The notes under the pieces: generated by a model
Told to the model about the DNA's origin: nothing
Seen by the model: the letters and a program-made list of their open reading frames with translations, nothing else
Databases searched by the model: none
Position numbers and translations under genes: made by a program
Shown here: positions 1 through 64,000 of the stretch, one piece after another
How positions within the stretch are numbered: the stretch's first letter is position 1
Layout: each line of letters begins with the position of its first letter
Origin: Ryuthela nishihirai
Taxonomy: Eukaryota; Arthropoda; Arachnida; Araneae; Heptathelidae
Direction: 5' to 3'
NCBI GenBank assembly: GCA_038380435.1
Contig: JAWZYU010000765.1
Coordinates: forward strand, 1 to 64,000
Length of the DNA stretch: 64,000 nt

Positions 1-379
1 GCTAGGTAGTCACTGGAAGGAGAGCAGTGCACCAATTCCCTGTGATGATGCATGGAACTGGTGAGGCATAGCACCTAATGTCTGACCCTGCCTTCTCGTG
101 GTGCAGGCATTTAGTATCTTTCAAAAGAGATACTCTCTTGTGGAAGTGAATGGATGGGGAGGGCTGCTAGATTAGTGGGGCCTAGTGATCTGGACATCTA
201 TGGCTACTTTTCTTTTTTTTTTATACCTTGCTGAGAAGTGGTCAACCACACAGGGTCCTGGTGCTGACTATAAACTTACTGGACTGGAATAAGGCTCTGA
301 GCTTGATTATGTATCCTGATTTTGCTGCACTGGTATACTTCTACATAGGGAGAATCTTCCGCTGTGTTTTTTGTTTGTG
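1..379 (+). repeat. ~375-bp dispersed repeat, copy 1
   Basis: This segment recurs at 1291-1667 in the same orientation and at about 4450-4836 inverted. Shared landmarks include GGTAGTCACTGGAAGGAGAG near the start, TTTCAAAAGAGATAC, GTGGTCAACCACACAGGGTCCTGG and AATCTTCCGCTGTG near the end. No open reading frame is shared. The family is not recognised; it could be a SINE or non-autonomous element, or a non-coding part of the neighbouring LINE. Confidence 0.8.
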
Positions 380-559
380 GTTTCTTACAGGTAAGCAAAC
401 TTAATGGTTTCTGAATAACTAACACTTATTACAAACATTGCAATATATACATAAGTGCACGTGGGTTTCACCAGATCAGCTGCATCTTAATAATGTGATA
501 GATTATAATTAACAGCAAATGGGTTAGTTGTTAGGAATACCTGGTCATATAGGGGAGCT

Positions 560-2870
560 AAAATTGGACCTTATTATTACCTTGTTAAAAGTGTCTTGCA
601 ACTTAAACTTAAGAAATGTTGTGCTAAGGTTAAAAAATTTACCCTTGATTTTGAACCCTTCAAAGATTCAGTTATAGCTAAAGCTTACCAAGATAGGTTA
701 CTTAGTCATTATGACAGTTGTGGTTTGCTTACTACTGAAGTTGAGGAAGAATGGGACCATTTTAAACAGGCTTTTTTAGACATTAACAGTACTCTTTTAG
801 GAAAAAAGGAGCAGAGGAGGCAGAATTATTTGAGTGATAAGGCACTTGAGCTTATTTCAGAAAGAAGGAACTGCAGAAATGTCCTTAATCAATACCCTAC
901 TAGTCCTAATAGAAAGCATTACAGAGAGCTTAATAAATGTGTAAAGGATCAGTTAGCTGCTGATAAGAATCTTTGGCTTGATGGCCTAGCTGACAAAGCC
1001 GAGGAAGCAGTTAGACAGCACAACAACAGAGTACCAGATAGTTAATGATTGGTGTAGTAGAAAACAGATAGTTATACAGGATTGAAGGATAAACAAGGTA
1101 AGGTTATAGAAGGTGAGGATTCTGTCATGGCTAGGTGGGTTGAGCATTTCAGCGATGTTCTAAACAATGTGGTTAGTTCTAGGTTCACCCATTGTTAGTT
1201 CACCCATTGTTTGCAGTGATGATAGATGCATTGGTGGCTTTAATGTTGGCCCTATAACACAGTCTGAAGTTATTTGGTCTGTAAATGGTAGCTAGGTAGT
1301 CACTGGAAGGAGAGTTATGCACCAATCTCCTGTGATGATGCATAGAACCAGCCATTCCTAGCACCTAATGTCCGACCCCACCTTATTGTATTGCAGACTG
1401 TTAGTACCTTTCAAAAGAGATACGCTCTTGTGGAAGTGAATGGAAGGGGAGGGCTGCCAGATTAGTGGCCTACTGATCTGGACATCTATGGCTATTTTTC
1501 TTTTTTTTCTACCCTGCTGAGGAGTGGTCAACCACACAGGGTCCTGGTACTGACCATATATACCAACCTGAACAGAATTATGGTTCTGAGCTTGATTATG
1601 GATCCTGATTTTGCTGCACTGTGGGCTTCAATGGAGGGAAAATCTTCCGCTGTGTTCTCTCTTTGTGGGTTGACAACCCCAAGTGAATAGATTCACAGGA
1701 TATGTTTATCAGCTGGTGGATAATCCTGAGCAGAGGTCATCACAGGCACCTGAACTCTTTGCTTCTTTGCTAGCTTTGTTGATTTCAAAAAGGCTTTCGA
1801 CTCTGTTGATCGTCATAATTTGTGGTTGATTGTGAAATCATATGGTATACCAGACAAGTTAGTTAACATTATGAAAGCTCTCTATAATAACACTGAGTCG
1901 TGTGTGAGAGTTGGTAAGGCTTGTAGCAATTGGTTTAGCATTACTTCTGGTGTTCGAAAGGGTGCATTTTGTCTCCTTTTCTCTTTAGCTTGGTTATTGA
2001 TTATGTTATGTGAAATTCACTTCAAGAGAAAGATTTTGGCCTTAAATGGACTGGAGATACGAAAATTTCTGATTTAGATTATGCTGATGATTTAGCCCTT
2101 TTGGCAAATGATGTTGATGAGATGAACTCTTTCATTCGAGCTGTTGATGAGACTGGTAGTAGAGTAGGTTTGGTTATAAACAGAGAGAAAACTAAAGTGA
2201 TGAAAATTGGTCAGGCAGGCTGTGATTCAGTTAATCTGAATGGTTGCAGTCTCGAGCAGGTGTCACAGTTTAATTATCTTGGGAGCTATGTAACAGATAA
2301 TGGTGATGTACGGCATGAGATTAACAGACGAATAGGTATTGCTGCCGGGACTTTTAAGAATCTATGGAGATTGTGGAGAAATAGGCGTATGCACCTAAAG
2401 ACTAAAATTAGACTGTATAATAGTTTGGTTCTTTCTAGGGTTAGTTATGGTAGTGAAACTTGGACGTTGTGTAAACAAGATAACAGGAAACTAGATGCTT
2501 TTGATTCCTGATCCTTATGCAGTATCTTAGGCATTAGGTGGTTCAACTTTGTAACTAATGATGAGGTTAGGCAAAGGAGTTTGCAACCTCCTTTAAGCAG
2601 CATATTTTGCAGAGAGACACTCCGTTGGTTTGGCCATGTTGCCTGTATGAATAATTATAGATTGGTGAATAGGGTTATGAACAGTGTGCCTAAAGGCCTC
2701 AGAAAGAAGGGGAGACCTAGGATGCGATGGCAGACAATGTCAAACAGGATCTTATTAGAATTGGTGTGCGGTGGGCAGATGCATTAGGTGTAGCTCAGGA
2801 CAGACTTGCTTGGAGAACTAAATTGCACTGTCTGGTTGGACCTCCGTAGCCCATGGCTGCTTGAGGATGA
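560..2870 (+). pseudogene. RTE-like LINE copy 1, broken
   Basis: A degenerate non-LTR retrotransposon polyprotein. An open segment at 596-1045 (149 aa, charged, probably the linker before the RT) is followed by an insertion of the ~375-bp repeat at 1291-1667. RT sequence resumes at about 1777 with the palm motif FVDFKKAFDSVD, then a GVRKG segment (1820-2077), and in another frame LDYADD just before 2101. The segment to 2511 is the post-RT region (YLGSYVTDNG, YGSETWTLC), followed by WFGHV near 2620 and GRPRMRW near 2715. The 3' end is a GATGATGATGA tail near 2866. No endonuclease domain is visible. RTE-like is inferred from these C-terminal words; the exact clade is uncertain. Confidence 0.8.
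1291..1667 (+). repeat. ~375-bp dispersed repeat, copy 2, inside LINE copy 1
   Basis: A direct repeat of 1-379. It interrupts the LINE: the LINE reads up to about 1288 (aligned with LINE copy 3 at about 13080-13095), and RT sequence resumes about 110 bp after the repeat. Some RT sequence is missing, so the event was an insertion plus deletion or a recombination rather than a clean insertion. Confidence 0.8.
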
Positions 2871-4420
2871 TGATGAAGTTGGCTGTTTCTAAACTTAAGC
2901 TTCATAAATCCCAGGAGTAGATAAAATTACTACGAAAATTCTTAAAGCTGGGAATGTTTCAGTTACCACATGGATGACTGAAATTTTGAATATCTTTTAT
3001 GATAAAGGCATGGTTCCTAAGGATTTTGTCAGCTATTATTATCCCTATTTTTTAAAAGGTGATCACATTTCTTGTGATAACTATAGGGGTTTCAGCCTAC
3101 TTTCTGTTCCAGATGAAGTTCTTTGCATGATTTGTGCGTAATAGAATTTAAAATCTGATTGACAGTCAATTGCATGATGAGCAATGTGGATGCAGAAGTG
3201 GTAAGGGGATGTGTAGATCAGATATTTTCACTCCGGCAGATTCTTGAGAAATGTTTAGAGTTTCAGAAACCTTTGGTTGCTATCTTTGTTGATTTCAAAA
3301 AGCTTTTCGACTCTGTTGATAGTCATAATTTGTGTTTGATTGTGAGATCATGTGGTATACCAGACAAGTAGTTAACATAATGAAAGCTATCTATAATAAC
3401 ACCGAGTTGTGTGTGAGAGTTGGCAAGTCTTGTAGCAATTGGTTTAACATTACTTCTGGTGTTCGATAAGAGTGCATTTTGTCTCCTTTTCTCTTTAGTT
3501 TGGTTATTGATTATGTTATGCGAAATTCACTTTGAGGGAAAGATTTTGGCCTTAAATGGACTGGAGATACGAAAATTTCTGATTTAGATTATACTGATGA
3601 TTTAGCCCTTTTGGCAAATGATGTTGATGAGATGAACTCTTTCATTCGAGCTGTTGATGAAACTGGTAGTAGAGTAGGTTTGGTTATAAACAGAGATAAA
3701 ACTAAAGTGACGAAAATTGATCAGGCAGCCTGTGATTCAGTTAATCTGGAATGGTTGCAGTCTTGAGCAGGTGCCACAGTTTAATTATCTTGGGAGCTGC
3801 GTAATATACATTGGTGATGTGTGGCATGAGATTAACAGACGAATAGGGATTGCTGCCAGGACTTCTAAGAATCTATGGGGAGTGTGGAGAAATAGGCACA
3901 CGCACTTAAAGACTAAATTTAGACTCTCTGTATAATAGTTTGGTTCTTTCTAGGGTTAGTTATGGTAGCGAAACTTGGACACTTTGTAAACAAGATAACA
4001 GGAAACTTGATGCTTTCGATTCTAGATGCTTACACATTATCTTGGGTATTAGGTGGTTCAACTTTGTCAGTAATAAAGAGGTTAGGCAAAGGAGTTCACA
4101 ACTTCCTCTGAGCAGTATATTTTGCAGAGAGAGAGAGGTAGTTGGTTTGGCTATGTTGCCTCTATGGATAATTATAGATTAGGAGATAGGGTTATGTACA
4201 GTGTTCTTAAAGGCCTCATAAAGTGTGTGTGTGTGTGTGTGTGTGGGGGGGGGGGGAGACCTAGGATGCAGTGGGCAGGCAATGTCAAACAGGACCTTGT
4301 TAGAGTTGGTGTGCAGTGGTGAGATGCAGCAGATGTAGCTCAGGACAGATATGCTTGGAGGACTAAATTGCATGGTCTGTTTGGACCTCCGTAGCCTATG
4401 GCTTCTTGAGGATGATGATA
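2871..4420 (+). pseudogene. RTE-like LINE copy 2, broken
   Basis: A second copy of the same LINE, beginning directly after the tail of copy 1 and truncated at its 5' side. Segments in several frames resemble copy 1: the IIPIF-like and DNYRG-like region near 3030-3090, FVDFKKLFDSVD near 3290, a one-base-shifted GVR region near 3460, LDYTDD near 3590 (the first Asp-side Ala is replaced by Thr), YLGSCV near 3790, YGSETWTLC near 3960 and GRPRMQW near 4265. A (TG)n run and twelve Gs interrupt the C-terminal part. It ends with the same GAGGATGATGAT tail near 4405-4420. It is certainly non-functional. Confidence 0.8.
4223..4256. repeat. (TG)n microsatellite followed by a G12 run
   Basis: An uninterrupted TG dinucleotide tract runs straight into twelve Gs, inside the C-terminal region of LINE copy 2. 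It probably arose by slippage after insertion. Confidence 0.95.
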
Positions 4421-4449
4421 CAAGGTATCCTGTGCCTCTGTTCACTTAG

Positions 4450-4836
4450 GGCTGGCATCCCACAAGCGAACAGAAAATGCAGCATCAGATTTTTCCTCAA
4501 CAGAAACCATAATTCAGTTTACAGTGCAGCAAGTTCAGGATGCATAATCAAGCTCAAAGCCATAAATCAGTCCAGTAGTAGGTATAAGTGATCAGCACCA
4601 GGACCCTGTGAAGTTGACCATTCTTCAATAGGGCAGAAAAAAAAACCCCATAGATGACTAGTTCAGTAGCACACATTGATATCACAGCCATCCCCATCCA
4701 TTCCGTACCAAAAGAGAATATCTGTTTTGAAAGGTACTAACAGCCTCTGCATCATGAGAAGGCAGGGTCAGACAGTAGATGCTAAATCATCACTGTGGAT
4801 TTATATACAGATCTCCTTCCAGTTTACTCCTATCTA
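4450..4836 (-). repeat. ~375-bp dispersed repeat, copy 3 (inverted)
   Basis: The reverse complement of the repeat at 1-379 and 1291-1667, with shared words such as AGGACCCTGTG, AAAGGTACTAACAGCC and CTCCTTCCAGT. It lies just beyond the 3' end of LINE copy 2, so all three copies bracket or interrupt the LINE pair. Confidence 0.75.
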
Positions 4837-5625
4837 TAATTTACAGACCTTTGACACTTACAAGACTGGTGGCAATGCAGCTGCTTTCACTCAAATTGTT
4901 TAGGAATGTGTTGTTGAGACATCTTGTGATACTAAAAGTCAATTTGTACATCTGTGAAATTGATAGAGATTTAAGTTTCTAAATATTTCATACAAAGAAA
5001 TAGATAAAGCAAATTTTTTGGAAGAAAGAACCTTGAAAATGATGAAATAACAGTATTTTTCTCCCATTATTCATTTTATTAATATTAATATTTTGCAATT
5101 CCAATAATGTTTTTTACTTCAGTATTAAAAAATTATTTTGTTATGTTGCACATAACATTTCCCAACACAGCTTAAAACACATTTCATCACCAAAATTTCG
5201 AATTAAATAGATCATTTGCAATATTTTTTTTTTAATTTTGGCATTTTCTTTTACACCATTAAAGTGTGAATTTATAGCTATTGGGAAATTCTGAAAGTGC
5301 TGAATTACATCAATACTTATCCAACCCAAAAAGAATTTTCAGTTATATTATTAATAATTTATTCACATATAAGTGTCATTGCAAGTGATTATTGCACTGT
5401 ATTACATTTATACATTATGCGAAAAGGAAAAGAAAAATAGACAAAAGTAAAATATTTTACTTTTGGAATCTAGGAGCATGTCAGCCCATCCAGATTCTAT
5501 TAGGAAACTATGTGTGAAATTTGGCAACACTGGAAATTTTCTGAACTTACATAATCTTTTTTATATACATTATCTTAAAATGTTTTGAAATTGCTCTAAT
5601 TCATCACATAAAAAAATTGATAATG
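4837..5625. other. AT-rich intergenic DNA
   Basis: An AT-rich stretch without coding similarity, tRNA or repeat structure that I can recognise. The short open frames in it look like chance. Confidence 0.6.
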
Positions 5626-5744
5626 TAATTAAAATCAATCCAAAGTGAATGCACAGTATTCCCTGTTAAGAACATTAATTAATGTATGTAATTAATGTTC
5701 TTAACAGGAAATACTGTGCATTCACTTTGGATTGATTTTAATTA
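5626..5744. repeat. Near-perfect inverted repeat, ~56-bp arms
   Basis: The left arm (5626-5681) and right arm (5689-5744) are reverse complements with essentially one mismatch, around a 7-base centre (ATGTATG). The arms contain CCAAAGTGAATGCACAG and its complement. It could be the end of a foldback/MITE element or a recent snap-back duplication. There is no coding content. Confidence 0.9.
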
Positions 5745-5904
5745 TATATTTAACGCGGTAGCGTTAGCGACCTTCTCATTAACATCTGATAATCAAATGC
5801 AACGACTGAAAAAGTTGCATCTCCTTGAGTATAGATGGCGCTGTCTCAGTCACGTCTCAGGAAGAAGAATTATAAGGTCATATTCTGAAAATATTCGTTG
5901 TCCG

Positions 5905-5982
5905 ATGCGTGGTGCAATGGTTATCGTACTCTGGCATGAATCTGGAGAGATGCGGGGTCGATTCCCGCCGTGGCAGCAATGA
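5905..5982 (+). repeat. tRNA-like sequence (Gln/Glu-like), probably SINE-derived
   Basis: A box-A-like word (GGTGCAATGGTTATCG) is followed about 45 bases later by a box-B-like word (GGGTCGATTCCCG) and then a T8 tract. The order resembles tRNA-Gln or tRNA-Glu, but the anticodon arm does not pair. This is a degenerate tRNA or the head of a SINE, not a functional tRNA gene. The segment CTGGAGAGATGCGGG recurs in the foldback at 16285-16425. Confidence 0.6.
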
Positions 5983-5989
5983 ATTTTTT

Positions 5990-7575
5990 TTAGAATCTAT
6001 TAATTGATAATGTAATTATGAGATCTATATAATAGTAAGACAGACAAATCAAATATGTGATCATATATATATGCAATCCTTCTGAATTAAGAAAATCAAA
6101 TTTCAATTATATGAAGTCAAATTTGTGAACTATAACATTAGCTAAAACGCTACCTGATATATTTGAGTGTATGCAGTTATAAAGCATTTTGTATCCATCC
6201 ATAACATATGAGTCTGTCTTCCTCATTTACCCATATTTCTGAGACCAGTATTAAATCAAATTTACATTTAGTGTTACATAAAATTACAAGTAGTTCATTA
6301 TAATTTTGTCTTAAACTCCTAATGTTAAAATGTATTATGGATAGTTAGAAAGACATTTTGTAGGGTGAACATTATAGCTTACAAAGTCATTAAACTCAGT
6401 TACAATGAAAGCATGTGCTTTATCTTTAGCAAACTAGAAAAGCATCCATCATAAATGGGAAGAGTTAAAAATTTGAAGTACATATTTATATGCCATAAAT
6501 ACCTTTTTTTTGGTTTTTACAGTTCGATAAGTGCAAGCACAGAGAGTCCTTTAAAATTGGCTTTGAACAAGGTTTGTTTTCTTGCTCTGCATTTATTAAT
6601 TTTATTTATGTATCTTTTAATTGATGCATATATTGCATATTTATTGTTAAGTTATATATAGTACCAGTAAACAACACTATATCAAGAATTGTAAATTTTA
6701 TCCTATCGTCAATATTAGGTGCATTTTCAATTATTTCATTGAGCTTCTGTTCAAAATACTTGTTAAGGTGAAAAAAGGAATTTAGTGACTTTTAAAAACT
6801 TACAGTTACATTTAGATTCAGGGAAACCAGTCAGTACAATAGTTTTTAGGTTACATTTCATATCACAGAATAGTATAAAATAAATAAATATCCATTCAAG
6901 CAGTTGCTTGCCACAGAATAGTTTTCTAATTCATTTTAAGAGTAACAGATCATCTTGTTATTTTGTGTCTGAGGATTTTCTGAGAGATATTTTGCTATCT
7001 TTCATCCAAGCATATTGATATGCATTATCAGTTTAAATTGTTTAACTGAATAGAATAATTTTTTGTATGCTCAGATACATGTTTATTTACGAAGATTCTG
7101 TTATCTTTAAAGCCGCTGTTTATCATATTTGCTGTCAGATCCTTTTTGCTTCTCCTCCTCTATATCTGCTTATTCCTGATATTAGTATCCTTCAGTCTGA
7201 CTATTTGTTTTATTTAATTCTTGTTTGTCATTGGCACCCCTGTGTGCAAGAATTATTTCATGCTTCTCCTGAATTCCCAATACATTTGCAACTTTCCCCA
7301 TGATTTTCATGATGTTTTTATTCTGATCCTTAGGTATTCCACTTATCTCAATTTTATTGCATTTAGATCTTACAAGTTCATTTAAATCAGTTCTAAGTTC
7401 TTTCGTTTGCTTTTTCATATCTTAATTTTGTTTCATTAATGTCTGATTTTCTTCTCCTAACAAATGAAAGTCTACCTTAAAATCATTAAATGACTTTGTG
7501 ATCTCGTATCGTGTTTTAGTTATATTCTATGGATATTTTTGTCTGATATTGTAATGTTCCAAAATATGTTTAATT
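5990..7575. other. AT-rich intergenic DNA with a SINE 3' fragment
   Basis: Very AT-rich sequence. The only recognisable piece is at about 6886-6922, where the antisense 3' end of the tRNA-derived SINE (CAAGCAGTTGCTTGCCACAGA) is preserved. No other coding or RNA feature is supported. Confidence 0.6.
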
Positions 7576-7579
7576 TGCT

Positions 7580-7800
7580 GGATAGCTCAGGTGTCAGGCA
7601 GTTTCTCTAAAATAAAAATAATTATTTCCTCAAGCAGCTGCTTGCCACAGAGGTCTGATAATGAGGCCTATCAGTTTATATGCCATAATAGAAGTTCTGT
7701 TAGAATGGTGGGACCTCAGCACAAAAACAATACAAACATCCATGCTTTACTCGAGTTTAAACTCGGGCCCCTTTGATCAGTATTATAGCATTGTAATTCA
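7580..7800 (-). mobile_element. tRNA-derived SINE, copy 1
   Basis: An antisense copy of the SINE best seen at 18340-18560. The 3' end in SINE sense lies on the left (CTCAAGCAGCTGCTTGCCACAGA), followed by the body word ATATGCCATA. The tRNA-like head on the right is degraded (GAGTTTAAACTCGGGCCCC in place of the box-B region). Three copies with the same layout define the family. Confidence 0.8.
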
Positions 7801-8360
7801 ATATAAATTATTAAATTTACATTAAACTAGATGGTAATGGCAATGATGTCACAGACAAAAGTGTTGGTAATTAAATTTCTGTACACCCATATACCATGTG
7901 ATTTATATTGTTCTTCGGCTGTTATCCTAAACAAAATATGACTAAAAGATCAGCATCTTCTCAGAATTAAAATGTTTTTTAAATTCATATTTCATAAATG
8001 CTTGTAAAAATATAGTGTAATTCAAAAGTCTGGACAATTGGTAAAAGACATGCAGACAATAATAGACTGATTTGAAATATGAAGTAGAACAGTCAATGGT
8101 TGCTAAAAACTACAGTGATAATACAATAATTAGAAAGCAAAATTTCAATGTTGGCACCTGCAAGTTCATAGCACAATGGTATGTGCCATTGACATGTTCC
8201 AGTTATTACTCCCAGCCTTTCCTTTGCTAATCATGGCTATCTTAGCCACTTTGTGATGCCCCCTCATTCACTTTTACTTTACCTTAACCAGTTTTGCTTA
8301 ATTTACGTTATATTTATCATTTTGGAGATTTTTATTTCATTTTTGGCATCACAGTGCTCA
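7801..8360. other. AT-rich intergenic DNA
   Basis: No gene, RNA or repeat could be recognised here. Confidence 0.5.
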
Positions 8361-9425
8361 TTTACAAGAGCATAGGAGTTGTACATGCGCAACTCTGAAC
8401 TTTCGATTGTCACCCGCTAAAGCGCATGCACAAGGACACGCCCCCTCTTGCGTCATAGCTTGGCTGTTTGTCAATTTATGCAAATGTCTTTCCCAGCATG
8501 CAGCATGACACGTGCTGGCTTGGTAGCCTCTTGTTATAACCTGGTGACATGTTAGTCACGATAAGTATCAGAGAATCAGTTAGTATCAGTAAGTTTTTTG
8601 TTGAGTAGCAGAGTGTAGTTGGAGTTTTGTTGTCAATTTGTAAGATAGAATATTTTCTCTTGAGCAACGTTAATTGTTTTGATTAGATTTACATTAAAAT
8701 AGACAATCATTTAATTTTTGAATTCTTACTCTTTAAGTAACGCTCGCTGGTATTCAAACCCTACTTGAGCTTTATTTTTGGCAATTTGTTAATTTTTGCC
8801 TGGCGCCCGACTTAGCTATATGGAGCTTAAATAATTATTGGATCAGACAAAGGGTCCAAACTTTAAAAGTATTTTCAATTCTTTGGCCCTTTACAGAGAA
8901 CTGTTGAAATTATTGGGGCGTTACAGAGACAATTTAAAAGAAGTGGCGCAACGAACAGGGACGTGCCAGTAGTAAAAGAAGTGGCACTGAGAACAGGAAT
9001 TTGCCAGTAAAAGATAGTGGTCCAAGAATAGGGACCATATATTTGTGTATAAATTATGTATGTTATTTAATGTGATTATCAAAGATAGTAATTTTTGAGC
9101 TCATTAGTTGTATGTACTACTTATAGATTTAATGGCAGCTTAAGCCAAAAATTTTTGTTGAGCAGGAAGCTTAACCTTTTTGTGTATTAGTCAAAGGTAC
9201 TGAAGTTTCAGAACAGTTATTGCTGATAGTTAAGATATTTATTGTATGTAAAGATTAGAAGTGTCTGGACACACACACAGGCACGATAGATAAATTTTTT
9301 TGATAAGCAAATTTATATTTTTGCAAGCTTAGTTGTAGCTTTAGTATTGAATTGTTGTATAGCAGTACCTTTGAGTGCTGCTCAAGATTAAAAAAAGTTT
9401 CAAAATTTTGGCAGACTGCAAATCA
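8361..9425 (+). other. Probable LTR/leader region of a Ty3/gypsy-type element
   Basis: This region lies upstream of the gag-like frame. TGGCGCCCGA at 8801 and a second word, TGGCGCAACGAACAGGGAC, near 8943 both resemble tRNA-Lys-type primer-binding sites. The LTR is probably the sequence to the left of one of them (about 8.36-8.8 kb), but I could not fix its ends: no TG...CA boundary stands out and there is no matching 3' LTR in the window. Confidence 0.45.
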
Positions 9426-10530
9426 TGTCTGCTAGTAATATGGCCGATTCTGCCATAATGACTCCCGATTTTGAAAAAGTAAAGGGTAGGTTGCAGGATG
9501 TAATGAAGGAAGCAGAAGTGCTAATGAATCTGCTTATGAATCTTGGGAGAAAGGGGAATGACAACAACCCCTAAATTTGCTGACAATGCTACGTCAGTTG
9601 ACCAACCTAGAAACTTTGAACGTAAGATTCCATTTTGTGTTCCGTCAGGAGCAAGTGATAGAACAGAGTATTATCAACCGCCACAACAACGAGTTACCAA
9701 TCCATCTATTAACTATACTCCTTATGTTAATTGGCCTTTACCTGAAATAAGGTTCGACGGTTCGAAATGTCCGTCATCGTGGACATTTGTCCAGTCCGTG
9801 GAAGAGCACTTCCGTTAACATGAAGTGCCTGGCAACAAAAAGGTGGTTTTAGCTATATCTTGTCTAATTGGATGTGCTAAGTAATGGTGGAATAATATAG
9901 GATGTCGTCATGAAATTGAATATTGGGAAGATTTTAAAAGCGAAATCATGGACATATATCTGACTTATAATGATTTTACAGAACTCGCTACACAATTGTT
10001 TTCATGAAGACAAAGGGAAAGAGATGATATAGAAAAATTTATCTGGGGTACAGTAGAGTTATACCAGCTTTACGATGCTGATGCCACTGAAATTGATATT
10101 GTAAATTGCATATTGTCTCAATTGCTTTTGCCTATTAGAGAATTCCTAGAAGTACAAAACGTAAACTCAATTTCAGATTTAGTCAAATTTGCTCGGTAAT
10201 ATGCTGCAAGAAGAGAATCTGCAGCAACTGCATTAAACCAACAATGGATGCAATCCCCGCCAAAGCAGCGCTATCAGGTTGAGTTTTGTAAAATGACTCC
10301 CACACGACCGGAAGTTACATGGTCCCGACAATTTGCACATGCCTAGAACGATGCAGAACGAACGAAACAGAGAATTTGTTCCACATCAAGTAACCTAAAA
10401 CTTTTTTTAAGAACAACAGAGAAACTTTCAGATGTAATTTTTGTGGCCATTTAGGACACATGGAAAAATATTGCTACAGAAAAAAACGGCAATTCCGGAA
10501 ACTTAAATTAGAATCTTTGAAGTGAGAAGC
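9426..10530 (+). pseudogene. gag: gag-like region of a decayed Ty3/gypsy-type retroelement
   Basis: A start at 9426 opens a short frame that shifts into the frame of 9543-9818. Similar-length sequence continues through several in-frame stops to about 10340. A CCHC zinc knuckle of the form CNFCGHLGHMEKYC is encoded near 10435-10480, as expected at the C-terminal end of nucleocapsid. The gag product packages RNA in the particle. This copy is clearly inactive, with at least four stops and one frameshift. Confidence 0.7.
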
Positions 10531-10575
10531 CAGAGTTCCTCAAGAAAAGCCCTCTCATGAGTTAAGTCTTCTACT

Positions 10576-10938
10576 GTGAGTATACATAATGTCCTACATT
10601 TACCTTTTGTGAAGCATTATCATGACAAAAATGATTTCATTGCTCATATTGACACAGGAGCTGATATTACATGTCTACATAAGAAAGTAGGGGATAAAAT
10701 TCAGAAAAATTGTAAACTGAAATTGCAGCCATGGTCTGGTGGACCTTTGAAATTAGCTTTTGCTTCCAAGCAGTATTTTCCGCAAGGAACTGTTGAGTTA
10801 CCTATCACTTTAAATAATGTGGAGATAAGACTTGAATTTTTAGTAATAAGTGAATCATTATATGACTCTTTGATAGGAATAGATGCGATACAAAAACACT
10901 TGATTGAATTGATTTTGCCAATAATACTATTTCACTGA
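10576..10938 (+). pseudogene. pro: Retroelement aspartic protease region
   Basis: A 120-aa open segment with the active-site motif DTGAD about 27 residues in (HIDTGADITCL) and a downstream hydrophobic LIGIDAI that fits the second conserved protease turn. It lies between the gag zinc knuckle and RT, the usual Ty3/gypsy order, but in a different frame from the RT. Confidence 0.75.
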
Positions 10939-10946
10939 AAGTAACA

Positions 10947-12075
10947 ATGAAAGAAAAACTTGATATCGATCAGATAAAATCAGATATTAGAAAACATGCT
11001 GACAGCGCTCATTTAAATAATAGCGAGCTCTGCTCAATGCTAATTACAAACTTTTTAACATCAAGCCTGGCAGATGTCAGATTTTGGATCATCATATCGA
11101 CAAGGGCAATAGTAGACCTGTTTATAGCAAACCATATAATTATCCTCCCACTAAAGAATAAATAGTTTCAATGCAAATTAAAGAAATGTTAAAGTATGGG
11201 ATAATAGAACCACGTTTTAGCTCTTGGGCTTCACCGGTCATCCTCGTTAAAAAGAAAACTGGTGATTTCAGGTTTTGCATGGACTATCAAAAACTAAATG
11301 CTGTTACAGTCCCCGACAGATATCCTCTACCTATTTTTCAGAATCTACTAACACAATTGGCTGGCAAGAAATTTATTAGCACACCAGATTTGTCTTCAGG
11401 ATATTGGTAGGTGTCTGTATATCCACCAGATCGGCCCAAAACAGCTTTTCTCACAAAAGATGGATTATTCCAATTTCGTTGCTTACCATTTGGCTTATCC
11501 GGAGCACCCGCCATGTTTTAACGTGTTATGTCCGTGTTTCTGGGTGATCTAAAAGGAAAAATTTTTGAAGTGTACTTAGACGACATAGTTATTTTTTCTA
11601 CTGATTTTTCGGAGCATCTACGTGATTTAAATTTGGTATTTGCAAGGTTAAGAGAAGCCGGACTCACCATAAAATTGTCTAAATGCACATTTCTCCGAGA
11701 AGACTTTCAATACCTCGGTTTCAAGGTTAATACAGATGGAGTAAGAACATTACCTAATAAGGTTGAAGCCATAGAACGATTTCCCACACCACGCAATTCG
11801 AAACACCTTAGTAGATTTCTAGGAATGTGTGGTTGGTACCGACAATTTGTACTTAGTTTTGCTAATTTGGCCGAACCTTTATGTGAATTGCGCCGTAAGC
11901 AAAAATGGTTCCACTGGACACGTGTTTGCGACACAGCATTTCAGACCTTAAAAGATGCTTTGTGTCATGCTCCCGTGTTGGCCTTGTCGCAGTTAGGCAA
12001 ACCTTTTAACATCTACACTGATGCTTCCGATGTCGGTCTCTGTGCTGTGCTGAGCCAAGTACAGAATGACAATTG
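10947..12075 (+). pseudogene. pol: Ty3/gypsy-type reverse transcriptase and start of RNase H
   Basis: Nearly all RT palm blocks are present: WASPVILVKKKTGDFRFC, DYQKLNAVTV, the D-containing TPDLSSGYW, FQFRCLPFGLSGAPAMF and the catalytic YLDDIVIF near 11575. The thumb/connection follows (LGMCGWYRQF), then the RNase H start IYTDASDVGLCAVLSQ. Stops at 11408-11410 and at about 11519 interrupt the frame. The element ends abruptly near 12070, where Tc1-type sequence begins, so RNase H, integrase and the 3' LTR are absent. Confidence 0.85.
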
Positions 12076-12732
12076 TGACATGAATGACAACAGCACCATG
12101 ATGGATGAATCCATATCTGGCATAATGCGGCGACAGGCTCAGTGAGACACAGGTCCAGCCCCTGGTGTTATATGGTATGGTGTGCCATTGAACTCCACTC
12201 ACGCTAGTGCCTCATACGCATTACCAGTACTTTGAACAGCCAGTGTTACATCACTGAGGTGTTGGAGCCTGTGGTCTTACCTTATCTTCAGGGGCTCTCT
12301 GGTACCATTTACCAACAGAACAATACCCAACCACATGTGGCATGGATAGCCACCATATGACATTTCTGCCTTGGCCTGCACCTTCACCCGATCTGTCCTG
12401 AATTGAACATGTCTGGTCCATGATCTCATGACGACTGGCACACCAGACACCAGCAGCTGCTACAACAGATGAACTTTGGCTACATATCGAAATTGCACAG
12501 ACTGACATTTCCCAAACACACATTCAACGTCTCATTCTCCCAATGCCAGACCGTGTAGCAGTGGTTATTGCCGCTCATGGTGACTACACAAGATACTGTT
12601 CTTTTCATATTCCACAACTCTAACTGAGTTGTATTTGTAATCGTTTGATCCTTGTAACATAAGCTACGTATTCACTAAATATAGCTTTGATATGTCTTTC
12701 CTGGTGTTGCACTTTTAATGGCCAGCAGTGTA
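12070..12732 (+). mobile_element. 5'-truncated Tc1/mariner transposon remnant
   Basis: Conceptual translation near 12310-12390 gives a PHVAWIA-like block and WPAPSPDLS-IEHVW, the catalytic D-E region of Tc1-type DDE transposases, followed by a C-terminal region to about 12600. Several stops are present. The right terminus at 12692-12730 reads TTTCCTGGTGTTGCACTTTT-AATGGCCAGCAGTG and is followed by TA, the expected target dinucleotide. The left terminal repeat and the N-terminal DNA-binding domain are missing. Confidence 0.8.
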
Positions 12733-12988
12733 ATTCATTAAAATTAAATATCATGCTTTGGATTTGTTCTGTATCTTTGTAGATCAAAGAGGGAAAGTCA
12801 AAATGGGAAAGAACAAGAAACTTTTTAAAGGTATTTACCTTTATACCATTTTGGAGTTTTTGTTATCTGGTGTACTGTATAATAATTGACTCTCTATCTT
12901 ACTAAATAAAATTAACCCTCAAGCAGTCAGTTTAATAAGCCATGATTCACCATATATGAATACAGCTAACTGTAGTACAGCAACTGTT
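12733..12988. other. Spacer without recognisable feature
   Basis: Short AT-rich stretch between the Tc1 remnant and LINE copy 3; nothing recognised. Confidence 0.5.
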
Positions 12989-14340
12989 GTAAACAATATG
13001 GTTAGTTCTACTCCGATTATTGTAATAATGATGATAGATGCATTACTGGCTTTAATGTTGACCCTATAACACAGTCTGAAGTTATTTTGGCTATTTCTAA
13101 ACTTAAACTACATAAATCCATGGGGGTAGATGAAATTACTACAAATGGTTAAAGCTGGGAATGTATCGGTTACCATATATTTTGAATATATTGTTTGATA
13201 GACTTCCTATATTTATGATAGTCCCTATATCCTCAGTCCCTAAGGATTTTACCAGAGCCATTATCTCTATTTTTAAAAAGGGTGATCACAGTTCTTGTGA
13301 TAACTATAGGGGTATCAGCCTACTTTCTGTTCCAGGTAAAGTTCTTTGCATGATTGTGCTTAGTAGAATTAAGAATCTGGTTGACAGGGAGTTTTGGGAT
13401 GAGGAATGTGGATTCAGAAGTAGTAGGGGATATATAGATTAGATATTTTTACTTGGGCAGATTCTCGAGAAATGTTTAAAGTTTCAGAAACCTTTGGTTA
13501 CAAGCTTTGTTGATTTCAAAAAGGCTTTTGACTTTGTTGATCGTCATAATTTGTGGTTGATTGCGAGATTGTATGGCATGGCAGACAAGTTACTTAACAT
13601 AATGAAAGCTCTTTATAATAACATTGAGTTGTGTGTGAGAGTTGGTAAGGCTTGTAGCAATTGGTTTAGCATTGCTTCTGGTTTTCAAGAAGTGTGCATT
13701 TTGTCTTCTTTTCTCATTAGTTTGATTATTGATTATGTTATGCGAAATTCACTTCAGGGGAACGATTTTGGTCTTAAATGTCTGAAGATCTGGAAATTTC
13801 TGATTTAGATTATGCTGATGATTTAGCTCTTTTGGCAAATGATGTTGATGAGATGAACTTTTTCATTTGAGCTGCTGTTGAGACGTAGTAGAGTAGGTTT
13901 AGTTATAAAACTAAAGTGATGGAAACTGGTCAGGCAGGCTGTGATTCAGTTAATCTGAATGGTTGCAGAGGTTCTGAATCTGAATGGTTGAGAGAGTTTG
14001 ATTTGAATGGTTGCTTGAGGAGGTGTCAGTTTAATTTTCTTGAAAGCTATGTAACAGATACCAGTGATGTACAGCATGAGATTAACCGATGAATAGGGAT
14101 TGCTGTTGGGACTTTTAAGAATCTTTGGAGAGTGTGGACAAATAGGCCTATACACGTAAAGACTAAAATTAGACTATATAATAATTTGATTCTTCCTAGG
14201 ATTAGTTATGGTAGTGAAACATGGACTCTTTGTAAACAAGCTAACAGGAAACTTGATGCTTTTGATTCTAGATGCTTTTGCAGTGTCTTGGGCATTAGGT
14301 GGTTCAACTTTGTAAGAAATGATGCTGCATTGTTTGTACA
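12989..14340 (+). pseudogene. RTE-like LINE copy 3, broken
   Basis: A third copy of the LINE at 0.56-4.4 kb, truncated at both ends. In order: the IISIFKKGDHSSCDNYRGISLL block (13161-13442), a stop at 13439, FVDFKKAFDFVDRHNLW (13494-13808), a frameshift, LDYADDLALL near 13805-13835, a small tandem duplication near 13930-14010 (repeated CTGAATGGTTG words), then YGSETWTLC and ILGIRWFN-like segments (14132-14344). It lacks the GRPRMRW region and the tail. Confidence 0.8.
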
Positions 14341-14344
14341 CTAA

Positions 14345-15265
14345 TTTCCATAAATTAAGGACATACATGCATGTGTGTCCAATTCAACCACTCTCTCCTG
14401 TGGTGTGGCATGAGGAGTATACAAATTACTGGCCTTTTAGCATACAGACCTCCCTCATGATGCCTTCTACGCACAGTATAAGCTGATACAACCCTCCCAT
14501 GGCTGCTGCAAGAGGAGGATTGTAGCTGAGCGGCTGTAACTCTTGTCCTTCCTCAGCTTAACCTCCGAGATGCAGAATCCATGCTAAGAAATTGATTCCA
14601 CAGTCTATGGACCACAGAAGGACTCGCATTTAGCCATCGTGCCACGTCTGACTGACTCTGCCCTGCTTCAAGTGCAGTTCATGTGGCAAATGATGTCTCG
14701 AGGCCATTCTTACAAAATGGTTATTTCGAATTTCTTTACTCACATTTACAACACAAAATAATGATCTACTCCAAAACACCCATTTTTATGTCGCTATCCA
14801 ATTACGCAAATTGACGCAACCTAACTAATTTGCATATGATATAGCCACTTGACATTACCTTACTGGTTACATAAACCAGGTTGATGAGGATTGCACAGTT
14901 TGTTTGGCGAATTATCACGATTTTTGTCATTTTTCCTCAATTTATGGAAACCAGTGAGTTTGTAGTTGAAAGAAAATATGTACATCTGTTCTGTGAAGAG
15001 GAAAATGTAAAAGGAAATAACTATTAATATGTGAAAAAAAAACTTAAGGTTAAAAAAACTTCTCCCAAGTTTCTTGGTGGTAGCCATCACCCCTCTCCTT
15101 ATGACCACCACTGTTTTACTCCCCCCTTGATGGGAGGCTACCATCTGTCTCCCAACAGCTGTTCCAGTGGAACTCCTCACCCAACCTTCTCTGAGTTTTC
15201 GGGGTCCTTGTGACATGGCCATTTAGCCCATTGTGTGCAAAAAAAATTCCGCTCAGAGGTACCCA
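14345..15265. other. Unassigned DNA
   Basis: Moderately GC-richer DNA at 14345-14720 with CT-rich words, then AT-rich DNA. No domain, RNA or repeat copy elsewhere in the window was recognised. The open frames on both strands near 14860-15222 overlap each other and look like chance. Confidence 0.45.
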
Positions 15266-15271
15266 ACCCTC

Positions 15272-15431
15272 CTCCCCTTCCTGCCACACTCACTGAATGT
15301 TTTACACCTCCCTCCACCTCGCGCTAAACTCACCGGATGTTTTACTCCTCCCTCAACCTTCCACTAAACTCATTGGATATTTCACCCTTCCCTCCATCTC
15401 CTGCTAAACTCACTGAACATTTTACTCCCCC
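15272..15431. repeat. 40-bp minisatellite, four copies
   Basis: The phrase ACTCACTGAATGTTTTAC-CTCCCTCC recurs with a 40-bp period (unit landmarks at 15287, 15327, 15367 and 15407) with moderate divergence. There is no coding role. Confidence 0.85.
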
Positions 15432-15734
15432 AGAAAATTTTAAATAAGAAAATACTAGTTTTTATGTTCATATTGAATGATTTTAAAAGTATCCCCCTCC
15501 TCCTTGGTGTCTTGGCTGTGCCACTCTGATGATTTAACATTTTTTTTTTGCTTTGGCACTAACTTTTCAACATTTAGCCAAAATCTTCAAAACTTGAACA
15601 CCCAAAGAGAAAAATTTGTGATGTTTAGTAAAAAAAAGCAACAAGAAGTTTTCCACTAATTCATAAACTGACAGAAAATCTCATTAATGTGTGAGCAATC
15701 CAAGTCACCTTGTATAATATAACCTTGTTTTAAA

Positions 15735-15945
15735 ATAAAAATAAAAATAAATATTCCCTGAAGCCACTGCTTGCCACAGAAGTATGACAGGAGCCTGTCA
15801 GTTTACATGCCACGATAGAAAGTTTGAGAAGATGGTGAGATCTCAGCAGAAAAACAAGACAAATGTCCATGCGTTATCCGGGGCTCGAACCCAGGTCCCT
15901 TAGATCATTAACAACTCGACCACATGATGGCCCAACACTGAAGTC
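15735..15945 (-). mobile_element. tRNA-derived SINE, copy 2
   Basis: An antisense copy. The left end holds GAAGCCACTGCTTGCCACAG (the 3' end in SINE sense), then the body words GGAGCCTGTCAGTTTACATG and GAGATCTCAGCAG. The tRNA-like head on the right has an antisense box B (GGGGCTCGAACCC) near 15880. Confidence 0.85.
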
Positions 15946-16284
15946 GGAACTAATATGACACTGAAAAGAATCATTAAAGGAAATAAAAATCATGTTTCAA
16001 TGAATATTATAGTATTCAAGAATAAATTTCCTTTTGATTAATATATATATAACTGTTTTTGTCAGGTTTCCCAAAATGAATCTTTAATTGCTTAGTCTGA
16101 TCTTTTTTTTTGCTATAGCAATGAAAGTCTTGCTAAAATCAATATGTTTATAAATTTGTTTAATTTTTTATTTTCATAAAATTCAGAATTAAATTATGTT
16201 TAATTTGATATATAATATGATCTATTAATTATATTATTGTTATACATAGATGATAATCGCAGCATGACCTGATGCTCTTTTGGC
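15946..16284. other. AT-rich intergenic DNA
   Basis: Nothing recognised. Confidence 0.5.
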
Positions 16285-16425
16285 ATTGATAAATCAATAA
16301 ATATTTAGCGGAAAAAATTTTCGCCGACATACAGGACTGGAGAGATGCGGGTTCGATTCCCGTATGTCGGCAAAAAAATTTTCTGCTAACTATTTATTGA
16401 TATATTGTTTTTATACAATTAATTA
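16285..16425. repeat. Foldback element enclosing a tRNA 3' half
   Basis: Inverted arms (ATCAATAAATATTTAGC / GCTAACTATTTATTGAT, and an inner GCCGACATAC / GTATGTCGGC pair) enclose GGACTGGAGAGATGCGGGTTCGATTCCC, which carries a good box B but no box A. It looks like a short non-autonomous hairpin element built round a tRNA 3' half, related to the tRNA-like piece at 5905-5982. Confidence 0.75.
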
Positions 16426-17340
16426 TACTATTATTATGTTAATTTGATATATATGACTATTGATTAGTAATTTTTGAAAAAAAAATTCTAATATTGACTT
16501 GTTTATATGACTCAGCACAGTTGGCAAAAAGTCTTGAACTATTCTCAAAGTATGGTACTGAGAAAAAAATTATAAAGTGGCAATAATTTTCTTGCTTCAA
16601 ACAATGTTTTTTTTTTGTTATTCAGAAATAATAGTCTTTCTATTCATGTGCATTATAATTATTTCTGTCTGTTAGTTTTTTAAATAAATTTTTATTTGCA
16701 TTGCTAAATGTATTTTTTTTACTACATGACTCAACACTTTTATTTTAATAGGGCAATTTTTATCTTTTTGTAAAATATTTTATTTTTAGAAAATTCAGAA
16801 TTAAATGCTGATTGATTTGACATATGTCATAATTCCTTTTATTAGTTATATGGCAAAAAATTTCTAAAGTTAATTTTTTTGGCTACTGAGAGTGAAAAAA
16901 TTTGCTGGGCCTCTGGATGTAAACAAATTTTTCAGGTAGGATCCTGGAAGGTTAAGTAAACAGTTTCATAGAGAATGAAAATAGTGAATTTTATATTGTT
17001 CAACAGAAGTATAATATTTAATTTATAATTTATTTTAAATTATAAGGTATAATATTTCTAATGAAGTATAAGATTTTTGGCTGATCTAGTTTCTAGGTCT
17101 TCACAAATCAACAGAAACATAAATTGCAAAACACACGAGTATTCTGCAATGGCACAATACTTCAACGTGAGATTATACTAGCTGTTTTTCACCTATTTTA
17201 CCAAGCATAGCAGTGGCCACATTATCAGTGTCACTAGGGACAAAAGGTAAAATAACATAGTCACTAATATGTATGCATGCACCATGGATGTTCTGCTTCA
17301 GACTCCATAGGCATAATGTAAAGCAATGTATCGGAGCCAC
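16426..17340. other. AT-rich intergenic DNA
   Basis: No coding, tRNA or repeat signal recognised. Confidence 0.55.
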
Positions 17341-17479
17341 TTTGCAATTTTTTTAAATAAATGTTTTTTGTCTTCTAGGTGTTCTGAAAAATAACTTGCC
17401 AAATTATACCACATCGAATATTTGCAAATATTTAGACATTGCAAGGGAAAGAAATCACAAGGCAAAGTTGATGAAAAAA

Positions 17480-17560
17480 AATTCAACCACACTGGCTATT
17501 GAACCTGGGATCTCTTTATTAGAAGAGGAGACACATAACTGTGATGCTGCCAACTGCTTG
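17480..17560 (-). repeat. Degenerate tRNA-like segment
   Basis: Antisense CCCAGGTTCAATAGCC resembles a T arm/box B and is preceded by a possible anticodon hairpin (CTCTTCTAATAAAGAG). Cloverleaf pairing is incomplete. Probably a SINE head or tRNA pseudogene. Confidence 0.4.
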
Positions 17561-17664
17561 TTAGTGGAAGTGCTAAAACTGTAAATATTATATTACATAA
17601 CAAATCTACTATTAATTAATTATTTATTTATTATTAATCTACTATTAATTAAACAAATCAACAA

Positions 17665-17845
17665 ATCTACTAATAAATCAGCACTTTGAAGTCAATTCAA
17701 ATTTTAGAGGAAAAATTGTCTTGAGCCAGATGGGATACGAACCCATGACCTCCTGATAATGTCGTGGATTTGTATCCCACCCAGTTCAAGACAATTTTTC
17801 CTCTAAAAATTGAATTGACTTCAAAGTGCTGATTTATTAGTAGAT
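17665..17845. repeat. Inverted repeat, ~73-bp arms, with tRNA-like arms
   Basis: The left arm (17665-17738) and right arm (17773-17845) are near-perfect complements, including ATCTACTAATAAATCAGC and GAGGAAAAATTGTCTTGA. The inner part of each arm holds a GGGATAC/GTATCCC word next to CGAACCC, a box-B-like context. Interpreted as a foldback/MITE-like element with a tRNA-derived centre. Confidence 0.8.
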
Positions 17846-18339
17846 ATTGAATATGTCAAGTTTATTTCATTAGTTAACACAACAAATGCTCAATGCAAAT
17901 ATTCTTATATCCTAATTTTTTGTTTCATAATGTAATAAGATAAATATATATACTTTTTCACTGAGATTAGCTCAGAAGTTGTTACATATTCATGTGAAAA
18001 TGATGTTCATAAAATAAATATAATACATCAGGAAAGTCGAAATGTCCTTAGGAGCATAAACAGATGAATTTATTTCCTGATGTTATATTCATGATTATAA
18101 AGGTTACAGTAGAAAACACCACTTTCTGAACATAAAAAAAAAAGGATAACATAAGCTAATTAGAACACAACTTACTGTGCATATTAATAATTATTGATCA
18201 ATTATGACAGCTTTTAATATATTTATATATCCATCAGCACATTGAAGTGGAGATTAGTGAAGAAATTGTATCATTCAAATTTGCAGAAGAAGAATATGAT
18301 GCATGCAAGAATTGAAATATCATATGGCAAATGTGACAT
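17846..18339. other. AT-rich intergenic DNA
   Basis: Nothing recognised. Confidence 0.5.
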
Positions 18340-18560
18340 GTCATCCTATTGCCAAGTGGTTAGCGTGCATGGCTACTGATTTAAGGGACCTGGGTTCGAG
18401 CCCCTTGTAAGGCATGGTTGTTTGTGTCATTTTTCTGCTGAGGGCCTTGCCATCCTCTCAGACCTTCTACTATGGCATATAAACTGACAGGCTCCTGTCA
18501 AACCTCTGTGACAAGCAGCTGCTTGAGGGGTTATTTATTATTTTTAAATGTGACATATCA
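18340..18560 (+). mobile_element. tRNA-derived SINE, copy 3 (best preserved)
   Basis: The head shows box A (AAGTGGTTAGCGTGCATGG) and box B (GGGTTCGAGCCCC), i.e. an internal Pol III promoter. The body reads CATCCTCTCAGACC, ATATAAACTGACAGGCTCC and GTGACAAGCAGCTGCTTGAG, and the tail is an AT-rich TTATTTATTATTTTTAAA. It lacks proteins and would depend on a LINE for movement. Confidence 0.85.
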
Positions 18561-18737
18561 TTAGGAATGTCTGTAAATTAAATAGTTTAATCACAATCTA
18601 CACTGTTTAAAAAGGGCTTTCAAATGCCTTTAGTTAATGCTCATAAGCTTGTACTAGCATACATTATTGCAAACTACAACATGCAGTAGTATTAACTTAT
18701 ATTCCTCAGTACAATAGTACTTCTGCGAAGAGAATCG

Positions 18738-19667
18738 CTAAGTACAGGAAGAATTCCTAGGCGGCGTACAATTATCTAAGGGAACTGTCTGGGAAGCAGG
18801 AGCAGTAGCCTCCAGATTAGTAGAAGGGAGTGTAGATTTCAGTCCCTCATCTGTCCTCTCTATTACTAGGGTATTCCCCAAAGTCAGGTCACTGTCACCC
18901 GGAGGTAAAGTCGTGTCATAATGCAATAGTCTAATATGTTTCTTGATGTTTCTTCGATCTTTAGCAGTGTAGGATTTACAAAATCTACACTGCAATCTCC
19001 ATTTGTAAGAAGTATGTTTCAATCTGATGTGCTTCCCCAAGTCGCTGTAATCTTTGAACCCCCCCCCCCCTAATTCCCGGTATTCCATAACACAACTCGC
19101 ATTTCAACATACCGAAAGGGAAGGGAATTAGTAGCAATGACGACAAGTATGGGGGGCGGGGGTCACATCACTAGTCGGGTTCGATTCTCGTTCCTCAGTA
19201 GACAACCTGTCAGAGGATTTTCTTTGAGTTGTTACAAATAACTCCCTAGTAGCAAGGGCCCGTTTCCGTGAACCTGGAAACCATTCATTCAGATTATCGT
19301 CATCCTCAGAAGAAGAGAAATCCATGTCTTCAACTATCCAGTCATCGTCTTCAGAGACCGATTCATTCACAGAAGAGGAAGAAAGTCTAACTCTCAATTC
19401 CGCTCCAGTAAAGGAACACCCACCTCCATCAACACAGGGGATCAATCCATCCTTTGACGAAATTAGGTTCATGGTACAATCAGTCATCAAATTGTCCCTC
19501 TCTGTAGAAGCAGGGAGATCCGGGTTTGGATCCTCAACCAAGCCAGAAGATATCATAATCACGGGTGTACACTTCCTTTCCTTCCCAAAAAGTGATTTTT
19601 TATAATTGCGTGTGGTGTAAAGTAAATCCGCTGGTTTGGAGTCCTGGGGCAATAACTCAGACCCCAA
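18738..19667 (-). pseudogene. Unit A acidic segment and second zinc-finger pair
   Basis: The frame at 19128-19667 (179 aa) is Ser/Asp/Glu-rich (SVNESVSEDDDW, SSSEDDD) and ends near a GMLKCELC finger start. That start lies in another frame and runs into a G12 tract (sense; 19059-19070), after which the frame of 18738-19088 continues with DYSDLGKHIRLKH and QCRFC...KKHIRLLH. Unit A therefore has two successive finger pairs separated by an acidic linker, unlike the other units. The G-run length decides the frame and may be a sequencing or slippage artefact. Confidence 0.65.
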
Positions 19668-19730
19668 ATTCGAGACGCCCTCACTCCCAATTTTGCTGTA
19701 AGGGGTAGCCGCTCTAGCCGAAAGCCTTCC

Positions 19731-20096
19731 TCATTTTTTCGACGCAACAGTCCTTTTACGTGAAATACCAGAAGAAAATTCTAACAGAGACTCATCAAAG
19801 TTAGAGTCGAAGAAGATACTCTTTTCGAGTACCTGTTCATCATCCGATAGAGGGACGTCTAGGTCAACGTCCGCATGACAAATCCTAATATGGGAGCGAA
19901 CATTCAAGTGTTTGTGCCCATAAAAAACACAAAATCTGCAGGAGAAAAGAACTTCAAATTCCCCATGAAGACGTTTGATGTGTTGAACAAGCCCATTAAA
20001 TTTGTTAGAGTAATCATGAACGTGTACCCCGTAGGGCACACGCAAACATAAATCGCATTTCAATATACCGAAAGGGTAATAAAGGATGGCCTTCAT
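19731..20096 (-). pseudogene. Unit A zinc-finger ORF, first finger pair
   Basis: This 121-aa frame opens with KAILYYPFGILKCDLC. It holds two C2H2 fingers with ligands C14, C17, H39, H44 and C53, C56, H69, H74, essentially the positions found in the autonomous unit O (C15, C18, H39, H44, C53, C56, H69, H74). The tail is acidic (PLSDDEQ). The frame stops after a basic RKR segment; a second, acidic frame (19128-19667) follows after a shift. In R2/NeSL-type proteins such fingers bind target DNA; that role here is inferred. Confidence 0.75.
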
Positions 20097-20671
20097 AATT
20101 ACAACTGAAGGTAAAAGGAAAAAATCAAAATGAACCAGAGTTCAGCAAACAACTCCTGAGAAAGTAAGCTAAACTATTTCTCAACGAAAGCACGAGAAAT
20201 AGCAACACAGAGTACAATATTCAACTCACATATCAGAAGTGCCCAGAAGAGGCACCAGAAACAGTAAGAACGTGACGTGTCAGTCCAGTACAGCCGTACC
20301 GGTAGAGGTGACACGTCCGCTAAGGCAGGGTGGTTGTAGAACCCGAATCCAATCGGCAAGAGTCAAACCAGGCAAGCCGAAAACCTGAAGTGGAAGCAGC
20401 CAGAAAGTAGAACAGACATCAGGAGCTCCGCCGGCGGGTAATCAGAAAACCCGGTTCGTCGTCTCCCGGAAAGTAGGAATCCCGCCCGTCCAGGCGAGGC
20501 AAAAGGTAGGAGTCACCAGATGGCGTAAGTAACCGCTTCTCGGCCAGGCTCCATCATAATCAAAAACTACAACACTCCTAAAGCTCTAAAATGGTAAAAA
20601 AGACCAATAAATTTGTAAAATCAAGAGCAAACATTAAAAAAAACAATAATCATTAAGCTGATAAGAACAGA

Positions 20672-23600
20672 TTTAAAAACTCTTTATTAGACCATAATTG
20701 AGAGATAAAATTGATGAAAGAGATGGTGCTTAAATTTCTTATATCGATCTTCAGCCCTTAGGCACAACATGAATAGTTACAGCAGACTTCAGCCCTTAGG
20801 CACAACAAGAGAGGTTACAATAATCTTCGGCCAATAGGCACAAACAGAAAAATGAACTTCAGCCCGAGTGGCACAGCAGAAATTGAAAGCCTTAATTGAG
20901 ACAGTCCAGGAGGCACAAATGCTGACACAGCAGGAGTTGCAAGCCAAAATGGATTCAGGCACATCATCTCAGTAGGTCCAAATTTGGTAGGAAATTGGTC
21001 GTAGTACGATGATGGAAGAAAGTTGAGAGGATAAATCAACATACTGCTTGATGAGGTGACATCTTGCAAACTGGTGGTCGAATTTATGTGCCTACGATGG
21101 AATCTGCGTAAGTGACGAGATCTGATGAATGAGTGAGAGACATTAGATACATGGAAAAAAATAAATGACAAGTTGGTAACTAGTTAGCGTCCCTTGATTT
21201 AGGGAGGCACAGAAGAAAAAGAGTTTCTCATCACTTGGAAAAAGAAGATGATGGGAGTTAAAAGCGTGCAAATAATATATAGAGCAGATGAAAGAGATAG
21301 ATGGTGACTACATTTCTTTATATTGTCGGACACCAGTAACATGCTCAATGTATATATCGCGGGACCAGGCGATGGTTTTGGATACCATGAGTTTTTTCAT
21401 CAGTTTGGAATAAATAGAAGAGATACTAGCTCTGGAGAGGACGAGGTCGTTAGCTGGATCCCATGATCTGAGAGAGCCGACGATGATAGCATCCACAAAA
21501 GCCGCCTTGCCTTGAGAGTTAAGATGGGAGACTATAAGTTGATATTTGTCGATCTTTCTTTTCCTGGCTTCCCAGAATGAGTTGATACCATTCTCAAATG
21601 GGATGGTGACATCAAGGATGTGAACTGCACTATCGAGGCCAGTGAAAACGATATCAGGTCTTAAATTCTCATCCAGGCCTGGAAATTTGCTGTTACAGTG
21701 AAGGTCTTTGATACCAGTGGGAAGCGCCTTAGTCTCTCCATAACCTCATTACGGCGCTTTTGCCAGGCAGCTGCATGTGGCTTGCAATGGTTGAGGACAT
21801 GTGGGATGGTTTCCATCTCAAACCCACATCGACGACATCTCCGGTCAGTGCAATGAAAGCAACGGTTTCCATTGAGGTTAAGGCAACCCAGTCTTGCTCT
21901 ATAAACAAACCTCCAGTTGCAGAATCTGGTGTAGGAGCCATTACCGGTGAAGTGGTTAGAAGAGATGCTAGCAGCAAAGCAAGTGGCTGTCTTGCCCTGG
22001 TCCCTTTTTGAGGAAAGACGGAGAAAATATGTAAATGTCGTGCTTGCTTTGAGAGAGCTGATTAAATGTTTACTGCTTGATGGAGTGAAGTAAACAGGAA
22101 GGGAGTCAGGGATGTTAACTTGGATCTGGAGTTCGTTCCTGGAGGGTGAGAAAACCCAGTTGCATATTCCTCTCTTATGAAGACGTCTAGAGGAGGAACG
22201 AACCTGGGTCCAAATGGATGAGATGTCGCCCCCATCTCTAACCCAAACTTCAGTGGATAAACCATTTAAGTAGTTGGTTTTGTCTTCAGCAGAAGGGGTG
22301 AATCCAAGTTTTCGTCTAATCACTGAGTGTAAGGTGTCGGATGCCAGAGACTTGATCAAAGGGTCAGGCGAAGATAGAAGTTTGAATCCATGGGTGACCG
22401 TGGAGATGTCAATTAGGTCCGCCATCATGGTGATGCCCATACCTCTATTGTTTGGAATGAATATAATTTTGGCACTGGCTCTGGAAGGGAGATTTAGCCA
22501 TAGTTTGGTGAATTTCTTAATCAATTTATCAAGCTCTTTAAAGTGTTTCTTCTGAATGTAGCTATTTAAGAGGGAGAAGTCGAGACGTGGTAAAAGTAGG
22601 GTTTTCAGGGCGTGGAATTTTTGCCATAGAGCTAGAGGAGATTCATTGAGTTTTAGAAGATCTTCTTTGATTTTTGCGATTTTCTCAAGAGGAGAATTGT
22701 CATTTCGAAAGCCTGTGGGTGTACCCAAGTATTTGAAAGACTGTTGATCCAGAAGAATTGGGCAAGGAGATTCGTCTAAGAAGAAAATGGTGTCTCGAAC
22801 TCTGCGCTGTTTCCTGCACTCGATGTGAATCGTGGCGCATTTAGAGGGCTTGAGTTTTAAGTTGGCGGCCTTTGCTGTGGTGTGGATTCTATTAAGCATT
22901 TCCTGCAAATTGGTTGGGCTATTGTTAGTGACTACCATATCATCTGCATAGACAAGTAAGGAAAATTTGCAGTTGTTAAGATTGAAGGCCAATTTATCCA
23001 GAGAGGCGATGCTTCTGATAATTGGCTCCAGGGCAAGGTTAAATAGCAAAGGGCTTAACGGACAACCTTGTCTGACTCCCGATGACATCAGTAACTCTCT
23101 TGTCCAGCCAGCAGAAGAGCGGATGGTATTAAAACAGCCATTGTATAGGTCTTCGATGATGTTGATGTACAAAGAAGGAATTTTCATCTGTTCCATGGCA
23201 TGCAGGATGTAATTATGGGAAATGGCACCAAAGACCTTTATGTCAAGCCATGCGATGCAGGCTTGTTTCCCAGATCTTCTGGTGGAGTCGATAATCTGCT
23301 GGAGGATGAAGGTAGATTGAGAGCAGCCACCATATTCTCTGAAGCCATTCTAACATTGGGAGAGCCTGCTGTTAGCCTTAGCCCAAATGCCAAGATGGGA
23401 GCTCAGAAGTCCAGTGTAGATTTTACCAATTGTGTTAAGAAGTGAGATTGGTCTCCAGTTATTGGGATCAGAGCGGTTACCTTTTTTGTGAATGAGGATG
23501 ACCTGGGATTTTTTCCAAGAGGCTGGGACTTTGCCAGTTTGGAGACAGCGATTGAAGATGTAGGTCAAAAGAATGCAATCAGGGTCAAATTTCCTCCAAT

Positions 23601-25214
23601 CTTTATAGTAAAGGCCATCTGGTCCTGGGGCTGTGTTGGTGGTTTTGGTTAGCCTGGTGGAGACTTCATCAATTGAGAATGGAGACTGAAGTGCCTGGTC
23701 AGAGTCTTGACATGAATCGTCGAAAAGCCAATGAGGAAAGTTGTCTGTAGTAGAAGCTCGTGTACAGTAGACTTCTGAGAAGTGTTTTTCCAAAACATCA
23801 GTTGCAATGATACAGAAGGGATTAGGTGGTTGGAGAATTTTTTCTAGAGTATTTTTGCTATTGAGTCGATAGGCTTTTTGTAGTTTGGAGGCTTCCGTTG
23901 CACTATAGACTGAATGGTTGGAGAGGTGGTTGTAGGAGGCAGAGGCAGGTTGAGTTGACGAAATCCGGGAGGATGGTTTACGGTGACTCAGTTGAGCAGT
24001 GATGTCGTCAGTAAGTTTGTCAATAATGGACTCAAAGGATGACCAGTCAGGAGTCTGGAGACTTTCGAGCCAATAACGTTGAAACTCAGTGATGTGGGAT
24101 GATGTGCAGTCGTCCACAATTTCGAGCCAAGTTTCATTATCTGGAGCAGCATGGTGGTTAACTGGGGGAGGTGCAGGATCTGAAGGGTCATTAAGAAATG
24201 AATTATTACAACTTGGGGAAGCTTGAGGAAGAGTAGTTCCAAGGTTGGCTGATGGGTAGGTGACCAGTTGATCAAGATGGTTTGAAGAGTGATGTTGAAC
24301 AACAGTAGTTGGAAGATTTGTAGGATTCAGTGACAGGTGGATGAACATCAGAGGACCCCGCAGAACAAGAAGGTCTTGAATAATCAGACTGGGAGAGAGA
24401 AGTTTCAGAGTTCAAGTCAGGAGGAGTTGATTGAGAGGTGTTTGCAAGGACGGGAGACAAGTCCAAAGAAGACGTGGTGGCAGTCGAATAATTAGCAGTT
24501 GAGCAATTAGCAGCAACGTCGAGCGCAGTCAGGATGGGGAGTAGGAGAGACATTCAGAGATAGATCAGGAATTGTCGGACGAGTCTCGGCATTAGAGAAG
24601 GAACCATTGACAAACAAGCTGTTCTGTCCAGAGTCGTATGTGGGTGAACGGCGCATAGATGAGGGCACTAAAGGAGTGACATAATCTGGATGATCAATTC
24701 TGAAGTGCTTTTTCATTGTCTTCGCATTATCTGCAGTAAAGGAGCACAATCTGCACTGTAGGAAGTAGTTGTACGTGGGATGCTTTAATCTTAAGTGTTT
24801 GGTTAGCTCACAGTGAGAGTTATAGATGCCAGTTGCTCTGATACCTGGTCTGATGGAGCACATCTAGCAATTGAAGGTGTCATCAGGTGGATACAAAATC
24901 GGATGGTCACCCATGCTATCACTTAGAATTAAAAAGACAGTTACCGTTAAAAAGATATGTAAAATTAATTGGTTGTAAGAAAAAGCTTAAAAGTAGAGCA
25001 GTAGCTAAAACAAAAGACCGCTTTTTCCTGTCTTTCTCAGCCTCAAAGCGGGAGCCCGGCAAGTATGTTGGTGACCGTTAAGGGTTTAAAATTTAAAGCA
25101 TGCTTACCAAAGGGAGGCTCCAAGATCTGAACTTCCAAAAGGTGGTAGTGCGCAACGGAATTTTCCGGCCCACAGGTAGAAGTAAAACCCAGATGGGTGT
25201 CAGGAAAACCCGAA
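20672..25214 (-). mobile_element. Unit B: full-length autonomous Utopia-type element
   Basis: A ~4.5 kb unit between two copies of the U2-like word. In sense order: a 5' leader with the GAGGCTGAGAAAG hairpin (near 25040-25060) and a GGTAAGC donor-like word near 25105, one broken ORF (24914 to 21308), a 3' UTR with four small hairpins (20750-20880; words CTTCAGCCCTTAGGCACAAC, CTTCGGCCAATAGGCACA), AATAAAG and the junction. It is complete in layout but carries at least two nonsense codons and two frameshifts. Confidence 0.85.
21308..24914 (-). pseudogene. Unit B ZF-RT-RLE polyprotein, inactivated
   Basis: Start ATG at 24914-24912, giving MGDHPILYPPDD like the unit O start. The second residue after the first finger cysteine is a TAG (24866-24864). 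Fingers follow (ELTKHLRLKH, QCRLC...KKHFRIDH). After a frameshift near 24.4-24.5 kb comes the WLESLQTPDW linker and the RT (NWRPISLLNTIGKIY). A TAG at 23350-23352 replaces the Gln of the QKGFRE block, then AWLD, GVRQGCPLSPLLFN and the catalytic YADD near 22945. The C-terminal region has CRRCGFEMETIPHVLNHC. A frameshift near 21.7 kb precedes the restriction-like endonuclease (RPDIVFTG...LDVTIPFE) and the terminal SRDIYIEHVTG. Would catalyse target-primed reverse transcription if intact. Confidence 0.85.
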
Positions 25215-25233
25215 TTAAGTTGATAAGAACAGA

Positions 25234-27933
25234 GTTGAAATATCTTTATTCAGATAATGTTACAAAGTAAGAATTTGAAAAAGATTTAAATTTAGGCACA
25301 AAAGCCCATAGTCATCATCACTACACTTTTCTTCGTCCCCATGGGGGCACAACACAAAAACACGATACACTTATCTTCAGCCCCTCTGGGCACACATCAA
25401 AATATGGCAGCAGCTATCATTACGCAGTGTCTATGCCATACTATGTTTCAACCCAGTCTAAGTAGAATAAAAATTAAGAGCGAAAAAACTACTACATATA
25501 AATATAATTCGCTAATTTTTACTGGAGAAACAAAATCAACTGCCTCATAAAGCCAAATTAGGGAATCAGGTCCATGGTGTCATCTAACCCACCAATGTAT
25601 AAATACACATAGTAGGCTCCAAAGAGGATCAGTCATGGGAACCCCCAAACCAATATCCATGAAAGCACCTCTCTAATACACACCTTACATATCCAAGAGG
25701 GTAGAGTAGTAATAACTCCATAAGGGCATCACCAGAATGGAGAAGGCAGATCCATTGCCAATAGCGATTCCCGGAGCAACTACGCCAGCAACTCTCAATA
25801 TCATCATACAAGAGACAGTGAAGGCACAATCAACTTCAGTGACAAAATTATAAGTGCCCATTGAGGTAGTAAACTCCCTCCCCCCCCCACAAAGAAAGAG
25901 TCGGGAGAAGCGATAAAAATCACAATAACTAGTAAATCCTCCACATAAAAAGGCTGAGGCACTGGATCCCATAACTCAGGATCCCTAAATAACTTGTCGA
26001 ATAAGACTCCAGAAGGGAGAGAAAAATCAATCTGAAACTTCATATCCCATATAGGACAGTGTATCTTCTTCACAATAAGTCCAGAACACTCCACTTCATA
26101 TACAGAAGCCACAAAGTTATCCATATTACTATGACAATCCGTATCAAAAGCCCCAACCATGTCAGATAATGTGGGAGAAAATGCATCAGCCAATTCCCTC
26201 TTCTCTGCATCGTAATTATGTAATGTATCTGGAATCACTGAATCCAAGACATCAAAGTCCTGCATCAATTCACAAATCAAAGAATCAGCAGGAGCAAAAA
26301 TCATGTCAAAATCAATACACCATAAGGATGTATCCAAATTGATGTCAGCAATGTTATCAAAAGCATCTGGGATCGATGGGATTCCACTAGGGGGACCTAT
26401 TTCAGTAACAGCCGTGAAAGGACCATCAATCACAGTAGTGCAGGGTAACGTCATGACAGACTCTAAATGACAGTCACTATAAGCGGTACAATCAGAAGAA
26501 AGCGGTATGTCCCTCAAAACCTCAGCAATGGTAATGTTCCACTTGTAGTCCTCAAAAGCAACAGCTTCTAATTTCTTCAACGAGGACTCCAAAAAAGAAT
26601 CTCCTACAATGGTATCACTAGAGGAAAAAATAAACTCCTCAGACGTATGAAACTTCCCATCAGAAATGGCAATGTTGTCAACTGCTAAAATTTCAGTCCC
26701 AAGACAGTCTCTCAACCCCATTAGGAAGGAAAAGTTGTAAAAATCATCCTCAGAAAAATCCACATACCTCGACCATAAATATCCAAAGTCGTCGTTCATG
26801 CAGCTCTCCAGAAATTCGTTATAAGATGCCACAATTACAGAGCTCCAGGTACTCGAATCCTCCATGAGCTCCTTAACAGTGTAATTACCCCTGAATTTAG
26901 GAAGATCCTCCAAGTGGTAAGTTACTTCATATCGAATTATCTCCTGCAACTTATCAAGCTCTGATTCACGCATTACCAGTAAGAAACCAGTAGTAGAGTC
27001 AAGAACGGACTCAATTTCTTTCAAGCGAGGACTCGTATTCGACGGACAGAAATCACCATAAATAGGCGAAATGTCCCCTCCTGGTATCGTCATAGCCTCC
27101 AAAAGTGGAACTAATTGGTCATAGATTGTTGTAAACAGAAATCCAATAATCCGTTCATCCACACATGGGAAAAAATTTATCTCATTTACCCATGAGAGAT
27201 GGGAGTGTAGAACATGAGCCCTTACCCCTCTCAAGGCAAGGAACTCCTCGTTACGAACTTTACATTTAAGACATGATGTCAATATAGTATGCTGAGAAAG
27301 CAAGTGGTCAACTAGATTAATAACTTTCACATAAGAGTCACAAACCAGTATATCCACATCATCACAACAAAAGGGCCAACAAGACCCCTCATAGAATTCA
27401 ACGCCCCTTACCTCCTTCATTGTGAAAAACAGACGTACAATAAATGTAGAATATCACTATACCTTGCAACAGCAATTCAAATACTCCCAGGAGAACACCG
27501 ATCAAACGTAATCAATTATAGTCAATATACCATTTCCAGTTACCAACCAAAAGATGTTATCCAGTCCACCAACGGCTCCAATATCTACCCCAGCATCAGT
27601 CTCAAAACTTCCTCCAAACTCCTTCAGCAGTCAAGTCTCAGCAGATCAGCCCTCAGTCAGCCAGCTCCACCACAGTAACCCCAGCAGAAAAGACAGTTTT
27701 CCAACTCCAAAAGCTCCAGCACTATTCAGTCCTTCACAGTCAACAGCAGGCAAGCGGGCAGGAAAAACAGGTCAACGACTCCAAGGAACTTCACCAGTAG
27801 CAGGCAGGTGGCTCCCTCCAGCAACTAAAAGTAGGTAAAAGTAGGTGATCGCCTCTCGGCCCATGGTCATCTGGTTGTCAGCTTCCAATCGTCCACTATA
27901 AAAACTGTTAAGGGGTAAGAAAGAATAAAAACA
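25234..27933 (-). mobile_element. Unit C: zinc-finger-only non-autonomous element
   Basis: A 2.7 kb unit between U2-like words. The 5' end holds the GGGCCGAGAGGCGATCA motif (27847-27870). One long ORF follows, with no RT or endonuclease. The 3' end carries three hairpins (25290-25400; for example CTTCGTCCCCATGGGGGCAC and CTTCAGCCCCTCTGGGCACA). It has the same ends as the other units and is presumably mobilised by autonomous relatives. Confidence 0.8.
25804..27420 (-). CDS. Unit C zinc-finger-only protein, 538 aa
   Basis: The N-terminal ~75 residues align position for position with the finger pair of unit O, but two ligands are lost: residue 15 is Trp (a Cys at 14 may substitute) and residue 56 is Arg. 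H39, H44, C53, H69 and H74 remain. The middle is strongly acidic. At about residues 279-300 lies LKKLEAVAFEDYKWNITIAEVL, a motif also present in units E and O. A GPPSGIPSIPD linker follows near residue 340. A G9 run (25880-25888) near the C-terminus shifts the frame: an alternative frame (25685-25972) keeps a hydrophobic tail resembling units D and E, so the last ~25 residues are probably not original. Role unknown; DNA or RNA binding is inferred from the fingers. Confidence 0.7.
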   Translation of the reverse strand: MKEVRGVEFYEGSCWPFCCDDVDILVCDSYVKVINLVDHLLSQHTILTSCLKCKVRNEEFLALRGVRAHVLHSHLSWVNEINFFPCVDERIIGFLFTTIYDQLVPLLEAMTIPGGDISPIYGDFCPSNTSPRLKEIESVLDSTTGFLLVMRESELDKLQEIIRYEVTYHLEDLPKFRGNYTVKELMEDSSTWSSVIVASYNEFLESCMNDDFGYLWSRYVDFSEDDFYNFSFLMGLRDCLGTEILAVDNIAISDGKFHTSEEFIFSSSDTIVGDSFLESSLKKLEAVAFEDYKWNITIAEVLRDIPLSSDCTAYSDCHLESVMTLPCTTVIDGPFTAVTEIGPPSGIPSIPDAFDNIADINLDTSLWCIDFDMIFAPADSLICELMQDFDVLDSVIPDTLHNYDAEKRELADAFSPTLSDMVGAFDTDCHSNMDNFVASVYEVECSGLIVKKIHCPIWDMKFQIDFSLPSGVLFDKLFRDPELWDPVPQPFYVEDLLVIVIFIASPDSFFVGGGGSLLPQWALIILSLKLIVPSLSLV

Positions 27934-28250
27934 TTAAGCTGATAAGAACAGAGTTGAAAATCTTTATTCATCAAATGTTTACAGACAGATTTGTTAAAGT
28001 GATAATAAAAGGCCTAAAGGCCCATAGTCTTCATCAAAATACAAAAATCTTTGACCCTGTAGGGCACCACACAAAAACGCGAAGAAACATTCATCTTCAG
28101 CCCATGGGGAACACAATAAACCGCGCACTAGTAATCATAAATTAGACATCGTCATTGTAGAAAGACATTCATTTAATGTTCCAACCCAGTCAAAATTTAA
28201 AAAAGTAAAAGGAAGGAAGCAAATATTCTAAAAAGTGATAGGAAAAAATC

Positions 28251-29504
28251 TCACTCACCAAAAGCCAAAAGATAGCTTCGTCCCCAAATGAGAGCACACA
28301 AATACATTAGTAACATCCACGCCGAATCCAGGCTGTGGGAAATAAAATAAGACCAGAGAGGCTCAGTAGGAGGGGGAAAGAGGGAAATCCTCACAGCCCT
28401 CTTACACTCAGACGCCACATTAAAAGAAAGGTCAATTCTCCATTTCTTGGAAGTGACCACAAAATCATTCCCATGAACCACGGGACCACAATCATCCATC
28501 ATAGCACTATTCACTGAGAGAACGTGGAAGTCATCAAAAGAGGAGTCCAAATTAATAATCTTACCAGGTGCAGAAAATGAATTGTCGCATATATCCTGTC
28601 CTGTATCAGAGTTCTCAACACTGTCACTCACAGAAGAACTCCATCCTGACTCGTCAACCACAGCGAGACTCGGGCCCAGAGCCAATATGTCCAATGCAGG
28701 GGGACCCCTTCTGCTATCAGAAGGAATAGAATCCGCAGTAGACAAATTAGCATTCATGTCAGACACTATACATGTGCATTCCAAAATATCATTCCGAGCA
28801 AGACTCTGATTTAAAATATTATCATCAGAAGATACATTCAAAATATCGTTCATACTTAATACTGTTCCCCATCCAAAGTCATCCACCGCAGCGAGACTCG
28901 GGCCCGGAAGCAATGTGTCCAATGCAGGGGGACCCATTCTACTATCAGAAGGAATAGAATCCACAGTAGACAAAATAGCCTTCGTATTAGACGCTCTATA
29001 AGAACTTTCCAAAATATCATTCTGAGCCAAACTCGGATTTAAAGCGTTATCATCAGAAGATACATTCAAAATGTCATTCTTACTATTTACTGTGCTCCAT
29101 CCTAAGTCATCAGCCTCCGTGAGACTCGGGCCCGGAGACAATGTGTCCAATGCAGGGGGACCCATTTTACTATCAGAAGGAATAGAATCCACAGTAGACA
29201 AAACAACATTCGTGGCAGTCACTGTATGTGAACTTTCCAAAATATCATTCTGCGCAAGATTCAGGTTTAAAGCCTTATCATCAAAAGATAAATTCAAATT
29301 GTCATTCTTACAAGATACGATATATGAACTATCACAAGCGGAATCCCGACATAGGTCAGTGCATACGGTAGATTCCAGACTCTGAAACAAAGTATCCGAT
29401 GTCGGGGAATTCATTCTGTCACAAGAAAAAGAAGGATTTACTAGAAAAGAATTCATATAACTCACATCCTCCAGAATACCGTCCTGTTCAGTGTCTCCCA
29501 TCAA
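28251..29504 (-). CDS. Unit D protein with three 76-aa repeats, 417 aa
   Basis: An open frame following the damaged finger region. Residues ~67-290 are three tandem repeats of 76 residues (starts at 67, 143 and 219). Each contains NDIL, LAQNDILE, STVDSIPSDSRMGPPALD and a GPSL...DD-GW block. The MGPPALD phrase recurs as MGPPPSLDSL in unit N and GPPSGIPS in unit C, so the repeat has amplified a linker shared by the whole class. The C-terminus is hydrophobic (WMLLMYLCALIWG), possibly membrane-seeking. No catalytic domain recognised. It was probably one ORF with the fingers upstream; a break near 29.5-29.7 kb separates them. Confidence 0.7.
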   Translation of the reverse strand: MMGDTEQDGILEDVSYMNSFLVNPSFSCDRMNSPTSDTLFQSLESTVCTDLCRDSACDSSYIVSCKNDNLNLSFDDKALNLNLAQNDILESSHTVTATNVVLSTVDSIPSDSKMGPPALDTLSPGPSLTEADDLGWSTVNSKNDILNVSSDDNALNPSLAQNDILESSYRASNTKAILSTVDSIPSDSRMGPPALDTLLPGPSLAAVDDFGWGTVLSMNDILNVSSDDNILNQSLARNDILECTCIVSDMNANLSTADSIPSDSRRGPPALDILALGPSLAVVDESGWSSSVSDSVENSDTGQDICDNSFSAPGKIINLDSSFDDFHVLSVNSAMMDDCGPVVHGNDFVVTSKKWRIDLSFNVASECKRAVRISLFPPPTEPLWSYFISHSLDSAWMLLMYLCALIWGRSYLLAFGE

Positions 29505-29740
29505 AAAGGGCCATGTCTCTAAAAAGTCGTTTATCGATGCGCTAACAGTTCTAAATAGAAGGTTAAGTCAAAGTTCAATAGCGCCATCACAAAACCCAAG
29601 TCACTAGCCAAAAGGGAATTTACCACATTATATTTAAGATCAGAAGGAAGACCAAGGTAGGCATCAGAGGGATCACTCACATTATAATGTAGAGCGAGAA
29701 ATTTGTCTCATGCCCCCTCTCTACAGTCGTCCATTTCATA

Positions 29741-30150
29741 TCACCAAGAAATATGCTTCAAAATTCTCCTTAGTTGAATAGCTGTCAGGCCAAATAAAAA
29801 GTCAGTATTATTATTAACATTGGAAGCATCCATACTGGAAACCTCCCTTCCAAGAGGATGATGAAAGTGCATTATATGCTTCCTCATGTCACTCAAGGAC
29901 GGGGTTTCAATATCACAGATTCGACATTGTAAACAAAATTTTAGAACAGTGTGAGATAGCAAAAGATGATTCATCTATTTCATACAATCAGCATACGTGC
30001 TAATAATAATACTATCATTATCACAACATAAGAAACACCCGGGATCGCCAAATGAACGGTATATATCTCAGGCCTGGGAGACCGCAGCAAAACTTGCATT
30101 TTAAGTTCCCAAATGGGAAAAGAATGGGCAGGTCCAGTTGTGAACTCGTG
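29741..30150 (-). pseudogene. Unit D zinc-finger region, broken
   Basis: The reading LPILFPFGNLKCKFCCGLPGLR (30060-30130) gives the first finger's cysteines. After a frameshift and a TAG the second part reads HLLLSH-TVLKFCLQCRIC...MRKHIMHFHH (29741-29974), giving the first finger's histidines and the whole second finger. This is the same arrangement as the other units, in pieces. Confidence 0.7.
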
Positions 30151-30439
30151 TTGAAAGTTGAAACAAGTTTGTATGAGAGAATGTAGCATAAATTTAAGAC
30201 AATAATGAGAGAATATAGCACAAATGTAAGACAATGATGATTATAGCAGTAGCCATTGGCAAGAGACTGCTTTTCCCACCTTTCTCGGCCTCAAAGCGGG
30301 AGCTCGGCAAGTATATTTGCGACCGTTAGGGTTTAGGGGTTTATATTCAAAAATATACTTACCAACGGTCGGCTCCGGGTAACTGTCCTTCTTCCCAAGA
30401 GATGGTGTTGGGCAACGGCATTAAGCTGATAAGAACAGA

Positions 30440-33214
30440 GTTGAAAAATCTTTATTTAGATCATGTTTGCAGAATCAAGGTTTTGTAAAAGTTATAGTAG
30501 TAGGCTCCAAGGCCATAGTCTTCGTTAAATACAATTATCTTCGTCCCCAAGGGGCACAACACAAAAACACGAGTATTACATATCTCTTCAGCCCCTCAGG
30601 ACACACATCAAAACGCGATAACTGATTAGAGAAAGATCATATTCACTATAAATTATGTTCCAACCCAGTCAAATTAATAAATAGGAAGAAACAAATACAT
30701 AAAATTACCATCTTACCTTAAAAAATGGTAAGATAAACAGGAGGAAGAATCAAACTCCACTGCTACATACAGCCAATTTACGGCAATAAAGTCGAGCCAG
30801 AGTGGCTCCATCAATTGGAGAAGAACGTCAATCCAATGGAGTCTTCGGGACCACCATAATGGAGAGATATCGCCATTTATTGGCATGCCAAGTGCTACGC
30901 CCGCACACACTACTTTCAAGAAAATGAACCCCAAAGGGACCATCGGGGCACAATCCAACTCCCTCTCAACACTAAAGACAATCCATAAGGTATGATCCAT
31001 CCCCGACCTCATAAACAGAGAGGGGGGGGGGGAGGAAATGTCCCAAAGAAGGACGTCCCTCACTTCCATCCATAATTCAATACCATCGGCCTCAAACTCC
31101 ACAAGTATCGAGAAAAAATGATCACATATCTCCCTCAACCCCTTAAGAGGTTGGGGGGGGGGGGGGAATCAAGAAGGGCGTCTGTCATTGCATAAGATAA
31201 TCCCAATGACCGTATTTCTGTTATTCGTAGGGTCACATCAGAAGTTCTATGCACAACCCTCCGATCAGAGCTCCAATTAGAAAAAATAGGAAATAATATC
31301 CAAATACAGAACACAAAAGTTAATCCAGGACGTCTTGTTACACAGAACACAAAAGTTAATCCAGGACGTCCTCTTGAAGGGTCCTTCATTAGTAAGAGAA
31401 GAAGAAGCGGGAGAGACTAGATCAGTTAGACAACCCACTTCAATGTCACCTACAAGTGTAGGGTTCAGGTTTTCAGATTCCAACCTGTCAAAATCATGTA
31501 GCAAGACAGAAATCCAGGCCTTTAGGAGCAAATAAATTATCGAAATTAATGCTCTCCATATCTGTATCGTCGAAAGATTCAGTTATATAACCAGAATCAT
31601 CAGTTCCCAATAGGGCGCCATTATGGGGACCCATTGTAATCTCAGTCGGAGAGAATGTCATTTTCAATGATACAAGAAGTCGCAAAGTCATGGACCTCAA
31701 GAAAGTCCCCACTAGAGGTAGAGTTAGAAGAGTTAGAAGAAGACGATAAATCTTTGAGAACCCCAGTGATTGCAGCAGTCCATTTCTGGTCGTCCATAGC
31801 ACAAGCTTCTAGTTTCTTCAAGGAGGATAAGTAAAGGATCCCCAAAATTAATATCATTAACAGCACAGGTAGAATTCTTAGTCGAATAAAGTTCCCTGTC
31901 AGAAGTAATGAAACCATCACCCTCTGACCCTTCGGGCATGAAACACTCGCCCAATGCACTCAGAAAAGGGAATCTGCGAAGCTCATCTTTAGGATAATTC
32001 GTATAAACCATCAAGAGATATTCAAAGTCACCGTCCATACAATTGTCTTGAAATTCATAATATGACATAATCACTCTAGGGATTCGAACATCCGCCTCGG
32101 TAGGTGCTGGATAAGCACCTACCAAGTAGGGAGCACCCCCAATCATATAAGTCACTTCAAAACGTGCAATTTCATATAATCTGTCAAGATCCAGCTCACG
32201 CATCACAAATAAGGACCCAAAAGCCGATTCAAGAACAGACTCCATCTCGTTCATATGAGGGTACGAGCCCACCGGGCTCTGCTCATACGTCAACCTCTCC
32301 AGAAGTGAAAATAATTGGTCGTAAATTGTTGTGAAAAGAAGACCAATATACTTTTCCTCCATCTTTAGAACCTCATTCGGCTTAGAGGGGTGGAGGTCCA
32401 AGGCATGTGCCCTTGCCTCCCTTACGGAGGTAAACTCCATCGTACAGACTCTACATTCTAAACAAGATTTTAGAACAGTATGTCGAGAAAGCAGGTGGTC
32501 AACCAACCCAACTATCTTAATATAAGAGTTGAAAACAGGCATTTTTCTCTCACCACAGCATAGAGGACAGTAAAACCCATCAAAGTAAGTGCCCGTACTG
32601 GTCTCCATTATAATGTCAATGAGGAATCATAGATAGTCACTATACCTCACTAAAGTTAATAAAGATCCTCCCAGGAGCAGCAGTTAGTCAATAACCACAA
32701 GTCGTCTCACCTATTCCTATAAGTCTTCAAATCCAACCTTTCGTACGAGTAAAATTCAATTCATCTCACCAATTCTGCAAAATCATCCAGTCCAACAGCA
32801 ACTCCAATGTAATAGTCAGCAACCCCCAACTCCAAACTTCTCCGTGTCGAAGATCCCAGCCAGGCAGACAGCTCTCGTCTTCCAAAACTCCAACAGCAGC
32901 GGCAGGCAAGTGGCTCCTTCCCCAATCCCCAACAGACAGATAGGCAAGTCGGCAGACGGCTTCAGATATGTCCCAGGCAGCTCCCAGGAATCAGCAACAG
33001 CAGGCAGGTGGCTCCTTCATCAACTCTCCACAGGCAAGTAGACAGGTCAGTGGATAGCCTCAAAAATGTCCCAGGCAGCTCCAAACGTTCCAGCAACAGC
33101 AGGCAGGTAGCTCCCTCCAATGGATAAAGTTGGCGATCGCCTCTTGGCCCTTGGTCATCTGGTCACAGCTTCCAAAAAATCTAAAACCTGTATAGGGGTA
33201 AAAAGTCAATAAGA
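30440..33214 (-). mobile_element. Unit E: zinc-finger-only non-autonomous element
   Basis: A 2.8 kb unit. The 5' end carries CAAGGGCCAAGAGGCGATCG (near 33130-33150). The ORF is broken into several frames from 32608 to 30713. Hairpins lie at 30500-30610 (CTTCGTCCCCAAGGGGCAC, CTTCAGCCCCTCAGGACAC). Contains a 29-bp direct repeat (31306-31334 and 31342-31370) and two G runs (31022-31032, 31153-31166) in the coding part. Confidence 0.8.
30713..32608 (-). pseudogene. Unit E zinc-finger-only protein, frame-broken
   Basis: Intact from 32608 to about 31.83 kb: fingers C14, C17, H38, H43 and C52, C55, H68, H73, i.e. the unit O spacing shifted by one. It continues in other frames with LKKLEACAMDDQKWTAAITG (near 31.82 kb), an MGPHNGALLG linker (near 31.63 kb), and PGLTFVFCIWILFPIF near 31.3 kb. 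The last is homologous to PGLIFLLCIWCLLPLL of unit N, so a hydrophobic C-terminal module is shared. The final part (30713-31138) is Trp/Leu-rich. G tracts and a 36-bp tandem duplication account for some frame changes. Confidence 0.7.
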
Positions 33215-33233
33215 TTAAGCTGATAAGAACAGA

Positions 33234-33598
33234 GTGAAAAATCTTTATTCAGTCAATTCTATAAATACAAGGTTTGTTAATATTAAGATATCATTTGGTT
33301 TCAGCCTCGTGGCACACAGTATATAAAATACAATTTCTTCAGCCCTGACTGGGCATCACATATAAACACGATAAAGAAAATACATTCGTCTTCTGCCCTC
33401 AGGGCACACAGAAAAACACGATCAAGCCTCCGGCACCAGTTATCACCATCACATAATCTTCAGCCTACGTGAGGCACGGCATCAAAACGCAATAGTAAAC
33501 ACAAATATCTTCAGCCATTAGGCTGAAGATATTTGTGTTTACTATTGCGTTTGATGAAAATCATTAAGCTGATAAAATAATAAGTTTGATGAAAATCA
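33234..33598 (-). mobile_element. Unit F0: 3' end fragment capped by a snap-back hairpin
   Basis: Only the 3' terminal hairpin array of an element is present (33300-33516). It ends in a perfect foldback: arms 33480-33516 and 33521-33556 around ATTA, with one extra A in the left arm. Then comes a 27-bp duplication (33549-33575 and 33584-33610) containing a partial U2-like word. This looks like a severely 5'-truncated insertion whose cDNA end folded back on itself. Confidence 0.75.
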
Positions 33599-33617
33599 TT
33601 AAGCTGATAAGAACAGA

Positions 33618-35653
33618 TTTGAAAATTCTTTATTATCCAGAGAATGTTTACAGAGATAAATGGTTTTAAAGACATAATAAAGAGGAAGAGGCACAGCAGA
33701 ATTCTTCTGGCACAAAAAGTCTTCAGCCTCTTTTACAAAAGTCTCTCCATATGCAACATCTTTACAAAAGATGTTGCATATGGAGAGACTTGCTGTATAA
33801 ATCTTCATCTTGAGGAATTCGAAGAGATGTAAAGTCCAGGTGAAGAAATTTCCTGAAGAAGAACAAGTCGGTAGGTGGAAGGACAAACAGTCCACCGAAG
33901 GGATGCATAAAAAGAATATGGCACGTCGTAGAACCTTGAAGCAGCTGGAAGAGAAACTAGTTGAATTCACAGTTGAAAATGGAGGACAAACAGATGAAGG
34001 GGTCCTCGTCTGGGATCTGTGTCTTCCAGGATCAAGGAAGAAACCAAAGGTGACGGCTGAAATGTTCCCTGTAGAGAGCAGAGCAGATTAAGGAGTGCCA
34101 ATAGCGGGAGTAGTTGTGGGAAGAAGATGATGATGTCAGAAGACCTCGAGGAATCTGGCGGTGGAGACACCGTGAAGACTTGTAGCAGGCAAGTTCGGAC
34201 CTGAATTATTAGGAGGGAACACTAAAGGCACACGTGCAACGGTGGACACTATTCGACATCTTCGGTGTGAAAATGAGTCCCTGTGTTATACAAATCAGCA
34301 CAGGGAAAACATTAACTCCTGTGATCTGGATGTCTGTCGGCCATGATCAGCACCAGAAGAGAAAATAAAACAACCGGCGAAGCACCGAGGCATGGTACCG
34401 GTAGGGCTGGCAGATGATGTAAAAGTCATCGGAGGCAGTTCCACACGACCGAGGGAAGCAGTTGGAAGTTCAGTGAGTAAAAGGAGACCATTGTTCAAAC
34501 ACAGTGGAGAACATATGAGACATCGGCCAGGCGAGGTTCAGCACTGAATTAATAGTAAGAACATCCACTGGCAGCATGAAACAGTGGACACTTTTCGGCA
34601 TCCTCGATGTGTACATGGGACCCTGGACGAAAAGAGTGACAGGGCAATCCATATACTCCTGGGATCCGGATGCCTGGCGGCCATGATCATCGTTGAAAGA
34701 GAAAATAAAACAATCAACGCAGCACTGGATCATGAGGTCAGTAGAGAAGGCAACTGGAATGATGTAATGAGGATGTCGTCAGAGGGAGCTCCATGTGGAA
34801 TGAAGGTTGACATTGCCGAGACGATCAGGTTTGCAGGAAAAGATGTCAACAGAAGTCACAGGGAATCAAAGGGTGATGATCGGAAACGAGGAAGACATCA
34901 ACAGAGCAAGGTTGCAATCTGCAGAGGAAGATGTCTTCAATGGTGACTTCACAAGGATCCAAGATCAAACAAGATGGCATCTTGAACAAGTTGATGAGTC
35001 CTCCAAATTACGGTTGATGGACTAGCAACATCATGTAATTCATCATGTATCAAGAAGAAGCATTTGCAGATGAGTTGCGTGCCTGGTCAAGTTGTGAGAT
35101 GCAGGATGCTCAAAAACTAACAAGAAGACAGATGATGGGTGGCAATGGCACATGGTCCAAAAAACAGTCAATGTAGGGGATGGAAGTTCGTTGCGAAGAT
35201 CACAAGGTTGAACTTGAGGAAGGGAACTTTTGCAATCCAGGAGGAGTACTGTTAAAGTGTCCATGAGCGCCAATGGTAGAAAATTTGGCGAGGGCGATCA
35301 GCTTCTGGCGTTTTGTAGAACTGACCGGTACCGCCAAAGAAACGTGGGAAATTGCGGTCGAGCAACGGCAAAAGTGCAATGTGCAAAATGGCAAGTTGCG
35401 AAAATTCGCAAACATCCACGGCGGTAGCTATTGCACGAACCACACGAGGAAAGATAAAGAGCCTTTAAGAGGCCCCCCTGGGGGTTGAGCGTAGCTCGGT
35501 TTACGGACAGTACCATACTCACCAAGGGGGTGGCTCCTCTGCTGCGGCTCTGGAGGCATCCGTCCATCAGGCGTCACCAGCGGATTCCGTCACCTGGGTC
35601 CAAGGAAAACCTGGCATTCCGTTTCTTCTCAACGGGTCGTTGGAAAACCCGGA
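33618..35653 (-). mobile_element. Unit F: non-coding element sharing autonomous ends
   Basis: A 2.0 kb unit with no convincing protein on either strand. The 3' end has a long hairpin GAGGCACAGCAG...CTTCAGCCTC (33685-33731) and a foldback (33739-33763 / 33767-33791). Internal blocks repeat (about 34190-34480 and 34540-34760; shared words TGAATTA, CATCTTCGGTGTG / CATCCTCGATGTG, GATCTGGATGTCTG / GATCCGGATGCCTG). The 5' module (35310-35650) holds GGAGCCACCCCCTTGGTGAG and GAGCTACGCTC, the same module as autonomous unit O. Confidence 0.75.
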
Positions 35654-35672
35654 TCAAGCTGATAAGAACAGA

Positions 35673-38065
35673 TTTAAAATTCTTTATTAGCAAATGTTAA
35701 GGATACAGTGTTTATAAAGAAAGCATAAGCAGGCACAACAGTGATCTTCTTAAACATAAATCTTCAGCCTGCGTACATTGGTCAGTAGAAGTACAGAAGA
35801 TGTGGCTGTAGCGATGAACCCTCAAGATAAACAAAGTATGAAGAAGACCCAGAAGAGGCACAACAAATTCTTCCGAAACATAGGTCTTCAGCCCCTTGAA
35901 CATTGAAGAACGGGTCAAATGAAGAAATCGGGAGAAGATGTGAGCCAAGGTACAAGGACGAGGATATATCCAGTGAGTTGCATCCAATAAAGCTCGTGAT
36001 GAACTTGTAAGCTGGAAGAGCTGAGAAGGTGAATAAACAGCAAAAGTGCACCACAGTGGCAACCAAGATGTAGAGCAGGGCAGGTCACAACTTTCAGTTC
36101 GATCTTCGTGAGCGAGGGGGCTCAAAAAAGCAAAGTTCGAAGAGACGTGGCAGGAACCTGGAAATGGTGTCATCGTGGCCGCAGATGAGAGGAAGTCCTT
36201 AGGAGATCACCGTGGGCGTCCAGCACAAGGATGAAAACAGGCAAGACGAGCAGTGTTCCCAAAGTTTTCCAAAGTTGTATTGTTGACATTGGAGAGAAGA
36301 GATGTTGGTGATGACAGGAAGCAAAGTGAGAGATGTGAAGAGGACAAGGCACGAATCTTCAAAGCTGAGCGAGGGGGCTCAAAAGGAGGCCTGGAATGAA
36401 TCATGAACCAAGCAACACGATCAATACTGAATCGATGAGATTACAAGATGGTGCTGGAAGTGAAGAGTGTCCTCGTGAATGTCGATTGTGGGAGGGACTT
36501 CAAGTTGGTCAATGTTCGGTTCCCAATCGTCAGAACAAAGAACATCTAGAGACACAAGGCTTGGAAGGCTCTTTCTAGCAATGCCACCTGGAAGAAGAGG
36601 GGAGAGTCTCGACTCCAATAATCGTGACACTATCACCACGGTCAGTGTCGAGTCAAAGATGAGCGACGTAGCACCAAGCCGGAGGGTCAGGAGAGCTGAC
36701 CAATGCGAAGAGTGTCCTCGCGAATGTCTATTGCAGTGGTGAGAATAAAAGTCGTGAGGAGCAGGAGGGACATCAAGCTGGTCAATGTTCCATTCCCAAT
36801 CATTAGAACAAGGAACATCTAGAGACACAAGGCTTGGAAGGCTCTAGCAATGCCACCTGGAAGAAGAAGGGAGAGCCTCGACTCCAATAATCGTGACACC
36901 TATCACCACGGTCAGTGTCGAGTCAAAAGATGAGGGACGAAGCACCAAGCCGGAGGGTCGGTAGAGCTGACAAAGGAGAGACGAGGGGCCGACCGGGCCA
37001 AGTTCTGCGAATCAGTAGACACATTGAAGAGATTTGCCGTTGATCACTTGAGAGCATGAGGGATGCGCTAACTGTTGCAACTTATGAAGCGGTGGTTTCT
37101 CTCGATTCCTGCTATCCGATGACCGGTCATCCAATGGGTGAGCCGGAAACAGAAAGGATGTTGAGGATGTCCCAAAAAAACGGCTTCGTGATGGAACAGT
37201 AAAAGTTCGTAGATGACAATTCTGGGAATGATGCAGGACACCAAGGTACATCATCAAAAGGTCCTTGGTCGCCAACGCTGGGCCGTGTGGTGACGATGGT
37301 GATCGACATCTGGCCTTTTATTTTTGTAGTGACAGGTACTGTCAAGAAAACGTGGGAAATTGCGGTCGAGCGACGGCAGAAAGTGCAAAGTGCACAAGTG
37401 CAAGTCGCGAAAATTCGCAAACATCCACGGCGGTAGCTGTCGCACAAACCGCACGAGGAGGGTTAAAGAGCCTTTAAGAGGCCCCCCTAGCGTTGAGCGT
37501 AGCTCGGTTTACTGTCGGCCATGGTCACCATCGATGATCGAAAAGAAATCATCGATGAAGCACTGAAATTAGAATGTCAGTGGTGGACAGTGGGAGTGGA
37601 AGAAAAAGATGTCCAAATCAGACTTCACATAGGAGTTGGCAGTAACATTAAAGAGTTAATGAAACTTTAAGTTAAAACTGATGGGCAATCATTGAAGAAT
37701 TCAGAGTCCTGAAGGAAGCAATAGAAGAGAGCCCCAAAAGACGCACCAAAATCAGTTAGCTCTGTTCGATATCTTCGGTGTGAAGGAAGGACTCTGCAAC
37801 ACAGTGTAAGGTGCAGAAACTACATGGAAATACTTCAATCTTTCACAGGAAATAACAGATGTGTTTAGCTGACCTTACAACAGTAGTGAGACAGAGGTGA
37901 CCCCCCAACTCCTGTTATCCGGATACCTGTTGGCCATGGTCACCCTCGATGATCGAAAAGAAATCATCGACGAAGCACTGAAGTCAGAAGGTCGATAGTT
38001 GACAGAAGATGAGAGATGTCCAAACTTCTGGTTCCTGAAGAGAGGTCGTGGGTGCCATTGGGAAG
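35673..38065 (-). mobile_element. Unit G0: rearranged non-coding element
   Basis: The 3' end has GCAGGCACAACAG...CTTCAGCCTGC (35726-35775) and a second hairpin near 35855-35895. A duplicated body block (36470-36660 and 36780-36960) follows. The 5' module starts near 37320 but is cut at 37511, before its donor-like word, and joins the body of a second copy (CTGTCGGCCATGGTCACC...) that runs to about 38065. There it abuts the 3' end of unit G with no U2-like word, so this junction is a deletion or recombination product. A 10-bp stem CATCGATGAT...ATCATCGATG occurs at about 37530-37560. No protein. Confidence 0.65.
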
Positions 38066-38590
38066 ATGGAATGATTTAAAAAGCCTTTATTTCAAGGAAT
38101 GCTTAGTAGTTATGGTTACAGAGGAAATAATAACTAGTAGGCACAACAAAATTCTTCAATCACATAACTCTTCAGCCTACTTCACAGATGCCAGTTAACC
38201 CATTGGTTTTGTTAGAAAAAAGGGGAAACGACATGTGGCGAATATAGGTTAATGGAGCGATTAGGCACAACAGTAATCTTCAGGACGTACGTCTTCAGCC
38301 TGACTTACAATACAACTACACAGCGGAATCCTATATACAAGTCCTCAAGGCAGAAGTATTCTATATGCAGATGATTGAGGCAGAAGATCGAAAATGGAGC
38401 CATGAGGTGCTGGGTTGTGCATCTTCATCATTTCAACAATCATGACTATTTCCAAGGGAGCAGGGCGTCCAAGGTTCAGTATTTCAGGTGGGCTGGGCGT
38501 GATCTACTACAGGGAAGGGAAGAAGTAGATACAAGGTTAAGAAAAAGCCAATCATGGAAGAGGGTTGAGCACGGGATAAGATGGAGTGGT

Positions 38591-38776
38591 CTAATACTGA
38601 CGTCGGTTAGTGACATGCTCGACGTAGATGTCACGTGACCACGAGATGGTTTTGGAGCAGAGAATTCGTCGCATGGTATTGGCGTATTTGCTGGAGACGC
38701 CAATCCTCTGCAGCAGGACGTCGTTATTAGGGTCCCAAGCACCAAGGGCTCCAACAAGGAGAGCATCAGTTATCAC
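38591..38776 (-). pseudogene. Unit G endonuclease C-terminal tail, out of frame
   Basis: Encodes TDALLVGALGAWDPNND, a SSKYANTMRR segment and the strongly conserved tail SKTISWSRDIYVEHVT-RRQY shared by units B, O, P and Q. At least one, probably two, small indels between 38.78 and 38.84 kb separate it from the RPD/DV/PFE core. Confidence 0.8.
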
Positions 38777-41358
38777 AGTTGTTCCATTGGCTTGAAGATG
38801 TTCGGTAATATTTCTCTATCTTCCCACATCTGGCGTTGTTGAAGGGCGTCAACACTGTCTTCAAAGGGGATAGAGACGTCAACTACAAACGTGGGGCCAT
38901 TTGGCATAGAGAAAACAAGATCAGGGCGCAAGTTGGCATCAATACCAGCGAACCGTTTATTTCTAGAGATGTCTATAGGTTCTCTTGGCAAGGATTTAAT
39001 GAGTCGGTCTAGAACCTCATCATGGCGCTTCTGCCATGTTGCTGAGTGGGATTTGCAATGGCAGAGAACGTGTGGTATTGATTCGATGTAGAAACCACAT
39101 CGTCGGCATCGCTTATCATTGTGGCCGAAGCGTCTCGTCCCATTTAGGTTTAGACAGCCCAGGCGCGCACGGAAGATGAAGCGCCAATTGCAAAAGCGAC
39201 AGTAGAGGCCAGTTTTGGCGAAGTGGTTGGACGCTTCATGGAGTGAGAAGCACCTGGCAGTTTTCCCCTGATCTTTTTTTGTGATGAGGGAGTTCAAGTA
39301 GTAGCGTGATAAGGATGTCTTGAGGTTCTTCAGGAGTGTCTTCTTTGCCGCAAGCGGGAGGTGCAACTCAGTGTCGACGCAGGTAGTGATAGTAATAAGT
39401 AGCTCATTTGATTGGTCGGAGAAAGACCAATTAAAGATACCCTTAGAGTGGAGTCTCCTAGAGGCGGCACGGATCTTCGACCAGAGGGAGGTGACGTCGC
39501 CTCCATCCCTAGCAAAGCAACCTTCAGTGGAGCCATTTAGGTAGCTAACAAGTTCACTAGAACTGGGGAAGTGAGCGATCTTTCTCTTCACGGTGGCCTG
39601 AAGAGCAGATAGGGCAGCCGATCTGATGTGGGGGTCAGTGGAGCCAAGAAGGCGGAATCCATGGCAGATTTGGAAAAGGTCCAAGGCGTCAGTAAGAGGG
39701 GGGATGCCAATCCCACCTGTTGAGGAATCAATGAAGAGGATTTCATTGCTCGCTCGGTTAGGGAGGTTGAGCCATAATTTGAGGTGTTTTTTGAGAAGGT
39801 GGTCGAGTTTCCGGAAGTGTTGCTTCTGACAGAGGGAATTCATGAATATGTAATCCAGTTTGGAGAGGAGGAACACCTTGGTTGCATCAATCTTTTGCCA
39901 AGGGCAGAGAGGGGAGGCACTTATCATCAGGAAATCCTTCTCGATGCTTTCAAGCAGTTTGAACGGCGTCTGTTCCATTCTGGCTCCGAATGGGATGCCA
40001 AGGTACTTGATCGAGTCGGTGTCTGTTAGTGTCGGGGAGTTCGCATCGCCGAATCTGAAGATCGTGGGTCGCACACGTCGGCTTCTTCTGTGGTCCATGT
40101 GCAGGGTCGCACATTTGTGCACATTTAAGGAGAGACCAGCAGAGGGGAGAAGGTCGTGAAGGAGGTCGAATTGAGATTGCAGATCATCAGGGGAACTGGA
40201 TAGTAGAGCGATGTCGTCTGCATAGGCAAGGATGGAAGTGCTCTTACCGTAGATGTTGAAAGGGGCTTTAGCATGGCGCTCAAGGGAAAGTAAAACGGGC
40301 TCGATGGCAAGGTTGAAGAGGATGGCGCTGAGGGGGCAACCTTGTTTGACTCCTCGGTTCATCTGGATAGAGTTTGTCCAGCCATCAGCATGTCGAATAA
40401 CATTTGAGCAGCCACTGTAGATGTCGGAAACGGTGTTGAGGAGCTGTGGTGGAAGACCCATAGCATTAAGAGTCGCGAACATGAAGGGATGGTTCAGGGA
40501 TCCAAAAGCATTGGCTAAGTCAAGCCAGCCAATGCATAATTGCTTCTTGTTTCTTCGGGTAAGTGTGATGGCCTGGTCGATGATGAAGTTGTGGTCGCAG
40601 CAGCCCTCAAACTCCCTGAAGCCTTTCTGGGTAGGAGAAAGCCTGTCGTTCTGCCTGGCCCACTTAGCTAATCGGTCACTGATTAGACTCGAGTAGACCT
40701 TAGAGATGGTATTTAGCAGCACAATGGGCCTCCAGTTATCCAGGTTGTCTTTGGCACCTTTCTTATGGATTACGATAACTTTTCCTTTCTTCCAGTTGGC
40801 AGGGATGTGGCCCTCCAGGAGGCATCGGTTGTAAATTTGGGTGAGGATGAGGGAGCCAGGATCGCCATTTCTGAGGTCGCGGTAGTAAATGCCATCAGGG
40901 CCAGGAGAGGTATTGGAGGATTTGGCCAGACGTTCGGAGACTTCACGATGGGTGAAGGGTAGTAAGAGATGGGTCGTAGACTCCGGGGCAGCAGGTGGGA
41001 AATCGAGTGAGGCCAGAAATGAGGGAGAGTGATCGGAAGCAGGTTGGGAGGCGTAGAGCTTGGTGAAATGCTCTTCAATTGTTTTGGCATTAAGGCTGCA
41101 GAACTCGTTGTTAGGATTTAGAATTTTGTTTAAAGCTTTCTTCTTGTTGATGTTGTAGAGCTTTTGAAGTTCTGATGCTTCATTTGCGTCATATGAGTTA
41201 GTAGGGCCTCTCGTGGTTCGCAGGCCTGCGTCTGGATGGGTTTCTGGATGGGTTGGTGGGGATATTGCTGGTTGTGTTGTTACTCCTTTTGTATTTAGAT
41301 GCGATGGTGGAGGTGAAGTCAGCGACCGCAGATTCAAAGCTGTCCCAGGTGGTGGCAC
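38773..41358 (-). CDS. Unit G reverse transcriptase and endonuclease, 861 aa
   Basis: Real homology starts near residue 53 (SYDANEASELQKLYN). RT blocks: SPGPDGIYYRDL (151-162), NWRPIVLLNTISKVY (208-222), QKGFREF (244-250), GWLDLANAFG with catalytic D280, GVKQGCPLSAILFNLA (336-351) and YADD at 379-382. CCHC: C751, C754, H763, C768. Restriction-like endonuclease: R811-P-D813, D827 and PFE (831-833). The frame is then lost near 38.8 kb; the terminal block WSRDIYVEHVTNRRQY lies in another frame at 38591-38776. RT and endonuclease together would do nicking and target-primed reverse transcription. The catalytic residues listed are intact, but the C-terminal break probably disables the copy. Confidence 0.85.
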   Translation of the reverse strand: MPPPGTALNLRSLTSPPPSHLNTKGVTTQPAISPPTHPETHPDAGLRTTRGPTNSYDANEASELQKLYNINKKKALNKILNPNNEFCSLNAKTIEEHFTKLYASQPASDHSPSFLASLDFPPAAPESTTHLLLPFTHREVSERLAKSSNTSPGPDGIYYRDLRNGDPGSLILTQIYNRCLLEGHIPANWKKGKVIVIHKKGAKDNLDNWRPIVLLNTISKVYSSLISDRLAKWARQNDRLSPTQKGFREFEGCCDHNFIIDQAITLTRRNKKQLCIGWLDLANAFGSLNHPFMFATLNAMGLPPQLLNTVSDIYSGCSNVIRHADGWTNSIQMNRGVKQGCPLSAILFNLAIEPVLLSLERHAKAPFNIYGKSTSILAYADDIALLSSSPDDLQSQFDLLHDLLPSAGLSLNVHKCATLHMDHRRSRRVRPTIFRFGDANSPTLTDTDSIKYLGIPFGARMEQTPFKLLESIEKDFLMISASPLCPWQKIDATKVFLLSKLDYIFMNSLCQKQHFRKLDHLLKKHLKLWLNLPNRASNEILFIDSSTGGIGIPPLTDALDLFQICHGFRLLGSTDPHIRSAALSALQATVKRKIAHFPSSSELVSYLNGSTEGCFARDGGDVTSLWSKIRAASRRLHSKGIFNWSFSDQSNELLITITTCVDTELHLPLAAKKTLLKNLKTSLSRYYLNSLITKKDQGKTARCFSLHEASNHFAKTGLYCRFCNWRFIFRARLGCLNLNGTRRFGHNDKRCRRCGFYIESIPHVLCHCKSHSATWQKRHDEVLDRLIKSLPREPIDISRNKRFAGIDANLRPDLVFSMPNGPTFVVDVSIPFEDSVDALQQRQMWEDREILPNIFKPMEQL

Positions 41359-42808
41359 AGGAGATCCGGTCAGTCAATGAAATTTGGAAGAGGTTTGCGT
41401 TATGCCTGGTTGGGGGTTCGGCGGCATCATCCCTTGGCTCAATCAGAGACGCCGTCATATTTGTGGGTGATGCAGGGGTTGTCGGTTGGGTCACAGTATC
41501 GTTGGGTTGGATTCGATCAGTCGGCTGGTCATCAGGACGGAGAGTGCAAACGTGGTGGGAGTTAGAGATAGACTGTAGTGGTAACGGGGCATCCTGCCTA
41601 GCATGGTATCGTTGGTGGTCAGTGGGTTGAGGGGAGCATTCGGGAGAGCCAGTTGGGTCGTCGATAACTTCGATCCAGCGGTCGTCATCAGTGGCACGTG
41701 GGGTGCTGATTGGAGCGGTGGTGCGGGGGTGCCAGGAGTGTGATCCAGGCTCGCGGTTGCTGGCAGGTTGGTCGCCAGGTATATACCATGAGGTGATGAC
41801 ATCATCGTCAATGATTTCAAGCCATTTGTCCTCCTTGAATGGGGAAAGGTCGAGATCGGAAGATTCTTCAGCCCATTGGTCAGTCTTCCGCAGTAGGGCA
41901 GCAGGGAGGCCGCAGTCAGGGGTCGCGGCGGGGGCACAGGATATGGCAAGAGGAGGCAGACATACACTCGCAGCTGTGTAGAGAGAGGGGTGGTTAGTTA
42001 CGGTCAAATTAGAGCCGCTAAGAGGTGAAGGTGATCGGAGATCCACAGGCAATGATGGGACGGGGCAGATGGCAGGGGTAGCAGGTGTGCAGATACAACT
42101 GGACGTTGGAGTTTGTGGAAGAGTCCGGTAGACGGGTGGTGAGTCAGGGGGTGGATCTATGGAGTGAGGCCTGGTGGGTGTCCTTGCGGTGAGGATGATG
42201 TCAGCAGGGTGATCATCAATCGTGGGTGGAGCAGAGGCGACGCACAGTGACTCAATCGAGGAGGAAATGGAGTTGGCAGGTGTAGAGCATGGAATCGCAG
42301 GTATCTCAGGAGCAGAGCAGCCACGGTACAGGTGGTGAGCATTGGATGATGGGGTTGAGGAGATGCCAGGAGTGGTGATAGGGGACACGGATGGCGAAGA
42401 AGAACTAGCATCAGGAGGCCGACTGGAGTTGGCAGGGCATGGGGGCCAAACAGGGTTTGAAGGTGAACTCCTGGGTTGGGAGAAGGCTCCAGACGGCGGG
42501 GTGGTGAGGATCTCTGGAGGGTGAATGTCGTGTGATGGTGTTGCAGGCATCAGGAAGGGGGCATTGACGTCGACAGAAGGGTGGCTGGCTCGCATGTGTT
42601 TTTTCATTTTTTTTACATCAGGGGCATGGTGTGAACAATAGCGACACAGGAAGAAGTTGAGGCCCTGATGCTTCTTTTTGAAATGTTTTGTGAGGTCTCC
42701 ATAATTTTGAAAGGAACCAGATGTGCGAAGTCCCTGGGCACCCCAGCAAAGGTGACATCTAAGGGTCCTGAAGGGGAAGAGGATAGCCAGGTCGTCACAG
42801 TTGTTCAT
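41198..42808 (-). CDS. Unit G N-terminal zinc-finger/Pro-rich part, 536 aa
   Basis: Starts MNNCDDLAILFPFRTLRCHLC. Fingers: C18, C21, H42, H47 and C55, C58, H71, H76, one residue shorter in the linker than unit O. A long Pro/Ser/Thr-rich spacer follows, with two WLEIIDD / WIEVIDD acidic phrases and WDSFESAVADFTSTI near the end, a motif also seen in units B and O. The frame ends at 41198, 160 bp inside the RT frame, which begins in another phase. The join is therefore by frameshift, mutational or programmed. The fingers are expected to contact the U2 target; the spacer function is unknown. Confidence 0.75.
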   Translation of the reverse strand: MNNCDDLAILFPFRTLRCHLCWGAQGLRTSGSFQNYGDLTKHFKKKHQGLNFFLCRYCSHHAPDVKKMKKHMRASHPSVDVNAPFLMPATPSHDIHPPEILTTPPSGAFSQPRSSPSNPVWPPCPANSSRPPDASSSSPSVSPITTPGISSTPSSNAHHLYRGCSAPEIPAIPCSTPANSISSSIESLCVASAPPTIDDHPADIILTARTPTRPHSIDPPPDSPPVYRTLPQTPTSSCICTPATPAICPVPSLPVDLRSPSPLSGSNLTVTNHPSLYTAASVCLPPLAISCAPAATPDCGLPAALLRKTDQWAEESSDLDLSPFKEDKWLEIIDDDVITSWYIPGDQPASNREPGSHSWHPRTTAPISTPRATDDDRWIEVIDDPTGSPECSPQPTDHQRYHARQDAPLPLQSISNSHHVCTLRPDDQPTDRIQPNDTVTQPTTPASPTNMTASLIEPRDDAAEPPTRHNANLFQISLTDRISCATTWDSFESAVADFTSTIASKYKRSNNTTSNIPTNPSRNPSRRRPANHERPY

Positions 42809-43280
42809 TGTATTGAGCTATTCAAGGGTTAAGAATAATTAGAAATTTAGCGAATGAAGCCAATTTGTAGAGCAGGAATTGATTGTGGCAGTATTGTTCA
42901 TTGTGTGGAACACGTGGTTAGAAGCAGACTTGCCCTTTGTGCGAAACACGTGGGGAGCACGAGGAGGGTTGGGAAGAGCGCCGAGAGATGGAGCCACAAT
43001 ACGGCCGCTAGAGCTGGCGAGCGTCGGACGGTAAGAAGGCGAGCGTCAGCCTGGAAGTGCTTGTCGCGGGCGGCTAGCCCAGCGCTGACCGGAGCGTTGG
43101 TGGCAAGCACGCCTCGTCCGCCGGAAAAATGACGCTTCCCCCCGGTAAGCCGAACTCAGAATTAGGTTCAGAGTTCCTAAAAAGAAATAAATCAAGACAT
43201 GCTTACCAGAGGGGATCGCTTCGGTGTCAGGCTCATCATCTTCATTACATAAAAAACCAGATTAAGTTGATAAGAACATA

Positions 43281-45218
43281 TTTAAAAATTCTTTAATAGC
43301 CAATATTATGAGAGAATACAATGGTTTTACAAATGGCATAGAAGCAGGTGCAGGTGCAGCAAAGATCTTCAGGAACAGACATCTTCAACCTGCATTACAA
43401 GGTTAATCACGGAACAAATTTGAGAAAATTGAAGTTGTGATCCTTTTGGTGAGATGTTTCGTTGGACCCAGAAGAGGCACAGCAAAATTCTTCTGGAACA
43501 AAAATCTTCATCCTCTTGTACAGGAAAGGCATGACGGAGGGTCATTTGAAGAAACAGAAGAAAATTGTGAGCCGGAATGCAAGGACGACGAGGAAGCCTC
43601 AGGGATGCATCCAATAAAAGCTCATCTGGCTGGAAGCTGGAAAGCTGGAACCTTGGAGGCTGGAAGAAGCTGAGGAAGCAGAGTCGCACCACGGAGGCAA
43701 CCAGAAGGAGAAGCGAAGCAGGTCACAGTTGGCAGCTCAAACCCTGCGAGCGAGAGGGCTCAAAATGACAGAAAAGGAGCAGGCGCAGCAATTACCTGGA
43801 ACAGAGGCCGTCATGGTTGCAGATGGAAAAAGGTCTTCACAAAAAGAATCCGCGGGCATCCAGCACAAGGAAGAGCAGACTTGATGAGCAGTGTTCCCAA
43901 ATAAAGACTGTGAAAGTCCAACTGTTCATGTAGTAAAGTCAATGAGAAGATGGGAATCAGGAGGCAGAGTGAGAGTGAAGAGATGAGGACGAAAGCACGA
44001 ATCTTCTGAGCTGAGCAAGGGGGCTCAAAATCAGGCTTGGAAGAGGTCGTGGTCCAACCACCAAGAGCAACGCTGAATCACTAGTGTTGATCGTCAAGAG
44101 ACGAAGCAGCTTGGTAGATTATAGCTATGCCCCCAGTGTAAAGAGGAGAGCGCCTCCATTCCTGTGATCGGGGCACCTATTGCCACGGTCAGCGTTGAGG
44201 TCCTAGGCGAGCAACGAAGCACCAAGCTACAAGTCGGTTGAACAAAAAGATGGTGATGGAGGAAGAAGGTGTCCTCAGGAAAGTTGACTGATGAAAAAAT
44301 CGTAGGGTGTGAGGAGAAGATCGAACAGCTTGAAGGACATCAATCTGGTCAGGGTTCGGTTCCAAATTAGTAGAACTGCTGAACGTCTAAAGACGAAAAG
44401 GCTTGGTAGACTCTAGTTATGCCCCCAGGATAAAAGAGGGGAGTGCCTCAAATCCTGCCATCGGGGCACCTATGGTCACGGTCAGCGTTGAGGTCCTAGG
44501 CGAGCAACGAAGCACCAAGCCTTAAGGGTCGGTAGAACAGACCAACAGGACGAGGAGAGGGCATCTGTGCCACGGTCGGCAGAAATCAGTAGTGTCATTG
44601 AAGAGAAGCATCATTTGTCGTGTGAGTGCAAGAAGATGACCTAACTGTGTGTAATTTGTGGAGCGGGTGGGGAGCTCTCGACTCCTGAAACCAGATGCCA
44701 AGGAACAGGCAGCGGAAGGTGATGACAATGTCCAGAGTTCAAGCTCCATCAATTGGCAAGAATATGAGAGTTCGTAGAAGTCGCTGAGAGAAAGGGGAAC
44801 GATGCAGGTCTACGAGGCAAAACTGTCAAGGAGTCCTTGGTCGCCAACGCTGGGCCGTATGGCGACGATTGTGATCAGCTTCTGGCATTTTATCATTTTG
44901 GCCAAAGGACAGGTGCCGCCAAGAAAACGTGGGAAATTGCAGTCGAGCAACGGCAAGATTGCAAGTTGCGAAAATTTCGCAAACATCCACGGCGGTAGCT
45001 GTCGCACGAACCGCACGAGGAGGGGTAAAGAGCCTTTAAGAGGCCCCCCTGGGGGTTGAGCATAGCTCGGTTTACGGACAGTACTATACTCACCAAGGGG
45101 GTGGCTCCTCTGCGGGCGGCTCCGGAGGCATCCGTCCATCAGTCTCGGAAAGGCTCCAGGGTGTCCGTAAGACCCGGCGTTCCGTTTCTTTTCACAACGG
45201 GTGGTGGCACAACCCGCA
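43281..45218 (-). mobile_element. Unit H: non-coding element sharing autonomous ends
   Basis: A 1.9 kb unit. 3' hairpins: GCAGGTGCAGCAA...CTTCAACCTGC (43345-43395), with T and A changing together relative to GCAGGC/GCCTGC copies, and GAGGCACAGC...CATCCTC (43470-43515). The 5' module (44920-45210) carries GGAGCCACCCCCTTGGTGAG, GAGCTATGCTC and CCCAGGGGGG. No convincing protein. The 3' 1 kb is closely related to unit M. Confidence 0.75.
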
Positions 45219-45237
45219 TTAAGCTGATAAGAACAGA

Positions 45238-47645
45238 TTTGAAAATTCTTTATTAGTCGATAGTGGTAAGAATACAATGGTTTTTTAAAATTGACAAAGG
45301 AGTGAATAGAAGAGGCAGGTGCAACAAAAATCTTCGAGCAACATTCATCTTCAACCTGCCGTACAAAAAGGGAAGTCCCGATCCAAGGATGTGATCACAG
45401 ATGTAGGAAGATCTTCTTGGAGACTCCGCAGGCGTCGAGCATGAGGATGGAGAGCAGTGTTCCCAGTAGTGAAAAGTTCCGGTGTTAAAAGTTGTGAAGG
45501 TCGGGAAGCCTGTCCAATGACAGGATGGACATAAAAAAAAGTCTGAGTTGAGTCCTGAATCAGGAGGGCAAAAACTCTAAAGACACTGTGTCGTGGTAGG
45601 CTACAGCTATATCCATCAGAGAGGAGAGGGGAGCCCCTCAGCTTCTGTAATCTTGGATACCTGTGGTCACGGTCAGCGTTCAGTCTAAGAGGAGGAACGA
45701 AGCACCACGTCACGCCGGTCGATAGTTGCAGACCAACGGAGAGAGGGGAGGACAACCGAACCAGATTCTGCAAGTGCAGCAACATCATGGAAGAACCGCA
45801 AGTTCATTTAATTAATTAATAAAACGATGAGTTGACTGACTGCAACTTGTGAGACGAGGAGCACTCGCAAACTTCCGCGAAACAATGACTGACTGCCGGT
45901 GGAAGAGCAGACAGTGCAGTGTAGATGAAGGGGATGTCCACAGATTGATCTTCACAAAAATGTTGAGAGTTCAACGATGTAGAATGGCGGGAGCAATGCA
46001 GGTCGGCGGAGCAAGGAGTCCCAGTACAAAGGTGGACTGAAAACCCTAAAGATGAATAAAGAATCCCAGAAGAGGCGCAAAAGTTCTTCAGCCTCTTGTG
46101 CTCATGATGGCTTGACAACGACGAGTCATCGGTGGTCAGAAGAGCCATAATTCAGGAAGGACGTCGAGATGATCCGTTGATTACATCAAATAAAAGCTCT
46201 TGGAGAATCCGTGAATGGCTGGAGAATGCTAATGAGGATGTTAGCAGTGGTGCACAATGGAGGCTGCTTGAAATAAAACAAAACATGCAGGTCAAAACAG
46301 GTCACAGCCATAGGGGAGAAATCTGTGAGCAAGGGGGCTCAAAATGCAAATTTCAGTTAACAGGCGTGACAAGGACCTGCAACCAAGGTCCAAGGGCATG
46401 GTCAAGCAGGTTAAATACGCAGGTCCGGCGTGATAGAATCCGTGAGAAAAGGGATTCAAAAAACACGAATTTCAGGTCAGGCTTGACAAGAACCTACACA
46501 CAATATCCAAGGACGTGGTCGCAGATGTGAGATAGTCTTCTTGGAGACTCCGCAGGCGTCCAGCATGAGGATGGAGAGCAGTGTTCCCGGTAGAATGAAC
46601 AGTTCCGGTGTAGAAGTCATGTAGAAATGTGATGGTGAGAGTTTTGAAGAAATGTCCTCAGTGAAGAAGTTGACGTTGGGAAGATTCGAGGCAAAACAAA
46701 GTTGAAAGTTGTGAAGGTCGGGAAGCCTGTCCAATGACAGGATGGACATCAGAAAAGTCTGAGTTGAGTCCTGAATCAAGAGGGCAGAAACACTAAAGAC
46801 ACTCTGTCGTGGTAGGCTACAGCTATATACATCAGAGAGGAAAGGGGAGTCCCTCGGCTTCTGTAATCCTGGATACCTGTGGTCACGGTCAGCGTTCAGT
46901 CTAAGAGGAGGAACGAAGCACCACGTCACGTCGGTCGATAGTTGCAGACCAACGGAGAGAGGGGAGGACACCCGAAACAGATTCTGCCAGTGCAGCAACA
47001 TCATTGAAGAACCGCCATTAATCAATAAAGGATGAGTTGACTGACTGCAACTTGTGAGACGAGGAGCACTCGCAAACTTCCGCGAAACAATGGCTGACTG
47101 CCGGTGGAAGAGCAGACAGTGCAGTGTAGATGAAGGGGATCTTCGATCGATCACAGATCGATCTTCACAGAGTGTTGAGAGTTCAAAGATGTGGAGTGGC
47201 AGGAACGATGCAGGTCGACGGAGCAAGACGACAAAATGTCCTGGGTCGCCACCGCTGGGCTGTATGACGACGGTGATCGGCTTCTGGCGTTTTGGCATGG
47301 AAGCAGCTACCGCCAAAGAAGTGTGGGAAATTAGCAGTCGAGCGACGGCAAGGCATCCTGGTGCAAATTTGCAGGTCGCGAAAATTTCGCTAATTTCCAC
47401 GGCGGTAGCTGACGCACGAGCCGCACGTGGAAGGAAACAGAGCCTTTAAGAGGCCCCCCTGGGGGTTGAGCGGTGCTCGAAATACTTTTAATGTCGCTTT
47501 ATACTCACCAGGGGGCGCAGGCTCCACGTCGGTGGCTCCGGGGCATCCGTCCGTCAGCAGGGTCCGAAACTTGGCCAGGAACGTCTTGCGGGGTCTTCGG
47601 AAAACCCGGCGTTTCTTTTCAGGCGGGTCGCGACAAAACCCGAAA
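45238..47645 (-). mobile_element. Unit I: non-coding element with internal duplication
   Basis: A 2.4 kb unit. The segment at about 45385-45920 is repeated at about 46525-47110 with high identity (shared words GGCGTCGAGCATGAGGATGG / GGCGTCCAGCATGAGGATGG, GGTCACGGTCAGCGTTCAG, ACTGACTGCAACTTGTGAGA). Hairpins: GCAGGTGCAACAA...CTTCAACCTGC (45325-45360) and GAGGCGCAAAAGTTCTTCAGCCTC (46073-46096). The 5' module is at 47290-47640. The 307-residue open frame at 46477-47400 (minus) resembles nothing and includes the duplicated DNA; I do not call it a gene. Confidence 0.75.
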
Positions 47646-47664
47646 TTAAGCTGATAAGAACAGA

Positions 47665-49484
47665 TGAAAATTATTTAATAGTCGATAGCAGTTAGATTAC
47701 AATGGTTTTTTGACATATTTAAAGACATGAAGAAGTAACAGGCACAGCAGAAGTCTTCTTGCACAATGGTCTTCAGCCTGTTTCACAATCATTCCGTAAA
47801 AATAATTTTGTAAAAGGAATGAACAATATGATCCCAGAAGAGGCACTGCAGAGATCTTCTAAACATAATTCTTCAGCCTCTTTAACAATAGTAAAATGAT
47901 GGTAAAAAATGATGGTGTAAATCAAGGACGACTAAGAGGCTCGCAGGGTACATCGAAAAGCACACGTCGGATAGTCTTAAGCGATGAACAAGGCGGTCCA
48001 AGGAAGAACAGTCCGGCGAGTAGAGATCCCAAATGGATGAAGCGAAGATCTCACACTTGTTAGCGTCAGGAGATGCTGGCAAAAGGATGTCGATGGCGTG
48101 TGCACAGAAGAAATCACCCGAGTCCTGTGAAGAAGTAGAAGGAGGGGACAGCTTCCAGGTCCCGACTCAGTTCTGAATTAGTAGAAAGGAGTCGCTAGAG
48201 GCACACAATAATCAGTTGACTCTTTTCGATATCCTCGGTGTGAAGGAGGGACTCTGAAGCACAGCGCAAGGTACAGAAACAGCATAAGAAGACATCGATC
48301 ATCTACAGCAAATAAAAAATGCGTTAAGCTGATCTTGCAACAGTAGTGATACAGAGGTGACCCCCCAACTCCTGTAATCCGGATACCTGGCGGCCATGGT
48401 CACCATCGATGATCAAAAGGGGATCATCGACGAAGCACTGAAAAAAAGAATGTCAGTAGTGGACAATGGGAGTGGAAGATAAAAAAATGTCCAATCAAAC
48501 TTCACACAGGAGTTGCCAGCAATATGTATAAGGTATTGAAGCTTTATAGTCCAAAAAATGATGGCCGAGGAATTGGTTGGCAGAGGAATGTAGAGTTATA
48601 ACGTACTGATGAACTGATGAACAAATTTTGTAGAAAACCAGAGTCCTGAAGGTAACAGGGGGACATCGTCGAAGTCACGGCACTGTTCTGAATCACTAGA
48701 AGAGAGCCTCTAGGGACGCACCAGATTCAGTTGACTCTATTCGATACCTTCGGTGTGAAGGAGGGACTCTGCATCACAGTGTAAGGTGCAGAAACAACAC
48801 GAAAAACCTTCACTTACTCACAAGAAAAAGAAGATGTGTTAAACTGACCTTACAAAGCAGTGAGACAGTGGTGACCCCCCAACTCCTGTAATCCGGATAC
48901 CTGTCGGCCATGGTCACCCTCGATGATCAAAAAGGAATCATCGACGAAGCACTGAAGTCAGTAGGTCGATAGTTGACAAAAGATGATGAAGGATGTCCGA
49001 ACTTCTGGTTCCTGAGGAGAGGTTGTGGGTGCCATTGGGAAGATGTACGTCCACGAGACAACCAGTCAAATGGTCCTTGGCGCCAACGCTGGGACGAGAG
49101 GCGACGATGATCAACTTCTGGCGTTTTGGCATGGAAGCAGGTACCACCAAAGAAGTGTGGGAAATTAGCAGTCGAGCGACGGCAAGGCATCCTGGTGCAA
49201 ATTTGCAGGTCGCGAAAATTTCGCTAATTTCCACGGCGGTAGCTGACGCACGAGCCGCACGTGGAAGGAAAAAGAGCCTTTAAGAGGCCCCCCTGGGGGT
49301 TGAGCATGGCTCGAAATACTTTTAATGTCGCTTTATACTCACCAGGGGGCGCAGGCTCCACGTCGGCGGCTCCGGGGCATCCGTCCGTCAGCAGGGTCCG
49401 AAACTTGAGCAGGAACGTCTCGCGGGATCTTCGGAAAACCTGGCGGTCCGTTTCTTTTCAGGCGGGTCGCGACAAAACCCGAAA
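47665..49484 (-). mobile_element. Unit J: non-coding element with internal repeats
   Basis: A 1.8 kb unit. Hairpins: ACAGGCACAGCAG...CTTCAGCCTGT (47740-47790) and GAGGCACTGCAG...CTTCAGCCTC (47840-47882). A ~490-bp internal block occurs twice (about 48160-48480 and 48670-48960; shared GACTCTxTTCGATAxCxTCGG and CAACTCCTGTAATCCGGATA). Each block holds a TCGATGAT...ATCATCGA stem. The 5' module at 49100-49480 is nearly identical to those of I and K. Confidence 0.75.
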
Positions 49485-49503
49485 TTAAGCTGATAAGAAC
49501 AGA

Positions 49504-51178
49504 TTTAAAAAAGCTTTATTTCAAGCAATGTTAATAGTACAGGTTTTAAAAAAGTAATATCTGAGCAGGCACAGCAAAGGTCTTCACTCACAAGCATCTT
49601 CAGCCTGCTTAAACATATTGTAAACTCATTTAAGGAGTTTTAAAGATTATGGTTTACAATAGGAGAAGAAGATGAGGCACAGCATGGATCTTCATTGACA
49701 GAAACTTCAGCCTCATGTACAATAAAATAACGAAGCGCATTGGTGGAATCGACATTAATCTTCACATGGTATTGTTGGATTGAAGAGATTGAAATTGCAG
49801 TGATCGTAGAAAGTTCATTAATGATGACAAGAAGCACAAATAGCAAATAAGACAAAGTTCAGGTTAACGTGGGAAGAGTAATGTGAAATGCTTGTAGAAC
49901 TGACGAAATCAGTAGAACGCTAGGACGAGGTCTACCTTGTAATAAGAAACCACATTCATAGATGAAGGAGAAGCACTCGTTGAATCCTTTAATGCATCCA
50001 GTGATGGGCCAGGACAAGCTCAGTCTGTAGGAAGTGGCCGAAAGAAGGTCGAAAAGTTATGATTTCCAAGCTGTAGAGTGTGAAATATTTAAGCTATTTG
50101 TGGAGTCAATCACATCAGCAAACGGGATTGCTGGCAGGAGGCTTACACGATGGAAGACTCAAGTGTCCGGAGGGCAACCAGGAGCTCAGAAGAAGTGCTT
50201 GAAAAACTGACAATATCAGCCAAGACATAGGGACGAGGTCTACCTTGTAATCAACACATTCACTTTAGAAAGGAGAAGCACTCGTTGAATCCACAAATAC
50301 ATCAGGTGGTAGGCCAGAACAAGCTCTGCAAAAAAGGTGAAGGTTGCATTGATGGGGACTCATTACAAATTTTAAAAGGAGAGTCTCAATCAAATACCGG
50401 AGCACAGGAGTCAGATGGGATGAGAGTTGATGAGGCGAGAAGTCGACGAAACATCAACAATCGGAGATCGTAAAGTCAACTGGCGCTGCAATACGTGATG
50501 AGATTGTGGGAATCAAAAGATTGGCATTTGAAGATGACCAAGCACATCATAGCTGGAAGATGCAACAGCCGAGGATGACGTAGAATGATCACAGTGAAGA
50601 GTCAGATTCACAAAACGCAGATACGCCAGGTGACGGAAAATAGCAAAAGTCATCATGATCGAGCATGGTCGATAAAAGGATCAATGGGATCTACTTGACA
50701 GTAGTTGACGTGAGGTTCCGTGTCCTAATGAGGACAAAGGAAGGATGAGAAGATCCCAGCAGACAGTTGCAAGGCGTAGGCGGTTCTGTCGTTGATGGTG
50801 AAGGCGATCGCTTTCCGGGCTTTTGAGAAGTGACAGCTACCGCCAAAGAAGTGTGGGAATTAGCAGTCGAGCGACGACAAGGCAACATGGTGCAAATTTG
50901 CAGATCGCGAAAATTTCGCTAATTTCCACGGCGGTAGCTGACGCACGAGCCGCTGGTGGAAGGAAAAAGAGCCTTTAGGAGGCCCCCCTGGGGGTTGAGC
51001 GTAGCTCGAAATACTTGTAATGTCGCTTTATACTCACCAGGGGGCGCAAGCTCCACGTCGGCGGCTCCGGGGCATCCGTCCGTCAGCAGGGTCCGAAACT
51101 TGAGCAGGAACGTCTCGCGGGGTCTTCGGAAAACCTGGCGGTCCGTTTCTTTTCAGGCAGGTCGCGACAAAACCCGAA
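49504..51178 (-). mobile_element. Unit K: non-coding element sharing autonomous ends
   Basis: A 1.7 kb unit. Hairpins: GCAGGCACAGCAA...CTTCAGCCTGC (49564-49610) and ATGAGGCACAGCA...CTTCAGCCTCAT (49668-49716). A body block repeats at about 49890-50060 and 50195-50320 (GGACGAGGTCTACCTTGTAA, GAGAAGCACTCGTTGAATCC). The 5' module at 50830-51175 has CCCCCTGGTGAGTATAAAG and GAGCTACGCTC. No protein recognised. Confidence 0.75.
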
Positions 51179-51197
51179 TTAAGCTGATAAGAACAGA

Positions 51198-53351
51198 TTA
51201 GAAATACTTTATTCAGTCAATGTTTACAGATAAAGATTTTTAAATATATCTGTTGGGGGGAATCCCTAGGGTACCTCCAAAGAACCATCGCTCGAGCAAA
51301 GTCACTACCACAGCAGGAGAAAGTAGGGGAAGTTATCTCAGATAAATCACCATCCCCACATTTACTCCAAAATAAAGAGTCTAAGATCACAAGATCAATA
51401 ACATCATAATCCTTCGGTAGACCCAAAATCATATTCTTCATAGAATCATGTCCAATATTGTTCATCCTAGGAGTATCCGGAAAGCAGTCAATTAGCTCAT
51501 CAGAAACATCCTGCACAAATGGGACCACTCTAGGGGGATCCATTCCAAAAGTAGTCACAATATCGACCTCCGTCGTAACACAGTGTGTCGACCTAACAGA
51601 GACATCCGGACAGCCATTGCAGAAAGTCAAATTAACAGAATGCAGCATGTCAGTAATAACCTCCGGGTTTGTAGTAGTCAAATTAAAGTCATCAGAAGCT
51701 TCCGTCACAATTTCCGATAAAGGTGATGATATCATAGAGTTCTCGCCAATAGAATCAGTATGAGGAAGAGGGGGCATCTTCGGCATACAAGGGATCTCCT
51801 CGGGAAAACCCGAACAGTTATCCGATGTAGATTCCAGCAAGAGGCAATCCTCAAAAACGCCTAAAAGAGAAGGCTCACAGAGGTCAGAAAAGCAAATATC
51901 AGTATATCTCTCAAGTAAGCCCTCAAGATCCTCATCCTCATAATAATCGTTAAATTCCTCGTAAGACATTTCTATTACCGGGTTCCTTAAACATGATTCC
52001 TCGATAAAGACATTAGCAGAATATTTACCCATGAATTTGGGTAAAGCTCCAAAAGTATACATTGTATTAAATCTGGTAAATTCGTATAATAACTCCAAAT
52101 CTAACTCTCGGAGCAATAGCAGAAAGCCAAATTTGGATTTGAACACCAACTCAATCTCATACAAATGAGGAGTCTTCTTTGGGAAAGCGATACGATAATC
52201 ATTAAAACAAGAAACCAAATCAACTCCGTTACAATTTTCCTCAGAATCATAACCCATTAACAAGGGATCTACAAGTTCTTCTAACTGTAAATGTACCGTT
52301 ATAAAGAGGAAATCCGTAATCGTATAATCCACCTCAGGAATCTCATATACTAAAGCTTTATGTGAATGAAGCGCATGTGACTTAGCCTCCATTATAGAAG
52401 AAAAAGTTTTCCTACATACTCTACAATTAAGACCATGTTTCAAAACAGTATGTTGGGAGATAAAATGGTCAATTAACTCCGTAATCATAGAGTAAGAGTC
52501 AAAGGCCGAAACGACCCTATTCCCACAACAAAAGGGACAACGAGGCTCATCAGAATAATTATTGCTTATATTTTCCATCATAATATTCGCAGTGTAAAAG
52601 TCAGTGCAATACTCTATAACTCGTATTAAAAGCTATAGTCCTCCAAGGACCATCACCTAAGCATCAAAAAAATAAAAATAAGTCACGTCACCAGTCCCAA
52701 ATGTCCAACTGTCCTTTCACAACTCCACCATAACAGTCCATAACCAACACTCCAGCCTTCTCGAATCGAAGAAAATATCCCAGACAGCACTCCGGCAGCA
52801 ACAGGCAGGCGGTTCCTCTAGTAGCACCCCGAAGACCAAAACAGCACTCGACAGACGCAGACAGCTCACTAGCAGCAATGGACAAGCAGTGCCTCCTCAA
52901 CTCTCAGCAACCAATTGGGCAGAAGTGTGGCCAACTCCAACAGCAACCCAGACGGCTCCAAATCCCAGCAGCAACAGGCAATATCTCCTCCTTCAGCTCT
53001 CAGCAGACTAGTAGACCAGCAATTAGCAGCTCCAGATATATCCCAGGCAGCTCACCAGCAGCAGTAGACAAACGGCTCCTCCACAACTTCGAAAGGCGGC
53101 AGGCAAATAGTAGACAGCTCCCACAATGTCCCAGGCAATTCCCAGTCTCAGCAGCAGGCAGGTGGCTCCTTCATCAACACTCAGTAGGCAGGCAAGCAGA
53201 CAAGTAGACGGCATCAGAATCTCCCAATACTTCGCAGCAGCAGTCAGGTGGCTCCCTCCAGTACGATGATCGCCTCTCGGCCTTTGGTCGTCAGCTTCCA
53301 GCAGCAAAAACGTCTTCTAAAATCTGTAAAGGGGCAAAAAATTCACTAAAA
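51198..53351 (-). mobile_element. Unit L: zinc-finger-only element lacking the 3' hairpins
   Basis: A 2.15 kb unit. The 5' end has AAAGGCCGAGAGGCGATCA (53262-53285) and a CAG-rich leader (52680-53250) with repeated CCCAGGCAG and AGCAGCA words. One intact ORF runs to within ~20 bp of the 3' junction, so the 3' hairpin array seen in most other units is missing; it was probably deleted together with the protein's hydrophobic tail. Confidence 0.8.
51217..52581 (-). CDS. Unit L zinc-finger-only protein, 454 aa, intact
   Basis: Two C2H2 fingers with ligands C15, C18, H39, H44 and C53, C56, H69, H74, exactly the residue numbers of autonomous unit O. The start at MMENIS is supported by that register. 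Residues ~90-200 (DFLFITVHLQLEEL, ELDLELLYEFTRFNTMY) match units C and E, whose ELDxLxEIxRFEVTY segments align, so this is a conserved second domain of the class. The rest is acidic with PP-containing linkers. No RT, nuclease or protease motif is present. It could be a DNA-binding accessory or a dominant competitor of the autonomous protein; both are inference. Confidence 0.8.
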   Translation of the reverse strand: MMENISNNYSDEPRCPFCCGNRVVSAFDSYSMITELIDHFISQHTVLKHGLNCRVCRKTFSSIMEAKSHALHSHKALVYEIPEVDYTITDFLFITVHLQLEELVDPLLMGYDSEENCNGVDLVSCFNDYRIAFPKKTPHLYEIELVFKSKFGFLLLLRELDLELLYEFTRFNTMYTFGALPKFMGKYSANVFIEESCLRNPVIEMSYEEFNDYYEDEDLEGLLERYTDICFSDLCEPSLLGVFEDCLLLESTSDNCSGFPEEIPCMPKMPPLPHTDSIGENSMISSPLSEIVTEASDDFNLTTTNPEVITDMLHSVNLTFCNGCPDVSVRSTHCVTTEVDIVTTFGMDPPRVVPFVQDVSDELIDCFPDTPRMNNIGHDSMKNMILGLPKDYDVIDLVILDSLFWSKCGDGDLSEITSPTFSCCGSDFARAMVLWRYPRDSPQQIYLKIFICKH

Positions 53352-53370
53352 TTAAGCTGATAAGAACAGA

Positions 53371-54402
53371 TTTAAAAATTCTTTAATAGCCAATATTTGA
53401 GAATACAGTAGTTTTACAAATGGCATAGAAGCAGGTGCAGGTGCAACAAAGATCTTCAGAAACAGACGTCTTCAACCTGCATAACAAAGGTAATCACGGA
53501 GCAGATCTGAAAAAGAAAATGAAGTTGTGATCCTTTTGGTGAGACGTATCGTTGGACCCAGAAGAGGCACAGCAAAATTCTTCTGTAACAAAAATCTTCA
53601 GCCTCTTGTACAGGCATGACGGAGGGTCAAATGAAGAAACAGAAGAAAATTGTGAGCCGGAAACAAGGACGACAAGGAAGCCAGAGGGATGCATCAAATA
53701 AAAGCTCGTCGAGGAAACCTTGGAAGCTGGAAGAAGCTGAAGAAGCAGAGGCGCATCACGGAGGCAACCAGGAGGAGAAGCGAAGCAGGTCACAGTTGGC
53801 AGCTCAAACCCTGCGAGCGAGAGGGCTCAAATTGACAGAATAGGAGCAGGCGTAGCAATTCCCTGGAACAGAGGCCGTCATGGTTGCAGATGGAAGAAGG
53901 TCTTCACAAAAAGAATCCGCGGGCATCCAGCACAAGGAAGAACAGACTTGATGAGCAGTGTTCCCAAAGAAGACTGTGAAAGTCCAACTGTTCATGTGGT
54001 GAAGTCAATGAGAAGATGGTAATCAGGAGGCAGAGTGAAGAGATGAGGACGAAAGCACGAATCTTCTGAGCTGAGCAAGGGGGCTCAAAATGAGGCTTGG
54101 AAGAGGTCGTGGTCCAACCACCATGAGCAACGCTGAATCATTAGTGTTGATCGTCAAGGGACGAAGCAGCTTGGTAGGTTGTAGTTGTGCCCCCAGTGTA
54201 AAGAGGAGAGCGCCTCTATTCCTGTAATCGGGGCACCTATTGCCACGGTCAGCGTTGGGTCTAAGAAGAGCAATGAAGCACCAAGCTACAAAGTCAGTTG
54301 AACAAAAAGATGGTGATGGAGGAAAAAAGGTGTCCTCTGGAAGGTTGACTGATGAAAAATTCGTGAGATGTTTGTTAATGTTAATAATTGTTAATGTTAA
54401 AA
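53371..54402 (-). mobile_element. Unit M: 5'-truncated non-coding element
   Basis: About 1.0 kb, closely matching the 3' portion of unit H (43281-44310), including hairpins GCAGGTGCAACAA...CTTCAACCTGC and GAGGCACAGC...CTTCAGCCTC. The 5' end is lost; the last ~40 bp before the next junction are TTAATGTT repeats, probably filler DNA added at insertion. Confidence 0.75.
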
Positions 54403-54421
54403 TTAAGCTGATAAGAACAGA

Positions 54422-56569
54422 GGAAATTGTTTATTTAAATCATATTTACAGAAAAGATTTGTTAAAATTGTCATAAGAGGCTTCACCGCCTCTAATCTTC
54501 GTCAATATACAAAATCTTCAGCCCCTAGGGCACAACACAAAAACGCGAAGCACCACAGTCAAATACGAAATTCACAGTCATCTTCTGCCCTAAAGGGCTC
54601 CACAGAACACTATAAAAGAAGCACTCTTGAGACACCATAAATAATACACACTCCCCCCCCCCAAAATAATCCAAAAAGAAAAGAGGGAAAGTAAAACCAA
54701 TCCCTCCTCTATATCCACTAGCAGGTGCTACAAAAAAACGTAGCAACCCAAAAACTATAGCTATGAAACCCTTAAATGGCAATATCATAAAGCATAAATC
54801 AGGGGGGTAAACCCATAATTATAAATCCCCCCATACAACCATTGCCAGGGACCATAAAAAAACCAGGAGAAAATAATTTCATAAAAAAACTTCCCTCTTG
54901 TCATCACCACACCCCTCAATAAATGGGGAACAAAATTTGGCATCCAATTAAAAAAATAAAAAATCATCAAACTCCACTGACGTGGTCCATTTGGCCCAAA
55001 GAAGACAATAAGAAACTCGTATACCCTCCACGGGTAGAGGCAACAATTACATAATAAGGGTAGTAGACACCAGATACATAGAAGGAATATCAAACCCGGC
55101 TTTCTGAAGCAAGACTCCCTCTTACTAAAAGATATCCCGATCGACCTCTCCAACGAATAACTTGATCCATCGACACCCCATCGAAAATCGTATAAGGAGG
55201 AGTCAATCCCTTTAATGTCCAGGGCCAGGGGGTCACCATTCGACTCATCAGAATCAACCAGTAAATGGGAAAAATTTGTCGAAACAAGACTATGTCCCTC
55301 CAACATATAAGGAACCTCATAATTAACAAAAGTGGAAAAAGACTCAGCAGGTTCAGTCATCATAGAGCATAATTCCTCTTTAGGACCAATACTGGCCCGC
55401 AACCCCTGACCCTCCATCTCTAATAATGGGAAGTCGTTAAGGAATTCATCGCATAAAGTCATCAAGGGGAGGTAATCACTATCGATGTCAATTGCATCAA
55501 AGTCGACACTAAAAACAGATTCAACCTCCTCGTACTCACAGTCCTCGGACTCCGGAAGAATAAACCTGAAAATCACGGTAGATGGCATCGATAACTTCAC
55601 TGTCAACGGGACTATCATAAGGTTTCTTAGAGTAATTAGTAATAGCTAGGTCCCAGTTCACCTCGTCGTCCACCAAAGACTCCAGACATGACAACAAGGA
55701 GTCCAAGGAGGGAGGGGGACCCATTCCATTACAAGATGGCGGGGAAACCTGCACATCAGTATGGATGGCTAACTCGGGTATCATGGCTTCCCCGCGTCTA
55801 CTGTCATCAATAAAAGCATGACCATCATCATAAAATTCAGTCTTACAAGAGTGTTTCTTCATATTCATTAAGCTCAGGGTCTCTACATTACAAAAGCGAC
55901 ACCGAAAGCAGAATTTCTTTACGGTGTGCATAAGAATAAAATGATCTAATAGAAGCCCATAGTTAGGAAATGTAACCGGCCCATTTGTGCCGTCCACTCC
56001 CGCACACACATGGCAAAAAAATTTTTCGAACGGGTACAAAATAATTAATTCCTCCATTGTATAACACATATCCCACAAACTCACTCTCAATACCAGATAA
56101 ATCCAAAGTACTCAAAGTCTCAAAGCACACTAGTCCTCTTCCCAATTCAATAAGAAACAGTCTCACCAACTCCAAGTAACGACAAAGCGCCAGACCATAT
56201 CACCAGCAGTCAATTCATCATCGAATATCACCCGGCAGCAACTCATTCCTTCCAATTTCTCCACAGCAGCAACCCCACTCAGGCAATCAGCTCCATTTCA
56301 GTAGGCTTCTTCAGGTCAGTAGCACCGCAATCCATCAGATTCCATAAGTCCGCAATCTCATCCAGAAAAGCAACTTCCTTCCTCAAAAGGCACCCCGCAT
56401 GTCACTCCAGAGACGAAAATCCAATAGTCAAAACACCAGGCAAGATCCAGTCAGTGGCTCCCTCATCCGAACACTCCAGGCAAGTCCGTGATCGCCTCCC
56501 GGCCTAAGGTCGTCAAAGTCCAACAGCTTCAGTAAACTTCATCTAAAATCAGTAAAAAAGAGGATAAAA
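54422..56569 (-). mobile_element. Unit N: zinc-finger-only element
   Basis: A 2.15 kb unit with TTAGGCCGGGAGGCGATCA at its 5' end (56487-56510). The ORF is broken once (56057 to 54785). Hairpins are at 54480-54600 (CTTCAGCCCCTAGGGCAC, CTTCTGCCCTAAAGGGCTC). A C10 run lies at 54653-54662. Confidence 0.8.
54785..56057 (-). pseudogene. Unit N zinc-finger-only protein, one frameshift
   Basis: I choose the ATG at 56057 (MEELIILYPFEKFFCHVC) because it puts the ligands at C15, C18, H39, H44, C53, C56, H69 as in unit O. The last histidine is missing, so the second finger is incomplete. MGPPPSLDSL and LLSCLESLVDDEVNWDLAI follow. A frameshift near 55.56 kb passes to a 277-aa frame with an acidic stretch (DFDAIDIDSDY) and a long hydrophobic, Trp/Phe-rich C-terminus (PGLIFLLCIWCLLPLLCNCC and later segments), suggesting one or more membrane-spanning or buried helices. 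Confidence 0.75.
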
Positions 56570-56588
56570 TTAAGCTGATAAGAACAGA

Positions 56589-59500
56589 TTTCAAAATTCT
56601 TTATTAGTCCATGGTAACAGTTATACAGTGATAATTTTTGGAATGATGAATCGTGAAGATAGTAGCATAAAAGCGAGATAGAGGGCACAGCAAAATTCTT
56701 CTGTAGACAAAGATCTTCAGCCCACTGTACAAAATCAGTAAATTACAAAATTTGGCGTGATAGGCACTACAATAATCTTCAAAAACAATTGTCTTCAGCC
56801 TATCTAACAAATATGTCGGTGATGGGAGTGTGGCCCATACTAAGAGTATATTGTAGACAGTTGACAGTTAACGTTTAACTGAAAAGCAGCCGTGCCTTGG
56901 ATCAGGAAAGCACTGGGTGGAGACGGTGTAGGTGGTAGCCAACGGTTAAGCCAACGCAGAAGGGAAGGGAAGGCAGCGGGGGCCAGGGGTTCATCAGACC
57001 TGGTACTGCCTGCGGCCGGTGATATGTTCCACATATATGTTCCGTGACCAGGAGATGGTTTGGGAAACTAGCAGTTTCCTCATCAGTTTGGCATATTGTG
57101 TGGAGATGCCCAGGCTTCTGATTGTTGTTTCATTATTCCTATCCCAGGAGCCAAGGGAACCAACAATGATGGTTTCCACGGTTGCGTTGATCCCTTTGTC
57201 CGCAAGGTGGTCAACAATGGGTTGGTACTTTTCCACCTTACGTTGCTTGGCCAGTCGAAAGGAGTTCAGACCGTCTTCGAATGGAACGGTGACATCCACA
57301 ATGTGTATCCTGTTATTCCGATCCATTAGTGTCAAGTCTGGCCTCAGATTCTGAGGGATATCTGGAAACCTCTGATTCACCCTCACATCACGTGAGTCGC
57401 GGGGAAGGGCCTTAACAATGCGACTCAGTACATCATTGTGCCGCCGTTGCCAGGCGTCTGCGTGGGGAGTGCAGTGATTAAGGACATGGGGAACAGACTC
57501 CAAAGGGTATCCACACCTCCTACATCCACGGTCACCTTGGCCGAACCGTCTTGCTCCGTTGAGTTGAAGGCAGCCACAGAACCGGAAGTGGCCGCCTTTG
57601 GGGATAAAGTGGTTTGAAGAGTTGTGGGCCGAGAAGCATGGACTTGTTTTGCCCTGGTCGGGCTTTCTGCCAAGGCATGAGAGGTAGTGAAGGGCGAGAG
57701 AGGTTTTTAGTTGCTTGGTGGCAGTGTCTCCCCCAGCCGGTGTGATGTAGATAGGAAAGTCGGCGTTCCCAAGCCTAAGCTGAATCTCCTCTCTGGCAGA
57801 AGCATATGTCCAGCTGATGTTGATTTTCTTGGCCATTCTCTTACAGGCCGCTCTAGAGGCAGACCACACAGAAGCAATGTCGCCGCCATCCCTTGAAAGA
57901 CCATTCTCAGAGCTCCCGTTGAGGTAGCCAAGGATGTCGTCAGTGGTGGGGGCTCTGCCGAGTTTCCTCTTGACCGCAGCAGAGAGAGAGGACAGGGCCA
58001 AGGCGCTGGTCACGGGGTCATTGGAGGACAGTAGCTTGAAAGCATGGCTGATCCTCAGTATATCGACCATGTCGCAGAGTTGGAGGATGCCAGCACCACC
58101 CTTCCAAGTTGGGATGTAGATAATCTCATTGCTGGCCCTCGATGGCAGATTGAGCCAGATCTTCAGGTTCTTTTTGATAGCTTTGTCGAGGGATCGTAAG
58201 TGCTTCTTTTGGACGAAGCTATTTGTCAAGAAGAACTCGAGGCGTGGCAGAAGAAAGGTCTTGGTTGCGTGAATTTTCTGCCATGGGGCAAGGAGTGACG
58301 TACTAATTTTCCCCAAGTCAGTCAGTGTACTGGCGATGCGTTCCGTGGGCGTCTGGTCGCACTTGAAGCCCAGTGGCGTTCCCAGGTAGGTATAGCTCTC
58401 GCCTTCCTTCAGTGACTTGATGGGAGTGTCATTGATGCGGAAAGTTGTGGCCTTGGCCCTTCGACCCTTCCGACAGTCGAGGGGTTGAGCCGCAGGTTGG
58501 CAGTGGAACATGCCAGCTGGATAGATGTAATCAGATCTTGCAGGCCAGTGGGGGATTTGCTGATGACGACCATGTCGTCAGCAAATAACAGGATGGGAGG
58601 AAGTGTAGACTGTAGGATGGAGTAACTGGCTTGTGTTGCGCAGGCCGCACGGATGATCGGTTCTATGGCTAAGTTAAAGAGCAGGGGGCTAAGCGGGCAT
58701 CCCTGCTTAACTCCGAAGTTCATAGGTAGCGGACGGGTCCATCCACCCACATGACGAACTCTGTTAACACATCCGGAGTAGAGATCTTGTATGATGTTGA
58801 GCAGGGGTAGTGGCAGGTGTAGATTCCGAAGGACAGCAAGAATGTATTCATGGGATATGGCCCCAAAGGCGTTCTCCAAATCCAGCCAGGCCACACAAAC
58901 TTCACGGTTATTTCGGCGGGCATCACTGATGATTTGCTGAAGGGTAAAATTTTGCTCAGCATATCCATCGAATTCCCGGAAGCCCTTCTGGCATGGCAAG
59001 AGGATATTGCAAGATTTAGCCCACGAGTCCAATCTTGTACAGACAAGGCCTGAGTAGAGCTTGCTGACTGTGGACTGCAAGGCTATGGGTCTCCAGTTGC
59101 TGGGGATTGCAACACTGCCTTTCTTATGGAGTAGGATGACATCCGCTTCTTTCCAGGAGGATGGAATGCGTTGAAAGGTGAAGCAGCGGTTAAAGATGTT
59201 GCAAAGAACCAAGCAACCTGGGTCCATCTTCTTTAGGTCATTGTAGAAGAGGCCATCGGGGCCGGGGGCAGAGTTGGGGAAGTGGCAGAGGCGCTCCAAG
59301 ACTTCATGCGGTGTGAATGGGGAAGTCAACTGGGTGGTGACATCAGGTGGAGGCAGGTCAACAGGGAGTGGTGGGAGCATCGAAAGGTCCACCTCCTTGG
59401 ATTTGTAGACGTCGGTGAAGTGTTCCTCGAGGACCTTACAGTCGATGTCACACATGGGGTTGCTGCTTTCAATGATGGATCGGATGGCCTTCTTGGCGTT

Positions 59501-60897
59501 GGTGTAGTACAGCTTCTGTATACGTGACGCCTCTTTAGCGTTATAATTAGCTGTGGCCGGGTGGTGCAGGTTTACATTACTGGGCTCTCTAGGTGTTGGT
59601 TGAGACGATCGACATAGCAGGTGCTTATGCCTTCGGCCCAAACTGCCAGCGACCATAGCGGTAAAGTCGTTTACCGTAACCTCAAAGTCGTGCCAGGTGG
59701 AGGTGGCGTCGAGTCGCTCAAGCCATGTTTGTTGGGTTTGGCTGGGATGACGACCAGCAGGAACGTCCTCAAGTATCTCAACCCATTCGTTGTCGCCGGA
59801 GGCATCATGTGGTGAGATGGGCACATTCTCCGCCAAGATGTTCCCCGCGGAGTTGGTCAGAGCAGTGGGGCAGGCAGGTTGAGGAATGGTGGCCGAGACG
59901 TCTAAGGAAGGGGCTGCGTGGACATCAGGAGTAGTCGCCAACCCGATGTTAATGGAGGGCTCCACCGCAGTATGGGTTCGCTCAAGAGCAATGCAGGTGC
60001 TTCGGTCCAGGACAGAGGCCATGGTTGCATTCCAAAGCTCGTCGTTGAAAGCAGCGACTTCCAGGCTCCTCAATTGACTTTGGAGAAGGGATCTCGGGGC
60101 GGAGACATTGATGGAGACCGATGGAGTGATAGGTGCAGTGTGCTCAGGAGTGCTGGCGAGGATGGGTGAAAGCTGCCGGCCGACAGGTGGAGGGGTGTAG
60201 TGTGTTGTAGCAGGAGTGACGAGAGGAGAGCGGGCGCAGTCCAGAAGAACCGATGAGGTGAAAGGCTGTTGAGGTGCGACTGGAGGATGGGCAGCGGAAG
60301 CAGTCGGAGAGATGGCCTTTGGAGGTTCATAGGTGAGAGTAGTGAGATCAGTGGCGAATGAGACGGAGGAGGATGCAGCGGTGGAAGGCTGTGAAGGCGT
60401 GGCTAAGGATGAGCATGTAACATCCGGGTGTGCGGTTCTTAAGTGCTTGTTGATAGACTTCCTGTTATTTACAGTGAAGGAGCACATCCGACACTTCAGG
60501 AAATAGTTGAAATCTGGGTGCTTCAACTTCAGATGCTTAGCCAGGTCACTATAGGTCTTGTAAGAGCCGGCGACTCGTATTCCTGGTTTGGAAGAGCATG
60601 ATGTGCACTTGAAAGAGTCAAAGGGGAAAAGGATGGGATAGTCCTTCATGTTGGTTCGCCAGGAGAGTAACGATGAAAGTTTTCAGTGAGCGTTGACAGA
60701 TGGCGCCACAATACGGGCGGTGAAACAGTCGAGCGCCTTCTCGGCCTCAAGGCGGGAACCGCACGAGGAAGGTTCGAAGCCTTTAAGAGGCCCCCTTGGG
60801 AGTTGAGCGTAGCTCGGTTTACTTTTAATACTATACTCACCAAGGGGGTGGCTCCACTGATGCGGTTCCGGTCATCCGTCTAAGGTCCAGCGTCAGA
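56589..60897 (-). mobile_element. Unit O: autonomous Utopia-type element
   Basis: A 4.3 kb unit. The 5' module (60700-60890) carries GGAGCCACCCCCTTGGTGAG, GAGCTACGCTC and CCAAGGGGGCC, shared with units F, H, I, J and K, and GAGGCCGAGAAGGCG (60723-60745). Hairpins: GGGCACAGCAAAATTCTTC...CTTCAGCCC (56680-56725) and GATAGGCACTACA...CTTCAGCCTATC (56758-56805). AATAAAG follows before the junction. Confidence 0.85.
56994..60649 (-). pseudogene. Unit O ZF-RT-RLE polyprotein, inactivated by deletions
   Basis: Starts MKDYPILFPFDSFKCTSC; fingers C15, C18, H39, H44 and C53, C56, H69, H74. Pro-rich spacer, then QSQLRSLEVAAFNDELWNATM (shared with zinc-finger-only units) and WLERLDATSTWHDFE. RT: APGPDG, NWRPIALQSTVSKLY, QKGFREFDG, AWLDLENAFG, GVKQGCPLSPLLFNLA, FADD near 58.58 kb. 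Near 58.47 kb about eight codons (the KCAT-H block) and the frame are lost. After the switch the frame runs to 56994 with CRRCGYPLESVPHVLNHC and RPDLTLMD...VDVTVPFE. A further in-frame loss of about ten residues precedes GCLQLNG. Inactive, but it may still donate or receive shared RNA ends. Confidence 0.85.
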
Positions 60898-60916
60898 TTA
60901 AGCTGATAAGAACAGA

Positions 60917-63053
60917 TAAAAATTGTTTATTAATTCATGTTTCAAGTACAAAGATTTGTTAATATATATCATGGTTTCGGCTTCACGGCTCATATAAAAG
61001 TCATACACAAATCTTCAGCCCGTCCTGGCACAACATTGAAACACAATAAAACAATAGTCATTCACCCAAAGGGCATAAGACATAATCTTCAGTCCCAAAG
61101 TAGTTTAAAATAGGGACGCACAATCAAACGCGTAGTTAGTTTCGGCGAAGAGTCATACAAAATATATCAGCCCCTTGGGGCACACACAAAACACTAGCAC
61201 AGAGTCTTCAGTCCCCGTCAAAAAAACCGAGGACACACAGTCAAACGCGTAAAAAAAAAACAGTCCAGTAGTCATAAAAAGAGTAAAATTTTTAATCAAT
61301 TCTCTTCTACAATAAAGATTGTAGAATCGTGTCCATATCTATTAAATTAAAAACCCGTGCCCCGGTACCATCTCACCCTCAATCCAGGAGTAACCCAGCC
61401 CCAGGGAAGGTCAGTCGATCTCTATCCAGAACAGTCCCTCCATACCCGATTATCGATAACACCCTTACCAGCCCCACCCATATGAACATTCCCATACATA
61501 GCCTAGTTAAGTTATAAGATATAAGCCCCGGGAAAGTCATTATCCGGACCCAGGACCCAGGCAAAACATTCTCCTCGACGGACAGCACCGTCTCCCCTCC
61601 AAGGAAGTTCACCCCTAAGCGCACAGATTAATTCCGGAAAAATATTCAATTGCAATTAATCCGTGAATTGGTCCATTTATTGCAATTAATCCTTTTATAT
61701 ATTATCTCCTGATACTTCATGAATTAGTTCCTCCGAGGGAACCTTCCAGAGACAAATGCATCATTATCAACCAGTACTTATATGTGAGTGGAGGGGGGGG
61801 GGTTTAAGTCCTTGGGCCTTTTAAACCCCCAGAACCCCGGCGAAATAGTATCCCCCACGGACGGCACCTCCCCACTATTTGAGTTCCCGTACCAACGCAC
61901 AGAATTCCAGGGCCGTATAGATAGCCCAACCCTGGACCCTGGCAAAACAGTGTCCCCGACGGACGGCTCTCCAGTTACTCAGTTACCATTTACAAAAAGT
62001 AGTTTCTCATGTCCGTCATCCTCGGCGGCAGGAATCCAGCTCTCATTTATACTGCCTCAATCCCGTGACATGCTCTACATATATGTCACGTGACCATTCG
62101 ATAGTTTTGGAAACCATTAACTTTCTCATCAGCTGGGCATATTTTGACGAAATTCCACAGCTAAGCAGAACCGGATCATTCCCTGGATCCCAAGAGCCCA
62201 GTGTACCCACAATCAGGGCATCCACAAAGGCAACCATTCCCTTAGATTTGTAGTGATCTACGATGGGGAGATATTTTTCTATCTTCCTGTTCCTTGCCGC
62301 CTCAAAGGCTGGAAGTCCATCCTCGAACGGAACGGTGACGTCGATGACATGTACTATGCCATCTCTGCCGGTAAATATCAGGTCAGGACGAATATTTTCA
62401 TTGATGTAGGGGAATTTTTCATTACATCTGATGTCTTTTGTTCCCCTTGGCAGAGCCTTCTTGAACCTCTCCACGATGTCATTGTGGCGGCGCTGCCAAG
62501 CCGCCGCATGAGTAGTACAGTGGTTTAGCACGTGAGGTATGGTTTCGAAGCCATAACCACATCTGCGGCAGCGCTTGTCCCCTGCTCCAAATCTTTTTGT
62601 TCCGTTGAGGTTTAAGCAACCCAACCGAGCTCTAAAAACAAAGCGCCAATCACAGAACCTACTAAAATTTCCCGAGCTGACAAAGTGATTGGACGCCTGG
62701 TGGGCAGCAAAACAGTGGGATGTCTTCCCTTGGTCCCGCTTTGTGCCTAATAGAGTTAGGTACTTCTCCGCATTTGTAGCTTTCAGGTGCCTGGTCAACT
62801 GCTTCCCTCCGTTCTCCAAACAGGACCAGGCCTGATCACTCCCCTCATTTAATGTTAACTCAAGTTCACCGGTGGAAGGCACGGTGGCCCAGCCCATTAC
62901 TATCCGGTTTCTCAGTCTTCTTGAGGCAGTTCTTAATCGAGACCAGGTTGTTGAAATGTCTCCACTTTCGCGCCGGAAAATTCCTGTAGACACACCGTTC
63001 AAATAATCAGCTAATTCCTGGAACCCGGGAAACTCACCAGTTTTCCTCCGTTA
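60917..63053 (-). mobile_element. Unit P: 5'-truncated autonomous element with a long 3' UTR
   Basis: Only the RLE-containing C-terminal part of the ORF remains (62043-63049), ending at a perfect foldback. The 3' UTR is ~1.1 kb, two to three times that of B, G or O. It holds hairpin words (CTTCAGCCCGTCCTGGCAC near 61013, CAGCCCCTTGGGGCAC near 61170) and three degenerate copies of a block containing CGACGGACGGC (about 61550, 61835 and 61945). Confidence 0.75.
62043..63049 (-). pseudogene. Unit P RLE domain fragment
   Basis: The 319-aa frame from 63002, plus in-phase sequence back to 63049 (RRKTGEFPGFQELADYLNG), aligns with residues ~590-861 of unit G. It contains RFCDWRFVFRARLGCLNLNG, the CCHC motif CRRCGYGFETIPHVLNHC, the nuclease core RPDLIFTG...IDVTVPFE, RKIEKYLPIVDH and the terminal WSRDIYVEHVTGLRQY. 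This is the only copy whose endonuclease reads through to the natural stop without a break, but RT and fingers are gone. Confidence 0.85.
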
Positions 63054-63082
63054 GGAGGAAAACTGGTGAGTTTCCCGGGTTC
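63021..63082. repeat. Perfect 29-bp foldback at the orientation switch
   Basis: GAACCCGGGAAACTCACC... (63021-63049) and its exact complement (63054-63082) flank GTTA. The left arm is coding sequence of unit P. The right arm joins plus-strand unit Q. Both the size and the 4-base centre resemble the foldback at 33480-33556. Confidence 0.95.
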
Positions 63083-63597
63083 TACTCAGCTGCGGCGTCT
63101 CCAAGACCTACGCGCAGACTATGAGGAAGCTGATGGTGTCAAAGACCATCGAGTGGTCCAGGGACATTTACGTCGAACACGTGACTGGCAATCGGCAGTA
63201 TACGACCACTAACACCTCTGCCACCTAACCTGTTACCCCCCTGGCTTCATCTCCGATCGGCCTTCTAAAGTGCCCCATGGGGACGAAAAATTCGCTACAA
63301 TTGTTGTTGGTGCCTACGCTAGGCCGAAGACAAACATAAATTTCACTTCCAAAAATTTATTATTTTTTAAACGCGTCTGTCAGTGCCCCACAGGGACGAA
63401 GACAATTGTAAATTTCACTTTCCCAAATTTTATTATTATTCTAAACGCGTCTGTTAGTGCCCCTCGGGGACGAAGATTCCTGTAATTCCTCTGGTTGTGC
63501 CTATTCTAGGACGAAGAACACCTCTACTGTTATGCCTCCATAGGCTGAAGATTATGTATTTCAAAATTAATAATTGGCTTAATAAAGCTTTTTCAAA
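63083..63597 (+). mobile_element. Unit Q: 3' end of a plus-strand autonomous element
   Basis: From 63091 to the TAA at 63226-63228 the plus strand encodes CGVSKTYAQTMRKLMVSKT and WSRDIYVEHVTGNRQY, the C-terminus of the RLE protein. The 3' UTR has six hairpins in a row (GTGCCCCATGGGGACGAA, GTGCCTACGCTAGGCCGAAG, GTGCCCCACAGGGACGAAG, GTGCCCCTCGGGGACGAAG, GTGCCTATTCTAGGACGAAG, ATGCCTCCATAGGCTGAAG). AATAAAGC and the U2-like word at 63598 follow. Confidence 0.85.
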
Positions 63598-63616
63598 TCT
63601 GTTCTTATCAGCTTAA

Positions 63617-64000
63617 TTGCTTTTTATTATATTACATGTGCTCTTGTTTTTAGACTTATACTTGGCTTTTTTACCATTTTAGTGTTTTTTGAGCTTGCAG
63701 ATTGAGATTTTTTTGACGCCTGGCCGAGAAGCGGTTACCCGTGCCATCTGGTGATTGCTGACTTCCCTTTCGTCTTGATGGTGCCGATGGATTATCTACT
63801 TTCGTTTTGTTGAGCCTCGAGTTTTCCGACTACCCGACGGCTGTGACTCTTGGCTGGTTTCTCTGGTTCCTCCTGCTTCGGGTTTTACGATTACCTGACG
63901 TCTGAGCTGAGAGGAGCTGTTCTACTTTCCGTTTTTTCCTGCCTCAGGTTTTGGAGTGCCTGGCCTTGCTGAATGCCGAATGATCTCGGGTTTTCTTTCT
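63617..64000 (+). mobile_element. Unit R: 5' leader of a plus-strand element
   Basis: Begins directly after the inverted U2-like word. GACGCCTGGCCGAGAAGCGG (63717-63737) and GCCATCTGGTGATT match the leader of unit A (20520-20560, opposite strand). No ORF has started by the window edge; the element continues beyond it. Confidence 0.75.

Follow-up and report, generated by a model that had tools for sequence, protein, structure and literature searches.

A nested array of Utopia-like retrotransposons at U2 snRNA target words in Ryuthela nishihirai, probably grown by serial insertion

Results and discussion

Organization of the array

The window analysed here comprises 64,000 nucleotides of Ryuthela nishihirai contig JAWZYU010000765.1. 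It contains an array of ~45,000 bases made up of about twenty whole or partial units, mostly head-to-tail. A first, sequence-only reading had set the array at 20653..63616, which holds for its inside but not for its limits, as units extend left to ~18,740 and right past 63,616. We number the units from left to right, and U2 without the word "unit" always denotes the snRNA. As scored with splice matrices, nine units start with an exon and a splice-donor consensus (donor class) and six start with a 3' splice site (acceptor class). By eye only, the order of the units suggests that donor and acceptor types alternate. All features up to 63,050 lie on the minus strand.

At the left edge, the acceptor-class unit U0 (18740..20652) lacks its 3' part. 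It has a 3' splice-site-like AG ending at 20586, an antisense-U2 motif at 20532-20545 and zinc-finger (zf) segments at 20084-19743 and 19134-18909; its left limit of ~18,740, where a low-GC flank starts, is approximate. It is followed by the leftmost copy of a 20-bp word corresponding to U2 nt 39-58 (20652..20671). The other minus-strand copies start, as 19-bp words, at 25215, 27934, 30421, 33215, 33599, 35654, 43262, 45219, 47646, 49485, 51179, 53352, 54403, 56570 and 60898. U1 (20672..25214) is a donor-class unit with zf and RT, the RT frame being broken by an in-frame stop; its donor follows nt 107, and GAGGCTGAGAAAG is found at 25032-25044. Unit U2 (25234..27933), an acceptor-class zf unit without RT, has an uninterrupted ORF of 538 aa (25804-27420) and the motif at 27848-27861. 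U3 (27953..30420) combines a donor-type 5' end with a 3' end like that of U14; it lacks an RT and carries a zf remnant (30134-29726), a 438-aa ORF with 228-bp repeats and the motif at 30280-30292. In U4 (30440..33214), again acceptor-class with zf and without RT, a 291-aa ORF (31733-32608) is followed by a broken frame, and the motif lies at 33136-33149. In the 5'-truncated copy U5 (33234..33598), the 5' junction has a near-palindrome together with a 13-bp word tail that is repeated.

Five donor-class units have neither an RT nor a zf match, namely U6 (33618..35653), U8 (43281..45218), U9 (45238..47645), U10 (47665..49484) and U11 (49504..51178). The same is true of U7b (35673..38074), a donor-family fragment with a wordless join to U7a. 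The latter (38075..43261) is donor-class without an antisense-U2 motif and carries broken frames for zf (41198-42817) and RT/RLE (38773-41373). U12 (51198..53351) and U14 (54422..56569) are acceptor-class zf units without RT, the former with an uninterrupted 454-aa ORF (51217-52581) and the motif at 53269-53282, the latter with a zf ORF at 55536-56069 and the motif at 56491-56504. Between them lies U13 (53371..54402), a 5'-truncated relative of U8 (90% over 1028 bp) whose 5' end has 38 unmatched nucleotides. The donor-class unit U15 (56589..60897) encodes zf, RT and RLE in two frames (58409-60682 and 56994-58577), with the motif at 60736-60748. U16 (60917..63050) is the 3' part of an RLE element with an ORF at 62043-63050 and a near-palindrome at its 5' side. 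The rest of the array is on the plus strand: an inverted 3' fragment with an RLE C-terminal match and a 3' UTR (63051..63597, left limit approximate), the inverted 20-bp word (63598..63617) and U17 (63617..64000), an acceptor-class start that leaves the window, with the aligned AG ending at 63682 and the motif at 63722-63735.

The target word and its junctions

With up to three mismatches allowed, the word was found at 17 junctions, at the coordinates already given by the sequence-only reading, as compared with a mean of 0.02 matches in 100 dinucleotide shuffles. Fourteen copies are exact, two have one mismatch and one has two. Sixteen run in one direction, with the single inverted copy at 63598-63616. 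The word had been taken to be 19 bp long. Its sequence stood, but the repeat unit between elements proved to be 20 bp, TCTGTTCTTATCAGCTTAAT, because on the sense strand a T comes next in 17/17 copies before they diverge. Only 4 substitutions occur in the 340 word positions. The three mutated words are among the eight leftmost (0/9 in the others); since this decay reaches only p 0.08 and the grouping was chosen post hoc, the polarity of array growth is unproven.

In a blastn comparison with a U2 query, the limits of the word fall exactly at U2 nt 39 and nt 58, and U2 sense sequence is absent beyond them. This supports U2 as the target and agrees with the start of Utopia 3' flanks at nt 39. The claim that no U2 gene body is left holds for the sense orientation in the window (blastn with the U2 query; Rfam, no match at gathering score), but short stretches antisense to U2 nt 1-14 occur in the leaders of six units.

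The units between words span 365-7589 bp. As had been noted, side-by-side units differ in family, make-up and length; neighbours either cannot be aligned or resemble each other (65-95%) in parts only. The word is still present upstream of the 5'-truncated units U5 and U13, and therefore does not represent the 5' terminus of the element itself. Neither is it an obligate 3' terminus, since the 3' end of U7a lacks it. The rule of one word per junction thus applies at 17 junctions and fails at two joins, both of which count against serial insertion. At ~38,074 the 3' end of U7a abuts the 5'-truncated U7b inside a 7.6-kb word-to-word unit, and at ~63,050 the join is head-to-head within a near-palindrome (63,021-63,082). 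Matches to miRNA families were near-palindromes with scores under gathering and were set aside.

Encoded proteins

The elements belong to the RLE class, to which the first reading had assigned Utopia: they encode N-terminal C2H2-like zinc fingers, RT, CCHC and RPD..D, and no APE endonuclease match was found in the 20 of 25 ORFs (at least 150 aa) that were scanned. RVT_1 matches occur in U1, U7a and U15, and the CCHC and RPD..D motifs could be aligned with R2 of the PDB. The N-terminal zf, RT, C-terminal zf and RLE are all present across pieces of U15 and U7a. None of the four RT/RLE-bearing units has one uninterrupted frame in the window, another point against the serial-insertion model. The four window RTs were placed in a tree of 38 rows, the other 34 being taken from the 120 homologs listed, with neither a labelled Repbase Utopia nor an R2 outgroup. 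They make up a single clade (SH-aLRT 95) that has a spider sequence as its neighbour (99); ant, bee, grasshopper and turtle sequences are also close.

Six units carry a zf segment without an RT, five of them bounded by words and one cut at the left edge. Further, shorter units carry neither. The zf proteins of unit U2, U4 and U12 are 35-40% identical over aligned codons, and the differences fall mostly at codon position 3 in 3/3 pairs. At the sequence level, these three alignable proteins show codon-level constraint. A search for relatives found none.

Shared ends and mosaic units

A polyadenylation-type hexamer starts 14-17 nt before the end of the element in all 18 ends examined. The first reading had described AATAAA throughout, which is correct for 15 of them, while the other three have ATTAAA. 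In addition to this terminal A(A/T)TAAA module, 17/18 ends contain a GGYTGAAGA element. It is missing from the 3' end of U12, which counts against the explanation given below. U6 and U8-U11 resemble U15 at 75-84% over 112-134 bp of the 5' region and have the 3' module in common with it; with ends shared with U15 and the RT interior missing, they have the make-up of SIDEs. The idea that the 3' ends imitate the U2 sequence lying upstream of the site, such that word and end together rebuild the target, was rejected (134/396 matches; p 0.02 by shuffling, p 0.21 by column permutation).

Some units share long segments: U9, U10 and U11 have 346-449 bp of their 5' ends in common at 90-95% and are divergent after that, and U8 and U13 share the 1028 bp mentioned above. 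The units are therefore mosaic, which shows that recombination or template switching also acts and counts against serial insertion.

Splice-like signals and antisense-U2 leaders

The leaders of all six acceptor-class units are complementary to U2 nt 1-14, with 14/14 positions pairing in five of them and 13/14 in the sixth, and three donor-class zf-bearing units are complementary to approximately U2 nt 5-15. It is quite possible, though somewhat short of an even chance, that these motifs and the splice-like sites arose by chance or are inherited features of the leaders without a function. As the units are related, counts over leaders are not independent. Moreover, when the two leader groups are scanned against each other without an anchor, 14-nt stretches that match at 79-86% turn up elsewhere too, the motif being the sole best match in 3/8 pairs and tied in 2. 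However, identity between the groups in motif-anchored comparison is 82% at the motif and 20-38% in windows clear of it. On the sense strand of the array, 14/14 sites occur only four times in 44,298 positions, all in these leaders, as against 0.01 expected from 200 mononucleotide shuffles.

Folding gave evidence in both directions. Low energies with U2 nt 1-38 were seen for 9/15 leaders, compared with 0-1 of 15 for six decoys, and 8/9 of these leaders lie below all 1000 control segments from the array, the exception being U1 (16 as low). Pairing with U2 in trans as such was rejected: once self-folding is counted, motif-bearing units are not set apart from the others by their cofold gain, as would be expected of functionless leaders. 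Folding in cis behind U2 nt 1-58 gave a mean helix probability of 0.84-0.98 in 9/9 motif units with short leaders. With 220-nt leaders, at least 0.8 was retained in only 7/9 (unit U2 0.12, U1 0.14), and the motif-free U7a reaches 0.73 through another helix, which again suits a lack of function; controls at this length gave 2/250 array segments and 8/180 shuffled leaders.

A role for these signals can be proposed tentatively from the sequence, and we consider it less likely than not. The zf-bearing elements might be made as cotranscripts from the U2 promoter, with U2 nt 1-58 at the RNA 5' end. The first ~14 nt would pair with the leader motif, and the U2 fragment could be a working part of the 5' structure or an RNP tether to nascent U2 RNA. 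The RT-less zf units might then be expressed by splicing from upstream donors to the 3' splice sites beginning at the word, in which case the array would be a cooperative expression unit and not a pile of dead copies.

Origin of the array

The locus is very probably a nested array of U2-snRNA-site-specific RLE non-LTR elements of the Utopia kind that grew by serial insertion. Insertion into a duplicated target, as the sequence-only reading had proposed, is well supported by the upstream words of the truncated U5 and U13, the adjoining of unlike units and the wordless end of U7a. The most likely route of entry for each copy is target-primed reverse transcription, the cut being staggered by 20 bp (nt 38/39 and 58/59). 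Every insertion would thereby duplicate nt 39-58 and so leave a fresh target for the next element. The word common to 17 junctions is thus read as a putative 20-bp TSD. Neither a U2 gene nor an empty site or a second allele was seen in the window, which counts against the model. Through the common 3' ends, the RT-less units were probably mobilised in trans with the RT supplied by autonomous relatives. We infer the staggered cut, the order of insertions and this trans-mobilisation, and likewise any function of the leaders.

The word could also have been templated by the element RNA, through read-through or a U2 cotranscript, and not have been made by a staggered cut. A U2 cotranscript would include U2 to nt 58, and melanogaster-type R1 transcripts have been inferred to carry upstream 28S sequence that anneals to the target (PMC2718515). 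We regard this as unlikely, given the word upstream of U5 and U13, whose cDNA presumably stopped before the RNA 5' end, and the U7a end without a word. Slightly less likely still is growth that proceeded chiefly at the DNA level, through tandem duplication or unequal exchange between words, the differences among units then being due to gene conversion: the sharing between U8 and U13 and among U9-U11 and the inverted block with its near-palindrome would fit, but no neighbouring pair consists of full-length copies of one unit, the 5' ends of U8 and U13 differ (one truncated, with filler), and several 5' contexts and 3' variants are present.

Serial insertion as a mechanism is not new, having been published for Drosophila R1 arrays (PMC2718515) and mentioned for Nasonia Utopia (PMC4640811). 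In Drosophila, tandem R1 copies are separated by a 14-bp TSD, an arrangement attributed to new copies entering the 5' TSD of a resident one (Stage & Eickbush 2009, PMC2718515), as proposed here. R1 differs in its 28S target (PMC2718515), in its APE type (PMC4640811) and in averaging 2-3 elements per inserted rDNA unit at the highest levels (PMC2718515); the present array contains many families and RT-less members. Utopia 3' flanks begin at U2 nt 39 and reptile Utopia TSDs are 20 bp long (Kojima & Jurka, PMC4640811). Our array shares this site and flank, as target sequence only and without the U2 gene body, and this TSD length, at 17 junctions with two wordless joins. The RT, RLE and N- and C-terminal zinc fingers are also those of Utopia (PMC4640811), although here they are not found in a single uninterrupted protein. 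Arthropod Utopia families are reported to make no TSD (PMC4640811), in contrast to the 17 words here, although the nearest named RT is from a spider; this too counts against the present reading. Nasonia Utopia occasionally forms tandem copies, and several Phytophthora families have a common target (PMC4640811). Runs of about twenty units, RT-less zf units, units with neither domain, splice-signal classes and antisense-U2 leaders are not described in the available parts of that paper.

Keno, of the Tx1 clade, differs in its APE-type endonuclease, as opposed to the RLE motif found here. R2 differs in its 28S rRNA target (no rRNA family of Rfam matched) and in its 5' HDV-like ribozyme: no HDV-like family matched at gathering score, or at E<=1 over 18,000-64,000, and a crude descriptor hit 0/6 donor-class leaders. 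The SIDEs of R2 are likewise non-autonomous, have ends in common with an autonomous site-specific element and are thought to be mobilised in trans; they consist of a 5' ribozyme and a 3' end (PMC3414825), unlike the units with a constrained zf gene. The telomeric arrays of HeT-A, TART and TAHRE are also mixed and head-to-tail, but they grow by addition to chromosome ends with poly(A) and not at an internal target word (PMC5537684); the likeness is one of analogy only.

Several Utopia families persist although U2 has few copies (PMC4640811). By restoring its own target with every insertion, an array of this type could offer the elements a niche that grows outside intact U2 genes. New with respect to the sequence-only reading are the split into autonomous and non-autonomous units, the splice-signal classes and the antisense-U2 leaders. 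If the RT-less zf lineage is truly maintained, it would represent a non-LTR parasite with a target-binding type of protein of its own and a borrowed enzyme. If the U2-complementary leaders work, a retrotransposon RNA would use the transcript of its target gene as a part of its machinery.

A pattern scan for viral contigs gave two matches, which look like chance. A Gypsy fragment in the flank gave 133 matches, with 33-57% identity among the 120 listed.

Identity of the target word

All 17 copies of the 19-bp word listed by the sequence-only reading were found, 16 of them minus-oriented and one inverted, where 0.02 would be expected. The next base on the sense strand (the minus strand of the window) is T in every copy, and thereafter agreement with U2 and among the copies ends. 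The repeat unit is the 20-mer TCTGTTCTTATCAGCTTAAT, 1 bp longer than the word first noted, with substitutions at only 4 of 340 positions. In a blastn comparison of the window with a human-type U2 query, the word aligned to U2 snRNA nt 39–58 with one constant difference, a C at nt 53, which would fit invertebrates. No more sense U2 was detected next to any junction, as had been noted for the U2 gene body, and an Rfam scan of the window gave nothing at gathering score.

We named the units between words U1–U16 from left to right, with U0 and U17 at the left and right ends; the 20th word base, T, is nt 1 of a unit (unit U2 is not to be confused with the splicing RNA). The array is preceded by a low-GC, CpG-poor flank (1–18740), which carries a Gypsy fragment (11522–12145, plus strand) and RT fragments (1957–2208, 3371–3721 and, on the plus strand, 13236–13855).

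Growth of the array

Neighbouring units differ in make-up, measure 0.4–7.6 kb and can be aligned in part or not at all, which bears out the earlier description of differing families and lengths between the words. In U5 and U13 the 5' end is truncated, and the junction shows repeated or filler bases. Since both nonetheless follow a word, the word is not part of the element 5' end. In U7a, the first part of the 7.6-kb unit U7, the usual 3' terminus is present but no word follows it, and the 5'-truncated U7b is joined on directly. Judged from these junctions, the word is target sequence and not element sequence. The U7a/U7b join itself could be an insertion without target-site duplication (TSD), as PMC4640811 reports for arthropod Utopia, or a jump of the RT between two element RNAs; R2 RT jumping in vitro is cited in PMC3414825. 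The word is also missing from a head-to-head join at about 63,050, where minus-strand and plus-strand RLE fragments meet inside a 62-bp near-palindrome (63021–63082, 93.5% self-complementary). This join reflects either rearrangement by fold-back or an artefact of the assembly.

Insertion into the TSD of a resident copy is already known as a mechanism. It has been published as the explanation for the R1 arrays of Drosophila, in which a 14-bp TSD lies between copies (PMC2718515), and occasional tandem insertion is described for Utopia-1_NVit (PMC4640811). The scale of the present array and its mixture of units appear to exceed what these two papers describe. If growth took place at the 5' edge, older words would be expected at the left. 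The words were mutated in 3 of the 8 leftmost copies and in 0 of the 9 others, a post hoc split that is not significant (p 0.08). U9, U10 and U11 (45238–51178) share a 346–449 bp 5' end at 90–95% and differ in their interiors and 3' ends, as mosaic elements.

Coding capacity of the units

Pfam matched an RT in U1, U7 (part U7a) and U15, and U16 matches the C-terminal part of these. When the U7a protein was compared with R2 proteins of the PDB, the RT aligned, as did, more weakly, a CCHC knuckle and an RPD...D endonuclease. The N-terminus carries two C2H2-like fingers (weak Pfam matches), and an APE domain was unmatched in the 20 of 25 listed ORFs that were scanned. The same layout has been published for Utopia (PMC4640811). 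The U7a RT matches 549 database proteins. Among the 120 listed, the best reach about 40% identity, and the named sources are insects (ants, bees, a beetle, grasshoppers, leafhoppers, a flea), other arthropods (scorpions, spiders, a pseudoscorpion, Daphnia) and, beyond arthropods, sea turtles, a tortoise, hagfish, a soft coral and a sponge. A 38-row tree placed the four RTs of the window together (SH-aLRT 95), beside a sequence from the spider Nephila (99). None of the four copies is uninterrupted: U1 has a stop, U7a and U15 have frame breaks and U16 is truncated. It is possible that these interruptions are sequencing errors.

In six further units (U0, U2, U3, U4, U12 and U14) the N-terminal segment with its two fingers is present, but nothing matches an RT. 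U0 may have lost its RT, since it is cut at the left edge. Because the units are related, counts of them are not independent trials. Uninterrupted ORFs from ATG were present in unit U2 (538 aa) and U12 (454 aa), those of U4, U14, U3 and U0 being interrupted or incomplete. The proteins of U2, U4 and U12 are 35–40% identical over 234–391 aligned codons, and their differences per codon position (0.40/0.32/0.50, 0.41/0.39/0.58 and 0.48/0.33/0.60 in the three pairs) show a pattern indicative of protein-level constraint. A search with the alignment of these proteins, which sees only sharers of 5-residue words, returned no relatives at E<=0.001 among 7991 scored candidates. In unit U2 a stretch following the fingers is also similar to the protein of U15 (E about 1e-4), so the N-terminal portion of the autonomous protein is the probable source of the zinc-finger protein. 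Within a 438-aa ORF of U3 there are 2.9 copies of a 228-bp repeat (28654–29318).

Neither RT nor finger matches were found in U6, U7b, U8, U9, U10, U11, U13 and the 365-bp U5. U6 and U8–U11 share 75–84% with the 5' region of U15 over 112–134 bp. The AATAAA-bearing 3' ends noted before recurred throughout: A(A/T)TAAA starts 14–17 nt before the terminus in all 18 ends examined. All but that of U12 also have GGYTGAAGA in their final 300 nt (17 of 18), and a short hairpin precedes GAAGA in the 3' UTRs of 9 of 18 units, a candidate RT recognition structure. By analogy with R2 SIDEs (PMC3414825), an RT working in trans would require a common 3' module of this sort. Near-perfect hairpins are present in U5 (33480–33556, 92% self-complementary) and U6 (33739–33791, 94%), with miRNA-model matches below gathering scores only.

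Two classes of leader

Nine units (U1, U3, U6, U7a, U8–U11 and U15) carry TGGTRAGYATR, a splice-donor consensus, 55–142 nt from the unit start in the best conserved leader block. With a weight matrix, these sites rank 6th–31st among 44,302 positions. Six others (U0, U2, U4, U12, U14 and U17) start with a polypyrimidine tract and AG, ending at nt 27–29 in four units and at 66–67 in two (in U17 the aligned AG is at nt 66, the best-scoring one at nt 84). Their best scores rank 4th–57th among 44,292 positions, and a comparable acceptor is absent from the first 120 nt of donor-class leaders except in U7a. The 5'-truncated U5, U7b, U13, U16 and the inverted fragment were placed in neither class. Expression of acceptor-class units may involve splicing from donors that lie upstream in the array. 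More speculatively, four of these units could use CTTAAT, at the end of the word, as a branch site.

Complementarity of leaders to U2 snRNA

With at most 2 mismatches, antisense U2 nt 1–14 occurs in the six acceptor-class leaders and nowhere else in the window; with up to 3 there are 11 matches (2.47 expected by chance), these leaders contributing six. When G-U pairs are counted, five acceptor-class leaders pair at 14/14 positions and U4 at 13/14. Across 44,298 positions of the array sense strand, a count that leaves U17 aside, exactly four sites reach 14/14, all in acceptor-class leaders, against 0.01 in mononucleotide shuffles; none was found on the other strand of the array or in the left 18.7 kb. 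U1, U3 and U15 contain a related GAGGCYGAGAARG, antisense to about U2 nt 5–15.

Unanchored scans speak against the motif standing out between leader groups: they gave further 14-nt matches of 79–86%, with the motif the sole best match in only 3 of 8 leader pairs and tied in 2. Anchored on the motif, U0/U17 and U2/U4/U12/U14 are 82% identical there and 20–38% in windows clear of it, and the differences between the groups keep U2 pairing through G-U in all but U4.

Duplex energy with U2 nt 1–38 gave z at or below -2 in 9 of 15 leaders (U1 reached -1.9 in another shuffle set); with six decoys, the number of such leaders was 0–1 of 15 each time. Eight of the nine lay below all of 1000 array segments; U1 did not, with 16 as low. 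Neither U7a nor any of the five donor-class leaders without RT that were tested had this low energy. When leaders were folded in cis downstream of U2 nt 1–58, the helix formed in 9 of 9 short ones (mean probability 0.84–0.98) and in 7 of 9 at 220 nt; the controls gave it in 2 of 250 array segments and in 8 of 180 shuffled leaders. The motif-less U7a reached 0.73 with 220-nt leaders by another helix. The gain on pairing in trans was non-specific. Among the papers covered by a narrow phrase search, none described a retrotransposon as complementary to U2 snRNA. If the complementarity is functional, its likeliest meaning would be a cotranscript from the U2 promoter, with the retained U2 5' end built into the leader structure. 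By eye, the leaders of U0, U17, U1, U6 and U8–U11 also show repeated stem-like GGGTTTT...ACCC stretches.
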